Source of the DNA: Malania oleifera
Taxonomy: Eukaryota; Streptophyta; Magnoliopsida; Santalales; Ximeniaceae
Length of the DNA stretch: 64,000 nucleotides
Assembly: GCF_029873635.1 (NCBI RefSeq)
Contig: NC_080419.1
Span: 79,034,931 to 79,098,930 of the forward strand
Direction: 5' to 3'
In this document: piece after piece, positions 1-64,000 of the stretch
How the letters are laid out: each line of letters starts with the position of its first letter
How positions within the stretch are numbered: position 1 is the stretch's first letter
Position numbers and translations under genes: made by a program
The notes under the pieces: generated by a model
The model's input: the letters and a program-made list of their open reading frames with translations, nothing else
What the model was told of the DNA's origin: nothing
Database searches by the model: none

Positions 1-800
1 ATTTTTCAAGTCTTTTAGTTATGAGTGCTAAGTCCTCATCTTCTAATTCACTAGATTCATTATCTTCCTCACTTGAATATTCTTTCAAAGCTTTTAGAGC
101 TATAGGCTTCTTATTTTTGTTTTCAGTGCTTCTTTTTTTTAACATCATTTCATAGGTTAGAAGAGATCCTATGAGTTTATCTATGGAAGTTGTTTTAAGA
201 TTTCTTCCTCTCGTAATGGTTGTAGCTTTTGGTTCCCAAATAGGTGCAAGTGCTCTTAAAATTTTACGGATCATCTCTTGGGTGGAATAAGTTTTTCCTA
301 AGGCACTTAATGAGTTTATGATATGGGTGAACCTAGTGTACATGCTTGATATACTTTCATTGGAGTTCATCCTAAAAGCTTTATATTCACTGGTTAACAT
401 ATCGATTCTACTTTCCCTAACATCTACCGTGCCTTCATAAGTTACTTCCAATTTATCCCAAATCTCTTTGGTTGTTTTATATGCCATTACTCTATTGAAT
501 TCATTTGCATCAAGTGCACAATATAATGCGTTTATTGCACTTGAGTTAATTTGCAACATTTTATAATCTGAATTGTTTAGTTCTTTATCTTCTTTAGGTA
601 CCTCTTTTCCATCAACTAGTTTAGTGGGGATTAGATTTCCATTTGTTACAACGTTCCATGCCTTCCAGTCCATTACTTGAAGATAGATTTTCATTCATTG
701 TTTCCAGAAGGTGTAATTTATTCCACAAAAAATAGGTGGCCTAGTCGAGGATTGACCCTCACCAAAGGGAGCTACTCCTATTTATGCCATTTAGATCTTT
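1..800 (-). mobile_element. gag region (UBN2-type) of the left-edge Copia element
   Basis: Minus-strand translation gives a classic Copia gag domain: WKAWNVVTNGNLIPTKLV, then ALYCALDANEFNRVMAYK, EIWDKLEVTYEGT, SRIDMLTSEYKAFRMN, YTRFTHIINSLSALGK and KILRALAPIWEPKATTI. This is the UBN2/retrotran_gag arrangement that packages element RNA into virus-like particles. The region downstream of gag (zinc knuckle, pol) is beyond the window. Confidence 0.85.
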
Positions 801-847
801 ATATAGCTACTTGTTAGATTTTGCTATAACTAGGCTCTGATACCAAT

Positions 848-3116
848 TGAAATTAGGATAACTTCCCAAGAGGGGGGTGAATTGGGAATTTAAAAACTTT
901 CTTTATAATTCCTTTTAAGAACACTTAACTTCTTTTATTGTTTAACCAATTCGTTTACTTGTTTGTTTAATTTGTCAAACACACAATAATTTGGTTTCTT
1001 TTATACAATTAACAACACAAGCACTTAAACAACTAAATCACCAAACAACCTTTCAATCAACCACACTATCCAAACTAATCAAACACAATTTGAAAGCAAA
1101 CAACCAAACCAAAATTAAGATATACAGTAGTAAGAAATTAGGATGGTTGTTTGTTAATGTATGCCTTATAAATATGAATCAAGCCCTGTAGTTGAATGAT
1201 ATGCTTGTTTAAAATAAATTTGCTTCTCTTATATGATTTACAACCACACATCCACACTCTTCCCAAAATTCAGAATTCAAGTAAACTCTTAATTAATTTT
1301 CTTTAGGTGTTTTAACCAAGTAACGTACTCCCGTATGGTTTCCGCAAAGTATGGTTTAACCAACGTACTCCCTTTCGGTTTTGCAACCCAAATCAAAATT
1401 AAACTTTAAGTTTGTTTGATTTCCAAATATACGCAGTGTATATGATTTCAAATTTAAACCATCCACGCAATATAAATACGCTGAAAATAAAGAGTAAGGG
1501 AAAGAGAGAGTGAGACACAGGATTTTACAAGGTTTGACTTCAACACAGCCTATGTCCTCGCCTTTGGCAAAACCACCAAAGGATTCACTAAACCTGTTCC
1601 TTTACCGGGTGGAACAATACCTTTACACACTCCTTTAAAAGGCTAGAGCAGCTAATCTCTAAGCAATAATCCCTCGCCTAGCCAATGTTCCAGCAAACTT
1701 GGAATCGTCACAATCTACAAGAATATAATATAAATTTTGCGTACAAAAAATACTCTCAAAGTTTAGAGCAGGTTTTTAAATTGAGATGTAAATTGTACTT
1801 CAAAAAACCAAAGAAAAATAGAATATATGAAGCTCTAAAGTTTTTGGAAGTCACCAATGGTTCGTTTAAAATAGAAATGAAATTGCAACTTGGAACCAAG
1901 CTTTGATATTTTTAATCTACCGAAATTGTAGAATTTCTCTCCAGCAAAGATGTGAGCAAAGAAGAACTTTAGGAGAATTTCAGCACAAGATGAATTTCAA
2001 ATTTTGTCTGATTTCTCTCCTTTCTTGTGTTTTTTCTGTCATGTTTTTTTATTACCGAAAGAGGTATTTATAGGAAATTTAAAAAATCAACGTCCACATC
2101 AAATTAGGTAAACTTTGAAAAAAACATTAAATTGTTGACTAAATTTTGGAATTGAAAATTTTAAAATATCAACATCCACATCAAATTAGGTAAACTTTGA
2201 AAAAACATTAAATTGTTGACTAAATTTTGAAATTCAAAATTTTGAAAGATCAACATCCACATCAAATTAGGTAAACTTTGAAAAAACATTAAATTGTTGA
2301 CTAAATTTTGAAATTCAAAATTTTAAAAGATTAACATCCACATCAAATTAGGTAAACTTTGAGAAAACATTAAATTGTTGATTAAATTTTGAAATTCAAA
2401 ATTTTTGAAAGATCAACATCCACATCAAATTAGGTAAAATTTGAAAAAACATTAAAATTGTTGACCAAATTTCGAAATTCAAAATTTTAAAAGAAGCTTC
2501 CCTTTGAGATCTGAAATCTGCTCTGCGTGGCAGTCGTCTGTCATAGTTAAAATTTAAACCCAGAATACTGGCAGTCGTCTGCCAAAACATAGGCAGTCAT
2601 CTGTCATAGTTAAAATTTTAAACTCAAAACACTTTGATTAAACCCCTTAACTTGCCAGTCGCCTGTCCATAGACAAACAGTCACCTGTCAGGTGCATGGT
2701 TTATCAGAAACTCTCTTTTTATTTTGAAAACTTTCCTTCCTTTAAGACCTTTGTTATTTTGATTTCAAAAGCATGTTTTAAGCTCTTTAAAACAAAGTGT
2801 TTCTTAGTTTCTTTTGTTTTTATAGGAGCTTCACATATCTAAATGATATTTGGTTTTGAAGTACTTACAACAGTTCTTCTTATTATGATCTTCTTAAATC
2901 CTTCAGCCTCTTTCAGCCTTTTGAGGTTCACTTTTGACTTTGGGTTTGCTTGCCTTTAAACTTCTTCATTTGTTGTTCATTGCCTTCAATATTCTGAGGA
3001 GCTTTCACTAGATTTACATTAAGCTTCAACCTATCAACCTTGAGAGTTCTTTTACGTAAAACACATAACTTAGCATCATATGTTAAAACATCTTTCATTT
3101 TGTTGTCATTAAAACA
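848..3116 (-). repeat. 5' LTR of the left-edge Copia element
   Basis: About 2.27 kb. On the minus strand it starts TGTTTTAATGACAACAAAAT and ends CCTAATTTCA next to the PBS. A TATA box (TATAAATA on the minus strand, 2065-2072) marks the likely promoter. Upstream of it (higher coordinates) come five 81-bp tandem repeats, then a cluster of imperfect palindromes of the GGCAGTCGTCTGCC type (about 2528-2692). The R/U5 part has the GTTCCACCCGG-like stretch (minus) seen in several LTRs of this window. Confidence 0.85.
2088..2495. repeat. 81-bp tandem repeat, five copies, in LTR U3
   Basis: Five head-to-tail copies start at about 2088, 2170, 2251, 2332 and 2414; each begins (C/T)AACRTCCACATCAAATTAGG. 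Period 81-82 bp, with few differences between copies. It lies between the TATA box and the palindrome cluster, so it may alter LTR promoter strength. Confidence 0.9.
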
Positions 3117-3159
3117 GGATTTAAAAGCCCAGTTAGGTCAACACAAACATTGGTGGATG

Positions 3160-3920
3160 TCGGTGAGGCAACTTGAAGAACAAAGACCAAATTCAGCAAC
3201 CCTGACATGGAATTGTTTTAAGAAAATTTTCTTTGATCGATACATTCACTCTTCCACTAGAGATGCCCAGGCGGAAGAGTTTGTGAACTTGAATCAAAGG
3301 AAGAGGCCTATGCCCCTTGGATTTCAGGCAAGTACCAGTCAAGCACCTTGGAGAAGGCATAGGAGCAGTGGAGGCCAGAGATAGGGAATGGGAGATCTGG
3401 TTGAACAAGGTAATCCATCACTCCCTCCTTGTATAAGGTGTTATTAGAGACATTCGGGAGAATGTCAAGTTGGAAGGAATGTTTGTTATTGGTGTGGTTG
3501 ACCGGGACACTTGGCACTAGATTGTCGTGCGCAGTACAAGAAGGCGCATGCTCCTAGATAGTTTCAGGAAAATAATCAAGTATAAATTTTCACATTTTTC
3601 AAGTAAAGCTGTGGTGTTATTTGATTTAGGAGGTATTAATTCCATTATATTATGAATATATCAAACTATGAGGAGTAGAAACGCAGTTGCTAGATGCCAA
3701 GTTATCAGTAGTCACACCGACAGGGTCAATAGTGAGGTGTCAAAGGGTGTTTAAAGGCTACCAAGTAGATATTCAGGGGAGAGTATTATCAGCTGACCTG
3801 GTAGTGTTAGACATGCATGGATTTGATATAAGTTTGGGGATAGACTGGTTAGCTGCTAATTATGCCAGCATCGGCTGTCATTTGAAAGAGGTGATATTCA
3901 AACCTCCTGGAGAGTAGGAG
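3160..3920 (+). mobile_element. gag C-terminal part and protease of the first Gypsy element
   Basis: The gag part contains WNCFKKIFFDRYIHSS followed by EEFVNLNQRKRPM, the usual Gypsy gag core. A CCHC zinc knuckle (GHLALDCRAQYKK region) lies near 3490-3545. Protease homology follows at about 3615-3917, with the region around GFDISLGIDWLAANYA matching the DVILGMDWL block of chromovirus proteases. The active-site DSG-like segment sits near 3625. Fossil, broken. Confidence 0.8.
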
Positions 3921-4029
3921 TTTAAATTTGTGAGGTCGCGCATGCATTCCTCACCATGGTTAGTGTTAGCCATTCAAGTGAGGAGGCTACTTCTAGATGG
4001 ATGTTAGGGGTATATAGCCTGTGCAAAGG

Positions 4030-5101
4030 AAGTGCTAGAGAAAGAATTGAAACTTAGCCATATTCCAGTGGTAAAAGAATTTTCAGATGTCTTTCTAGAT
4101 GAGCTACCTGGATATCTTTCCGACCATGAGGTTGACTTTACCATTGATTTACTTCCAGGGATGACACCAATTTCTAAAGCTCCCTATAGAATGACTCCAA
4201 CAGAGTTGAGAGAGTTAAAAGATCAGTTGTAAGAATTGTTTGATAAAAGGTTTATTAGACCCAGTGAATCACCCTGGGGAGCATCAGTTCTATTTGTAAA
4301 GAAGAAAGATGGGACGATGAAGGTGTGTATAGACTACAGAGAAATAAATAAAGTAATTGTTAAGAACAAGTATCCTCTTCCCTGTATTGATGACTTGCTC
4401 AATTAGCTCCAGGGTACACAGGTTTATTCAAAGATTGATTTACACTCTGGGTACCATCAAGTGAAGGTAGAGACAGAGGATATCTCCAAGATAGCGTTCT
4501 GAACCCGGTATGATCACTATGAGTTTTTGGTCATGCCATTCGGACCGATGAATGCTTCTACTATATTTATGGACCAGATGAATAGAGTCTTCCATCAATA
4601 TTTGAACCAGCTTGTTGTTATTTTTATTGATGATATTCTGGTCTACTTAAAGAGTTTTGAGGAGCATGAAGATCATCTGAGGATGGCGCTATAGGTGTTG
4701 AGAGAAAAGAAGCTATATGATAAGTTTTAGAAATGTGAATTCTAGCTGAGGGAAGTTATGTTCCTTGGATATGTGACATCTGGGGATGAAATTTTTGTAG
4801 ATCCCAGCAAGATAGAGGTAATGGTGAATTGGCCAAGATTGTGGAATGTTCAGGAGATCAGAAGTTTCTTGGGACTGGAAGGATATTATCATCAGTTCGT
4901 AAAGGGATTTTTTAGGCTATCAGAACCTCTGACATGCCTAACCAGGAAGAATGCTAAGTTTGAATGGAATGATGATTGTGAGCAGAGCTTTTAGGAGTTG
5001 AAGCAGTGACTCGTCACCGCACTAGTTTTGACCATCCCATTAGGGGACTGAGATTTTGTGATCTACAATGACACATCTCTGAGAGGACTCAGGTGTGTAT
5101 T
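4030..5101 (+). mobile_element. reverse transcriptase and start of RNase H, first Gypsy element
   Basis: RT blocks in order: [79 protein letters not shown] and the catalytic block [11 protein letters not shown] (near 4615-4645), then FLGYVTSG and IRSFLGLEGYYHQFVKGF. RNase H begins near 4990 and is interrupted at 5101 by a solo LTR. The FIDD box is the Gypsy form of YxDD. Old and broken. Confidence 0.9.
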
Positions 5102-6674
5102 TGTTGGCTCGGGTGTGCGTCTAGAGGAGGGGGGGGGGTGAATGGACGTATTTTGTGGATATAAAACTTTTTCTACAATCACAAAAATAACTTGGAAAGA
5201 TGCAAGAGTATTATATCATAATTTATATTTAAGACAAATAATAACAAGCAAACAAAGTGAGAAAGGAAGGAGAAGAAAAGCTCAACAAGGCGATATTAAC
5301 ATGGTTCAGCACCATGCCTACGTCCATGCCTTGAGACCAGCTCAAGGATTCCCAAAATCCACTAAGCAATCCTCCTTCATCGGTGGAGAAGCCTTTACAA
5401 TCCAGCTGCTCACTAAGAGCTACAACAAGGTGCTCACCTAGAGTCACCTTACAAAGGCTCACAAAGAACCCTTCAACAAAATAAATCAAAACAATAAGAT
5501 ACAACTTCAATTCTCCTTTTTGAGCTAATATTACAAGTCAAAACCTCACACTACTCTCTTTGTAAATGGTATGTAAGACAAGAATAAAGAGCAGGAGAGC
5601 AAGGGAGTATGAGCAAGAATGAGAACCCTAGAAATGAATGCTCATTCAATGTGCTTAACCACCAAGTACTGAACTAGTTGGAAATGAATGCACAAGACTC
5701 ATATTAAAGGGAAAAGGGACGAGCAATGCGCTGGAGAGCCGTTGTACATTAATGGAGATAAGACAATTTGAAAACTGGCTGTTAATACGCATTTAATGCT
5801 GCCAGCAGCTCGATGTTCGTTGACGAATTCATGCCTTTGTCGACGATTCTTATGCATGCCTTCGTTGGTGAAACCTTGTGTTCGTCGATGATCCTTCTGT
5901 ACTAAATTCATATAGGTCTTGATTTCTTTTTGTTGACGAGTCCCATGTGTACATTGGTGAACCACCACTATGCCTTCATTGTCGAATTCCCTGTATTCGT
6001 CGATGAACCAACTTTGGTATTTTAGGTGGTCTTGGTATATTTTTGTCAACAATTCCCCTATGTACGCCAATGAAATGCCTTCATTCGTTCATCGACGAAT
6101 CTCTTGTATTCATTGACGAATCCCTTTACTTATATGAATGTGAACACATTCAAACTTGGTTTTCATTCAAGTAAAGGTTCCATCTTGTCCATAATTAATT
6201 TTTACCAATTTCAAGATGTCTTGGTTTAATAAAATACGTTTGAAAGCCATTTTGACATCTTATACAGTTTAAGTGACTCAATATGCATGTGTGAACTCGG
6301 AATTATGTTCTAACCTATTATGAACTATATGCATGTGTGATTTGCTCGTCTTTTGCAAGATACTCGTGAACATACCATATGCACAGGAGTTACAATATCA
6401 ATCTTATATGCACAACCAAACACATATATGTAATGTAGAAATCATAAGTGCTGCTTGAGTGGTTGAGTTCCGGATGTGTCGTATGTTGGACTTTGGTGAT
6501 GGTCATTTGCTCTTTGCTTGTTCGATACATTTTTGACCCTTATGCTTGCCTTAGAGTTTTCCTATATATCTGAAATGAGCTTGAGGAAGAATGTTAACGT
6601 ACTTTAAGAACTACTAATGGATTGTTGCCATCAAAACAAGCTAGAATGAGAACCCTTAGCCACTAGGGCTAACA
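5102..6674 (-). mobile_element. solo LTR (Copia/sirevirus-like) with perfect TSD, inside Gypsy RNase H
   Basis: A 1573-bp TG...CA segment exactly interrupts the Gypsy RNase H. It is flanked by an identical 5-bp target duplication, GTATT (5097-5101 and 6675-6679). Minus orientation: on that strand it starts TGTTAGCCCTAGTGGCTAAG and ends with the CCATTCACCCCCCCC block typical of this LTR group. No internal region or second LTR is present, so it is a solo LTR left by LTR-LTR recombination. It carries about a dozen TTCGTCGACGAA-like palindromes between about 5812 and 6118. Confidence 0.9.
5812..6118. repeat. array of TTCGTCGACGAA-like palindromes in solo LTR
   Basis: About twelve imperfect copies of a 12-14 bp palindrome recur every 20-45 bp, such as TCGTTGACGAATTC, GTCGACGATTC, GTTCGTCGATGATC, ATTCGTCGATGAACC and TCATCGACGAATC. 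The spacers often read CCCTGTGT or CCTATGT. Because of the period, one frame reads as repeated FVDE-like peptides; this is a by-product, not a protein. Confidence 0.85.
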
Positions 6675-8129
6675 GTATTGATACAACAAGGAAAAGGTGT
6701 GGCATACGCTTCTCGGCAACTCAAGGAATATGAAAAGAGCTATCCGATGCATGATCTAGAGTTGGCTACAGTGGTGTACGCCTTAAAGATTTGGAGGCAT
6801 TAACTGTATGGCGAGAAATGTGAGATCTTTCTAGATCGTAAAAGTTTGAAATATTTCTTCACACAGAAAGAGTTGAATATGAGGTAGAGGAGATGGTTGA
6901 AGTTAATTAAAGATTATGATAGTACCATAAGTTACGATCCAAGGAAAGCAAATGTGGTAGTTGATGCCTTGAATCAAAAATCAGGGAATGCCTCTATATC
7001 AACAAGGGTGATGCAGCATCAGATCAGAATGGATCTGGAAAGGCATGGATTAGAGTTGGTAAAGGGAGATCACGAGGCAACTATTGTTTGTCTGGTACTT
7101 TAGTCGACTTTGCTGGAGAAAATTAAGATTGTGTAGATGCATGATGCAAAATTGATAAAGATCAGAGATAGAGTACAAAGTGGATATGGGGTTGATTTTA
7201 ATATTTTTGATGATGGTGTTATGAGGTTTTGTACCAGACTATGCGTACCTGCAGATGTTGAAATTAAAAGAACCATCTTGGAAAAAGTGCACTGATCCCT
7301 TTATACGGTGTACCCTGGAAGTACTAAAACATACAGGGATCTTCGGGAGTTCTTTTGGTGGAGCAATATTAAGGAAGAGATAGCTGAGTACGTAAAGCAA
7401 TGTTTGACGTGCGAGTAGGTAAAGGCTGAGCACCAGAGAACGACGGGACAATTACAGCCACTCCATATTCCTGAGTGGAAGTAGGAACATATTTCTATGG
7501 ATTTTTTTATAGGGTTACAGCTGACATTGCATGGTCAGGATGCTATTTGGGTAGTCGTAGATCGGTTGACAAAGACTGCCCACTTTCTTCCCATCAGAGT
7601 TGGCTACTCCATGAGTAGGTTGGCAGAAATATATATACAGGAGATAGTGAGACTACATAGAGTGTCTGTGTCCATTGTCTTTGACCGAGACCCATGGTTC
7701 ACATCGTAGTTTTGGAAAAGTTTGCAAAGAGCCATGGGTACACAACTGACATTCAGTGCAGTCTTTCATCCTCAGACCGATGGATAGACGGAGAGGACGA
7801 TTCAGATAATGGAGGATATGTTGTGAGCCTGTGTATTAGTTTTGGTGGTAGGTGGTCCAGTACATGCCACTAGTCGAATTTTCTTATAATAACAGCTACC
7901 AGGTTAGCATTGAGATGACACCATATAAGGTGTTATATGGCTGGAGGTGTCGATCCCTATTATATTGGGATGAAACTGGTGAGAGTTGAAATTTGGGGCA
8001 GGAGATCATATATTTTAAAAATTGCACTGGTAAAAGGGGTGATGAGGTTCGACAGGAAGGGTAAGCTGAGCCCTAGGTATATTGGACCATTTGAGATTCT
8101 TAAAAGAGTGGGTTCAATTGCATACAAGT
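6675..8129 (+). mobile_element. RNase H remainder and integrase of the first Gypsy element
   Basis: After the solo LTR the Gypsy reading resumes with [20 protein letters not shown] (RNase H), then SYDPRKANVVVDAL. Integrase follows: the H2C2 region around YPGSTKTYRDLREFFWW and KQCLTCE, and the catalytic core with DFFIGLQLTLHGQDAIWVV, DRLTKTAHFLPIRVGYSM and FHPQTDG. Near 8060-8129 comes the C-terminal block IGPFEILKRVGSIAYKLAF, where homology stops abruptly. Fossil, broken throughout. Confidence 0.85.
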
Positions 8130-9405
8130 TAGCCTTTGGAAAATCGCCAAGTTCAGCCACCCGAACCTGTCCTCGGGGACCCGAACATGAAACATACACT
8201 TTTCTTCATGTGTCTGTTCGGGCGACCAAATCTAAGGTTCGGGTGACCGAATCTCTCGGGTTGCCAATTTTTTACCAAGTTAATTAAGGTTAAAACTTAA
8301 TTAAAACATTTCCAAAATTCCCAATAGGTCCCCAACGGTCATATTTTTTGTTAAAACTATATATATCCCTTCCAAATCCTCTCAAAGTATTTTGTTAATC
8401 AAAGTTCCCCCAACTAAATTTTATTGCAAAAACTATTTCTTGAGGCAAATCTTTACTCTCCAAAACTCTCTTGCTTTCATTCTTGAAAATTTATTTTATA
8501 AGAGAGCATTTTTGTTTGGGCATTTTGTTTATTCAAAAGCACTTACTCTCTCAAGCCTTTATTTTTATAAAACAATCTTTGAGAGTAAGATCAAAAGTTC
8601 TTCACATTGTTTTGCTTTGATAAATATTTTTGTGGAGGAACTTTTATTTGGGTTTAAATCTTTTCTGTGCATATCATATACATTATTTTTCAAAGATTGA
8701 AAATATTATTTGATAGCACCCTTTCTCTACTGAGCATTATTTCATATCTTTAGAGAGTGCATATTTTATGAGCTTAAACGTTGTTCTTTTCAGCTTGTAT
8801 TTAGAAGCATTTTTATATATGCAAAAATATTTTTCATGTATCGGTTGGGTTCAGCCCGAAATTGAACTGGGGAGTCTCTGCCCCGTAAATGAGATCGGTT
8901 CGGTTCAGCCTGAAAATTGAACTAGAGAGTCTCAACCTTGTAAGTGAGACCGGTTCGGTTCAGCTCGAAAATTGAACTGGGGTATTCCTTGCCCCGTAAG
9001 GAGAGGATGTAACGGCTTTTGCTTCACCCATTTAAGTGAGTAGGTTTAATGTAATCCTTGGCGGATATGCTCAAGGCGAGGAGGTAGGCTGGTTTGGCGG
9101 AACCTCAATAACAAATATCATGTGTCTCTCTCTCCCTATCTTTTTTAAATTTCCACACTTTAAATTTAGTTTGTGTATGCATGTTCATTCATGATTATAA
9201 CTATTTTGCATGCACACATATTTAATTTAAATAAGAGTTGCACCACTCGTGTATGTATATATTCATTGTTAAATTGTTTTTCATACACGTGTATATTTTG
9301 AATGGGATATGATTTATGGTAAATTGACAAAATGTTTAAATTTATCCAAAAAGTTTTTAAAACCCAATTCACCCCCATCTTTTGGGATCACACCAAAGTC
9401 AACAT
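8130..9405 (+). repeat. 5'-truncated sirevirus-type LTR
   Basis: This matches the 3' two thirds of the LTR at 18665-20548. Shared landmarks are the CGGGCGACC palindromes (8145-8270), the AATAGGTCCCCAACGGTC block, a TATA box (8356-8366), the TTGTAACGGC and CTCAAGGCGAGG segments, and the end block CAATTCACCCCCATCTTTTG GGATCACACC closing in CAACA (9405). The first several hundred bases are missing, and the left side abuts Gypsy integrase. No PBS follows on the right, so it is not a complete 5' LTR; it is a solo or 3' LTR remnant. Confidence 0.75.
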
Positions 9406-10619
9406 AACTTTGAAACAAATATGAGAATAAGATGTCATGGGCATCACATTGCCAAGTAACCCGAAGGATCTTGTGAACCAAATAACACCTAATAGAATCA
9501 TTTTTATCAACTTACTTAGAAGGAAAATTATAATGATACTTGGACCTTTAGCAATATGCTATCTAGAAGGAAAACCATATATGCTAGGATTTGGAGTTTT
9601 ATCTTTTCGCTCTATCCTGTGCGAACCCTAATTGGCAATGGGACACCAATTTAACCGCTCACGCATCAGCTCGATTGAGATTTGATTTATGTACAACCTA
9701 ATGTGAAATCTTCTGTTGTTGTTTGCAATTGATTGTGGCTTTTGAAGAAATCTTCAGAATATAGTCCTTCTACCATTAGCAACTCTCTAGTACAAATGAA
9801 TATCACCCTTTGCTTCCTAGTCCATCTCACACAAGATATATGCTGCCAGACAATGTCCAATCACTGATCATAGCTGACTAAACAACTTCATTAGTATTGT
9901 ATCTTATATCGAAAAACCCAGATATATGTTTATTGCATATTTATCCAGACACTGGAGCAAGATCATGGTTGACTTGAAGTTAGTATATCAGAACGTAGAC
10001 TTGCCATAATTGTGATCCATGTTTTTTTATTGAGGATACTTTTCAACTATGTTTTGATATTCAACATGTGCCACCACAGGTTAGAAGTTGAGCCTTAAAA
10101 ACTATTTAAAGCAAGAAAAAAAAATCTAGAAATCAATTTGGTAAGAAAATAATACTTTACCTAATTTAAAAGTGTAAGCCCGTGTATTAGTTTGAAATTG
10201 AAAAGGAATTGGGTGATTAGAATTCTAGAGAATGTTTGGAAGTTCATATAAATTTTTATTCAAATGAATTACAAAGTTTTGACAAGAGTTTTGAAGCGTC
10301 TTTCATACAATTGATCTGACAGGCAAATAATTACACATCCTGGTCTGAGATGTCCTAGCAAGTATGATCCTTGATGAGTCTGAGTCATCATTGCAAGTTC
10401 TCTATTTTAAGATGAGGTTAACCATTGGTGGTTATCTATTTATCATATGCCTAGTTAAGTGTTTTTAAAAGGAAGTAGTACTTAGAGATCCAAATGGAGT
10501 GATGATTTTCTTCCAACTAACAAGCTCTCATATTTGACATCTTGAGAGCTTGTGAAAGGATAGAATTGGTATACATGTCCGGGTTTGTAACAACAATGAA
10601 AGAAATATACGAGTTAACG
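9406..10619. other. unassigned AT-rich stretch between LTR and Gypsy RT
   Basis: No convincing coding or repeat homology was recognised. Short open stretches (for example 9437-9631 plus) have no known domain. Since an LTR lies on the left and degraded Gypsy pol on the right, this may be decayed 5' sequence of the second Gypsy element. Confidence 0.4.
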
Positions 10620-11606
10620 AATTCCAAACTTCTTTACCCATAGGTGATGGATTTTTAGATATTCTTCCCAGATGATTTATTCGGAGCTACCTTCAAGAGG
10701 AGATTGAATTTAATATTGATTTGGTGCTAAGAATGGAGCCTATGCCAACCGCTTCATATAGAATGACATTAACTGGACTAAAGCAACCTAGGGTGCAACT
10801 AGAAGATTTTCTCAACAAAGAATTTATTTGACTTCGTATATCTTCATAGGTTGCACCTGCGTTATTCACTAAGAAATATAATGGTACCTTGAGGTTATGC
10901 ATTGATTATTGGAAGTTGAATCATGTTACATGAAGAATTGGTATCGACTTCTAGGGATTGGTGGATTATCTGATTAATTAGTAAATCCCAAAATTTTTGA
11001 AGATTTATTTGCAATTAAATTATCACTAATTAATATTTGGGAGTTACACATCCTAAAGACAGAATTGAGTACTTAGTAGGATTGCTATAGGTTTCTAGTG
11101 TTACCAATTAGGTTACTAAGGCACCTTGCATTTTCCTATATATAATGAATCAAGTTATTCAACCATATTTGGATCAATTCATTATCATTTTTGTGGATGA
11201 TTTTTGAGGTATTCAAAGACTCAAGAAGAGCATGAACAACATTTGTTAATTTTACAAACATTATGAGAGCATTAGTTATACGCTAAGCAGGAAATGTGGG
11301 TTGTAAACAATTAATACAATATTTTTGGGTCATGTAAAAATCAAAGGATAGTTATTTATTGATTCTTTTAAGGTTATGTTAGTGTTAGATCTTTGGAAGA
11401 CTCGAGATAAAAATTAAAGTTGTTGTATGTTGGATATGAAGTAAGGTGTATTAGGACAGGATGTATAATCCATGGATTTATGTAGTTACCAGTTCTAATA
11501 GAATTGTTTAAGAGATTAACTCAAAACTTATTAGGTTAACGATGGATTTTACTTGGGGTTGTATTCAACAAATTTCAAGGATGAAATTTTTATAAGGAGG
11601 TGAGAA
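10620..11606 (+). mobile_element. heavily decayed Gypsy RT and 3' end (second Gypsy element)
   Basis: Fragments of the chromovirus RT are readable: MEPMPTASYRMTLTGLKQ, VAPALFTKKYNGTLRLCIDY, IFLYIMNQVIQPYLDQFI and the catalytic box IIFVDDF near 11185-11207, then a FLGHVKIKG-like piece. RNase H and integrase are not visible, so a large deletion is likely. A purine-rich tract (AAGGAGGTGAGAA, about 11594-11606) precedes the 3' LTR as the polypurine tract. Very old; breaks are too many to count. Confidence 0.75.
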
Positions 11607-11862
11607 TATAATGACCTAGAAGATAATATGAATGGAAGTGCAAACAAAACAAATTAAATTAAATTAAATTTTAAATAATTAATTAAAAAATTTTAAAAAT
11701 TAAATTAAAATTAAAATTAAAATTAATTAAATTAAATATTTATTATTATTAATTTAATAATATAATATAATATAATAATATATTAATATAATATAATATA
11801 ATATAATATAATATTATTATAATATAGATTATATATAATATTATAAATGAAATCAGAGAGAG

Positions 11863-11865
<3 letters not shown>

Positions 11866-11951
<86 letters not shown>
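11866..11951. repeat. (CT)n microsatellite, about 43 units
   Basis: An uninterrupted CT run of about 86 bp inside the Gypsy 3' LTR, preceded by an AT/TAATA-rich tract (about 11640-11850). It produces false ORFs reading SLSLSL or ERERER. Confidence 0.95.
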
Positions 11952-11955
<4 letters not shown>

Positions 11956-12699
11956 CTCACTCTCCATTTCTCTCTTCATCTCCTCTCCCACTCTCCTCGT
12001 TTTTCTCGGCCAAATGGGCGCCGATCGAAAAATGGAAGGTACCCCTGGATTCCATTCGCCACCATCGACATTTTTACTAGAGTGAATTTGTCATAGGAGT
12101 GACGTAGGCATCACTTCCGGGGTAAGGTAGCCTCTCACTCTCTCCTAGTCTCGATTGTCGACATTTTGGTTGAAGCAAATTTTCAATTTGAGGGTCTTAG
12201 GCACCATGCCAAAGCAAGAGTGGGATTTAGGGAATTAAACAAATTGGTTATTTTTGGGAGTTTAATTGTTTATTTGGAGTTTATGGACCTAGTAAATTTT
12301 AAAATAGTATTTTATTTGAGGTTAAATTGATTAAACTAGGGTTATTGAATTTAGGGTTTGGGTGAGTGTCGCAGGTATAATTTCGGAATCCCTGCAGGCG
12401 TAGTTTAGGAAACCAGGTAAGGGAAATAAATTATATTAGTTGATTTTGAGAAATACTGATTGAGTTTTATGTGAAAATGAAATATGATATTTTACCTGAA
12501 TTTATTACGTTATGAATATCAAATAAAATGGTGTGACATATGAGGTATACTGAAAAATGATATATGATGATGAGTATTTTCTGAGAAAATGATGAAATGT
12601 TAAATATTGATATGCTTAGTGGAAAATGAGGGAATGTGATATATAGATATATGTAGAAATGATTTCCATGAAAATGAGAAAGTATGAAATACTGATATG

Positions 12700-12985
12700 T
12701 GTATACTGAGAAATGTTGAAACATGTAAAAGGAAATAAATGCTATTATGAGAATGGAATGAATATTGGAATGACTATATTGAATTGTGAATACTGAAATA
12801 TGAATATCGAAATGTGGAAATGGAAATGTGAATTTTGAAAAGTGTATACTGGAATGTGAATAATGGAAATGTGTTTATTACAATGTAAATGCTGTAATAT
12901 GGATATTGAAATGTGAATGTTGAAATGAGAATACTGAAATGTGTATATTGAAATATGAATATTGAAATGTGATTGATAAAATGCC
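12700..12985. repeat. decayed short tandem repeats in Gypsy LTR
   Basis: Repeated units such as GAAATGTGAATATT, GAATACTGAAATATGAAT and GAAATGTGTATATTGAAATAT recur every 15-20 bp. Copies differ at many positions. They occupy a similar LTR place to the arrays in the two solo LTRs of the same group (near 14975-15205 and 45726-45866) but differ in sequence. Confidence 0.7.
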
Positions 12986-14974
12986 AATACCGTATAATGA
13001 TTGTGGGTATGTGGTAATGATAACCTTGATGGATGGTTATTGAAACTCTAATGAGGGGTTGTGATATTGAGCATGATACTGTAGCTAGTGGTGATAGTGC
13101 AACCACACGAACTCTTAGAGCATTTGGCGTGGCAATTGACTGAGCTATTTAGTAGAATTGTTGTGCCCCTTGAGTCCGGTTCAGGGCTATAGGCTGGCTA
13201 GTCATACTGCAGATGTGGGTTATATGATGTGATATTTTGATCTAACCGAGTTGGCTAACTGCAGTTAGATCCAGCCTTCGGGCCGCACAACCCTAACCAT
13301 AGGGGGAAGCATGGCGTGGAAAAAAATCCTTAGGGTAGTCATGAGTTACAGACGCGATATTGGTACTGGGTACCGAGGATACTCATGTTCTAGATACTGA
13401 AATGGAAATGGAAATGGAAATGTAAAGTGAAAGAATGATAAAGATGGGCTGAAATGAGAAATGAATGAAATAAAGGAAAATGAGAAATAGAGACTGATGA
13501 AATTGAGAAATGAATTTGTGTGAGTTAAAAAAATAAATAATTGAAGCGAAGTAAAACACTCTGCCTGAGGGTTTATTGAGTAAGGTAAGTGTCTTGATAA
13601 GTAGCAGTTATAACCTCGCCTGAGTTACTCATGCCAGGATATAGACGACATCTGGGCAAAGGGAAGCTACTTGTATAAACGGGTAATCCTCCCTATCGTT
13701 GGGAACTTTCGCTGATAAATATGGGTTGCATGTGAATAAATTTGAGAAATAGAATAAAGCTTATAAAAGATTGTGTTTTATATCTACATGATTGTGAATA
13801 TGAATTTGTATATTTTCTCAGATGGTATTATCACTGAAATGGATATATTATGTTATAACGAAACTCATACTGCCACACACTATAAATAATTTATTTAGTC
13901 TTACTGAGATGTGTCTTACCCAAATATCTAATATTTCAGGATACCGTAACAGACCAGGTGTCACGACTTGCTTATTTTTTCACATATTTTTATTTTATTT
14001 TATAATGATAATATCAATAGCACATTTCCCATATTCCAGTTTAGCAGGTCACAATCCCCCTGGACCTGTGGGTATCAGGGATATATCAGCACATACAACA
14101 GAAGCCCTAGCAGCAGGAAACATACAATAATGTACATCTCAATACCATATATATTACAATATACCAAAGTTGCTATAGTCTACAGTATTTCCATATACAC
14201 ATTCCAAAATAAATCTAGAGACATTTCCCACAAAATTTAACTATCCCTACAAAAAGAAACTTACCCTTCAAAAATGGCAGATATCAGCATTAGGTCAGCG
14301 GGGCTTTTCCCGCTCTCCTATCAGAGGTTCCTGAAAAGTTTATAAGATTTAGGGGTGAGACACCTCTCAGTAAGGGAAATAAACTAATACCAGTGTGTGG
14401 CAACATGAGTATTCTGTGTTTTACATATATCATTTATAACATATTCAGTACTGTTTATCAAATCTGGGAAAACATATGTATATCAAATCATGACAGAACA
14501 TATTGCATTTTCATAAACATATCTCATCTTATATAGTAATAATAACATAAAAATCATCCTAGTAGGTTAGCTGGCTGTTGTCATGTATTACCCTCACATG
14601 ACTGGGTTATGTGGCTCGAAGGCGGGACCTGATAATGATTGGTCGACCACTGCCAAGTCAATAGTCTAGTCTGTAGGTCCGATGGGTCTGCCAGACCTGG
14701 TCCGTACACCAAGGGCGATAACAACACACTTCTTGAAAATAACTACATCGATCATCCAATCTCACACCACTTCGTACAGCGGCGTTAACAAAGATATCAT
14801 GATCACAAAGACCATGGACACATAGCAACGGTACTGTGCAAGTGCTAGCCTAGACCAAGCCAACCAGGTTCTGATATCATATAATATATTCTAAAACGGT
14901 GATACATGGATATCTTATATCATTAATTTTCTCATCAATCATATCATTTTGCATATATACGTGTATCATGAAAA

Positions 14975-15205
14975 TCATCGGCCCGTACGCCGTTATTACA
15001 CATTTTATCATAGCTTGGCTCGTACGCCGGCAAATCATAGCATAGCCCGTACGCTAGTAAATCACATCCACATAGCACGATCTATACGCCGGCAAAACAT
15101 ATCCACATAGCACAGTTTGTACGCCGGCAAAACATATCCACATAGCATGGCCCGTATGTCGGCAAATCATATAAAAATCACAAAAATATCAGCCCGTATG
15201 CTGAT
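14975..15205. repeat. tandem repeat, about six copies, of GCCCGTACGCCGGC-type unit
   Basis: Units of about 36-41 bp carry CCCGTACGCCGGCAAATCAT or a variant, separated by ATCCACATAGCAC. It lies in the transcribed (R/U5) part of the solo LTR at 13959-16299. The core GTACGCCGGC is CpG-rich and partly palindromic. Confidence 0.8.
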
Positions 15206-15379
15206 TTTCCCATCATAAAAATTCATATCATCCACATTCCCAGAAAACAGTATTTCCCAACATTTTATACTCGTGCCACACAAACGAATTTTCACATATT
15301 CAATCATACGATCATTTTCACAGTATTTAGCAAATATAAAACATATATATAAATATATATACATTTTCTACAAATCAGA

Positions 15380-15382
15380 TGC

Positions 15383-15426
<44 letters not shown>
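15380..15426. repeat. (TA)n microsatellite
   Basis: About 22 TA units inside the solo LTR at 13959-16299. Confidence 0.9.
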
Positions 15427-15430
<4 letters not shown>

Positions 15431-15995
15431 CATTTCCTCAAAACAAAACTAGCTTAGTTTATCCCCTTACCTGATTCTTAGAAAGCCCCTAATAAAACTG
15501 CCTCGCACCTGTAGGGTTCCTAACTCAACACCCTGAAAATGAAAACTCCCAGTATTAAAGTTAAGTATTTTCATACGTACAACATTTTCTATAACTACCA
15601 CTAAGTCAAATTTGGCTTAAAAGCCTTACCTCAACTTAGGGATGATTCCTTACGTTCCCAATTCAACACCCCTAGAAACAACATTGTTCAGAATTAAAGT
15701 TCAGTATTTCTAAGCGTATAACACTTTTCTCAACTGTCACAAATCCAAATATTGAGTAAAAAGCCTTACCCTGGATTTGGGATGGTTTCCACCTTGCTTT
15801 CACCAACGATCCGCTCCAGTAGATTTGGAGAGAACTTCCCCAAGAGTGTTGTGGTGACCTTGGATTGTCAATTCGGTGTAAATTTGGCCCGAAATTGATG
15901 AAAGAAAGAGGGAAAACCGAAGGGGAGAAAGAGAGGGAAAACTTAGCTTCTTTTGTAAGTTAAAAATCTGGATTTTTCTATTTATAGACGGGGGA

Positions 15996-16222
15996 TTTCG
16001 TCGACGAGACATGTCACCTCGTCGATGAGTCCTTCATTAAATTCGTCAATGAGACCCTATATTCGTCGACGAAATTCAGGCTGGCCCAGAACCTCTCTCG
16101 GTATTTTCTCGTAGACGAAGCCCTGTGTTCGTCGACGAATTTTCTGATGCACTCTTCGACGAGTCCTGGCCATTTTCTTGAAATTATGGTTATCCCCCAA
16201 AATGTGATGTCGTCGACGAAGT
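15996..16222. repeat. TTCGTCGACGAA palindrome array in Gypsy solo LTR
   Basis: Copies include TTTCGTCGACGAGACAT, CTCGTCGATGAGTCC, ATTCGTCGACGAAATTC, TTCTCGTAGACGAAGCC, GTTCGTCGACGAATTTT and TCGTCGACGAAGTC. The array ends about 10 bp upstream of the minus-strand TATA box. Confidence 0.85.
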
Positions 16223-16641
16223 CTACGGCCTCCTTCTATTTTTGGTTTCCATTTTCCTTCCTTTATTATTTAAATACCAATTTTATTCGGGTCGTTACAC
16301 CAGGTGAAAAAGCTACGAGATAGAGGGAGCTGGTACCCTGATAGACAGGGTAAGTGCTATGAGCCAGGGATATATGTTTCTCCTAAAGTATTCTGTGGAT
16401 TTTTGGGAATGTGGTAGACCTGTATATATGGATGATTTAGTACTATGGTATATGTATTCGTTGTGGTATGTGTATATATTGACTTCTGCTATTAGGTTTA
16501 TTTGTATGACTGTATACCCGGTACCCTCTTCGAGTCGAGTTGATTGGAAATGGTATCAGAGTTTTTGACATGGCCGATGTGTGATAATTAATATGTTTCA
16601 GTTATCTTAAAAAATATGGTATGAAAAATCAGGGCATCACA

Positions 16642-18664
16642 TTATGCCCTTTCGATCTGGACCTAAATGGTAAAGTATCATCCTTGCAATCACACGTTAC
16701 ATGTTTTTATGATGGTCCATAAACTAGAACTATTGCATGACTTAGGGAAGTTTTCATTTCACTCACACTCTTTGTATCTTTGAGTAGTACCATCCTTTTT
16801 GAACCCTATTGCATTACCCTTGAGTATGACATTAATTGACTATCGTGTTTAAAATGAAATGCAATATGTTATGCATATGTGCTGAATGCCTATATTTGTT
16901 GCATGCTGAAATATTTTGAAAGGATGAAGATATGAGGAATGTTTTTAAATGACTATCATTCTTGAATTAAATTGCAAGTATGCATGCATGCAAATATATA
17001 GGGGGAGCTTAAGCCCCCACATTTAGGAAAAATGAATAAGAACTTAATACCTAAAATCTCTTGCATGTTAAGTAATATTAAGAAGGATGAACACATGTTG
17101 AATGTGCTTAATTGAAAATTCATCATTGAATGTAAATGCACTTATATGTGCCTGAGATTATACAGGGGAGGAGAAGCTCCAATCTTAAGTAAAATAAAAA
17201 TCACCTATCCCATTGACTCACACTATTATTGTTTCCATTTTTTGAGTCTGAAATTCTTTTTAGTACCTTGAACATCATATCCTATGCCTAGTGAATTAAT
17301 ATTCGATATGAATTGTTCTTGGGGCATTGGAACACTGCACATAACCTAAATGTTAGACTTTTGGTGCATGAGTGTTCTAGAAATAGCTTTTATTGGTAAA
17401 ATACAAAATTAATTAACATATGTCTAGTAAAATTTGTTCAAGAATGGGAATAGTACTTATACTGTTTTAAACTCTTAATGAATTTTTACAATTAGTATCA
17501 GTATAAGTAATTAACAGAATCTAAGCACGTATTCAAATTGGTAGGGGGAGCACCTAGAATTTACTTTTCTATCTTTTTGTGCTCACAACATTTCTAACTT
17601 AGATTTGGTTTTTGAATTCATTGCGGCTTGTGATTAATTGTAATATATTTACTTAATATTATAAATGAAAATATTTTGTTTGCCATAGTTCCTTAAGTTT
17701 TTCCAATGATCCTTGTTTGTAATTTTTCTAGTATCTTTGGGATCTATGTGGTTTGCTTTTTCAGGTCATACTATGGATTGCACTTAAATGTCAAACCAGA
17801 AAAACTTTGCTTGCTTGAACTTTATTTAAAGTTTCTTTTTCAGCAAGCATCGCCCCCTGTCTTTATCGAAAATCTTAAGGGGATATATATATTTGCAAGA
17901 AATGAACTTATATAGAACATATCCAGTTTTCTTGCTTTTGTGCTTGAATGTCTTCATGTCTCTTGTTATTTGATTTATGATTTTATGCCATGAAATTTCA
18001 TATTTTAAAAGGTGTTGCATAACTGGTTCATTGATCTTACATAAAATGCATATGAACTAGTTAGACCGCTTTTATGCTCAAACCTACAATTGCTATCATA
18101 TGTCGTGCGTGTTGAACTCAAATCTTTCACGAGTCTTATAATATGTTAAAATTGTCATGGTTTGTGGATAATCCTGGTTTTATCTTATTTTTCATGTGCC
18201 TTTTAACCTTTTTATAACCAGTCATACTGCTTTCATGTGCTTCATTGATATATCTTCCAATCAGTTATTTTTATGCCCATAATCTATACTAAAAAGAGGG
18301 AGAGTTTTTCTAAGTAAAGTAAAAATTATTTTAAAAAGGGGAATTCTCTTTCACTAAGTTTTTTTTGAATGACCAATTTTTATACTTAGCATTTTTTACC
18401 GATGCTAAAAGGGGGAGAATTTTTTGAGCAAAATGTTTATGACCAAAAGGGGGAAGTTTTTTTTAGGAGCAAATTGCATAGGGGCAAATATCTGAGCTTG
18501 TGCTTGAATGCTAGAATTAAATGCATGATCATTTGCAATATCTTCTTTTGTGAATATGCCTGAACTTTACTATTTATATCTTCTATACACATTGTTGGCG
18601 GGAGCCTTTTCAAGCTGTACCCATTTTGTTCTTATATGTTTGTCATCATAAAAAATGGGGAGAT
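16642..18664 (+). mobile_element. 3' internal non-coding region of a sirevirus-like element
   Basis: This region has no pol homology but several polypurine-like tracts: TAGGGGGAGCTT (about 17000), CAGGGGAGGAGAAGC (17163), TAGGGGGAGCACC (17542), AAAAGGGGGAGAAT (18407), AAAAGGGGGAAGT (18443) and AATGGGGAGATTA (18654) directly before the LTR. Such multiple PPT-like tracts between pol and 3' LTR are a known sirevirus trait. The same arrangement occurs at 51418-52728. The coding part of this element is absent. Confidence 0.75.
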
Positions 18665-20548
18665 TATTGGCTTTTTGAGTTTGATCTCTATTTTGATATT
18701 GACAAATACAAGTGTTTCTTATGTGTGTGTGTTTTATTGTGTACACATGTATTATTTAGGTCACACATAAGATCAAGAGAACATGGAAGCCAAGGTAGGT
18801 CTTAAAGCACAAATCTGGCGCATTCTATGGTGTCAAAGAGCAAAGGAGAAGAAGAAGACATGTTTCATTTGTATTGCATTTATTTATATTATTATTTGGT
18901 CTGTAATAATGCATGCATCTGCATGATATGGTTATTTGCTCAGACTAGACCATAGATTAATTATAGGGACAAAACTTATGAGGCCAATTAGAGCATAACT
19001 TGAATTTTGAAAAGGCTTCAGGTGACTGAACTTAGAAATTTAGAATGGTTCGGGCGACAGAATGTGTAAAGAGTCAAAAAGTTGATTGAGCCCCGGTCGA
19101 CCGAACCTAATTTGAACTGATTGTCCGCGGTTGATCGAATGTTCAATGTAACTTTTTCCACTATCCTTGGGTGCCTGAATACTTAGTTCAAAAATACCCC
19201 GGGCGACCAAATTGTCATGTTTGGCAAACCGAACTATGAACCGAGCGACCGAACCTTGAGCGTTTAAAAAATCGCCTTGGTCCAACTACCCAAACCTTCA
19301 TCCGGGCACCCGAAATTAGAAAGTAAACTTTTCTAACTGACCGACCTAAAGGACCGGGCAACCGAAACTCTCGGGTTGCCAAAAATTAACCGCTGTAATT
19401 GGGATTAAATTTTAATTAAACTTTTTTAAAATTCTCAATAGGTCCCCAACAATCATATTTTTCGTAAAAATTATAAATACCTTCATTTGGTTTAATTAGT
19501 AACTTTGATCAAACCAAATTTTCTCTTTAATCCATTGTTAATCAAAGTTCTCTCAAACGTTTTTTATTGTTTAAATTATTCTTTTGGGGAAAAATATTTT
19601 ATACAAATCTCTCCAACTCTCTTTCATGCTCTTATTTCAAAATCATTTTTTTAAGAGAGTATTTCATTTAGGGGCATTTTATTTGCACATACTCTCACTA
19701 GGCACTTAATCTTTGAAAAATATTTTTGAGTGTATTGCTTAGGTTTTCTTCCTGTTATTTCCTTGATAAATATTTTTGAGAGAAAATTATTTATATCACA
19801 AATATTTTCTTGAACTTAAATTCCTAGATTCTCCAAATATTCTTTATTTGTAAAAATATTTATAGAAGAAAAATAATACTCATTTTTCATGTATATTTTA
19901 TTTGTGTAAAATTATTTGATAACACTCTTACTCTACTGAGCATATTTCATATCATATTAGAGTGCATGTATTTAAAGTTTAAATGTTGTACATCTCTGCT
20001 TTTATTTAGAAGTATTTTCATATGTACAAAAATGTTTTTAATGTACCGGTTGAGTGCAGCCCGAAAATTGTACTGGGAGTTTCAATCTTATAAGTGAGAC
20101 AAGTTGGACTCATCCTTGTAATTGAGCTGAGGTTTACCTCACCCCGTAAGGAGAGGTTGTAACAACTTCTACTCCACCCATTTTAGTGAGCAGATTTAGT
20201 GTAATCCTTAGGGGGTATGCCCAAGGTGAGGGCGTAGGCTAGTTTGGCCGAACCTCGATAACAAATATTGAGTGTCTTTCTCTCTCCCTATCTCATTTAA
20301 TTTATGCTCTTTAAATTCAGCATGTGTATGCATGTTCATTCACGACTTTAACTAATTGCATGCACACTTTTATTTGAATGAGATATGCTGCACGTGTATG
20401 TTCATACTTATAGCTTAATTATTTTTCATACACATTATTATATTGAATGAGATGTGATATGTGGTTAATTGGCATAAATGTTTAATTTAGCCAAAATATT
20501 TTTAAAACCCAATTCAATGCCCCTCTTGGGATCACACCAATTCCAACA
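18665..20548 (+). repeat. 3' LTR of a sirevirus-like element
   Basis: About 1.88 kb. Starts TATTGGCTTTTTGAGTTTGA after the last polypurine tract and ends CACACCAATTCCAACA. TATA box (TATAAATA) at 19472-19479. A cluster of GGGCGACCGAA-type palindromes lies at 19045-19382. Shares its 3' two thirds with the truncated LTR at 8130-9405. No 5' LTR of this element is present; the sequence beyond 20548 is Gypsy gag, its insertion target or the product of a later deletion. Confidence 0.85.
19045..19382. repeat. GGGCGACCGAAC-type palindrome array in sirevirus LTR
   Basis: Imperfect copies such as GTTCGGGCGACAGAA, GGTCGACCGAACC, GGGCGACCAAATTG, GAGCGACCGAACC, CCGGGCACCCGAAA and CCGGGCAACCGAAAC recur every 25-45 bp. 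They end about 90 bp upstream of the TATA box. Confidence 0.85.
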
Positions 20549-22525
20549 AGTATGCACCCCTTAGTTAAAGAAAGCACCTCATAGATAAATTTTATAGCTT
20601 GCGTCAAGGTAGCATGATTGTTTCAGAATACATGAGTCAATTCAATGAGTTGTCTATAAGATGTGGTGTCTATAAGACTGTTAGTTAGTAGATCTCCTGA
20701 TTTCGCCTAAGATTAAAGCCTGAACTGAGGAGAAAACTGTTCCCCCATCACATTGAGTCCCTTGAACATGCCTATAATTTAGATCATGACTTTGAGCAAA
20801 TTACTACAGGGCCCATGGGAAAACGGTTTGATACCTCTTCAAATGAGTCATACTCTTAAAATATACAGAATTATGACAAGTACCGACTAGTGCAATCAGG
20901 TCAAGATATCTCTCGAGGGAGCAATTCCACAATCCAATAGTTTATGGACAAAGGAATAGCACCCATGACTGCATCCTCTCACCAAAGTTCTGGCAGTACA
21001 GTGTACTTCAAGTGCCATGAATAAGGACACTTTTCCAAACAATGTCCCACTAGGAACCTGATGCTTGAAAGGGGAAATAGTGAGAAAAAGAAGAAGAAAA
21101 AGAAAGAAACTAGTGGCGAATCCTTGAACACCATAAGCAAAAAGCTGTGTGAGCAGGAAAGTCAAGATACAAAGGTAGTGTCAGTGGATGTTACTAAGGA
21201 GACTAAAATACCCCTTCCTGAGAAAGAAACACCCCAAGAAGTATCATTCCTACCTTCTAAGTTTAAGGATGTCATCTTTGAGCCACCTAGTGAGTCATAT
21301 CCCATGAGAGACAAACAACATGTCACTGATATTGTTCCTTATTCATCTCTGCCTCATTTACCACATCATAGAGTGAACTCGATAAAACATGAGGAGCTGA
21401 AACAAGTGAATGAATTGAAGGAACATGACTTTGTTCAGAAGAGTTTAGGTCCACTAACTTGCCCTACTTTCCCTAATCCCAAGGAAGATAACACTGTGAG
21501 CATATGCATCAATGATAGAGCAAACAACAAGATTGTCATCAAGAATAGGTTTCTCAAAACCATTGTTTCCAATGAATATGTACAACTTATAGGTTATTTC
21601 TTGAAAGCCTTGTGGACTATGTTAGGCTCGTATGTTAGTGTCAATCAGTCTTTTAGTGCTCACTACCCCCAAACTAATTGGCAAGTTGAAGAAGTGATAG
21701 AAGCCTTTGGGACCTACTAGGATGTACCCTGACTTGGTATTTATACCTTCTTGTGGTCAATTTTGCATTACGTAGTTTAGAAAATAGGATTACATACCTT
21801 AGCCCATTTTAGGTTGTCACAGGATATAGTCCTAGGAAGCTTGTAGATCTTATTCCACTACCACTAAAGTCTAGAGTGAGTGAGTCGACTGATGCTTTTG
21901 TAAAGGATATACACATTCTACACTATGAAATAAGAATGAAGGTTAATTTGAATCATGAACATTATAAATCTTGTTCTAACATACATTGCATGTTGAAAGA
22001 ATTTTCAAAAGGTGATACGGTTATAGTCATTATTTGTCCTGAGCAAATTCATGTAGGAAAGGTGAGGAAGTTAAATGTTAACAAGATGAATCATTTCAAA
22101 ATTTTAAAGAAAACGGGTTCTAATGCTTACATGCTTAATATTCCTATTGATTTTAGCATAAGCAATGTTTTTAATGTTGAAAATCTAACCCCATTTCTTG
22201 TAGCATCTTCTATTGAAAAACTTTCAAGTTCTAATTTTGCAGGTGACCCCACTCCATTTCCCACCCCTCTTGACCCTGAAAATCTGAAATTGTCTTTGCC
22301 TCTACCCTTACTAATGCCCAAGAACCTTGGTAAAATCTTGGATGACAAGGAAAATTTCACACAAGTGGGATCACACCAGAAATTCCTGATCAAGTGGAGA
22401 GGTGAGCCACTTCTTGAAAGGAGATGGAATTTTAAGGAAGACCTCCTTCATCTAAACCTGAGTTGTTACTCCTAGCACTTTGCCTTTAATTCTTCGGAGA
22501 AGAATTATTTTGGGAGCAGGAGAGA
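20549..22525 (+). mobile_element. Gypsy chromovirus (Reina/CRM-like) internal region, internally deleted
   Basis: Gag: SLRQGSMIVSEYMSQFNELS, LKPELRRKLFPHHIESLEHA and a CCHC knuckle (KCHE...GHFSKQCPT) near 21010-21050. The middle keeps a fragment of the pol linker (EVSFLPSKFKDVIFEPPSES). The reading then jumps to integrase (HYPQTNWQVEEVIEAFGTY) near 21700, so protease, RT and RNase H are largely deleted. The 3' end carries a chromodomain-like block, KFLIKWRGEPLLERRW (22380-22430). A purine-rich tract, TTTTGGGAGCAGGAGAGA, precedes the LTR. Broken; two long stretches remain open. Confidence 0.85.
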
Positions 22526-23415
22526 TGATAGGGATCAGCATGCATTACCTCTTTCTTTTGCAGATGTTCTGACATGTGGATGACCTCCAGATGTCCACGT
22601 TTCCTTCGGCGACATGCTAACACATGGACGGCCTTCGGATGCCTCTTTTGTTTATTACTGCTCTGCAAGAACTCATGGAGTATCTAGAAGACATTTCAGT
22701 GTGATAAAGTCCCAAATTGAGATGCCAAAGCAAATCAAAGATCAAGACCCCTTGTGGGTTCCACACGATCTTATGGACCCCACATGGCTGGGCCTCCCTC
22801 TGACTTATATTTTTATTTTTTTATAACTTAGCTTTGTAAGTTGTGTAGGATTTATTTTACTAGTAAGTTGTGAGAGTTAATTAGTTTGTCTCCTATGCTT
22901 GTATGGGAAGTGCAAGTGAGTTTAGTGTGTCTAGTCTATATCCCCCATGCTAGCTTAGCTAGTTATGGTTGTCTTTCCCTTCCCCATGCTAAGTCTTTAT
23001 ATATATATATATATCCCATTGTAAGAGCTAAAAAGAAGACATCATATATTGTTATTGAATTTAGAAATACTGTCTTTGTGAAGCTAGTCTAAGCTTTGTC
23101 TTGATCCTTATAATTGAGTGGTGAGAGGCTACAAATCGTTCTCCCCGGAGATTAGGTGGTGTGAGACCACTAGTTATCTAGCAACTCCATTCATATCCCA
23201 CTTTCACTATATTCCATCCATCACCCACACAGCCATCACCAAGTTACTCCTATACAACCAACAATACATCATTTCATTTGTTGCATATTCATCTATTTAT
23301 CAAAGTGTGCACAAAGGATTTCAGGATAGTCTAACTTGTGAAGAATATCGTTAAGACATCCTTCATCATTATTGGTAACTCCAGCATTCTTTTGGGATAT
23401 TACTCACCTCCAACA
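22526..23415 (+). repeat. 3' LTR of the Reina/CRM-like Gypsy (right end uncertain)
   Basis: Begins TGATAGGGATCAGCATGC after the polypurine tract. A TATA-like AT run (23000-23020) is followed by a probable transcription start. The right end is set tentatively at the CAACA near 23415; sequence between there and the solo LTR at 23566 was not assigned. No second LTR is available to confirm the boundary. Confidence 0.6.
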
Positions 23416-23565
23416 GTTTACTACTTGGTGCTACTACTTGCTCCAAGAATTATATGGTGTGTTCTGATTTGTGGTGAATCAAACTGAGTTATCCAATGAT
23501 TTACCTTGGTAAGAAGGTTCTTTTCTTAACCCTTAAACTGTTTGTGAGTCCCTTGCTTAAAGTTC

Positions 23566-25537
23566 TGTTGACCTTATAGGTCGCACCCGGTTTTGATAAT
23601 GACAAATATTGATATTTGATGTTTGTTAAGTGTTTGTGCAGGTTCAACTCAAACTTCCTTGATGGCACTTGAAGAAACAAGAAGACCTTGAAGCGTTGTA
23701 ATTTACATTGTAAAATATTAGTAATTTATGTAATAAGGTCTGTAATAGTAATCTAGGATATGGTTTGTATGCCTATCACTTGCACATCAGGCATATAAGA
23801 TATAGTGTGAGCTCAACTTGACCATAGTGACCCCAGGCTCCAACTCTCACACACACATTGCATAAAATATGATTGTGAAATAATTGTGCTAAAATTGACA
23901 ATATCTATGCAAGTTATGAAGGGTTGGGCGACCAAACCTTTGGAGTATAAAACTCCTCAGGCGCCCGAACTTAGACAAAGTCAAATTGTTGACCTGCCCT
24001 TGGGTGACTGAACCATAAATGCATGTATCTTCTTCGGGCGCCCGAACACTTTGAAAGGGACTATTCACCAACTTGGGCAACCAAGGATTACAATTCAAAA
24101 TCAACCTCGGGCGACCGAACATAAGAGTTCGGTTAACCAAACTCAGGATCAGCCACCCGAACCTACGAAAAAATGTTTCTGACTTTTGTTCGGACTGCTG
24201 AGCCAAGATATGGGCGACCAAATCAGCTTAGAACACTTTTTTAACTGTGTCTATTTGGGGCAACTGAACCTCGGTTCAGCCACCCGAACTCCAGCAGGTT
24301 AAAATAAAATAACCAAGGTAAAACAGGGTTATTTCGGGCTAATTGAATTTTAATCTTTTGAGACTTTTTAATAATGCCCATTATGTCCCGAACGGTAATA
24401 ATTTTTTACCTAGCTATAAATATAAGTCCATTTGCTCAATTGAAAATAGGATTAAGAAAAAGCGATTAGCAAAAACTCTCTCTAACTTGAAAATCCTTTC
24501 TTTGTCCAAAAAACTCTCAAACTTGCCTCCTTCGATAAAATATGAGATTGTGAGAGCTCTTCATATGTTATTGTGATTGTCATATCGTGCTAAATTCTCC
24601 CATTTGTATGGTTGTTATGTATATTTCTCTTGGGGAGTTTTAGCCTAGGTTTAACCCACGAATTTCTTCATCGTAAATCTAGCGTGGGATTAAACCAAGG
24701 AAGCTTAGGATATTTTCATTTCATTGCAAGTGTCCAATAGCTTTGCTTTTGGTGCGCAAAGATTTTTTAAACAAGCAAGCAACCTTTTCAAACTAGCTTT
24801 GTGCTTATTTCAATGAAGAAAACTACTTAGAAACTAGTTTGATTATCTGCATAGTATACTTGGAATATTGATGTGTTGTTGAAATATTTTGTTTAGATTC
24901 CAAGTCATTGCTTGTGTTGATTATTCTTGAGCATCATACTGATTGTATTGTGTTGAATACTCTTGAGCTACATATTGACTATACGATGTTGAGTATTGAT
25001 AAGAACAAATCTTGCATCACTGAGCTTACACTATATCCTTGCTTTTGATGTGTATGTGATTGAGCGTATTATTTGGGTACAAATCTGCTTTACGTGAAAG
25101 CACTATTTCATTGTACCATTTGATTGTAAATCTGAGTGATTCTAGGCGTGATCTGAGGGGGCGGTAATCCAGCCCGATAAGGATTGGTGTAAAGGTTGAG
25201 GTCAACCCTATGCTAATTGACCTGGTTTGTATAGGTGCCGCTCCACCCGGTTAAATGAGCAAGTGATAGTGGTAATCCTTGTGCTTGTTAGCTAAGGCGG
25301 GGACGTAGGCAATTGGCCGAATCTCAATAACATTTCTGCATGTCACTTTTACTTTATTGTTCTTCTGGTGCATATGCTGTTAATTAAATTGCTTCATTTA
25401 ATTTCTGATATATTTATATTACTCGCACTAGATTGACCAAAGGGTTGTGAACATACTGCTGTTAGGAGGAATACCTAGGGGTTAAATTTTAAAAATACCA
25501 ATTCACCCCTCCTCTTGGGATCACGGTAAAACTAACA
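23566..25537 (+). mobile_element. solo LTR, sirevirus-like, with perfect TSD AGTTC
   Basis: A 1972-bp TG...CA segment with identical 5-bp target duplication AGTTC (23561-23565 and 25538-25542). Starts TGTTGACCTTATAGGTCGCA and ends GGTAAAACTAACA after the CACCCCTCCTCTTGGGATCA block. TATA box TATAAATATA at 24415-24424. GGGCGACCGAAC-type palindromes at 23918-24295. No internal region: a solo LTR. Confidence 0.9.
23918..24295. repeat. GGGCGACCGAAC-type palindrome array in solo LTR
   Basis: Copies include GGGCGACCAAACC, AGGCGCCCGAACTT, GGGTGACTGAACC, CGGGCGCCCGAACAC, CGGGCGACCGAACAT, GTTCGGTTAACCAAACTC and CAGCCACCCGAACC. The array lies about 120 bp upstream of the TATA box. Confidence 0.85.
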
Positions 25538-26017
25538 AGTTCCCTAAGCCTTGCATAAGAAATATCCTTGAATCCTTGCATTTTTATTCAAACCCGTAGC
25601 AGGTCAGGCAACTAACCTTGATGGTCAGTCGACTGAACTTCCATGTTTAAATATCGCATTTAAGCCATTAGATTTCATTATTGATACTTGCTAGTTTTAA
25701 TTCAATTCTAGGAATATTGTTGTGCTAAGCTTAGAAATTTATTTTTGAAATATTGAAATATCATTTTTCCGCATTTTAACTTAATACCTTTGTGAAAGAA
25801 CTCTTGGGACTTATTTCAGAACAACATCATATACACCTTTTCAAAATCATGGAACATGTGAAATATGACATGCTTTATTGTGTTTATGTTGATTAATTGA
25901 ATTCTTAATTTAAAGTGTCTTGGGTGTGAATGTTTGCTTGTGAGGGTTTAAACAGTAGGACTAGATCACAATCCCCATCTTACATCATCTTGGGGGTGTT
26001 ACCATCTTGCCCTACAT
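25538..26017. other. unassigned stretch with one LTR-like palindrome
   Basis: No gene was recognised. GGTCAGTCGACTGAAC at about 25620-25637 is a palindrome of the kind seen in the LTRs of this window, so this may be a fragment of another LTR. Confidence 0.35.
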
Positions 26018-27384
26018 TACCTATACATGAAGATGGAGATAGACAGAAGCATGTTGATTGTCTGCCTATATGTTGATGATCTGATCGTCACCAACAACAA
26101 TCCAAATATTTTTGCTGCTTTCAAGAGGAGCATGGTTGAAGAATTCGAAATGATGGACATTGGCTAGATGGCTCATTTCCTTGGCATAGAAGTTGTGCAA
26201 AGCAAAAAGGGAATTTTCATCTCCCAGAGGCACTATGCAAAAAGAAATACTAAAGAAATTGGGATGGACAAATGCAACCCTGTGACAACTCCAGTTGAAA
26301 CGAGAATGGAGTTGAGAAAGAATGAGCAAGGAGATGTTGACCCCATATATTTCAAGAGTTTGGTTGGAAGCTTGAGGTGTTTGACATGCACTAAACCAGA
26401 CATACTCTATAGAGTTGGACTTGTTAGCAGACTCCTCACCAATCTCATCTAAATGCAGTGAAGAGGATACTCCGCTATGTCAATGGTACTATCACTGATG
26501 GTATGTTCTATTCATCAAAAGGTGATTGCAAACTTATTGGCTATTCAGATAGCAATTGGGGAAGAGATCTTGATGAAAGAAAAAACATGACTAGATTTAC
26601 ATTCTTCATGAGAGATACAACATTTACATGGTCATCAAAGAAGCAATCCATTATAACGTTGTCATCATTTGAAGCTGAGTATGTTGCTACCAGTTCAGCT
26701 ATTTATCACGGTATATGAATCAGGAATGTACTGAAGTATCTAAGATTTCTTCAAGATAACCCCACAGAAGTCTACATCGACCACCGATCAGCGATTGCAC
26801 TTGTACAGAATCCAGTCTTCCATGAAAAAAGCAAGCATATTGACACTCGGCATCATTTTATCAGGGAACATATCAAGAAAAAAGAAGTGGAGTTGATATC
26901 TTGCAAAACGTATGATCAGATTGCTGACATTTTCACGAAGCCACTCAGGCATGATATTTTTTGTAAGACTGAAGACAATGTTGGGAATGAAAAAGCCAGG
27001 AGAGTTAAATTTAAAGGGGGATGTTGAAAATTAAACTTGATAGTGGCAGTAAAACTTGATGATGGCAGCTACATCAACCCAACCCAATTTGTTGAAAATA
27101 TTGAGCTGCTGCAATTACCTCCACCAAAATCAGCCTACTTGTTTGAATTTAATCCTACCTACCATTCATCCTTGGTTATATATAGATGTGTGTGTGTGTA
27201 ATGTAATATGTGGTGTAGAGAGGAACATTAACCAGTGAGATGAGAGAATTATATTTTGAGAATTTCTCTGTATTTTGTTTCAAATTATTTATTGAAATCA
27301 ATTGAGTGTTTTGTGTGCAATTGTGTGCAATCCTCACTAAGTTCAATTATAAACAGTGATTGAGTGAGTCCCCTCCACCCATCA
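26018..27384 (+). mobile_element. 5'-truncated Copia element: RT end, RNase H and 3' LTR
   Basis: Starts inside RT just before the catalytic block VCLYVDDLIVTNN (about 26060-26100), then FKRSMVEEFEMMD, FLGIEVVQSKKGIFI and SLVGSLRCLT. RNase H follows: GYSDSNWGRDLDERKNMTRF, FTWSSKKQSIITLSSFEAEY and SKHIDTRHHFIREHI. A purine tract (TTAAAGGGGGA) leads into a 363-bp 3' LTR at 27022-27384. It is the same family as the complete Copia copy at 38181-43710 but in the opposite orientation. Several breaks. Confidence 0.85.
27022..27384 (+). repeat. 3' LTR of the truncated Copia element
   Basis: Begins TGTTGAAAATTAAACTTGAT and ends CCCCTCCACCCATCA. Contains a TATATATAGATG core with a TG microsatellite. 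Clearly homologous to the LTRs at 38181-38549 and 43350-43710 (reverse strand). Confidence 0.85.
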
Positions 27385-27589
27385 AAGGCAAGGAGGTTGA
27401 CCAAGTTGTTGAGTTGTTCAACTTGGTCCACGAAGCAATAATTAGCAGAGGGGATCCCAATTGATGCTCTTGGGAACCTTCAAGTCCCCAAGCTTTCTAT
27501 GAGGCTAGTTGTTACAAACTCCTTTAAAAAAAAAAAAAAAAACCCATAACAACCTTCGACTACCCTCCAATCAGATATGTAACTCTTTG
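27385..27589. other. short spacer with A17 run
   Basis: Spacer between the Copia LTR and LINE homology. It contains an A run of about 17 at 27525-27541, possibly the tail of another retroposed piece. No gene seen. Confidence 0.4.
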
Positions 27590-28167
27590 ATTCCCTCAAA
27601 GGTTTTCAATTTTTTTTGGTTGGCTATTAACAATAGAATTATGACAGCCGATAATCTACAAAAAAGAGGATAAAGGATGGCCTCAATGTGCATTTTTGCC
27701 AAGAGGAGAGGGAAGGGGTAGATTATATTTTCCTCAATTGCTATTGTAGTAGGAAGATTTGGAACTTAGCTTGTAAAAACCTACTTAATTATCTGGTCAT
27801 GCCAAAAAAATTGTTCTCAATGTTTTCTTTATGGAGTTTCACAAATCTGAAGGGTTTCCTTAGAAGATTAAAAGTAGCTATTCTCACAGCTATCTATTGG
27901 GTAATATGGAAGGAAAGGAACGACAGAATTTTCAGGGAAAAATATATCGCGACCCAAGTTGTGTACGAAATATGTTTATCAATATGTTTCATTGGTTTAG
28001 GTCTAACTCCCTTTTGTCTAATCTAGTATGGGAGGAGTTCTTTTGTATTTTTCTCGAACTAGGAAGGTGATCTCTTCGTCCTTTTTTATATCCCTCTTTG
28101 GAAGTTTCAAGTTACTTGCTTGGCTCTTCCCTATTAATGAATTTACATTTTTTTTTAAAAAAAATTC
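27590..28167 (+). mobile_element. LINE (L1-type) 3' end with zf-RVT domain and A/T tail
   Basis: The reading contains the C-terminal zf-RVT region of plant L1 LINEs: WLAINNRIMTADNLQKRG, then CQEEREGVDYIFLNCYCSRK IW, and AIYWVIWKERNDRIFREKY. The 3' UTR (from about 28030) reads GGAGGAGTTCTTTTGTATTT and ends in a T-rich then A-rich tail near 28150-28167. It is 5'-truncated and partly broken. The last about 140 bp recur before polygalacturonase copies 2 and 3 (28722 and 32730), so the LINE was in place before the gene triplicated. Confidence 0.8.
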
Positions 28168-28251
28168 CCTCCACATCATGCGTGCTCATCGGTTCTGCAC
28201 CCACCTCCTCTCCAACCTAGCAACTACGTATTAACCCATGGACAACCTATT

Positions 28252-28289
<38 letters not shown>

Positions 28290-28307
28290 TTTCTTTCTCT
28301 CCCTCCC

Positions 28308-28440
28308 ATGGAGAACCGACTGGTCATCATTCGGCTAGTCCTCAGTTTTTATTATATGGCTTCATCCTGCGCCTACTGGGGAATAGTATCAGACTACTAC
28401 TCACCAAGAAGAATATTGTTGCAAGAAGCTACGCTAGCAA
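28308..28440 (+). pseudogene. polygalacturonase copy 1, exon 1 fragment
   Basis: Only the start of exon 1 survives: [20 protein letters not shown] followed by [20 protein letters not shown]. At about 28440 it is joined directly to the 3' flank of the unit (AAAAAAGAACTATAAAATAA, matching 32455 onward). The remaining exon 1 and exons 2-9 were removed by one deletion of about 3.3-3.4 kb. The join lies in an A-rich stretch shared by both sides. It retains a signal-peptide-like N-terminus but no catalytic motif, so it cannot make an enzyme. Confidence 0.9.
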
Positions 28441-28958
28441 AAAAAAGAACTATAAAATAATTATAATTAGATTTTATGTTGTTCTAAAATTCTAATTTTT
28501 ATGAACTTTAAATGAAATAGTTCTTTTCTCATAATGTTACATTATAGATGAGTAAAAATCATTATTAATTTTTGATGGGTTTGAGTAAAAAACATAAAGT
28601 TTTTTATTTTTCTTTCAAAATGAGTAAACTAAGGTACAAGAGAGAATAAGAGAGAATAAATATTTTGGACACTTAGAAAATCAATAACAATCACTTCTTT
28701 AACGTTCTTTGGGCTTAAAAAGGGAGGAGTTCTCTTGTATTTTTCCCGAACTAGGAAGGTGATCTCTAGGCCCTTTTTTGTATCCCTCTTTGGAAGTTTT
28801 CAAGCAACTTACTTGGCTCTTTCCTATCAATGAATTTACTTTTTTTAAAAAGAAAAAAGAAAAAAAGAATCCCCTCCACATCATGCTTGCTCATCGGTTC
28901 TGCACCCACCTCCTCTCCTTCCTAGCAAATAGGTACTTACCCATGGACAACCTACTGC

Positions 28959-29001
<43 letters not shown>

Positions 29002-29020
29002 ATTTCTTTCTCTCCCTCCC

Positions 29021-29383
29021 ATGGAGAACCGGCTGGTCATCATCTTGCTAGTCCTCAGTTTTTATTATATGGCTTCATCTTGTGCCTGCTGGGGGAATAG
29101 TATCAGACTACTACTCACCAAGAAGAACATTGCTATAGGAAGTTGCACTAGCAAACATTAATGGAGTTTTTAACGTTGTTGATTTCAATGCAATTGGGAA
29201 TGACTTTTCTGATGATTCCCAAGTGAACCTGTTTCTTCCTTTTTCATTTTTCCACTGTTCTTGTTTCGTTTAACTTTTCTATTTTTAACATATTCATTTT
29301 TATTAATTAATTGGTTTCCCATTATGTAAACCTTTTTATTTATAGCTAATCTCTATATAAGATTATTCTACTTCCTTCTTATT

Positions 29384-29430
<47 letters not shown>

Positions 29431-29598
29431 GTAGGCTTTTCTGGTGGTATGGGGGGCTGCATGTGGGTCTACGGAGGGCACCCTGACCATTGTCATACCT
29501 ACCGAAAAGACTTTCCTCTTGAACCCTGTCACCTTCCAGGGGCCATACAAATTCAACACTTTTCTTTTGCAGGTAGAATTCAAAATCTCGCCAGAAAA

Positions 29599-29638
<40 letters not shown>

Positions 29639-30490
29639 GTTATTATTGTCTAATTTTTTATTAAATAGAGTAATGTCAAGTTTAGAATTTAGTTTAGAAT
29701 TTGTTTTAACTTAATTTGAAATATGGAATACAAGCAATATATTGACTTTCGTACTATTAAATTCATGTAAATTCTTACCCACACTCCCGAATAAGAGAAA
29801 TTGTTAGATATCTCTGATCAAATAGGATTTTGTAATGTGCATTATATCTTAACTAAATTAGATAATTTTTTTTACATGTAACCATATTAAATCCGGTGTA
29901 TACTCTTGGTGTATCTAATACACCAGTGTACGAAATATTTTCTCTTAGAAAGTTTTATATTTTCATTTATTAAAAGTATGTCCTTGTATAATTAACTCCT
30001 TTCGACCTCTATATACATTGTTAGTTATACTCAGGAATATGCAATTATAAATATTGTTATTTTTGAGATATGATCTGATAACCATTTTCGCACATTACTA
30101 ATCCACCAAAATAACAGTTTCTTCCAGCAACACAGTCCTTTCGGTGCTTTTTTTCACACATTACACATATACGCGCCTTAACTTTTTCTCTCTTTTGCCT
30201 CATCCTTTTCACTCTCGGCTTGTTTTATCATCTCATATGCACATTGATGAAGTAGGTTTTCGGGAATATTGTTGCTCCAAGTTTAGTAAATACTTGGGAA
30301 GGCCTTGACAAGGGTAGCTGGATTTTATTCACGAGCATAAATGGTCTCACCATTGATGGAGGTCGGGACAAGTTAGTGGCCAAGGTGCCACTTGGTGGGT
30401 TAATTGCAATGTATACATCTATATGTATATATGAAAAAATCTCTCTCTCTCTCTCTAATGTGTTCACCATGTACTCCATTTCTTTTATGT

Positions 30491-30532
<42 letters not shown>

Positions 30533-32120
30533 ACATAAGTTTTATGTATGTGTGTGTATGCATGTGTGTATGTTAATTATCTACTTTTTAAAAAAGTTTT
30601 TTTTTTTGTTCTTGTGATTGATTATGGATCTAATCAAATACCATCATTAATTTTTTTCAGAGCCAAAAGAGTGAACGACCAGTGTTACGTAAGATTCAAT
30701 CTTATATGATATTAGAATCCTTTTATCACATGCATGATTAGTAGGTTCATTATTTGAATGTATATACTTATGTAGTCACAGCACATACATGTGTAGTTCA
30801 TTCAAGGTAAGAGGAATGAAGCTTGTGGTCAGTGCAAAAGGGCATATTGGTGTGTCAAATTGTAATGATGGTGACCTTAGCAGTGTTGTAATCGTTACTA
30901 CCGATGATAGTCCCAACACTGACGGCATAGACATTTCCCATTCAATTCGCATTCATATTAATGACTCCGCCTTTAGCACTGGTAATTAATTTTTTTAAAT
31001 TTGATTAATTGATTAAAAGTTCTATCCTTAATTACGCTTAAGTTCTCTATTTAATTAATAAATTAACATATGTTTATGCACGTAGGTGATGATTGTATTG
31101 CCATCACTGGAGGGTGTTCTTCAATCAACGTTACTAATGTTCTCTGTGGACAAGGGCATGGCATAAGGTTGATTTAATTGTCACCCATTAATACATTTTT
31201 ACCGCATAATTTAACTTTTTGTAATCTTATTTTTTCAAATATAAATATATATATATATATTTATATTTATATATGAATTTATAGTGTGGGAAACTTTGGT
31301 GAGAATAGATCTTATGATATAGTAGAAAAGGTGAATGTGCAAAATTGCTTCTAAAATGGAACTAAAAATGGTGTAAGAATCAAGACATTGGCGGGTAACT
31401 ATATCCCAAAAAAATAAAAAAATTAATATAAAAAATTAATATTTTCCAAGATATATTCATATTTAATTACATTTATTCCTATTATCTTTTATTTTTCTAT
31501 AGGATGGATCATGATATGCCTGAAAAATCATTTTTAAGAATTTCACTCTCAACGTTGTTGAAAGTCCTATTCTTATCAACCAATGTTATTGCCCTATGAA
31601 GCCCTGCAATAATGAGGTAAAAATTAAAAAAAAAAACATTTTATTATATATATATATATGGCATGTGTACATATTTATTAATGCTTGATTAGTGTGAGCA
31701 CTTATATATTTTGAGTGTCCAATTCTAGGTCGTATCCATGGTAGACGTAGAATTAGACCTCATATGTTTGCATGTCCTTTTATGGGGTCTGTTCTTTTGT
31801 CTAAGTAGGAGAAGAGTTGGGACACAAAGCTAAGAAGTTGATTAGTTTACTTAATATGTGGAAACATGAATATATAAATGCAGAGCTCAACTGTGGAAGT
31901 GAGCGTTGTGACGTTCTCCATGGCGAAAGGATCCTCAACCAGTGACAACGTCATTAGCTTGAGTTGTAGTGAGACAGCAGGATGCAAGAACATCGTAGTT
32001 GATCAAGTCAACATTACATCTTCCATTCCATCGAAAATGGTTTCAGCCACATGTTCCAATGCTCAGGGAAAATCTGTCAATGTTTTGCCTACTATTCCCT
32101 GTTTATTAGAAGAAACCTAG
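29021..32120 (+). pseudogene. polygalacturonase copy 2, full-length pseudogene
   Basis: All nine exons are present in the same positions as in copy 3: 29021-29222, 29435-29572, 30256-30410, 30661-30684, 30776-30981, 31086-31167, 31285-31394, 31503-31616 and 31884-32120. It is broken in several independent ways: an extra G in exon 1 (GCTGGGGG against GCTGGGG), 4 bp lost in exon 3, the exon-4 donor changed from GT to TT, 2 bp lost at the start of exon 5, and an in-frame stop in exon 7. The GH28 motifs SPNTDGID and GDDCIAI remain readable, whereas the third motif reads GQGHGI instead of GPGHGI. The last exon is still open. Copy 2 was probably once functional and decayed after duplication. Confidence 0.9.
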
Positions 32121-32729
32121 TGTTGCATGCATGCATGCTCCACTAATTATGAGTGTAATGAAAATACTAGTTGTTTGCTTACTAATTACGTACACATTGA
32201 TTTAACTTTCAGCTCCGCTAACAAAAATTACTAGATTTTTTTTTTCCACATCTATACTATAACATGGGTTAAAGTAATAAAAACCCCCAATTTTTATTAC
32301 ACTAGCAAATCACTCGCCTAATGTTGACTCCATGTAAAAAGACCTAAGTTTTTATATGTTGCAATTAACTCCACTAACTTCTATTTCATAAAAAAAATTA
32401 GAAAATACATGAAGCTAATTTATAATTATATCTAGCCACTATTAATTTTTCACAAAAAAGACTATAAAATAATTATAATTAGATTTTATGTTGTTCTAAA
32501 ATTCTAATTTTTATCAACTTTAAATGAAATTGTTCTTTTCTCGTTACATTATAGATGAGTAAAAATCATTATTAATTTTTGATGGGCTTTGAGTAAAAAA
32601 CATAAAGTTTTTTATGTTTCTTTCAAAATGAGTAAATTAAGGCACAAGAGAGAATAAGAGAGAATAAAGATTTTGGACACTTGGAAAATCAATAACAATC
32701 ACTTCTTTAATGTTCTTTGGGCTTAAAAG

Positions 32730-32994
32730 GGGAGGAGTTCTCTAGTATTTTTCCCGAACTAGGAAGGTGATCTCTTCGCCCTTTTTTGTATTCCTCTTTG
32801 GAAGTTTCAAGCTACTTGCTTGGCACTTCCCTACAAATGAATTTACCTTTTGAAAAAAAAATCCCCTCCACATCATGCGCGTGCTCATCAGTTCTGTACC
32901 CACCTCCTCTCCTACCTAGCAACTAGGTACTTACCCATGGACAACCTATTGCTTCCTCTCTCTCTCTCTCTCTTCGTTTCTTTCTCTCCCTCCT
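32730..32994 (+). promoter_or_regulatory. LINE-derived upstream region and CT-rich leader of polygalacturonase copy 3
   Basis: Between the duplication joint and the start codon lie about 130 bp of LINE 3' UTR, an A run (32852-32862) and about 130 bp of leader with a short CT repeat (32957-32975). Two upstream ATGs (about 32875 and 32937) lie out of frame with the main start. No clear TATA box was seen within the unit, so promoter elements may lie in the 3' flank of copy 2, or the leader may be transcribed from there. Confidence 0.5.
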
Positions 32995-33540
32995 ATGGAG
33001 AACCGGTTGGTCATCATCCTGCTAGTCCTTAGTTTTTATTATATGGCTTCATCCTGCACCTGCTGGGGAATAGTATCAGACTACTACTCACCAAGAAGAA
33101 TATTGCTGCAGGAAGCTGTGCCGGCAAACATTAATGGAGTTTTTAATGTTGTTGATTTCGGTGCAACTGGGAATGGCTTCTTTGATGATTCCCAAGTAAA
33201 CCTCTTTCTTCCTTTTTCATTTTTTCCCCATTCTTGTTTGGCTTTTCTATTTTTAACATATTCATTTTTATTAATTAATTGGTTTCCCATTATGTAAACC
33301 TTTTTATTTATAGGTAATCTCTATATAAGATTATTCTACTTCGTTCTTATTAATTCTCTCTCTCTCTCTCTCTGATGTAGGCTTTTCTGGAGGCATGGGG
33401 AGCTGCATGCGGGTCTACGGAGGGCACCCCAACCGTTGTCATACCTACCGGAAAGACTTTCCTCTTGAACCCTATCACCTTCCATGGGCCATGCAAATCC
33501 AACACTCTTCTTGTACAGGTAGAAATCAAAATCTCCCCAT

Positions 33541-33577
<37 letters not shown>

Positions 33578-35884
33578 TTATTACTGTCTAATTTTTTATT
33601 AAATAGAGCAATGTCAAGTTTAGAGTTTAGTTTTGAATTTGTTTTAGTTTAATTTGAAATATGGAATACAAGCAATATAGTGACTTTCATACTATTAAAT
33701 TCATGTATATTCTTGCCTACACTGAGAGAAATTATTAGATATATCAGATCTAATAGGATTTTGTAATGTGCATTATATCTTAGCGAAATTAGATAATTTT
33801 TTTACGTGTAACCATATTAGATACGGTGTATACTCTTGGTGCACCTAATACACCCAGTGCACGAAATATTTTCTCTCAGAAAGTTTTAAATTTTCATTTA
33901 TTAAAAGTATGTCCTTGTATAATTGACTCCCTTCCACCTCCGTATATATTGTTAGTTATACTCAGGAATATACGCGCCTTATTATTTTCTCTCTTTTTCC
34001 TCATCCTTTTTTCTCTCTTCTTGTTTGATCATCTTGTATGCATGTTGATGAAGCAGGTTTTTGGGAATATTGTTGCTCCCACTTCAGTAAATACTTGGGA
34101 AGGCCTGGACAAGGGTAGCTGGATTTTATTCACGAGCGTAAATGGTCTCATCATTGATGGAGGTGGCACAGGACAAGTAAATGGCCAAGGTGCAGCTTGG
34201 TGGGATAATTGCAATGTATATATATATATATATATATAAAATAAAATCTCTCTCTCTCTCTCTCTCTCACATATGTTCACCATGTGCTCCGTTTCTTTTA
34301 TATCTTTAATATATATATGTATGTGCATATACGTTTTATGTAGGTTTGTGTATGCATGTGTGTAAGTTAATTATCAACTTTGCTTTTAAAATTTGTTTTT
34401 TTGTTCTTGCGATTAATTATGGATCTAATCAAATACCATCATTAATTTTTTTCAGAGCCAAAACTGTGAACGACCAGTGGTACGTAAGATTCAATCTTAT
34501 ATGGAATTAGAATCCTTATTTCACATGCATGATTAATAGGTTCATTATTTGAATGTATATATTTATGCAGTCACTGCGCATACATATGTGTAATTCATTC
34601 AAGGTAAGAGGAATGAAGCTTGTTGACAGTGCAAAAGGGCATATTGGTGTGTCAAATTGTAATGATGGTGACCTTAGCAGCGTTGTCATTGTTGCTCCCG
34701 ATGATAGTCCTAACACTGACGGCATAGACATTTCCTCTTCAATTCGCATTCGTATTAATGACAGCACCTTTAGCACTGGTAATTAATTTTTTTTTAATTT
34801 GATTAATAGATTAAAATTTGTATCCTTAATTACGCTTAAGTTCTCTATTTAATAAATTAATTAATATATGTTTATGCACGTAGGTGATGATTGTATTGCC
34901 ATCAATGGAGGGTGTTCTTTCATCAACATTACTAATGTTCTTTGTGGACCAGGGCATGGCATAAGGTTGATTTAATTGTCACCCATTAATACATTTTTAC
35001 CGCATTATTTAATTTTTTGTAATCTCATTTTTTCACATATATATTTATATATGCATTTATAGTGTGGGAAGCTTGGGTGAAAATGGATCTTATGATACAG
35101 TAGAAGAGGTGAATGTGCAAAATTGCTTCTTTAATGCAACTCAAAATGGTGTAAGAATCAAGACATGGCAGGTAACTATATCCCAAAAAAAAAAAAAAAA
35201 AAAAAAAATAAAAATTTAATATTTTCCAAGATATATTCATATTTAATTACATTTATTCCTATTATTTTTTTTTTCTATAGGGTGGATCGGGATATGCACG
35301 AAAAATCAATTTTCAGAATATCACACTCAACATTGTCGAAAATCCTATTGTTATCAACCAATATTATTGCCCTATGAAGCCCTGCAATAATGAGGTAAAA
35401 TTTTTTAAAAAAAAAACGTTTGATTAGCGTGTACATATTTTTTAATGCTTGATTAGTGTGAGCACTTATATATTTTGAGTGTCCAATTCTAGGTCTTATC
35501 CATGGTAGACACAAAATTAGACCCCATATGTTTGCATGTCCATTTATGGGGTCTGTTCTTTTGTCTACGAAGGAGAGGACTTGGGACGCAAAGCTGAGAA
35601 GTTTATTAGTTTACTTAATATGTGGAAGCATGAATATATAAATGCAGAGCTCAACTGTTGAAGTGAGCGATGTGACGTTCTCCATGGTGAAAGGATCCTC
35701 AACCAGTGACAACGTCATTAGCTTGAGTTGTAGTGAGACAGCAGGATGCAAGAACATCGTACTTGATCAAATCAACATTACATCTTCCATTCCATCGAAA
35801 ATGGTTTCAGCCACATGTTCCAATGCTCACGGAAGATCTATCAATGTTTTTCCTACTATTCCTTGTTTATTAGAAGAAACCTAG
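32995..35884 (+). CDS. polygalacturonase (GH28), copy 3, intact, 9 exons
   Basis: Predicted exons: 32995-33195, 33381-33518, 34057-34215, 34456-34479, 34571-34778, 34884-34965, 35063-35171, 35281-35394 and 35648-35884. Phases agree, and every intron is GT-AG. The product is 423 aa, normal for plant polygalacturonases, which hydrolyse alpha-1,4-galacturonan in wall pectin. An N-terminal hydrophobic stretch ([18 protein letters not shown]) looks like a signal peptide, so the enzyme should be secreted to the wall. All four GH28 motifs are present: [30 protein letters not shown] and RIKTW, supplying the catalytic Asp residues and conserved His and Arg/Lys. Cysteines near the C-terminus match the family. 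The start was chosen at MENRL because it leads into the signal peptide; an upstream ATG (32937) is out of frame. Exon 4 is a 24-bp microexon. Expression and substrate preference are not shown by the sequence. Confidence 0.92.
33540..33574. repeat. (GA)n microsatellite in intron 2 of polygalacturonase copy 3
   Basis: About 17 GA units; a matching GA run is in the same intron of copy 2 (about 29603-29635). CT runs precede exon 2 in both copies. These runs create spurious ERERER/SLSLSL reading frames. Confidence 0.9.
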
Positions 35885-36495
35885 TGTAGCATGCATGCAT
35901 GGTCCACTAATTATGAGTGTCATGGAAATGCTATTTGTTAGCTTACTAATTATGTACACATTGTTTTAACTTTCAGTTTCACTAACAAAAATTACTAGAT
36001 TTTGTTTTCCACATCTATATTATAACATGGATTAAAGTAATAAAAGCCCCTAATTTTTATTACACTAGCAAATCACTCCGTTAATGTTGACTCCATGTAA
36101 AAAAGGCCTAAGTTTTTATATGTTGCAATTAACTTTTCATAGAAAAATCAGAAAATACATTAAGTTAATTTATAATTTATATCTAGCTACTGTTAATTTT
36201 TCACAAAAAAAAAAAAAGACTATACAATAATTATAATTAGATTTTATGTTGTTCTAAAATTCTATTTTTTATCAACTTTAAATGAAATAGTTCTTTTCTC
36301 ATAATGTTACATTATAGATGAGTAAAATTCATTATTAATTTTTGATGGGCTTTGAGTAAAAAACATAAAGTTTTTTATGTTTCCTTCAAAATGAGTAAAT
36401 TAAGGCACAAAAGAAAATAAGAGAAAATAAAGGTTTTGGACACTTAGAAAATCAATAACAATTACTTCTTTAATATTCTTTGGGCTTAAAAAGGG

Positions 36496-36834
36496 CATAT
36501 ATATAGTTTGGAGCAAAACTAGTCGTTATCTATCCATTAGAGTGAGTCTGTAGTATAAACCGGTCAACTTGGGTCATAGGCACGTTGACTAGAAGCTAGT
36601 TGTTAGAGAGAAAAATTGGCCATTGGAGTGACAAATATGCAAGAGTGGTTGACTGCTCAATTTGGCTGGTCAATTGCTTGAGCTTTTTACTTAGATTGGT
36701 CGATTGCTCTAGTAGGGAAACTTATAACAGTCTCTTCATTTTTGTGTGTTTTTCTATATTTAAGTGCCTTAGAAGCACGAGTCTTTTGCCCCCAAGTTCA
36801 TAACTGAAATTTGAGGCTTCATTTTGCTCCTCTA
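36496..36834. other. unassigned stretch with LTR-like repeats
   Basis: No gene recognised. Repeated phrases GGTTGACTGCTC, GGTCAATTGCTTGAG and GGTCGATTGCTC (36650-36710) resemble the palindrome-rich LTR parts in this window. It may be a piece of an LTR. Confidence 0.35.
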
Positions 36835-38037
36835 GTTTTAAAGGATTCTTTTTGAAGGCACTGGCCAAAGAAAGTGAAGTAGGAGCCATTGCTGCATTGA
36901 CTGGTTCACAAGTCCTTCAGATTCTGAGAGTGCAACCTGGTGCTTCAGATCTTGAAGGTTTAAATGTTTAGGATATTGTTACCGGAGGGGTGATGACAAA
37001 TTGACATGCTTTTCGTTGAAATACTACTTTCTGTTGCTGTATGAATTTTTCTGTCAATTATGTTTCCGGGGATGCAAGGAATTGAATTCCCATGAAACTG
37101 GTGAAGGATAAGCATAGTCAGAAATAAGTTGTTTGAAGATGGTCAGCACTTTGCAGGAACTATAAACTGGAGCTTAAAGGTGCTGATTTCTTCTGTCGGA
37201 GGAGTCTCTTTATGTTGACAAAGATACAGGCATTATGAATGCTCATTTCAAATCCCCTCAGAAAATTTAGGGTGGATGCACATTTGCTGTTAGAGAATGG
37301 TCATACAGACCCCCGGGGGCCGCACCCCCCCGGGGGGGGGGTGGTTGGGTTGGTGGGGGGTGGAATAGTTATTGAAGGAACTCACCTGGGAAATAACCTG
37401 GGCAAGGATAAAGATCCAAACCAGTTTTTTGAACTCTACTGAAAGAGACTAGTCCAAGTCCATGGGAATGATTACCCCTCTCATTTTTTCTAGACCGCCT
37501 TTGATGTGGAAATATTCAATAAAGAGGGAAGACTGTTGGATATATGTTATGTCCTGATAAAATGGAGCAAGAAGTCTAAATGGAAACCAGCTGCGTCTTA
37601 TGCTGAGTGAAATAACGGTATCAGCTTGCTGAGCTATACATCAATTCTCTCGCTGACCTGTTGCTTAGGGACTTCCCTTGGCAATGGAAGCACTCTGCAG
37701 TGCATCCTTATGGTTACATATTTCCTGCTGTGTCATCAGCTGTTCCATATCACTATTTACTGTGCTTTGGTCAGTCTTCTACAAAATATCGATGGCAATT
37801 GCAGCATAGAAGGTACAGTACAAAAGACATATTTACCATGAATTGGGGAACGAGTCTGACAAAATTTGTGTGCAAATTGCACGGATAGATCTGTCACCAA
37901 TGAACCGGTCATGTGGGTGTCTGTAGGCTTGAAATTTGTTGTATGCCCAGGACCATTAGCCCTTTCCTTGCAGTGTTTTCTTGATAAAAGAATGAAGTCC
38001 AGTTTAAGTCATTTAACCTTAAAAAAATAAAAATAAA
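36835..38037 (+). pseudogene. intronless decayed copy of an unidentified coding sequence
   Basis: The plus strand reads like spliced protein-coding sequence in shifting frames: AKESEVGAIAALTGSQVLQI (about 36860), EGTHLGNNLGKDKDPNQFFE (37378-37436), HGNDYPSHF and FDVEIFNKEGRLLDICYVLI (37460-37560), WSKKSKWKPAASYAE, then LADLLLRDFPWQWKHSAVHP and YHYLLCFGQSSTKYRWQLQH to about 37888. There is no visible intron signal. The segment ends in an A-rich run (38021-38037), so a retroposed mRNA copy is likely. At least two frame changes and one in-frame stop lie in the readable part. I do not recognise the protein. Confidence 0.55.
37308..37366. repeat. GC-extreme stretch with C/G runs
   Basis: A 59-bp island of C and G runs (CCCCCGGGGGCCGC, then CCCCCCCGGGGGGGGGG, then GGTTGGGTTGGTGGGGGGTGG) in otherwise AT-rich DNA. 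It can form a strong hairpin, and the right part fits a G-quadruplex pattern. It interrupts the decayed coding sequence, so it is an insertion, expansion or assembly error. Confidence 0.85.
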
Positions 38038-38180
38038 TAAAGATATACATGATAGAACACATTACAATATAAGAGAAATGTGTACAATTAAAACAAATAA
38101 AGTCTTAAAATCTTCTCTTAAATCTTCAATTTCAATGGTTTAAATCTTGTTAAGAAAATAGCTTGAACATAAACCATTAG

Positions 38181-38549
38181 TGATGGGTGGAGGGAACTTG
38201 CTCAATCACTGGTTATGATTGAAGCTCAGTGAGGGTTGCACACAAATACACTCAATTGATTTCAATAACAATCTGAAACAAAATACAGAGGACTCTCAAA
38301 TACAATTTCTCTTTTCTCACTGGTTATTCGCCCTCTCTACTCCACATATTACATGTTACACACACACACACATCTATTTATAGCAAAGCATCCGACGATA
38401 AGTGAAGATTATAATCAACAATGGTGGGCTGGTTGGTGAGGTTGCTGCTGACTCCAGTGCAAATTCAACAATAGTGGGCTGGGATTGGTGGAGCTGCCAC
38501 CGTCAAATTTTGCTGCCACAGTCCCATCGTCAAGTTTACCTTTTCAACA
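38181..38549 (-). repeat. 3' LTR of the Copia element
   Basis: 369 bp, beginning TGATGGGTGGAGGGAACTTG on plus and ending TTTTCAACA beside the polypurine tract. TATA-like sequence on the minus strand near 38368-38385, with an adjacent (CA)n run. Confidence 0.9.
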
Positions 38550-38604
38550 TCCCCCTTTAAACTTGATTTTCATAATTTTGTCATTCCGAACATTGTCTTC
38601 TGTC

Positions 38605-40100
38605 TTACAAAAATATTATGCCTGAGTGGTTTTGTGAAAATGACAGTAATTTGATCATACGTTCTCTGCAAGATATTAGCTCCACTTCTTTCTTCTTGAC
38701 ATGCTCCCTGATAAAAGGATACCGAGTATCAATATATTTGCTTCTTTCATGGTAAACTGAATTCTTCGCAAGTGCAATCGCTGATCGGTTGCCGATGTAG
38801 ATTTCTATGGGGTCATTTTGAAGAAATCTCAGATACTTCAGTACATTCTTGATCCATATAACATGACAAACAATTGAACTAGCAGCAACATACTTAGCTT
38901 CATATGATGATAATGTTACGATAGGTTGCTCCTTTGATGACCATGTAAACGTTGTATCTCCCATGAAGAATGTAAATCTGGTCATGCTTTTTCTTTCATC
39001 AAGATCTCTTCCCCAATCGCTATCTGAATAGCAGATAAGTTTGCAATCACCTCTTGATGAATAGAACATACCATCTGTGATGGTACCCTTGACATAGTGA
39101 AGTATCCTCTTTGCTACATTCAAACGAGACTAGTTAGGAGTCTCCATGTACTTTCTAACAAGTCCAACTCTCTAGAGTATGTCTGGTTTAGTGCACATCA
39201 AATACCTCAAGCTTCCAACTAGACTCTTGAAATATGTGGGGTCAACATTTCTTTACTCATTCTTTCTCCACTCCAATCTCGTTTCAATTGGAGTTGTCAT
39301 AGGATTGCATTTGTCCTTTCCAAACTTCTTCAGTACTTCTTTTACATAGTGACTCTGGGAGATGAAGATTCCCTTCTTGCTTTGCACGACTTCTATGCCA
39401 AGAAAATGAGTCATATGAGCAATATCTGTCATTTCGAATTCTTTGACCATGCTCCTCTTGAAAGTGACAAACATCTATGGATTGTTGCCAGTGAAATTTA
39501 GATCATTAACATATAGGCTGGCAATCAACATGCTCCCGTCTGTCTCCATCTTCATGTATAGCGCATGCTCATAGGGACACTTCTCTAATCCATTCTTCTA
39601 GAAAAGTCATCAATCTTTATGTTCCACGCATGAGGTGCATGCTTTAAACCATAGAGTGTTTTCTTTAGTTTATACACTTTATCTTCTTAGCCCATCTTCA
39701 CATATCCAGGTGGCTGATCAATATAGATCTCTTCTTCCAGAAAACGTTCAAAAATGTTGATTTCACATCCATCTGGTAAATCTTCCATCCATTTTGTGCA
39801 GATAATAAAATTAGTAATCTAATAGTTTCAAGCCTGCCAACCGGAGCAAAGATTTCTCCATAATCAATCCCTTCTTTCTACCTGTAGCCCTTGGCAACAA
39901 GTCTTGCTTTGTATCTTTGATATTCTCCTTGAGCATTCTTCTTGGTCTTGTAGACCCACTTCACACCAATAGTTTGCGACCCTTCGAGATATTTGTCAAC
40001 TCCAAAGTCTTATTCTTCTTAATGGATTGAAAATCCTCATCCATCGCTTTTCTCCAATTTTCTTCTTTGTTAGCCTCTTCAAAGCTAACCGGGTCACTGG
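38605..40100 (-). mobile_element. RT and RNase H of the Copia element at 38181-43710
   Basis: RNase H part (38605-39123): LICYSDSDWGRDLDERKSMT, FTWSSKEQPIVTLSSYEAKY and KYIDTRYPFIREHV. RT part upstream on the minus strand includes FKRSMVKEFEMTDIAHMTHF and FLGIEVVQSKKGIFISQSHY. Fossil; long open stretches remain. Confidence 0.85.
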
Positions 40101-40365
40101 TCAACAATAGATAATATGGTGTAACATACTCTTCTATTGGTTCTGTAGTTTCATATAGATCAGCTAGATTATGAGCTCCTCTAGGCCTTATGTCTGAGAT
40201 TTCATGCTCAATTGGTGATGGAGATTCATTCCTTTGTGGTGAACAGTGTGGAGGTGTTTATAGCTCGGGAACTTGTGACTCGATAACCACTTCTCTTGGT
40301 TGTGTGGGTTCTTCTCCTTCAAGCGTTAATTCCGCATCTTTGGAAGATTCAGCCTGGTCCCACTT

Positions 40366-41280
40366 CTAGGATTCATTTTTTTCAAAATTGACATCCCCAC
40401 TGTAAATAACTTTCTTGTTGATGGGATTGTATAGTCGATATCCCATGGTGTTGTCGCTGTATCCAACAAGGATATATTTATCTCCTTTATCTTCCAACTT
40501 TGTCCTTCTTGCCTTTGGGATCTTGGCATAGGCTATGAAGCCAAACACTCTAAGATGAATCACATTGGGCTTGTAAGTACTCTAGGGTTCATGTGGCGTC
40601 TTTGTATCAAGACTCTTCGTAGGACACCTGTTAAGTAGATAAATTGCACATGATACCACTTCTACCCAAAAAATTTTGGGTGCATTCTTATCATTTAACA
40701 TGCTTCTATCCATGTTAAGGATTGTGTGGTTCTTCCTCTCAGCTACACTGTTCAACTGAGGATTGTATGATGGTGTGAACTATTTTTGAATTCCTTGTTG
40801 TCTAAGGAATTCCAAGAAAGCTTCTTCCTTATACTCTCCTCCGTGATCTAATTGGAGTGACCTGATGTGATAGCCATTCTGTTTCTCCACAAGAGCTTTG
40901 AACTCTTTGAACTTGTCGAACACTTCTGACTTCTATTTTAGGAAGTAGACCCAAGTCTTCCTACTGTAATTGTCAATGAAAGTGAGGAAGTATATGTTAT
41001 GTCCATTTGAAAATGGTCTCAATGGACCACACACGTCTGTGTGTACTAGCTGGAGTGGCATGGTAAATCTCCAGTCGGTTTGCTTTCCAAATCTATTTCT
41101 GTGTTGCTTACTCAGAGCACAACTTTCACATATCACATTTGGGTGGTGGATGTTGGGTAAGCCTTTCACTATCTTCTTGCTTCCCAATTGTTTCAAACTT
41201 TCAAAGTGTAGATGTTCATACTTGAGATGCCATAGCCAGTCTTTGTCTTTAATGATGGCACTCAAACACCTTGGCGTATC
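40366..41280 (-). mobile_element. GAG_pre-integrase and integrase of the Copia element
   Basis: Shows LWHLKYEHLHFESLKQLGSK, ICESCALSKQHRNRFGKQTD (pre-integrase zinc motif) and the core PLQLVHTDVCGPLRPFSNGH with FLTFIDNYSRKTWVYFLK. Toward 40400-40560 the C-terminal LRVFGFIAYAKIPKARRTKL block appears. Typical Ty1/Copia integrase order before RT. Confidence 0.88.
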
Positions 41281-41599
41281 ATGTTAAATGGCAAGCCGAA
41301 ACATTCGATTCTTTGCCATTTGTACTTGAGTAACGAGATTACCTTGAGCGTCTATTATGACCATCTGCTTATCTCTGAGGCTAATTTGGTAGTCTTTCTC
41401 CACAAGCTGTCTGAGACTAAGTATATTAGTCTTCATGACTGGCACATAGTACACATTGGAGATAAAGGCATGGTCTCCATCATTCCTCTTGATTAGGACA
41501 TTTTATCTTCCTCAAACTGGAACTTTAGAGAGATCACCAAAGGGTATCTCTCCTTGAACTTTTTCATCAAATTCATTAAATAGGTTCTTTCTACAAGTC

Positions 41600-42660
41600 A
41601 TGTGATTGCTGGCTCCAGAGTCAAGGTACCAAACATTTTGGTCTTGATGGTTTGAATTGTGTGCCATCAGCATTAACGATTCTCTTTCGACTTTCTCCTT
41701 TTCTGCAAAGTTAGCATTTTCATTTACTTCGTAATTTTGGGGATTACCTCTGCACTCATTGCTGTAGTGTTCATACTTGTGGCAATTGTAGCACTGAACG
41801 TTTCTCTTGTCTACGTTCGGGTGGTTATTGTATCACCCTCTTCTTTCTTGTCCTTTACATTATGGTACATAGTTCTATTGATTGCGTCATTCTCTCGTGG
41901 GACCTTTTTCGCCTCTGCTGCCTTCTCTAGATTCAAAATTTCCAAAATTTTTTCCATGAGATCCTCAGTCTCGTCCTCTTCCTCGCTATGACCTCCCTCC
42001 TTTCTCATATCTATCTGTAGTGAGGGACAACTTCATTTGGAGGGCTTGCTCAAGTGCTTTATCTTCACTCCTTTTGTTGACTTTCTACTCATGAGCTTGG
42101 AGTGAGCCCACAAGTTCTTCTACGGATATGGTGTCGAAATCTTTTGTTTCTTCCATGGTCACAGCTATATAATCAATTTTTTTATCCAAAGATCGCAAAA
42201 TTTTTTCACAAATTCTCTCGTCGTTGAGAGTCTCTCCTTTTCTTCTCAATTGATTTGATACTACCATAACTTGTGTATAGTAATCAGAAATAGATTCAGT
42301 AGATTTCATTATTAAGGATTCAAAATCACCTCGCAATGTTTGAAGACGAATCTGCTTCACTTTTTCTGCACCTTTGTGTGTTCGATGGAGAGAGTCTCAA
42401 ACTTCTTTGGATGTATTTTTGGAGGTGATGACTTCGAACATGACCTCATCAATGCCTTGGTAGATTATGGACTTTGCCTTGCAATCCTTCTTTTGATCAG
42501 CTTGCAAGATCGTTCTTTGAGTGTCAGACATAGTTGTTTCATCTTCTTTTGATGGGGCTTCTCTGTACCCATCTTCAACAATGTCCATAACATCCTAAGC
42601 ACCTAGTAGGACTCCATTTGAATAGACCAATTGTCATAGTTCTCCTGTGTCAACTTTGGA
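41600..42660 (-). mobile_element. gag and protease region of the Copia element
   Basis: UBN2-type gag: IRLQTLRGDFESLIMKSTES, YYTQVMVVSNQLRRKGETLN and KILRSLDKKIDYIAVTMEET; a zinc knuckle of the CYNCHKYEHYSNEC type near 41750-41800; protease near 41600-41660. Broken. Confidence 0.8.
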
Positions 42661-43349
42661 ATCACCGCTTGTGTAGTACCGTTAACCATTAGATTTAATA
42701 TATCAAAACAAAGAGTGATGTAGATAGATTTTGGAAAATTTGATGCCACCAATGTGTTCAAAAGGTCGAAAAACTTTAAGAACCAGTTTTGGCTTGTAAA
42801 AAAACAATTTAAAACTTATTGAATCGGCCAAAATAAGTTTTGGACCAATTTTTTAAAACGGCTTGACTTAACAGAGTGTAACAATGTCAGTGATTATCAT
42901 TAGGACATGTGGCAGATTCTGCGCATGCCGCATGGTGCAATGATCCTCTGTTTCGTCAGTCGAGTAGGGTCGTGCTCGTGGGGTCGGTTCTTGGTTGTTG
43001 GGCCAAGCTGCGGATCAAGTTTTCGGGTTAAATCACGTCAGCCAGGCGGAGAAGATGCGTGAGGATGTGTGCAACACATGACATCATCGGTAAATAGTCT
43101 TGTTGGCGTGTGAGGCACGTGTTGTTGACGCTGAATTTGTTGGCGGCACATGAAAGCGTGTGTAGAGACCATGGGACTCCATTTGAGACGTGGTTTGGTT
43201 TTCACCTCTAGACTCATCTCGACGCGAATTGCACAATGGTATACTCAATTTTGGATTTCAAGCAACTTCAAATTTGGAAGAAAATTTGAATTTCTCTCTG
43301 TTCACCTCTGTTTGGCGAATTTTAGTGAACCTGGGCGCTCTAATACCAC

Positions 43350-43710
43350 TAATGGGTGGACAAAACTCGCTTAATCTTTGGTTGTGATTGAAACTCAGTG
43401 AGGATTGCACACAAATACACTCAATTGATTTCACTAAACAATCTGAAATAAAATATAGAGAACTTTCAAATACAATTTCTCTCTTCTCACTGGTTATTCA
43501 CCTTCTTTACACTACATATTACATTACACACACATCTATTTATAGCAAGGCAACTAACGATAAGTGAATATTATAATAAAAAATGGTGGGCTGATTGGTG
43601 AGGTTGCTGCCGACTCCAGTGCAAATTTAACAACAGTGGGCTAGGATTGGTAGAGCTTCCATCGTTAAATTTTGCTGCCACCGTCCCATCGTCAAGTTTA
43701 CTCTTCAACA
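43350..43710 (-). repeat. 5' LTR of the Copia element
   Basis: 361 bp, matches 38181-38549 along its length. On the minus strand it starts TGTTGAAGAGTAAACTTGAC and ends CCACCCATTA next to the PBS. Confidence 0.9.
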
Positions 43711-44846
43711 ATTATTTCCAAATAGTTTGTTATCATCAATACCAGGTTAAAGAAACCTTGGGGCTATCAATTTTTTTAATCGCTATTAATTTCTTAAACT
43801 TTTGTTCAATCATTGAGGAGTGGTCCATATAACTATGCTTGGTTGATCAAAACGTTCCCCTTTTGGGGCAGTGGTTACTAGAGGAACTAAGCTGGTGGAT
43901 AACTCTTTTTTCCTTTGTATGAATGGTTAGGGAGTGCTGTCCATATAGAAGGTGATGCCTATTGGATTTGAAGGATTTCTCAAGGATTCCCTTGACTCTA
44001 TATATATTGAAAAGTGGTGAAGTAGTTATAGGTACTGGCTCTGATAGTGACTATTGCAAGAGACCTTTTACCCCTAGCTCTAAGCGACATAGTCAAGAGA
44101 CCAGTTCACTCATTCGGAACCAACCTTCTTCAACTTTTTTGGAGGCATATTCATTATTCAAAGGATGACAAGGTTGTCCCCAGAAGAGTCACTAATTCTT
44201 GTTGATGTCTGATAATGAATCGCTGCCTTGAAGGTTTATCAAGTAGGTTTTTGATATTGTTGATAAATCTGGCTGTTCTCAAGATTTGCAAAGTTAAAAT
44301 TGGTACTTAGGAGGTACTAGTGGTCTCTAAGGGATCTCTCTGATGCTTAAGTTAGTAAATAGGTTTGAAGAATTGAAAAAGAAAGGTCCCTTAAGAGCTA
44401 GAGATTAAGTTCAGAGTTTTATTTTTTGTGTATACTTGTCCTATTTAGGGGTTATCTCTTCCATTTCATAGCTTGACCTTGTACAATACGTGGTCTAATC
44501 TCCCCAAATAATGGGCTTCTGACATGCAACATGGGATGGTTGCTAATAGGTGAGTAACTACCTAGCTACATAAGGTGGCAACATAGTGTACATGTACAAC
44601 TAACTTGATGGTTACTCAGTGGGTGGTTCCCATGTAATTTAGCAAGTGTCCCCACTTCCCTTATTTGGTGGGTAATTTTCACTTTTCCTTTTGAGGTCAA
44701 CATGTCTGCTCGCCGATATGTTGGGTATGTGGTTGACCTACTCAAGGTAGGTCTACTTGCCTATGTGCTCTGACCATATGATTGACCAGCTTGGGGGCAT
44801 GCCTGATTATTCATGTGTGCTATATGGCTAAGTTGTAGTGATGTTG
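43711..44846. other. unassigned spacer
   Basis: No gene, RNA or known repeat was recognised. Composition is unremarkable. It could be old transposon DNA. Confidence 0.4.
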
Positions 44847-45725
44847 TGTAACGACCTCAAATTCTTAAATATAATGTGACAAATTAAATGAAAAAGTCAA
44901 CCCGAACCCATGGGAAATGGGGACACCTGTCAATTATAGTGGAAACCTAAGCAGCAACAAGCATAAAATCTCAAACATCCAACCATAAAACATAATACTA
45001 GAGTTTACTATATCATCAAAATACTGTTCCTATATACAACCTCCAAAAAGTCAAAATAACACTAGGATCGTACAATAAAAAATCTCCTAATCCTAGTTCA
45101 ACGCTTACCCTTCTAGTAGGGAAGCTCCAATCACTCAACGACGACCCGGTCTCTCTGGATTTCCTGAAAATTATTTAATGTTCGGGGGTGAGGCACTTCT
45201 CAGTAAGGGAAGATAAACTAAATACAGCTGTGTGACAACATGATTATTTAATGTAATTATACATATACAGTACATTTCATATATTTGTAAACATTTATCA
45301 TAACATACTGAATGATCATATACTTTCATAATTGCTGATAAATCATATCGTACGTAAACATCCGTTATATTGATAATACTGAAAACATACCCAGGATGAA
45401 TAGCTAGCTAGTGTCATGTATTACCCCCCATGACGGGTTGTGCAACCCGAAGGCAGGACCTGACAATGGCTGGCCGACCACTGCCAAGTCAAAAATGTCT
45501 GTAAGTACGATGGGCCCGCCACACCCTGGTTCGGACTGCCAGGTGGACGTCCACACTCTACTGAAAGCCACATCGACTATCCATCTCCCACCCCCTTATG
45601 GGGTGGTTAGCACTAATCTGATCATAAACATCTGATCTATAAGCTACGGTACCGAGCCCCTGAACTGAACTAAACTAACATCTGGGTTCTGATAACATTT
45701 AATTCATGATCATATATGTAACATC

Positions 45726-45866
45726 ATTACGACCTCGTGCCGAACATATCATAATTACGGCCTCGTGCCGAACATATCATAATTACGGCCTTGCACCGAA
45801 TATAACATAATTACAGCCTCGTGCCGAACATATCATAATTACGGCCTCGTGCCGAACATATCAACA
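45726..45866. repeat. 28-bp tandem repeat, five copies
   Basis: Unit ATTACGGCCTCGTGCCGAAC plus ATATCATA, five copies with few changes. It lies in the part of the LTR downstream of the TATA box. The related LTR at 13959-16299 has a different array at the equivalent place. Confidence 0.9.
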
Positions 45867-46479
45867 TATCATTCTGAAAATAAATCATTCATCATGTATT
45901 TCAAAATTATCATTTACTGCATTATTACGTAATCCCTGAAAACATGTTTTACTCGTAAAATTTTCCATATCATAATATTTTTCATGAAAAATAACATTCA
46001 TGCCACACAAGTTGGGTAAATCATGTATTTTCATTTTAAATCCTAGTTCTCGTACAACAGCAGTATTTTTCCAGTAACACACATTTTCTCAGTAGTATAC
46101 AAGAATCATACATATTTACTGAACATTTCTTTTCTGATAATAATAATAATACGTGTGGATAAATAACTGCTTTAATTTATTCCCTTACCTACTTATTGAG
46201 AAAGCCCCTAAAATATCTTAGCCTAACCCCCGTAGGATTTCCTGATCAATACCCTGAAATTGAAAACTCACAGTACTAAACTTCAGTATTTTCATGTGTA
46301 CATCATTTCCTATAACTACCATAAGACCAAATTTGGCTTAAAAAGTCTTACCTCAACTCTGGGATGATTTCCAACTTGCTTTCACCAACGATCCGCTACG
46401 GTAGATTTGGAGAGAACTTCTCCAGGAGCGTCGTGGTGACTTCAAAACATCGAACCGGCGTAAATCCGGCCCAAAATTG

Positions 46480-46482
<3 letters not shown>

Positions 46483-46520
<38 letters not shown>
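46483..46520. repeat. (GA)n microsatellite
   Basis: About 19 GA units inside the solo LTR at 44847-46965. Confidence 0.9.
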
Positions 46521-46523
<3 letters not shown>

Positions 46524-46599
46524 CGAAAAGGAGAGAGAGGGGAGTGAGTTAGCCTAATGGGGAAGTTAAAATCCGGATTTTTTGTATTTATAGAACTGA

Positions 46600-46885
46600 A
46601 TTCGTTGACGAGCCACTTCATTCGTCGATGAATCCTTTAATAATTTCGTCGACGAAATTCAGTCCTCGTCGATGAAATTCAGTTGGTTCAAAACCTCTCT
46701 TGGTATTTCTTCGTCGATGAAATTCAGTCTTCGTCGACGAATTCTCTTAAACCTTTGTCAACAAATCCCCTTTATTCATCAACGAATTCTCTAAAACCCT
46801 TGTCAACGAATCCCGTGTATTCGTCAATGAAGCCCTGATGTTTCCCCTCGATTACTCCTTCCCAAAGTGCAATGTCGTTGACGAA
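46600..46885. repeat. TTCGTCGACGAA palindrome array in Gypsy solo LTR
   Basis: About twelve copies such as AATTCGTTGACGAGCC, CATTCGTCGATGAATCC, TTTCGTCGACGAAATTC, CTTCGTCGACGAATTC, TTGTCAACGAATCCC and GTCGTTGACGAAGTCG, beginning about 10 bp upstream of the minus-strand TATA box. Confidence 0.88.
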
Positions 46886-46970
46886 GTCGACTTCCTCCTT
46901 CTGTTACTGTCTCTATTTCCCTTCCTTTTTATTATTTAAATCCCATTATTATTTGGGTTATCACATGTTG

Positions 46971-47187
46971 CCCATTATCATTCACCTACAATAGATTATA
47001 TTCCTAACACCCAATATTCCCCAAAATTTAAAAAGAAAAAGTGAGAACATGGTAAGAAAATCCAACCCATTTGGCCTAATATGAAAAAAAAAAAAGGAAA
47101 AAAAAAGACACCATTGGACCATAGAAACAAAATCCTATAGTAAAAATGCCTCAACACACACACACACAAGGAAAGAGAGGGGGGGAG

Positions 47188-47235
<48 letters not shown>

Positions 47236-47826
47236 TTTACATTGAGCAAACACACGATGGCGGTAATGGTGATGATTATAGGTGTGAGATAGGAGTGGAT
47301 GGTGATAGGTGATTACTTGTACCATTCTTCAACAACTTTGAGCCATTGGATATGGAGGCTTAAGGGATTTCAAAGCGTAAGTAGGGTGGCAATTTGAGGA
47401 AATTTATAGGGGAGTGGAGAATGTGGAGGCAAAAAATTGATAATGAACAATGTGTATTGGGAGGGCAGGGGCGTGGGCAGGGAGTAGGGGGTGTTTAAAC
47501 TAAATATGAAAATGATGTCATTTTAGTTGTATAATTAAGGAACAAAGAAAAAAAAATTAACATCATTTTAGCTTTCTCTTTTGAAATATTTTAGCGATGA
47601 CTATATTCCGTGGCTCAAAATATATAGAACGTTGCTAAAACGTTTCCTTCAGCATGCAAGAGTATTTTCTCTTTTCCTACCTAACCTTTAGTGACAAAAC
47701 CATACAAGTTGTTGCCAAAATCATTTTAGCGACAATATTATATTATGTCACAAAAGGTCACTCTTAGTGACCAAATTTTGTTCGTTACTAAAAATTCATT
47801 GCTAAAAAAATAGTTTTGTGATAGTG
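46971..47826. mobile_element. possible CACTA-type DNA transposon terminal region
   Basis: The right part (about 47570-47826) has repeated TTTTAGCGACAA, TTAGTGACCAAATT and CGTTACTAAAAATT motifs in both orientations and ends TTTTGTGATAGTG. Plant CACTA elements have such subterminal TTAGTGACG-like repeats and end in CACTA/TAGTG. The left end was not found; a GA microsatellite (about 47190-47232) lies within. The sirevirus-like element at 47829 inserted two bases beyond this end. Alternative: an unrelated MITE. Confidence 0.45.
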
Positions 47827-47828
47827 TT

Positions 47829-48238
47829 TGTTGACTCTATAAATCATATCTCATTTTGATAATGACAAATCATTTTGTATCTTACAAGTCCTCTAAGCTA
47901 GTTTAGCTTGAGGTAGGGTCGTGGGCACATTTGCAAGTTGAACCTCAATAACACATTTGGTGTCACTCTTGTTGTACTTGCTTTACTTTTTGTGCTTGCT
48001 TGCTTATATGTATTTGCTGGAATCATCACACTGATATTTTGATATATTTATTTGTGATTGCTTGTGAAATACTAGAGTTGTTTTATTTGCCTAGCCTATC
48101 TAAACGTACAAGTATCAGTTGAATTGGATCTGCTTAGTAAAGACCTTAAGTTGTGGTATACTACTACTGGTTAATAGACCCTAAAATTGTTAAATCTCCA
48201 ATTCATCCCCCTCTTGGGCTTACACCAATTCCAACAAT
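47829..48238 (+). repeat. 5' LTR of the gag-only sirevirus-like element
   Basis: 410 bp, ending CACCAATTCCAACA directly before the PBS. Short compared with the 1.6-2.3 kb LTRs nearby; it lacks the palindrome array. Confidence 0.85.
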
Positions 48239-48292
48239 TGGTATCAGAGGCAAGTTGTGGCATATCCTAATGAGTAGCTACATAAAGGTCAA

Positions 48293-49495
48293 TGGCTCGT
48301 TTTGGTGTATCTCAGTTTAGTGAGGGTTATCCCTTGTCAAGGCCTCAATTGTTCTGTGGTGTAGATTACACTGCCTAGAAACAAAGAACGACTATTTTTA
48401 TTCAAGCTGTTGATTGGAGGACTTGGAGAGTAATTGAGTAAGGGAACTATATCCCATTGAAAATTGTTTGTAATAAAGAGGTTCCCAAACTCTATAATAA
48501 AAGGAATGAGCTTGGCTTGAGTTTATTAAAAATTAATTCTAGTGCCATACATAGCTTATATTGTGCTCTAGATGCTGACATTTTCAAAGAAATCATGGCA
48601 TGTCAAAGTGCCAAAAAGATATGGGAGGCACTTGAAAAGTGATATGGAGAGGGCAAGAAAAAGAAGTCTACTTCTCCAAAAGCATCGAGCTCAAATGTTC
48701 AAGGAGAAAATCGGTGTTTTATTGCATTAACCGATGAGAAGGTAAATTCCTCTCCTTTTATTTCATTAAATGATTTATGCATGATACTTGCGATAAATCT
48801 TGTGATATTTTTAGTAGTGTATCTTATAGTGAATCTAATGATGATTGCATGCCAACCTATGAGGAACTTAAAAAGAAATATATTAAAACTCATAAATCTC
48901 TTTTTAAAATGTTTAAACGTTTTACTGACTTGAAAAAAAAGAATGAGACATTATTGAAAGATCTAGAATCCAAAATTCTTGCTATAAAAGAAAAGGATTT
49001 GAAAGTCATAAGATTAGATAACAAGAATGCAATGTTGGAAAAGAGCCAAAAGATTTAAGGTCCAAAGTTTCTATTGAAAATGGAAAGGATCTTCAAATAT
49101 CTGCACTAGAGTATAAAGCAAACACGATGACCAAAGAATTCATAAAATTACAAGGTGTTTGAAAGGGTTTAAAAGATCTAAAAATTCAAGGCGTGGAAAA
49201 AAAAAAAGTTGAGGACCAAGCTAAAATCATCCATACATTCATTAGGAGCAAAGAAAACTTTGATAAGCTCTTAGGTTCATAAAAGATGACGTTAGAGAAA
49301 GAAGGTATAGGGTTTAATGGAATTGAAAATAGGAAGAGGAAGAACCTATACATGGGGTACTTTGTAAGAGAATTTAAACATTATACTAGTATCTCCTTCG
49401 GTCCTTATGTTCACCCCATCAGCGTCTTGTGTAGAAAGAAGGGGCACATAACATTTGACTTCCTAGTTAAAAGGAAGGATGTGAAACCCAAATAG
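48293..49495 (+). mobile_element. gag region of the sirevirus-like element
   Basis: Starts ARFGVSQFSEGYPLSRPQLF, then NSSAIHSLYCALDADIFKEI and AKKIWEALEK (UBN2). A lysine/glutamate-rich, coiled-coil-like stretch follows at 48777-49058 (YEELKKKYIKTHKSLFKMFK, LESKILAIKEKDLKVIRLDN). A decayed zinc knuckle (LCRKKGHITFDFL) lies near 49425. Long coiled coils after UBN2 are a sirevirus gag trait. Broken. Confidence 0.8.
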
Positions 49496-49770
49496 GTATG
49501 GAGAGTCAAAGAACCACCTAGTCCTAACCCATCGAGACTCAAACATAGAAAATGGTATGGGTTGTCAAGAAAGCAAATTCCTTAGAACCAAAGGAAGAAC
49601 ATGTTCCAATGGGAATTACATAATCACTTAATTCTTCTTGAGTTCTTAAGGATTAATAAAAGGGGGTAGTAATGACTTGAGACTTAAGGAGTCATCTGTG
49701 TCTAAAATGTTAATCTTAGTTCATGCATTCACTTTACATCATCCTTGTATACTAAGATCTTCAAAAAATC

Positions 49771-49845
49771 ATGCCAATACAGAAATTCAAGTGATATATC
49801 CAATCTGAATCTAATGCATATACATCATAATGATTCGTTATAATA

Positions 49846-49887
<42 letters not shown>

Positions 49888-49961
49888 TATTATAACGAAT
49901 CATTATGATGTATATGCATTAGATTCAGATTGGATATATATATATATATATATATTGGCAT
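49771..49961. repeat. long perfect inverted repeat around an AT run
   Basis: Left arm ends at about 49853 and right arm begins at about 49880. The arms are perfectly complementary over about 57 bp (right arm ATTAATATTATAACGAATCA... to ...ATTCAGATTGGATATAT, 49883-49939). Beyond them ATGCCAATA (49771-49779) pairs with TATTGGCAT (49953-49961), across an unpaired stretch of 13-14 bp. The loop is an AT run that can also pair with itself. It lies in the 3' non-coding interior of the sirevirus-like element. Confidence 0.93.
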
Positions 49962-50898
49962 TAGCATGCAAACCTTGAACTAAAGAGGAATGAGCTACAT
50001 GAATGGGACTTTAGTCTCACCATAACTTATATCATTCCTTCAAGATGTTCAAAGTATCTGAGATGAAGAACTTAAATCATTATATCTCAATTAAAATCTC
50101 AGAAGCATGCTAAAGTAAAATCCACTTTCAATAGGATAAGGCATTTATGCTTGGTAATTATATCTTAATGCTTAACTCATTCTTGAACATGAATATCTTA
50201 AGTTAAGCATCCTTCGTCCATTGTCTAGAGTTGAGCTTTAGGGAACCATCTTATATTGTATATCACTTAATCCTAAACTCAGTGGTGAACATAAAAGATT
50301 TCATCTATTCGCCAACTCGTATCCTTGCTAAAAATAGTTATCATATTGTAGGGATACCTTCCAGCAGTGGCAAATTAGAAATGACCGAAGAGCAGTGTTC
50401 TAATAAGTTCACGTTTACCCAAATGCTCTTTGCCAAGCCTGGACATGATTACCAGCATGAAAATATTTTGGAAAATGTCCTGCTTCTCCTGATACTCACC
50501 TAAACTCAAAAGTAAATTAATTTTCAAGAGTATTGTTGTACAACTCCATCATGAGCTCTCAAATAAAAATTCAAATCATTTGGAAGCTTCATTTCTTTAG
50601 AATGAGCTAAATTTCAAGGAGCCTATGCACATGCAGTTTAAATTGAAAGCCATTCAAACTCAAGCATCTCACGAATTGAGATTCATAAGAAAAGAGGCTA
50701 AATTGGCTTATTACACTTAAAGAGATATTTCTTATGACTTTTTGGTCCAATTAGCATGTACATCCAAAGTCAAGTTTAAATCATTGAAAATCTTAGAACA
50801 CTTGGCTAAAGAACTTGAAGAATGGAGAGAAGATAAAGACATAAGATGGAAATTAGTAAAACGCATAACTGAGAGGGAGCACTTTTATTTCATGAATA

Positions 50899-50924
50899 TA
50901 TATACATACATACATACATACATA

Positions 50925-50973
<49 letters not shown>
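50899..50973. repeat. (CATA)n and (AT)n compound microsatellite
   Basis: CATA units with one interruption, followed by an AT run. Confidence 0.9.
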
Positions 50974-52727
50974 AATGCTCTCATGATCCTGTTTTATTTC
51001 CATGTGTCTTCATAAGAGCAGCACTGAACTCCTCTTTCCATTTATGCTTAATGATCATATTATCTAATGGATAGTTTATATGTTGATTTTTAGCATGAAC
51101 TATTATTGAGTTTTACTGAATATGCTATTGATTGTCTACTGAAATGCATGTTTGTATTGAATGTCAACTGCATGGTTGATGCAGTATTGAGAATTGCATG
51201 CTGATAGTGAATTTAGGTCCTCGCATACTTAAACTGAATGATATCTGCATGATGTAGATTATTATGACTTGCTTGCTTGAATCTATCAGATTTATGTGCA
51301 TAATTTTTTATGGGAAAACACTATTTATAGATGGCATGTGGCTTAAAATTTGTTAATTTTTCCAAAATTAAAACCATGTGCTGCATGATTCAAGATGCAT
51401 GCATAATCACATATTTAGGGGAGAATAAGCCCCTTCCTTAGAAAAGAAGCAAATTTAAAGGACTCACTTGCATCATGTGTTTATTTCTTTTAGTCTCGAG
51501 GCTCCTTTGTAATCAATAAGCATCATATCACATTTTATTTTTTTTTTATATATATGAGATGACATGGATTGCTCTTGAATTCATAAACATTTCTATAGGA
51601 ATAATCTTGCTGGATTAACAAAATTGCTTAATCATATATATCCAATAGAAGTGTTTAAAGAATCAAAATGCTTGCCTATAATTTTGTTTGTCAACATCAT
51701 CTCTGATTGGTATAAGCATTTGTCTGCATCTAAGATAATTTTCATTTTGAAAGGGGGAGCCTCTGTTTTAAAATTCTATCTCTACTAGCTCACCCAAGAT
51801 TTTGGCTTAGATCTATATTGAATTTATTGTGGTATGATTATTTAAGCATAACGATTGTCTTGAAAATCTTAAATGGAAGAATACTGCTTGCCACAAACTC
51901 TTTTACTTAAGACCTTGGCATATGGTCTTGCATTAAAGTTTCACATTTGGTGTCATATGGTTGCTTTTTCTTGTTATATTCCTAATATGTTATGTGCTTA
52001 ATTACTCACCAGAAAAATCTAGCTTGCTTGATCGTTACGGGGATTCCTTTTAAAGTTTTTTTTGGGCCAAGAAATGATTTTATAAATGATAATTTTTTAT
52101 CTTTTGATGCTAATTTATAAGCTTCAAAATATTAATGACTTGTTTTGAAAAAAAAAAATTATGTCATGAAGCTCATAAATTTTAAGGGCCGATATATTTA
52201 CGAAACTACTTCAAGAGGAGCAACTTAACTATTGGAATACTACAACTATGATCATTTAAGCTTTCTCACATTTATATTCATATACTTCATATCTTGTGAG
52301 GAATACATATGCTATCCATAATGCACTGCATATCTATACTACTTTATGGATATTGGAAATATTGTACTCATTGCATGAACTGGCTTGAACCATACTGAAT
52401 TGCTTGCGCAATATTGTTTTAAAATATTTTTGTTTCTCCACTTAAGGTTGCTTTACATGGATACTTTTATTATTACCTTAGCCTTTTCTGATGATGTCAA
52501 AAGCGGGAGAAAGATCTTAGCAAAACTGGGATGATAATAGCTATAGCACTTGAGCTCTATTTCCAAACATTTAATTGCATGATTGATTATTTAGTGTCTT
52601 CTTTCCACATATGCTTGAATTACATTATACATTTTTTATGCATATTCTTAGGGGGAGCCTTTTAAAGAATATACCAATTTTTTCTTGTGTATTTGTCATC
52701 ATTAAAAAGGAGGAGATTGTTGACTTT

Positions 52728-53121
52728 ATGATTCATATCCCGTTTAGATAATGACAAATCACTTTATATCTTACATGTCCTCTAAGCTATTTTTTCTTGA
52801 GATGGGGACGTAGGCATAGTTGTCGAACCTCGATAACACATCTAGTGTCACTCTTGTTTTACTTGCTTTACTTTTTGTGCTTGTTTTCTTATTTGTATCT
52901 GCTGGAATCATTGCACTGACATTTTGATAAATTTATTTGTGATTGCTTATGAAATACTGGAACTGCTTTATCTGCCTACCCTATCTAAACGTACAAGTAT
53001 CAATTGAATTGGAACTGCTTAATAAAGACCTTAAGTTATGATATACTGCTACTGGTTAATAGACCCTAAAATTTTTAAATCTCCAATTCACCTCCCTCTT
53101 GGGATTATACCAATTTCAACA
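52728..53121 (+). repeat. 3' LTR of the gag-only sirevirus-like element
   Basis: 394 bp, aligns end to end with 47829-48238; ends ATACCAATTTCAACA. Confidence 0.85.
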
Positions 53122-53126
53122 GTGGT

Positions 53127-53802
53127 CTTACTTATTAAACATATTTCATATAAATTACACAAAAATTATATCTAACAAAAAACTTCGTTATTCTTTTTTC
53201 AAATGTCACTTTGTTAGATAATTGAAGATATGAAATAAATATATTATATATTCATAATTTTAAGAATGATCTAATCCTTATATATTAATACTTACTTCAA
53301 GGCATTGACTTAGGCCACCCTTGTCTATTTTTTTTCTATGCTCAAGTGGTAAAAGTGCAACATGCTGCTAATAGGAGACAACCGAACCAATAAAATGATT
53401 CATTTCATAGGAATTTGGCTAAGATCAACACTAATTGTCAATTATCAAACTCAACCTACTCCTTCACTTGAGCTTAGGACTAAATATGAGTGAAGATAAT
53501 TAAGACATAAATGGAGTTTAAAAAAAAATGCCATTAAAAATGCTTATCATTTTATTTTATGGAATTTTTTGTAGTAGTACTAACGTTTAATAGCTGCTAC
53601 AAAATTTATCCCACATTTTAGCTACATTTGTTAAAATGATATAATGGTGTTGAAATATTCCATATTATAATTAAACTAGCATATTTTAGGAAAATGAAAA
53701 TCGCTATGTTTTGAAAGTATGGACTTAGAACTTTAGAATTGGATTTGTCTAAATTTATATAAAATATAATATAAAAATTATTGTTTGTGGCTTTTATACT
53801 TC
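53127..53802. other. unassigned AT-rich spacer
   Basis: No gene found. TTTTTTGTAGTAGTACTAACG (near 53564-53584) resembles a transposon terminus but has no partner that I can identify. Confidence 0.35.
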
Positions 53803-54345
53803 TGTTTTGATAAGCGAAGAAGGAATGAGGAAAAATATGAAGGGGGCAGCACAGCAAGAATCGTCGATGAAGGGCCTATGCTCGTCGACGAGGGAACAAC
53901 AGAGGTTCGTCAACGAATAATTATCGAGAGTAGGAAATTTCAGACTTTTAACATCGTCGACGAGAGCCCTGCATTCATCGACGAAGGTTTTTCTTAGTCT
54001 CATCGACAAACCCCTGTGTTCATTGACAAGAGGCGCCTGGGCTGCGACAGTTTTCTGAAATTTTGAATTTAAATGTTGGGTGGTTAGACAAACAGGGGGA
54101 AACCTCCAAGGAAACTCTATATATGTCATCTGAGCATATTTTGAGTGAGTAATCATTAGAGAAGTGTATTGTGTACATTTTGATTTTCTTAGTGAAATTT
54201 GTGTGTCATTGCTTTTGTGAATGTAGCCTTTTCCGAACCACGTAAATCTTTGTGTTGATCTTGTTTTAGTTGTGTGTTATTTATATTCATTTGTTGTTTA
54301 TTCTGCTATGCATTTTCATTATACGATCCATATCACAACAACAAC
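53803..54345 (+). repeat. LTR-like segment with TTCGTCGACGAA palindromes (ends uncertain)
   Basis: Palindromes at 53858-54033 (GAATCGTCGATGAAGG, CTCGTCGACGAGG, TTCGTCAACGAAT, ATCGTCGACGAGAG, TTCATCGACGAAGG) precede a TATA box (CTATATATG, 54116-54124). Then comes a leader with TTTTCCGAACCACGTAAATC, typical of the U5 of several plant Copia LTRs. No target duplication was found, so boundaries are tentative; probably a truncated or solo LTR. Confidence 0.6.
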
Positions 54346-54806
54346 CCTAGTATTCAATTTGGCTTGAAATTCGATATTAAATTTAAGTTTGTGTAAATTT
54401 AATATATTTTTTTGATTTAAACTCACCCAAATCTATTTTTCAAACTCAATATGTATAAAACAAACTATTTTCATAACTCAAAATAAGATGACTTGATTCC
54501 AAGAATAAAGTTAGCAAAACCCTTGGATGACATGAGTATTAGGAAAAGAAAATACATAGATTTGACTATTAACTCAAGTCACTTGAATCTGGTCACATTG
54601 ACTTCTTTTTTTAAAAAAAAAATGAACTCATATAATTTTATACTCTTTATTTATAGGATTTTTATTGGCTTATTTTTAGGTGTTTTAAGGTTTTAAGTAG
54701 AATATTATAAAGGTTGGAGGTTGTATTTAATGGGAAGTTTTATTTGGTGGTCTATACAAATACATGCATGTGTATGGGGTAAATTGTCAAGATAGGCTAG
54801 ACTAAT
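54346..54806. other. unassigned spacer
   Basis: No gene or repeat was recognised; ends in the likely target site CTAAT of the element at 54807. Confidence 0.4.
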
Positions 54807-56180
54807 TGTTAAAATCCCAAGTATCTTTGTGAATAATGAATAAATTAGGAAAGTGAAAAAATGTTGGAGATTTTATTTTATTGTAATTTATTATGTAGGA
54901 AGATTATTTCCTTATTCTGATTAGTTGATTGTATTATAAAAGATTGGGATGTACATTCGTAAATTGAATTGAAGAATTATTCATATAGAATTTTGCTTAC
55001 ATGATATCAGAGTTAGGGTTTCTAAACCTTAGCTAACTATGACAGACGACGCCATCAATAGCGGAGGGTCGAGTTCCTCTGAAACTCTTGATGGCAACTT
55101 TGACATCATCTCAACCGTGAGTTTGCAGGGGCTAGACAACACGGCCTTTCCACTCTCAGTAGAGAAATTGAACGGAAAAAAATTTCCATGAATGGGCTCA
55201 ATCCATTAAACTAGTGATTGAAGGAAAAGGGAGGTTAGGATACCTTACCAGCGAATGGAAGAAGCCCACTACAACTGACATCGTAGCTCTGCAAAAATGG
55301 AAAGCTGAGAATTCCATGGTGACAGTGTGGCTCATAAATTCGATGAAGCCCTCAATCGGCAAGATATACTTGTTCCTTCCAACGACGAAGGATGTCCAGG
55401 ACGTAGTTCACGAGACATATTCTAATGCCGAAAGTTACTCCTAAATCTTTGAGATTAAGACCTGACTATGGCAGCTGCGGCAAGGAGAAAAGGGAGGTCG
55501 CCGAGTACTTCATGGAGATGACCACCCTCTGGCAGTAGCTTGACCTTAGCATCGATGAAGAGTGGGAGTGCTCCAGCGACAGCATACGTTACAAGCGACT
55601 CCTTGAGAATGAGAGGGTGTTCAAGTTTTTGGCAGGTCTCAATCGCGACCTGGATGTTGTACGAGGGAGGATCCTTGGCCAGCGTCCTCGACCTTCGACT
55701 CGGGAGGTCTTCGCAGAGGTGCGGCGTAAGGAGAGTCGCCGCAAGGTGATGTTGAAAACGCACTGTGAACCTGAAAATCTCAGCCCTAACTCGAAAAGAA
55801 ACGGGACCTAAAATTTTGGCCCTAATGTCAAAAAATCCTACAGGCTTGGGCTCTGGGGTTGGCTCAGGCTCCGATTCTGGACAAAGGCCACAAAATGGAA
55901 AATTTTGGTGCAAACATCATCGAAAATCAAATCATTAATAATCTCATTAGCAAATTGGAGATGATTAATATCTATGATCCAACTTAGGGAAGTGTTAAAA
56001 TCTCAAGTATGTGAATAATGAATAACTTAGGAAAGTGGATAAACGTAGGAGATTTTATTTCATTGTAATTTATTTTGGAAAATTATTTTCTTATTTAGAT
56101 TAGTTGATTATGTTATAAAAGATTAGGATGTTCATATGTAAATTGAATTGAAGAATTATTCAAATAAAATTCTGCTTACA
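54807..56180 (+). mobile_element. small gag-only Copia element with both LTRs
   Basis: 1.37 kb: 5' LTR 54807-55001 (195 bp), PBS-like TGATATCAGAG at 55002, gag region, purine-containing tract, and 3' LTR 55993-56180 (188 bp). Flanks CTAAT and CTAGT form a one-mismatch target duplication. The interior contains only gag-type sequence; no pol domains. LTRs differ at roughly an eighth of positions by eye: old. It is a non-autonomous element (gag-only type), broken in the gag region. Confidence 0.88.
55040..55800 (+). mobile_element. gag region of the small Copia element
   Basis: Begins TDDAINSGGSSSSETLDG, then IKLVIEGKGRLGYLTSEWKK, KWKAENSMVTVWLINSMKPS (Copia UBN2-type gag) and further on LLENERVFKFLAGLNRDLDV and RPSTREVFAEVRRKESRRKV. 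These are the standard blocks of Ale/Retrofit-type gag proteins. Frame is not continuous; fossil. Confidence 0.85.
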
Positions 56181-56479
56181 CTAGTCTGGATTCATTTCTC
56201 CACTCGATCCTGGATTCGCCCAAGTGAGTTGTTGGGTTTATCTTTATTTCATGCGCTGGCAGGATACCAAAACTTACACTTCTGTTTTCGCATCAAAATG
56301 AAAAAAAATAAAAATAAATAATCTTCATTGGTGCCAAGAGAGATTTTCTCCCCCTATTTGGTTTACTTCTGAAATATTCCATTTTCCAGGAAAAAAAAAA
56401 ATTACCCCAAAAATTCTGCTAGTAATGGTGGCCCCTTATCTTTGATGCGTCTCAATTGATGAAATCTTCTCCTTTTCAG

Positions 56480-58590
56480 GTTGACAAACTTGACGAGATC
56501 TTCACCTCGTCGTCTGTCGGATACTGGTTGCTACCCTGCTAATTTCCATTAGAGCCGGAGGCTTAGCCCTTTACCCTATGGCATTTTGTACTGCGCTTGA
56601 CAACAAAAGTGAACCCAAATGGCGCAAGAGTCTTTGCATTGACAGTTATCGCTACCTTCAAGAAAATGTTGGGTGGAAAGTTGGGTTTGGAGGCTTGGAG
56701 CCCCTGTAATTCTCATGGTCTTTTCTGTTCTCATGTTCTTAGCGGGCGAATTAAGGTACTACCATAACATCATTATAATGTTCTTCTGAATTGATCTTCG
56801 CCTGCATATTTTAGCAGTTTTAATAAACTATTTCAGAGCTCGTCCGTAAAATTCTGATTTAAAAACTATTTTATTCCTAAGCGTCTAACCCTGCGGCTGT
56901 TGTTTGTGTTTAACTACTCGCTAGGATGACAACTGCAATTGTTTTCCAAGTTGTTTGTAAAATTCAATGCTTAAAAGATTTCCTCTATGACAACATAAGT
57001 TTTTTATTTTGTTTTCTCTAACTGCCCGGTCAGAATGAAAATATATTAGGAAAATGAAATGAAAATATGGAGGAATCAAATTTTCATGTTTGGTTAAGAA
57101 AGACAATAAAATATATACAACAAACAAAAATTAGTTTATTAGTATCTTGATTTTTCTTAAATATATGGGAAATGAATTTTCTTCTTATGTTTCTTTCATT
57201 TTATTTCTCAAAAAAATCCTTGATCCAAAATAGTCCCTTAGGGTTTAATTGGAACTTAGAAAATGTGGGGAAAATCTATGCTTGATTATTAAGAAAAATA
57301 AGAATGAATGGAATCAAAAGAAAGGGTGGTACTGAATCAGAATCCCAGATTTGTCATGATAAGCTGGTTGGTGTAGTTTGCAAAGTGCAACTCTTTTGTA
57401 GATGTCTAAACACAGGCTTGCATCATTAGAGATCCTGCTGAGTGATTTAAATCCGGATGGGTCAGCTTGAAACCCATGGAGTCCTGGAGCAAGTAGAATC
57501 GCTCAAAGCTATTATTAGAGTTCTCCCTATGTGTCTCTTACGATACATCTCAGTGGTTAATCTTTGAGTCTTTCATGTTAGAGGTTTCAAGTTGAATTCT
57601 AGAAGGGACAGAAAGCAATATGGGATAGGAGATGGACTATTGCAGGCTGTGTTGCATAAGTGCAGCGTACTTGGTATGCAAATATCATGACGATGCTCAT
57701 TGTGTTATTAGACTTCTCCCTATGTGTCTCGTAGGAGGCATCTCAGTGATTAAACTTTGAGGCTTTCATGTTAGAGGTTTCGAGTTGAATTCTAGAAGGG
57801 GCCAAAAGCAACATGGGATAGAAGATGGACTATTGCAGGTTGTGTTGCATAAGCGCAGCCTACTTGGTCTGCAAATATCATGACGATGCTCATTGCTATG
57901 CTCCAAGCAAACACCATGAACAGACACGTTACCTGAAATTTCCAAATCCTAGCAAGTGGGTCCTTCAATGTGGTAATTATTGCTACCGTTACACTATGGG
58001 TAGCCTTCCATGACCATGTAATGGTGCCCCAGCTGCTCAGGTACACTGGCCGAGACTACTGGCAACCCAAGTTTTTCAAATGGGAATTGTGCTAGCACTC
58101 TTGTGCATGGCAATGGCACTCTCAGAAATATCAGAGTGAACAAGAAGGAAAATTGGAAATGAATAAGGATTGGAGGATCAACGAAAGTTGCTACGGACAT
58201 GTTGGCAATGAGGTTCATGTCACTGCATGGTTTGGCCAAGGCTTTAAATTAATGCAGCTAGGCAGATAGAGTTCTATTACTATCAGTTTCTCAGGAGCAT
58301 GTCTAGCTTTGCAATGACTCTTTTCCTACTAGGGATGGCTATGTCTAGCTGGGTGGGCTCTTCTGGTGGATGTTAATAGATTTGCAAGGAAAGGAGGTAG
58401 GGAGAGCTGGTTGTCAAGCAACATTAGCAAGGGTCACATATATTACTATTACTGGCTAATTATTGCTCCAAAGTCAAATTAATTTTTCGTCCTTTCTTGT
58501 CTTTTGTTGGGCTTGTGAGCTTTTACTGGGCGAAAGGAGTAGAGCTTCAGATGCAGTTGAAGAAGAGTTTCAAGTATAAAAACTTACCTT
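56480..58590 (+). pseudogene. NPF (NRT1/PTR family) pseudogene
   Basis: Decayed NPF1-like pieces follow the family order. Near 56540-56760: IRAGGLALYPMAF against family GSGGIRPCSLAF, and YLQENVGWKVGFG against YIQEHLGWKIGFG. At 57488-57530: EQVESLKAIIRVLP. At 57905-58050: LQANTMNRHVT and ATVTLWVAFHDHVMVPQLLR. At 58360-58460: VDVNRFARKGGRESWLSSNI and SKGHIYYYYWLI. There are many stops and frame changes, the N-terminal part is missing, and a duplicated foreign 193-bp segment sits in the middle. It ends tail-to-tail with the intact gene at 59136-61798. Confidence 0.85.
57512..57897 (+). repeat. 193-bp tandem duplication with tRNA-like (SINE-type) A and B boxes
   Basis: Two copies, 57512-57704 and 57705-57897, about 90% alike. 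Each has TCTCAGTGGTTAA (57548) or TCTCAGTGATTAA (57741), an A-box-like element, followed after about 20 nt by GAGGTTTCAAGTTGAATTCT (57581) or GAGGTTTCGAGTTGAATTCT (57774), a B-box-like element. This spacing matches the tRNA-derived head of plant SINEs. No A-tail or clear target duplication was found. It interrupts the NPF pseudogene between exons 4 and 5 by homology. Confidence 0.55.
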
Positions 58591-59135
58591 TAGCTTGATG
58601 GGTACCTCTGTTCTTTGTTAATGGTATGACAATTGGAGCATGTATAACTGAAAACACTATTGTAAACTTTCCTCTTCCACTTGATGAGAAAGGAAGTGCT
58701 TGCGTGTTTCTCATTATCCCTTATTGGTTTATGCAATCAGTTGCAAGGGAAAGTTAATTACTCTTAATTTGATGGTGGAAATTGCCCACAATTTTGTAAA
58801 TTGGTGGAAAATGATCCATTTAGCTGACTACACCTAGTGGGATGTAAGGCTTGGTTTGCTGTTTGTTCTTTGCTTTGTGCTGCAAATTCTCGTTACTTTT
58901 ATGCTGTAAATGCTCTCTCTCTTTCTCCCCAGTTGGAAATTATACTGGGGACCCGACTCTCTATATCGTCCATGTACTTGTTTAGGTGCAAGACATGTGA
59001 CAACATTACAAAACTTACAGAATGTTTACTTTGATGATTCAAATGAATAGTTTTTTGCGAGTTGAATCTAATGAATAGTTGAACATATGGGAAGTATCCA
59101 TTTTTCTAGATCAGCTGGGTGCTATATATCCATTC
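58591..59135. other. convergent spacer between NPF pseudogene and NPF gene
   Basis: About 0.5 kb between two 3' ends. It should contain the 3' UTR of the minus-strand gene. No feature recognised apart from a short TC run near 58910. Confidence 0.5.
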
Positions 59136-61798
59136 TCAGACATGTATGGGTGAATATTGTCCAGTCATGTCTTCCTCCTCATGCCTAACATTAAACCTTT
59201 CTCCCCCACGAGGACCATAAGCTTTACAACAAACAAGAAAATACACAAAATTAACCAAACCCAAAGCAGCAAGAAGCCAATAATAGTAATCAAAGTGACC
59301 CTTATTAATGTCAGTGGAAACCCAACTCTCTCTTCCCCCTCTTCTAGTGATGTTATTAACAGTGCTCAATATAAAACTTGCTAACAAGTTTGCAATAGAC
59401 ATTCCAAATCCGCAGAGGTTGGATGCAATGCCTGTCATACTTTCAGGGAACTCAGAAATGTAGAACTCACTTTGCCCCACTGCATTGAAACAGTCAGCGA
59501 AGCCACCCAGACAATGTTGGGGCACTAGCCACATAGCCGACATGCTTACTGAAACTTTTGGGTCATCAGAAAATCCTTTCAAGACTGCAGTTCTCCGTCT
59601 ATGGCTCTCCACAATAGCAGACACTGCCATGGACATGCAAGAGAGTAGCAGTCCAATCCCCATTCTTTTCCTGGCACTGAGACAAACTGGTTTTCCCATG
59701 ATTTTGGATGCCAGGGGGAGGATTATGCGGTCATAGAGAGGAAGCCATATTACAATAGCTACTACCGTAAATACACCAAAAGAGCCTGCTGGGATTTCAA
59801 ATTTGGAAGTGATGCATCTATCCATGGAATTTGCCTGCATGATAACAATTTCAGGTGGTGTTGTGACTTCCATGTCATCAAGTGTCCTTTAAGGAATTGA
59901 TCGAACTCAACATTAACCATTCAGCAAAAATTTTGGAAAATTTTTATAGTAGGGAAAAGTGCAACATATGTACACAAAAACAGCAAAAAAGAAAAAGAAA
60001 GAGCCATGATGTCGAAATTTCAAATCAGGAACATGGCTTATGATTGGGAACTGTAGGCAATCTTCAGCAATGATGTTTGTCAGATATATATTGCGCCAAC
60101 TACTGTCATAGATCAATTAAGTATGATATATACTATGAATGATAATATTAAGCATAGGCCATGGCTTTTTGCAGAACTCAAAAGGGGTTTTCTGGCACAT
60201 GCTTGCCTGTAGCAATGGAAATGATCCCTGATTCATGCTGACTGACATCAAGATTCCTGTTGACCACAATGGAATCACCTTGATTATTGCTTTAAGCTCT
60301 TCTACTTGATCCACTGTGCAAATGCTCCATGGGTTGTAGTTCTTCTCTGGACTTGTAATAATGCAGGCTTTGTTAAAAAATCTGGAGATGACAATGGAAG
60401 CTTAACTAGGATCAAGATTTTCTTTTGCTGATAAAAATAGTAGAATCAATTGATGTTGATGAGGATGAGTTTCATTTGAAGTTCAAAGAAGCATTTAGAG
60501 CATTCACATGCTTTTTGGGATTCAAATCAATTTACAGGGCAATTTCCCGATACCCATCAGTTTGTTCTTTAAACTACTGCAAATTGGACTGTGGAGTTCA
60601 AAAAATAAAATAAATAAAAGACTAAATTTAATGGCAATACCTTAGTTTCTCGGTTGGTGCCTTGAGGTTTGATTCTACATTATTGTAATAAAGTTTAAGA
60701 TCTGTGTTCTTTGATGAATTTAGTTCAACATGTCTGTTTCTGTGAGCAGCAACGACTACTTGAGCAAGCCCCACAAACAAGCTTCTGTTGGCCTCCAACT
60801 TGACATACCATGGAGAGGCCCAGAAGAATGAAAGAGTGGACAAAAACATAAAAATGGCAGGAACTCCAAAGCCCACTTTCCACCCCAAGTGGTCTTGAAT
60901 GTACACAATGCAGGTAAGAGCAATGAGGGCTGAAACTGTGGCAGCAGTATAGTACCAACAGAAGAAACTCTCTAAAGTCCTTTTGGTTCCCAAATTAATG
61001 TTCCCTTTGTACAGCTGATCGAGCCCGAAGGCTGCTGAAGATGACCTGATGCCTCCGCTGCCGATCGACATTAGGAGAAATGATGAACAAAGCAATGAAA
61101 GTTGGGAGAATGTTGGGGATTGGCAGCTCTGGGCAGATTGATCGCAGGGTGGAGGCCTGGCTTGTGGAATCATAGCTGTTAGCCATATAAGAATCATCCC
61201 CTGTAACATGCAAAATTGATTCAACTTGTCTTAGATAAGTAAAGGTAGAAGTGGATGAATTATAGGCCGGATACAATTTTGAATAGCATTTTCGTTAATG
61301 AATTTTAGTTTCATAATCTTTTTTTACAGTGATGCACCTAAGAACTTGCTTGCATTAAAGGGAATCATTGATGCAAATGTACCAGAAGAGACGCAATGGA
61401 TCCAAATCCAATCATCTGAAATCTGCCGAAGTAAGAATCAGAAAGGACAACTCCAATGAGGGGCATGAAACTGGTAGCTGCAGACCACATGTACAATATG
61501 TTGGTTCCTGTTGTCATCTCCAACCCATAGTCCCTCATCAAGTAAAGTATCATATTAGGCATCAGCCCATAGCTTGCCACCTTCTCAAATGCCTCATTGG
61601 CTGCATACATAAAATACAAAATCAGAAACAGATAGGGTTTTGTATATTTTCTGTGCACATGTACAGGCATTAAGCATACATACACATGAAACACACGTAG
61701 AGATAGATATATATAATATTTATGTTACCTATAATGAATGGCGTGGTTCTAAGGCCACCCTTTTGAGGTCCCAAAAGCTCTTCTTCGATCATTTCCAT
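59136..61798 (-). CDS. NPF1-like NRT1/PTR family transporter, 5 exons, intact
   Basis: Minus-strand exons in transcript order: 61798-61729, 61600-61383, 61200-60641, 60381-60207 and 59834-59136. Total 1722 bp, 573 aa; phases agree throughout. Introns 1-3 are GT-AG. Intron 4 uses a GC donor (CAG/GCAAGC) with an AG acceptor. N-terminus MEMIEEELLG...TTPFII leads into ANEAFEKVASYGL, which carries the family ExxE(K/R) motif of proton coupling. Other NPF1-type blocks: NILYMWSAATSFMPLIG, MILIWLTAMIPQARPPPCDQ, YIQDHLGWKVGFGVPAIFMF, ELKAIIKVIPLWSTGILMSV, IPAGSFGVFTVVAIVIWLPL, GRESWVSTDINKGHFDYYYW. Twelve TM segments are expected from the family. The usual GGIRPCSLAFGADQL reads GGIRSSSAAFGLDQL, a local departure. 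Arabidopsis NPF1.1/NPF1.2 act in nitrate redistribution through phloem; nitrate is the likely but unproven substrate. Confidence 0.92.
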
Positions 61799-63255
61799 TT
61801 GGTGATCTGTTTGCCTCTCTATCTCTGTTTTGTCTTTTGATTTCTACTCTGTGTTTGAGAAAGAGAGGTGCGGGAGAGAGAGAATGCTGGAGATAAATAT
61901 TTGCTTCCCACAGATGTGACATATCTACCCCTAATCTTCCTAGGGCTTATATGGGCACAGACATGAGTGCAAGATTATATGCATTACAAAAGAACATTCA
62001 GTAGCACATGCATGCGTGGAAGGAAAATGCAGACGGGCATGTTGGCTTGATTTTGGATCCACTCCCTTGGCCATGACTTTGGGCTTTAACAAATTAGCGC
62101 TGACTTATACAGTCCCCTGTCCGCACGTGTATTAATTTGTTGCCTTTATTTATTGATTTATTTTTGTAGCTAAATTCCCACTTCAAGATATCCACCCAGG
62201 GGGCTCAATTTTCTCTTTGAAAGAGACGAGAATGAATTCTTTCGTTCTTTTCTTTTCTTTTCGTTTTTTCTTGACATAAGAGTATGAAGTTTTTGACATA
62301 TGTGCACATAACACACTATTGACAATTGCAAGTGAAATAATTTAGGGTTTCTTTAATTGTGAAAAATAATTATTTTTAAAAAAATTTATTTAAAAAAATT
62401 AGTTAAAGTTTTTATTTTGACAATATTTGTGTAAACTAAATAAACAATAATAAACTATTTTTATATGATAATTACTCATATATTGTCATAATTAAACTAT
62501 AAATTTAAGTACGAATTTTTGAAGTCATGCATAGGAATTTTAAGCATTTATATTTTATTTGTAAATATGAAATATAGTGCATAATTACGATGCAACACTT
62601 AAGCTAGCGCCTAGAAAATTTGAAAATTGTACGGGAAAATACATAAGATATTCAAATGTAGCACGCACATATATAGGAAAAATATTAAATTTTAATATTT
62701 ATATTAAAATTTATACAAAGTCTAGCAATTAATACATATGCATCTTATTATTTTCTTTTCATTCTGTAAAAATTCTTAATATAATATCATAACTTTAAAT
62801 TTTTTTAAAACAAAAAATTAAAAAAACAAAGTTGTAGTGCTCTTGGTTTGCACTTATGATTTTAATGAATAATATATATTAATATTATGATTCATTATAT
62901 GCCTAATATATGTTTAATAAAAAAGTGTTGGGGGAGGGTCCAACAGTACATGAGATGTGTCGAAAATCTTACACACTAATATATAAATTTTTAAAAATAG
63001 TGGATCAAAAAATTGATTTTACAAACCAGTCGAACATGCATCTAACACTCTTATAAAAGTGTTGCTACTAAATTGTTTCGCAATGACTAAACTCAAGTAT
63101 CGTTCTAAAATTAATAATGTGTAAAATTAAAATCTTAGCAAGGATATGATAAATATTTTCAAAATAAAAACAACCTTTTCAAATTCATTAAAGGCATATG
63201 AACGTGAAATGTTAATTGAAAACATCAATGAGTGTACCTTACTCGATATGGACTT
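61799..63255. other. 5' upstream region of the NPF1-like gene
   Basis: Just upstream of the start codon the minus strand has a CT-rich leader (about 61800-61880), and an AAATATTTATC element at about 61891-61901 could serve as TATA box. Beyond that the DNA is AT-rich with no gene, RNA or clear transposon. The region up to the LTR at 63256 is a plausible promoter. Confidence 0.45.
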
Positions 63256-64000
63256 TGTTGGAATTGGTGTGTTTCCAAGAGGGGGGGGGGTGAATTAGAG
63301 ATTTTAAAATTTCCTAAGTTGAATGATCAATAATTCAGTATATCTCAACTTAGGGGCAATCTAAACACGTATGAAGTTGTAGAAAAGATAAATCAATCAA
63401 TACTTAGCACAAGCAATCCAGTTCCAGTATCTCTCAACAATTCACAATTCAGTATATTCAAGAGATGAATAGAATTAAGTAAGCAATAGAATGTAAAGCA
63501 AGAAAAGTAAAGGAGACATCGAAAATGTTATTGGGGTTTGACAAACATGTCTACATCCCCGCCTCAACTCGCAAGCCTGAGGATTACCACTAATGCTCAC
63601 TTAATGGGTGGCGCGATATCGGTTACAACCACCATTTCCTTACTGGGCAAGGGAATACCCTAGGTCAAATTAGTAAGGCTAACCCCCAACATTTACAACC
63701 AGTCCTTATGGGTTAGATCAACATCCCTTCAAGCCACGCCTGGAATACAACAGATCAATATAAATTTTTGCGTACAATGAAAGGTGCTTTTAACACAAGC
63801 AGATTTGTACAAAATTATGATCCAAATATGCACTCACATATAATAAGAATATATGCTCAAGTGAGATAATATCTAACAAGATTTCAACTCTCCAAAGATG
63901 TACATAAACGTGTGTATACATAAGAGTGACTACCTTTGATTTAGAAAAATTATAATCAGTATATAATATCAAAGGAACTTTGAATCTCAAGGTAAGAATC
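63256..64000 (-). repeat. sirevirus-type LTR, cut by right window edge
   Basis: Starts TGTTGGAATTGGTGTGTTTC followed by a G run and TGAATTAG, the reverse complement of the CACCCCC...CACCAATTCCAACA end of the sirevirus LTRs. Minus orientation. No PBS lies to its left, so it is a 3' or solo LTR; any body or partner lies beyond the window. The GTGGCGCGATATCGG/CCCGCC blocks near 63560-63620 match the U5 region of the other LTRs. Confidence 0.8.

Follow-up and report, generated by a model that had tools for sequence, protein, structure and literature searches.

Plant LTR promoters with repeated host-factor binding sites include those of ONSEN/COPIA78, with its LTR heat-response elements, and those of Tnt1 and Tto1, with their tandem U3 repeats. 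The arrays described here are alike in this respect, whereas the motifs of those elements are different, their sites are few, and they are known from single families or from one superfamily. Palindrome arrays before LTR TATA boxes are also already known, chiefly in Sireviruses. The RM boxes of these elements are palindromic, number eight or more per element, and form clusters 5′ of the TATA box (Bousios et al., 2010; PMC2829016). In the parts of that report drawn on here, they are described as Sirevirus-specific and absent from classic Copia elements, with a CGG-CCG core in all but one; Table 3 gives CGGTCGACCG for Vitis and, without the CGG-CCG core, ACAATCGATTGT (Tnd-1; PMC2829016). The Sirevirus 5′ LTR/PBS junction is CA-ATTGG-TATCAGAGC, in which the same source allows T to G (PMC2829016). 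Sireviruses are further marked by a polyC-rich integrase signal approximately 20 bp from the LTR end and by several identical PPTs in the linker. In maize, the Copia palindrome CACCGGACNNNGTCCGGTG forms a cluster in the LTR cis-regulatory region and has also been reported in a Helitron (PMC10760457).

In the present study, arrays of three types (A, B, and C) were investigated in the window, the whole 64,000-nucleotide stretch of Malania oleifera DNA analysed, and in other copies in the genome (Table 1). Like the RM boxes, the arrays consist of many short CpG-rich palindromes in the upper LTR, mostly 5′ of the TATA box, and the Vitis CGGTCGACCG is close to type B. There are 4-11 sites per type A array, compared with eight or more boxes per element in the source. 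Unlike the RM boxes as described there, TTCGTCGACGAA is without the CGG-CCG core, its hosts are Sirevirus-like, other Copia, and Gypsy elements, its steps are close to 20 and 25 bp, and CCGAGAG accompanies it at a fixed position. Sireviruses have additional boxes in the linker preceding the envelope-like gene, and L044 perhaps offers a counterpart: an array is also present there between the LTRs of one element, ahead of an ORF, with steps of 21,25,21,25,21,25,21. The maize CACCGGACNNNGTCCGGTG is similar in being an LTR palindrome cluster, with one palindrome in two kinds of element, whereas the emphasis there is on secondary structure and small RNAs, and sharing with Gypsy elements is not stated in the parts of that report drawn on here. 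No published report of Copia-Gypsy sharing of such arrays was found. What is new here is a common grammar, in which CCGAGAG has a set place after one palindrome in all three lineages and the TATA box is at discrete distances from the palindrome.

Table 1. Palindrome arrays and associated features in the window.
Feature	Position	Strand	Remarks
Type C sites (GGCAGTCGTCTGCC), 4 (<=3 mismatches)	2529..2667	+	
Target-site duplication GTATT, 5 bp	5097-5101 and 6675-6679		Flanks of the 5102..6674 solo LTR
Solo LTR, Sirevirus-like Copia family	5102..6674	-	Inserted in Gypsy pol gene
Type A array (YTCGTCGACGAR), 9 sites (<=3 mismatches)	5816..6120	-	Steps 20,25,20,48,46,21,92,21
Type B array (TTCGGGCGACCGAA and relatives), 4 sites (<=3 mismatches)	8152..8251	+	TATATATA at 8358
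TATAAATA	15979..15986	-	Starts 11 bp past last palindrome
Type A array, 8 sites, Gypsy-type LTR	15997..16220	-	Aligns with L012 array LTR
CCGAGAG central element, 6 bp past palindrome	16095..16101	-	Read from sequence
Type B array, 10 sites (<=4 mismatches)	19017..19366	+	TATAAATA at 19472
Type B array, 10 sites (<=4 mismatches)	23923..24288	+	TATAAATA at 24415
TATAAATA	46585..46592	-	Starts 9 bp past last palindrome
Type A array, 11 sites, Gypsy-type LTR	46601..46885	-	
Central element variant CCAAGAG, 6 bp past palindrome	46697..46703	-	Read from sequence
LTR, Copia family judged non-Sirevirus	53790..54340	+	Start approximate
Type A array, 6 sites	53860..54010	+	Steps 21,25,47,21,25
Central element variant TCGAGAG, 6 bp past palindrome	53924..53930	+	Read from sequence
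TATA box (TATATATG)	54118..54125	+	

The preliminary description named eight palindrome clusters, each on the 5′ side of an LTR TATA box. The clusters are real and far above chance. With up to two mismatches, TTCGTCGACGAA has 27 sites in the window, compared with 0-2 in ten Markov-1 shuffles and one for the reversed string, and 25 of the 27 are inside or at the edges of the four type A intervals named earlier. The TTCGGGCGACCGAA type has 17 window sites (<=3 mismatches; shuffles 0-2, reversed 0) and GGCAGTCGTCTGCC has six (shuffles 0-1, reversed 0). The TATA placement is correct for the three CGG-CCG arrays, which are upstream of boxes at 8358, 19472, and 24415, but needs correcting for three others. 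No TATA[AT]A is present in the 308 bp 3′ of 2528-2692. At 5812-6118, a plus-strand TATA box would be on the wrong side because the solo LTR, flanked on both sides by Gypsy RT pieces, is on the minus strand; on its sense side, nothing more than a TTTAATAT-like box is present, approximately 110 bp away. At 53858-54033 a TATA box is present, but 108 bp beyond the last site in the preliminary description.

Type B carries the CGG-CCG core. The steps of the array at 23923 nearly match those of the array at 19017, and polyC Sirevirus-like LTR ends (9368 and 25502) are found 1.2-1.6 kb 3′ of two of the CGG-CCG arrays. All three of these arrays look Sirevirus-like, and the GTTCGGGCGACCGAAC type fits known Sirevirus motifs and does not count as evidence for sharing across superfamilies. 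The array at 8145 is directly 3′ of a Gypsy integrase, apparently because two elements have been broken together there.

Within one genome, the type A module is present in three lineages: one of Gypsy, one of Copia judged non-Sirevirus, and one of Sirevirus-like Copia. The original observation of one 12-mer on the promoter side of both Copia- and Gypsy-type LTRs stands, by way of the genes linked to these LTRs in other copies; classification by linked pol genes returned both superfamilies rather than one. For the family at 53790, 40 copies were scored, the window copy included, and 39 cover at least bases 5-549 of 556. The copy at C4:40461251-40466445 has a PBS, a copia-type gag (2.2e-19), and RVT_2 (6.4e-44); the array was read from the sequence of its 5′ LTR, where it precedes the primer site of this copy, and the 3′ LTR was matched by position only. 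This family is judged to be non-Sirevirus from its RT, a length near 5.2 kb, and a window LTR without a polyC end. Its LTR/primer junction, CA-AATTGG-TATCAGAGC, resembles the Sirevirus junction. The RTs of the two Copia families are 44 % alike over 70 residues.

With the LTR at 5102-6674 as a 1567-base query, bases 2-1560, array included, were covered by 27 of the 43 genome matches listed. One copy of this family (L047) has a copia-type gag (Retrotran_gag_2, 5.2e-15) immediately following its LTR end and primer site; a second copy (L043) has RVT_2 (6e-20) between two LTR copies. The polyC-rich signal TTCACCCCCCCCCC is at 5142(-) in the window LTR, and polyC is also present in L043 and L047. 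The LTR/PBS junction of L047, CA-AGTGG-TATCAAAGC, has T to G and one PBS change when compared with the Sirevirus CA-ATTGG-TATCAGAGC; no such junction was seen in L043. The family is considered Sirevirus-like, the lineage label being based on motifs.

For Gypsy, one element has array LTRs at C1:2282175-2284187 and 2289469-2291488, approximately 92 % identical, and the DNA between them has homology to Gypsy RT, RNase H, and integrase on the matching strand. In L012, Gypsy pol (RT, itself used as a query, as RVT_1, 1.8e-27) is between two array stretches, and the window LTRs at 15996-16222 and 46600-46885 are called Gypsy-type because they align with its array LTR (E 1e-39 and 4e-33, respectively). 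The L018 integrase, used as a query, has a Chromo domain (3e-06). The pol of L027 contains stops. No array was found within 3 kb 3′ of RT in ten other Copia elements, picked from 150 RVT_2 matches listed and including six that look like one family; the module is therefore not general among Copia.

A type A array contains 4-11 copies of the 12-bp palindrome YTCGTCGACGAR, a consensus of 268 sites that is without the CGG-CCG core. Across these sites, from 37 arrays, palindrome positions 2, 5, 8, and 11 are fixed at 98 %, and the three CpGs decay via C to T and G to A. Arrays have a CpG observed/expected ratio of 1.72 and spacers one of 0.55, the sites having been chosen by similarity to a CpG-rich word. 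Most steps are close to either 21 bp (two helical turns) or 25 bp, and the two lengths often alternate; the 29 arrays with at least four sites have 177 steps, of which 130 measure 19-21 or 24-25 bp, 29 measure 42-50 bp, and 18 exceed that. Most arrays have one larger step, and this contains the asymmetric CCGAGAG. A CAGGG-like short spacer, a word chosen by eye, is common to all three lineages.

All three lineages have CCGAGAG 6 bp past one palindrome, on the strand facing the promoter. Genome-wide, palindrome plus CCGAGAG has 5,395 matches, compared with three in the control; with offsets of 0-20 allowed, 97 of the 100 matches listed are at 6 and the remainder are at 3, 5, and 5. Twenty-six of 38 arrays have CCGAGAG (<=1 mismatch) 5-7 bp past a site, all 26 at exactly 6, while 20 spacer shuffles gave 0-3 arrays; five further matches in the 38 are at 1, 15, 16, 20, and 25 bp. 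These 26 include Copia (L039 and window 53860), Sirevirus-like (L018), and Gypsy-linked (L012, L027, and L028) arrays. CCGAGAG within one mismatch at offset 6 is absent from the other 12, among them the window Sirevirus-like array, which has CCAAGAC (two mismatches) 6 bp past a degenerate site. Outside CCGAGAG, the central gap is weakly similar, with p below 0.05 in 6/24 and 5/24 comparisons.

The gap from the palindrome to the TATA box CTATAAATA on its 3′ side also takes discrete values (8,945 genome matches versus 0 in the control). Gaps of 6-10 (40), 17-19 (26), and 27-30 (34) account for the 100 matches listed, with none at 0-5, 11-16, or 20-26. In the 26 arrays oriented by CCGAGAG alone, TATA[AT]A is within 60 bp on the sense side in 17 and on the other side in one; within 140 bp, these numbers are 21 and 8. 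The nine without a sense-side box within 60 bp comprise four with one at 66-121 bp and five with none up to 140 bp. TATA geometry differs between lineages, the box being close to the array in Gypsy-type LTRs and approximately 90-110 bp off in the two Copia lineages.

The genome-wide count of TTCGTCGACGAA that had been called for is far above chance, at 37,861 occurrences in the 1.49-Gb genome versus 67 of the reversed string. Likewise, TTCGGKCGMCCGAA has 7,295 occurrences versus 3 in the control, and paired palindrome sites have 4,260 versus 0; among the paired-site matches listed, spacers vary widely while steps stay fixed. The genome places listed are the first on contig C1 and are not independent, because they come from related families. 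In a 264-kb sample, made up of the window and 20 fetched 10-kb stretches picked where the motif had already been seen, TCGTCGACGA is the top 10-bp palindrome behind low-complexity ones (60 seen, 0.02 expected). Simple scaling, from stretches that were not randomly chosen, gives approximately 39,000 arrays genome-wide.

It is probable that the type A arrays are a composite U3 enhancer, bound by host factors and common to three lineages, for which exchange is a likelier origin than convergence. Each palindrome would be bound by a symmetric dimer of a host protein and CCGAGAG by a second factor, and the two would jointly switch on the LTR promoter from a fixed helical face. The module would have passed between lineages via recombination or template switching and then been kept by selection; CpG decay suggests methylation of the sites in old copies. 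Both convergence on a host dimeric protein and sharing of U3 modules had been put forward earlier, and the evidence leans to sharing of a module read by host factors: the steps, CCGAGAG placement, and CAGGG-like spacer that the lineages have in common lean toward one shared module. Because Copia and Gypsy LTRs align only in pieces of 40-115 bp (71-83 % identity), nearly all within the array, we infer transfer and do not take full descent of the module between lineages as proven. These short alignments also favour convergence, in which the lineages separately evolved palindromes and spacing to suit an abundant host dimeric factor that works only in that geometry, as do the spacers that differ widely at fixed steps among the matches listed, the TATA distances that differ by lineage, and the weak similarity of the central gap outside CCGAGAG. 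However, Copia and Gypsy agree in both the strand and the 6-bp offset of an asymmetric CCGAGAG, and the CAGGG-like word, although chosen by eye, is in all three lineages; this exceeds a single palindrome preference. Convergence, which includes the enhancer part of the preferred reading and so overlaps with it in probability, is rather unlikely.

Formation of transcript hairpins by adjacent palindromes, for packaging or small-RNA cutting, is improbable as an explanation. All seven array pieces that were folded exceed the mean of their shuffles in stability (z -2.5 to -5.4), with 0 of 200 shuffles folding as well in five pieces and one doing so in two, and the palindrome clusters of maize Sireviruses attract small RNAs (PMC10760457). 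However, pairing partners change from fold to fold, as expected of any palindrome set, there is no covariation between loop-proximal ends of neighbouring sites (p 0.39) and only weak covariation between outer ends (p 0.02), and hairpins leave the TATA distance and CCGAGAG strand unexplained. The arrays are tandem-like and the genome places listed trace to a restricted set of related families, as neutral tandem duplications hitch-hiking with a few very successful LTR families would produce, yet sites and steps persist while spacers diverge, the grammar is repeated in three lineages and in the internal array before an ORF, and CpG is enriched in arrays over spacers, even if the sites were picked by a CpG-rich word; such neutrality is very improbable. 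Nesting is heavy in the window, where the 5102-6674 solo LTR is itself within a Gypsy gene, but it is scarcely credible that the Copia arrays are Gypsy LTR pieces inserted in Copia LTRs with nothing shared: every one of the 40 copies scored for the 53790 family covers the part of the query that contains the array, the C4:40461251 copy has it upstream of its own primer site, and the nearly end-to-end matches to the 5102-6674 LTR include it.

There is about an even chance that a single composite enhancer with a fixed protein-binding grammar has passed as one block between the Ty1/Copia and Ty3/Gypsy elements of one plant lineage and has spread to tens of thousands of LTRs. Plant retrotransposon promoters are usually thought to evolve family by family. 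Such a move, if true, would be exchange of a regulatory module between retroelement superfamilies whose split is very ancient, with unrelated elements wired to one host regulator. The identity of the factor and the exchange of LTR enhancers between superfamilies become testable, as does the question of what makes elements retain CpG-rich palindromes, given that these attract methylation and small RNAs. The occurrence of one grammar in three lineages points to a single host regulator, and much of the LTR population of this genome may depend on it; the many array copies could also have rewired nearby genes.

At up to two mismatches, the 12-bp palindrome TTCGTCGACGAA (type A) has 27 sites in the window, compared with one for the reversed string and 0–2 across ten Markov shuffles. 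The palindrome clusters reported in the preliminary description are therefore real, and the genome-wide count that it proposed gives 37,861 exact copies of TTCGTCGACGAA in 1.494 Gb, against 67 for the reversed string. When low-complexity sequences are set aside, TCGTCGACGA is the commonest 10-bp palindrome in a 264-kb sample made up of 20 fetched 10-kb stretches and the window (60 seen, 0.02 expected); the motif density in this sample is not unbiased, because the stretches were taken from a part of contig C1 in which the motif had already been seen, and the genome count is the unbiased figure. Palindromes with a CGG-CCG core (type B, TTCGGKCGMCCGAA) have 7,295 matches genome-wide, against 3. 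The third palindrome (type C, GGCAGTCGTCTGCC), at up to three mismatches, has two lone matches in the window in addition to its cluster, and allowing four mismatches adds no site in 2480-2760.

Palindrome arrays and other features of the window
Position	Strand	Feature	Detail
834-881	-	polyC LTR end, then ATTGG-TATCAGAG primer site	Sirevirus fashion; without a type A array within 1 kb
2075-2494		~82-bp tandem repeats	Immediately ahead of the type C sites
2528-2692		Type C cluster	Four sites (up to three mismatches)
5102-6674	-	Solo LTR, Sirevirus-like Copia	GTATT at either flank; within a Gypsy pol gene
5816-6120	-	Type A array	In LTR 5102-6674
8152		Type B array
15997-16220	-	Type A array	In a Gypsy-type LTR
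19017		Type B array
23923		Type B array
28438-36495		Large tandem duplication	~88% alike; ORF pieces polygalacturonase-like by eye
46601-46885	-	Type A array	In a Gypsy-type LTR
48202-48250	+	polyC LTR end, then ATTGG-TATCAGAG primer site	Sirevirus fashion; without a type A array within 1 kb
49771-49961		191-bp stretch	92% match to its own reverse complement
53790-54340		LTR, Copia
53860-54010	+	Type A array	In LTR 53790-54340
54804-55001, 55990-56180		Repeats 85% alike, ~1.2 kb apart	Copia-gag-like start (by eye) behind the first; possible small non-autonomous Copia element
59139-61230	-	Exons resembling a nitrate/peptide transporter (NPF/PTR) gene	By eye

The type A arrays have a regular structure. 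In the 29 arrays with at least four sites (up to three mismatches), 130 of the 177 steps between neighbouring sites are 19–21 or 24–25 bp, 29 are 42–50 bp, mostly at a missing site or at the array centre, and 18 are longer. Pairs of exact sites with 4–33 bases between them number 4,260 genome-wide, against 0, and among the matches listed the steps are constant despite highly varied spacer sequences. The 268 sites taken from 37 arrays have YTCGTCGACGAR as their core, with positions 2, 5, 8, and 11 being 98% fixed; array members were chosen by similarity to TTCGTCGACGAA, which favours this reading, and therefore it is the contrast between positions that counts, not the level of fixation. Variation at the three CpGs of the core is almost wholly C to T and G to A, as would be expected of methylated sites.

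Of 38 arrays, 26 have a second component, CCGAGAG (up to one mismatch), 5–7 bp past a palindrome, always at 6 bp, compared with 0–3 arrays in 20 spacer shuffles; the choice of arrays favours this reading, since the motif itself was used to fetch the loci of eight of them, and two 100-kb stretches were picked where it was seen. Five further matches are 1, 15, 16, 20, and 25 bp past a site. Genome-wide, a type A site is followed by CCGAGAG within 20 bases 5,395 times, against 3, and among the matches listed the gap is exactly 6 bases in 97 out of 100, the remainder being 3, 5, and 5. Both CCGAGAG and the spacer word CAGGG were first spotted by eye and counted afterwards, the checks being shuffles for both and the genome count for CCGAGAG. 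The 26 arrays span Copia (fetched stretch L039 and window 53860), Gypsy-linked stretches (L012, L027, and L028), and the Sirevirus-like family, through stretch L018, the LTR of which is 76–80% alike to 5106-6672. The Sirevirus-like array of the window has CCAAGAC only, 6 bp past a degenerate site. ACCGAGA is possibly akin to a listed DRE-type core, and TGACGTG to an ACGT core. In fetched stretch L001 (1094-1305), an array of another palindrome type (TTGGTCGACCAA / TTCGGTCGACCGAA) adjoins a type A array.

When these 26 arrays are oriented by CCGAGAG alone, 17 have TATA[AT]A on the sense side at 60 bp or less, and one has it on the other side; at up to 140 bp the counts are 21 and eight, respectively. 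Genome-wide, TCGTCGACGAR is followed by CTATAAATA within 30 bases 8,945 times, against 0, in matches unsorted by element. Among the matches listed, 100 gaps fall at 6–10 (40), 17–19 (26), and 27–30 bases (34, largely the second site from the array end), with none at 0–5, 11–16, or 20–26; these classes are approximately one helical turn apart, and represent few independent events, since the 100 belong to related families and are those met first along C1. The TATA box is 90–108 bp past the last listed site in the 53790-type Copia LTR, and a TTTAATAT-like box is ~110 bp from the array in the Sirevirus-like LTR. The three type B arrays are all upstream of TATA boxes. A TATA box had also been claimed beside the type C cluster, and this is not supported, based on the absence of TATA[AT]A from the 308 bp on the 3′ side of its sites.

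One array is internal to a Sirevirus-like element, lying between its two LTRs (L044, G000:C8:67709700-67711980, 62-232). Its eight type A sites, one carrying four mismatches, have steps of 21, 25, 21, 25, 21, 25, and 21 and precede a 226-residue ORF with a weak, below-cut-off match to PF20167. This is possibly a second promoter or part of a nested LTR; in PMC2829016, Sirevirus RM boxes are likewise found ahead of the envelope-like gene.

That one 12-mer is common to Copia- and Gypsy-type LTRs, as had been proposed, is upheld by the linked genes. For Gypsy, two LTRs on C1 (2282175-2284187 and 2289469-2291488; ~92% alike, 7.3 kb apart) each contain an array, and between them, on the matching strand, there is homology to Gypsy RT, RNase H, and integrase; the query pol pieces were RVT_1 and, in L018, a chromodomain. 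The LTRs holding arrays 15997 and 46601 are called Gypsy-type through L012: both align (E 1e-39 and 4e-33) to its array LTR, and that LTR has a Gypsy pol linked to it. In L027, the first array member counted is just outside the LTR.

For the Copia LTR at 53790-54340, 40 of 2,930 candidate copies, including the one in the window, were scored, and all but one extend over bases 5-549 or more of the 556-base query. On contig C4, two copies are 4.6 kb apart; the 5′ LTR, with seven type A sites (up to three mismatches), precedes a tRNA-Met type primer site and a copia-type gag (Retrotran_gag_2, 2.2e-19), and the segment ahead of the 3′ LTR encodes a Copia RT (RVT_2, 6.4e-44). This family is judged not to be Sirevirus from its RT, its size of about 5.2 kb, and the window LTR having no polyC end, although its LTR/primer junction resembles the Sirevirus one. 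Its RT is 44% identical over 70 residues to that of the 5102-6674 family, for which 27 of 43 among the matches listed cover bases 2-1560 of the 1567-base query. One copy of the latter (L047) has a polyC end, primer site, and copia-type gag (5.2e-15) in direct order, and another pair of LTR copies, in L043, encloses a Copia RT piece (6e-20). The polyC end and gag point to a Sirevirus-like family; membership is not claimed, because in the one copy read one primer-site base differs from the published Sirevirus junction. The internal part sought was not obtained from L046, where Gypsy pol lies between two far-apart LTR copies, or from L045, in which nothing was recognized. Among other Copia elements, none of 10 RTs chosen from 150 listed has an array within 3 kb on its 3′ side. 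Tracing of the linked Copia and Gypsy genes rules out a single superfamily for all array LTRs.

PMC2829016 describes palindromic RM boxes in Sirevirus LTRs, where they lie upstream of the TATA box, and terms them Sirevirus-specific. The type B arrays are probably of this ordinary kind, since they have the same core; arrays 19017 and 23923 have near-identical steps (32/33, 43, 34, 72/73, 22, 20, and 61), and polyC LTR ends are 1.2–1.6 kb 3′ of arrays 8152 and 23923. In contrast, type A does not have the CGG-CCG core, has a fixed composite grammar, and is also present within this one genome in Gypsy and in another Copia family. According to PMC10760457, various TE families have palindromic repeat arrays in their cis-regions, and the maize Copia palindrome is present in Helitrons too. 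No description of the type A motif or of Copia-Gypsy sharing was found by title or start of abstract, in a search that most subscription papers fall outside and that listed 33 papers with the string TCGTCGACGA; a search on heat elements found no paper, and the word 'palindrom' is absent from PMC11656987. As far as the literature searched extends, the non-CGG-CCG box, its fixed grammar, and its occurrence in Gypsy and other Copia elements of one genome are new.

Chance or base composition as the source of the palindromes is rejected by the window shuffles, reversed strings, and genome-wide counts. The arrays might instead act through RNA structure, with hairpins between neighbouring sites, and all seven array pieces folded do so better than the shuffle mean, five of them better than any shuffle. 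However, this is what any palindrome array gives, the pairing partners vary, and neighbouring sites show no covariation on the loop side and weak covariation on the outer side. In maize, palindrome clusters are linked with small RNAs (PMC10760457), which may be a cost borne by the elements.

The presence of type A arrays in separate lineages could reflect convergence or exchange of modules. Clustering of arrays by flanking sequence is uninformative, as 35 of 38 chain together, leaving the pair L039/window 53860 and one other apart. Alignment of Copia and Gypsy LTRs gives only 40–115 bp pieces of 71–83% identity, nearly all within the array, with one additional 47-bp piece outside it between L039 and L015; in the central gap, residual similarity beyond CCGAGAG is weak. 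Besides palindromes and steps, the lineages have in common CCGAGAG at 6 bp and the word CAGGG/CCCTG, which is present in 3/5 short spacers of 53790-type Copia arrays, 8/13 of Sirevirus-like LTR, 2/3 of Sirevirus-like internal, 4/13 of proven Gypsy, and 13/75 of other arrays; for this word, chosen by eye, every group exceeds the shuffle mean and all but the Sirevirus-like internal group exceed the shuffle maximum. On these comparisons, exchange of the array module between the Copia and Gypsy lineages of this genome is judged moderately more likely than convergence.
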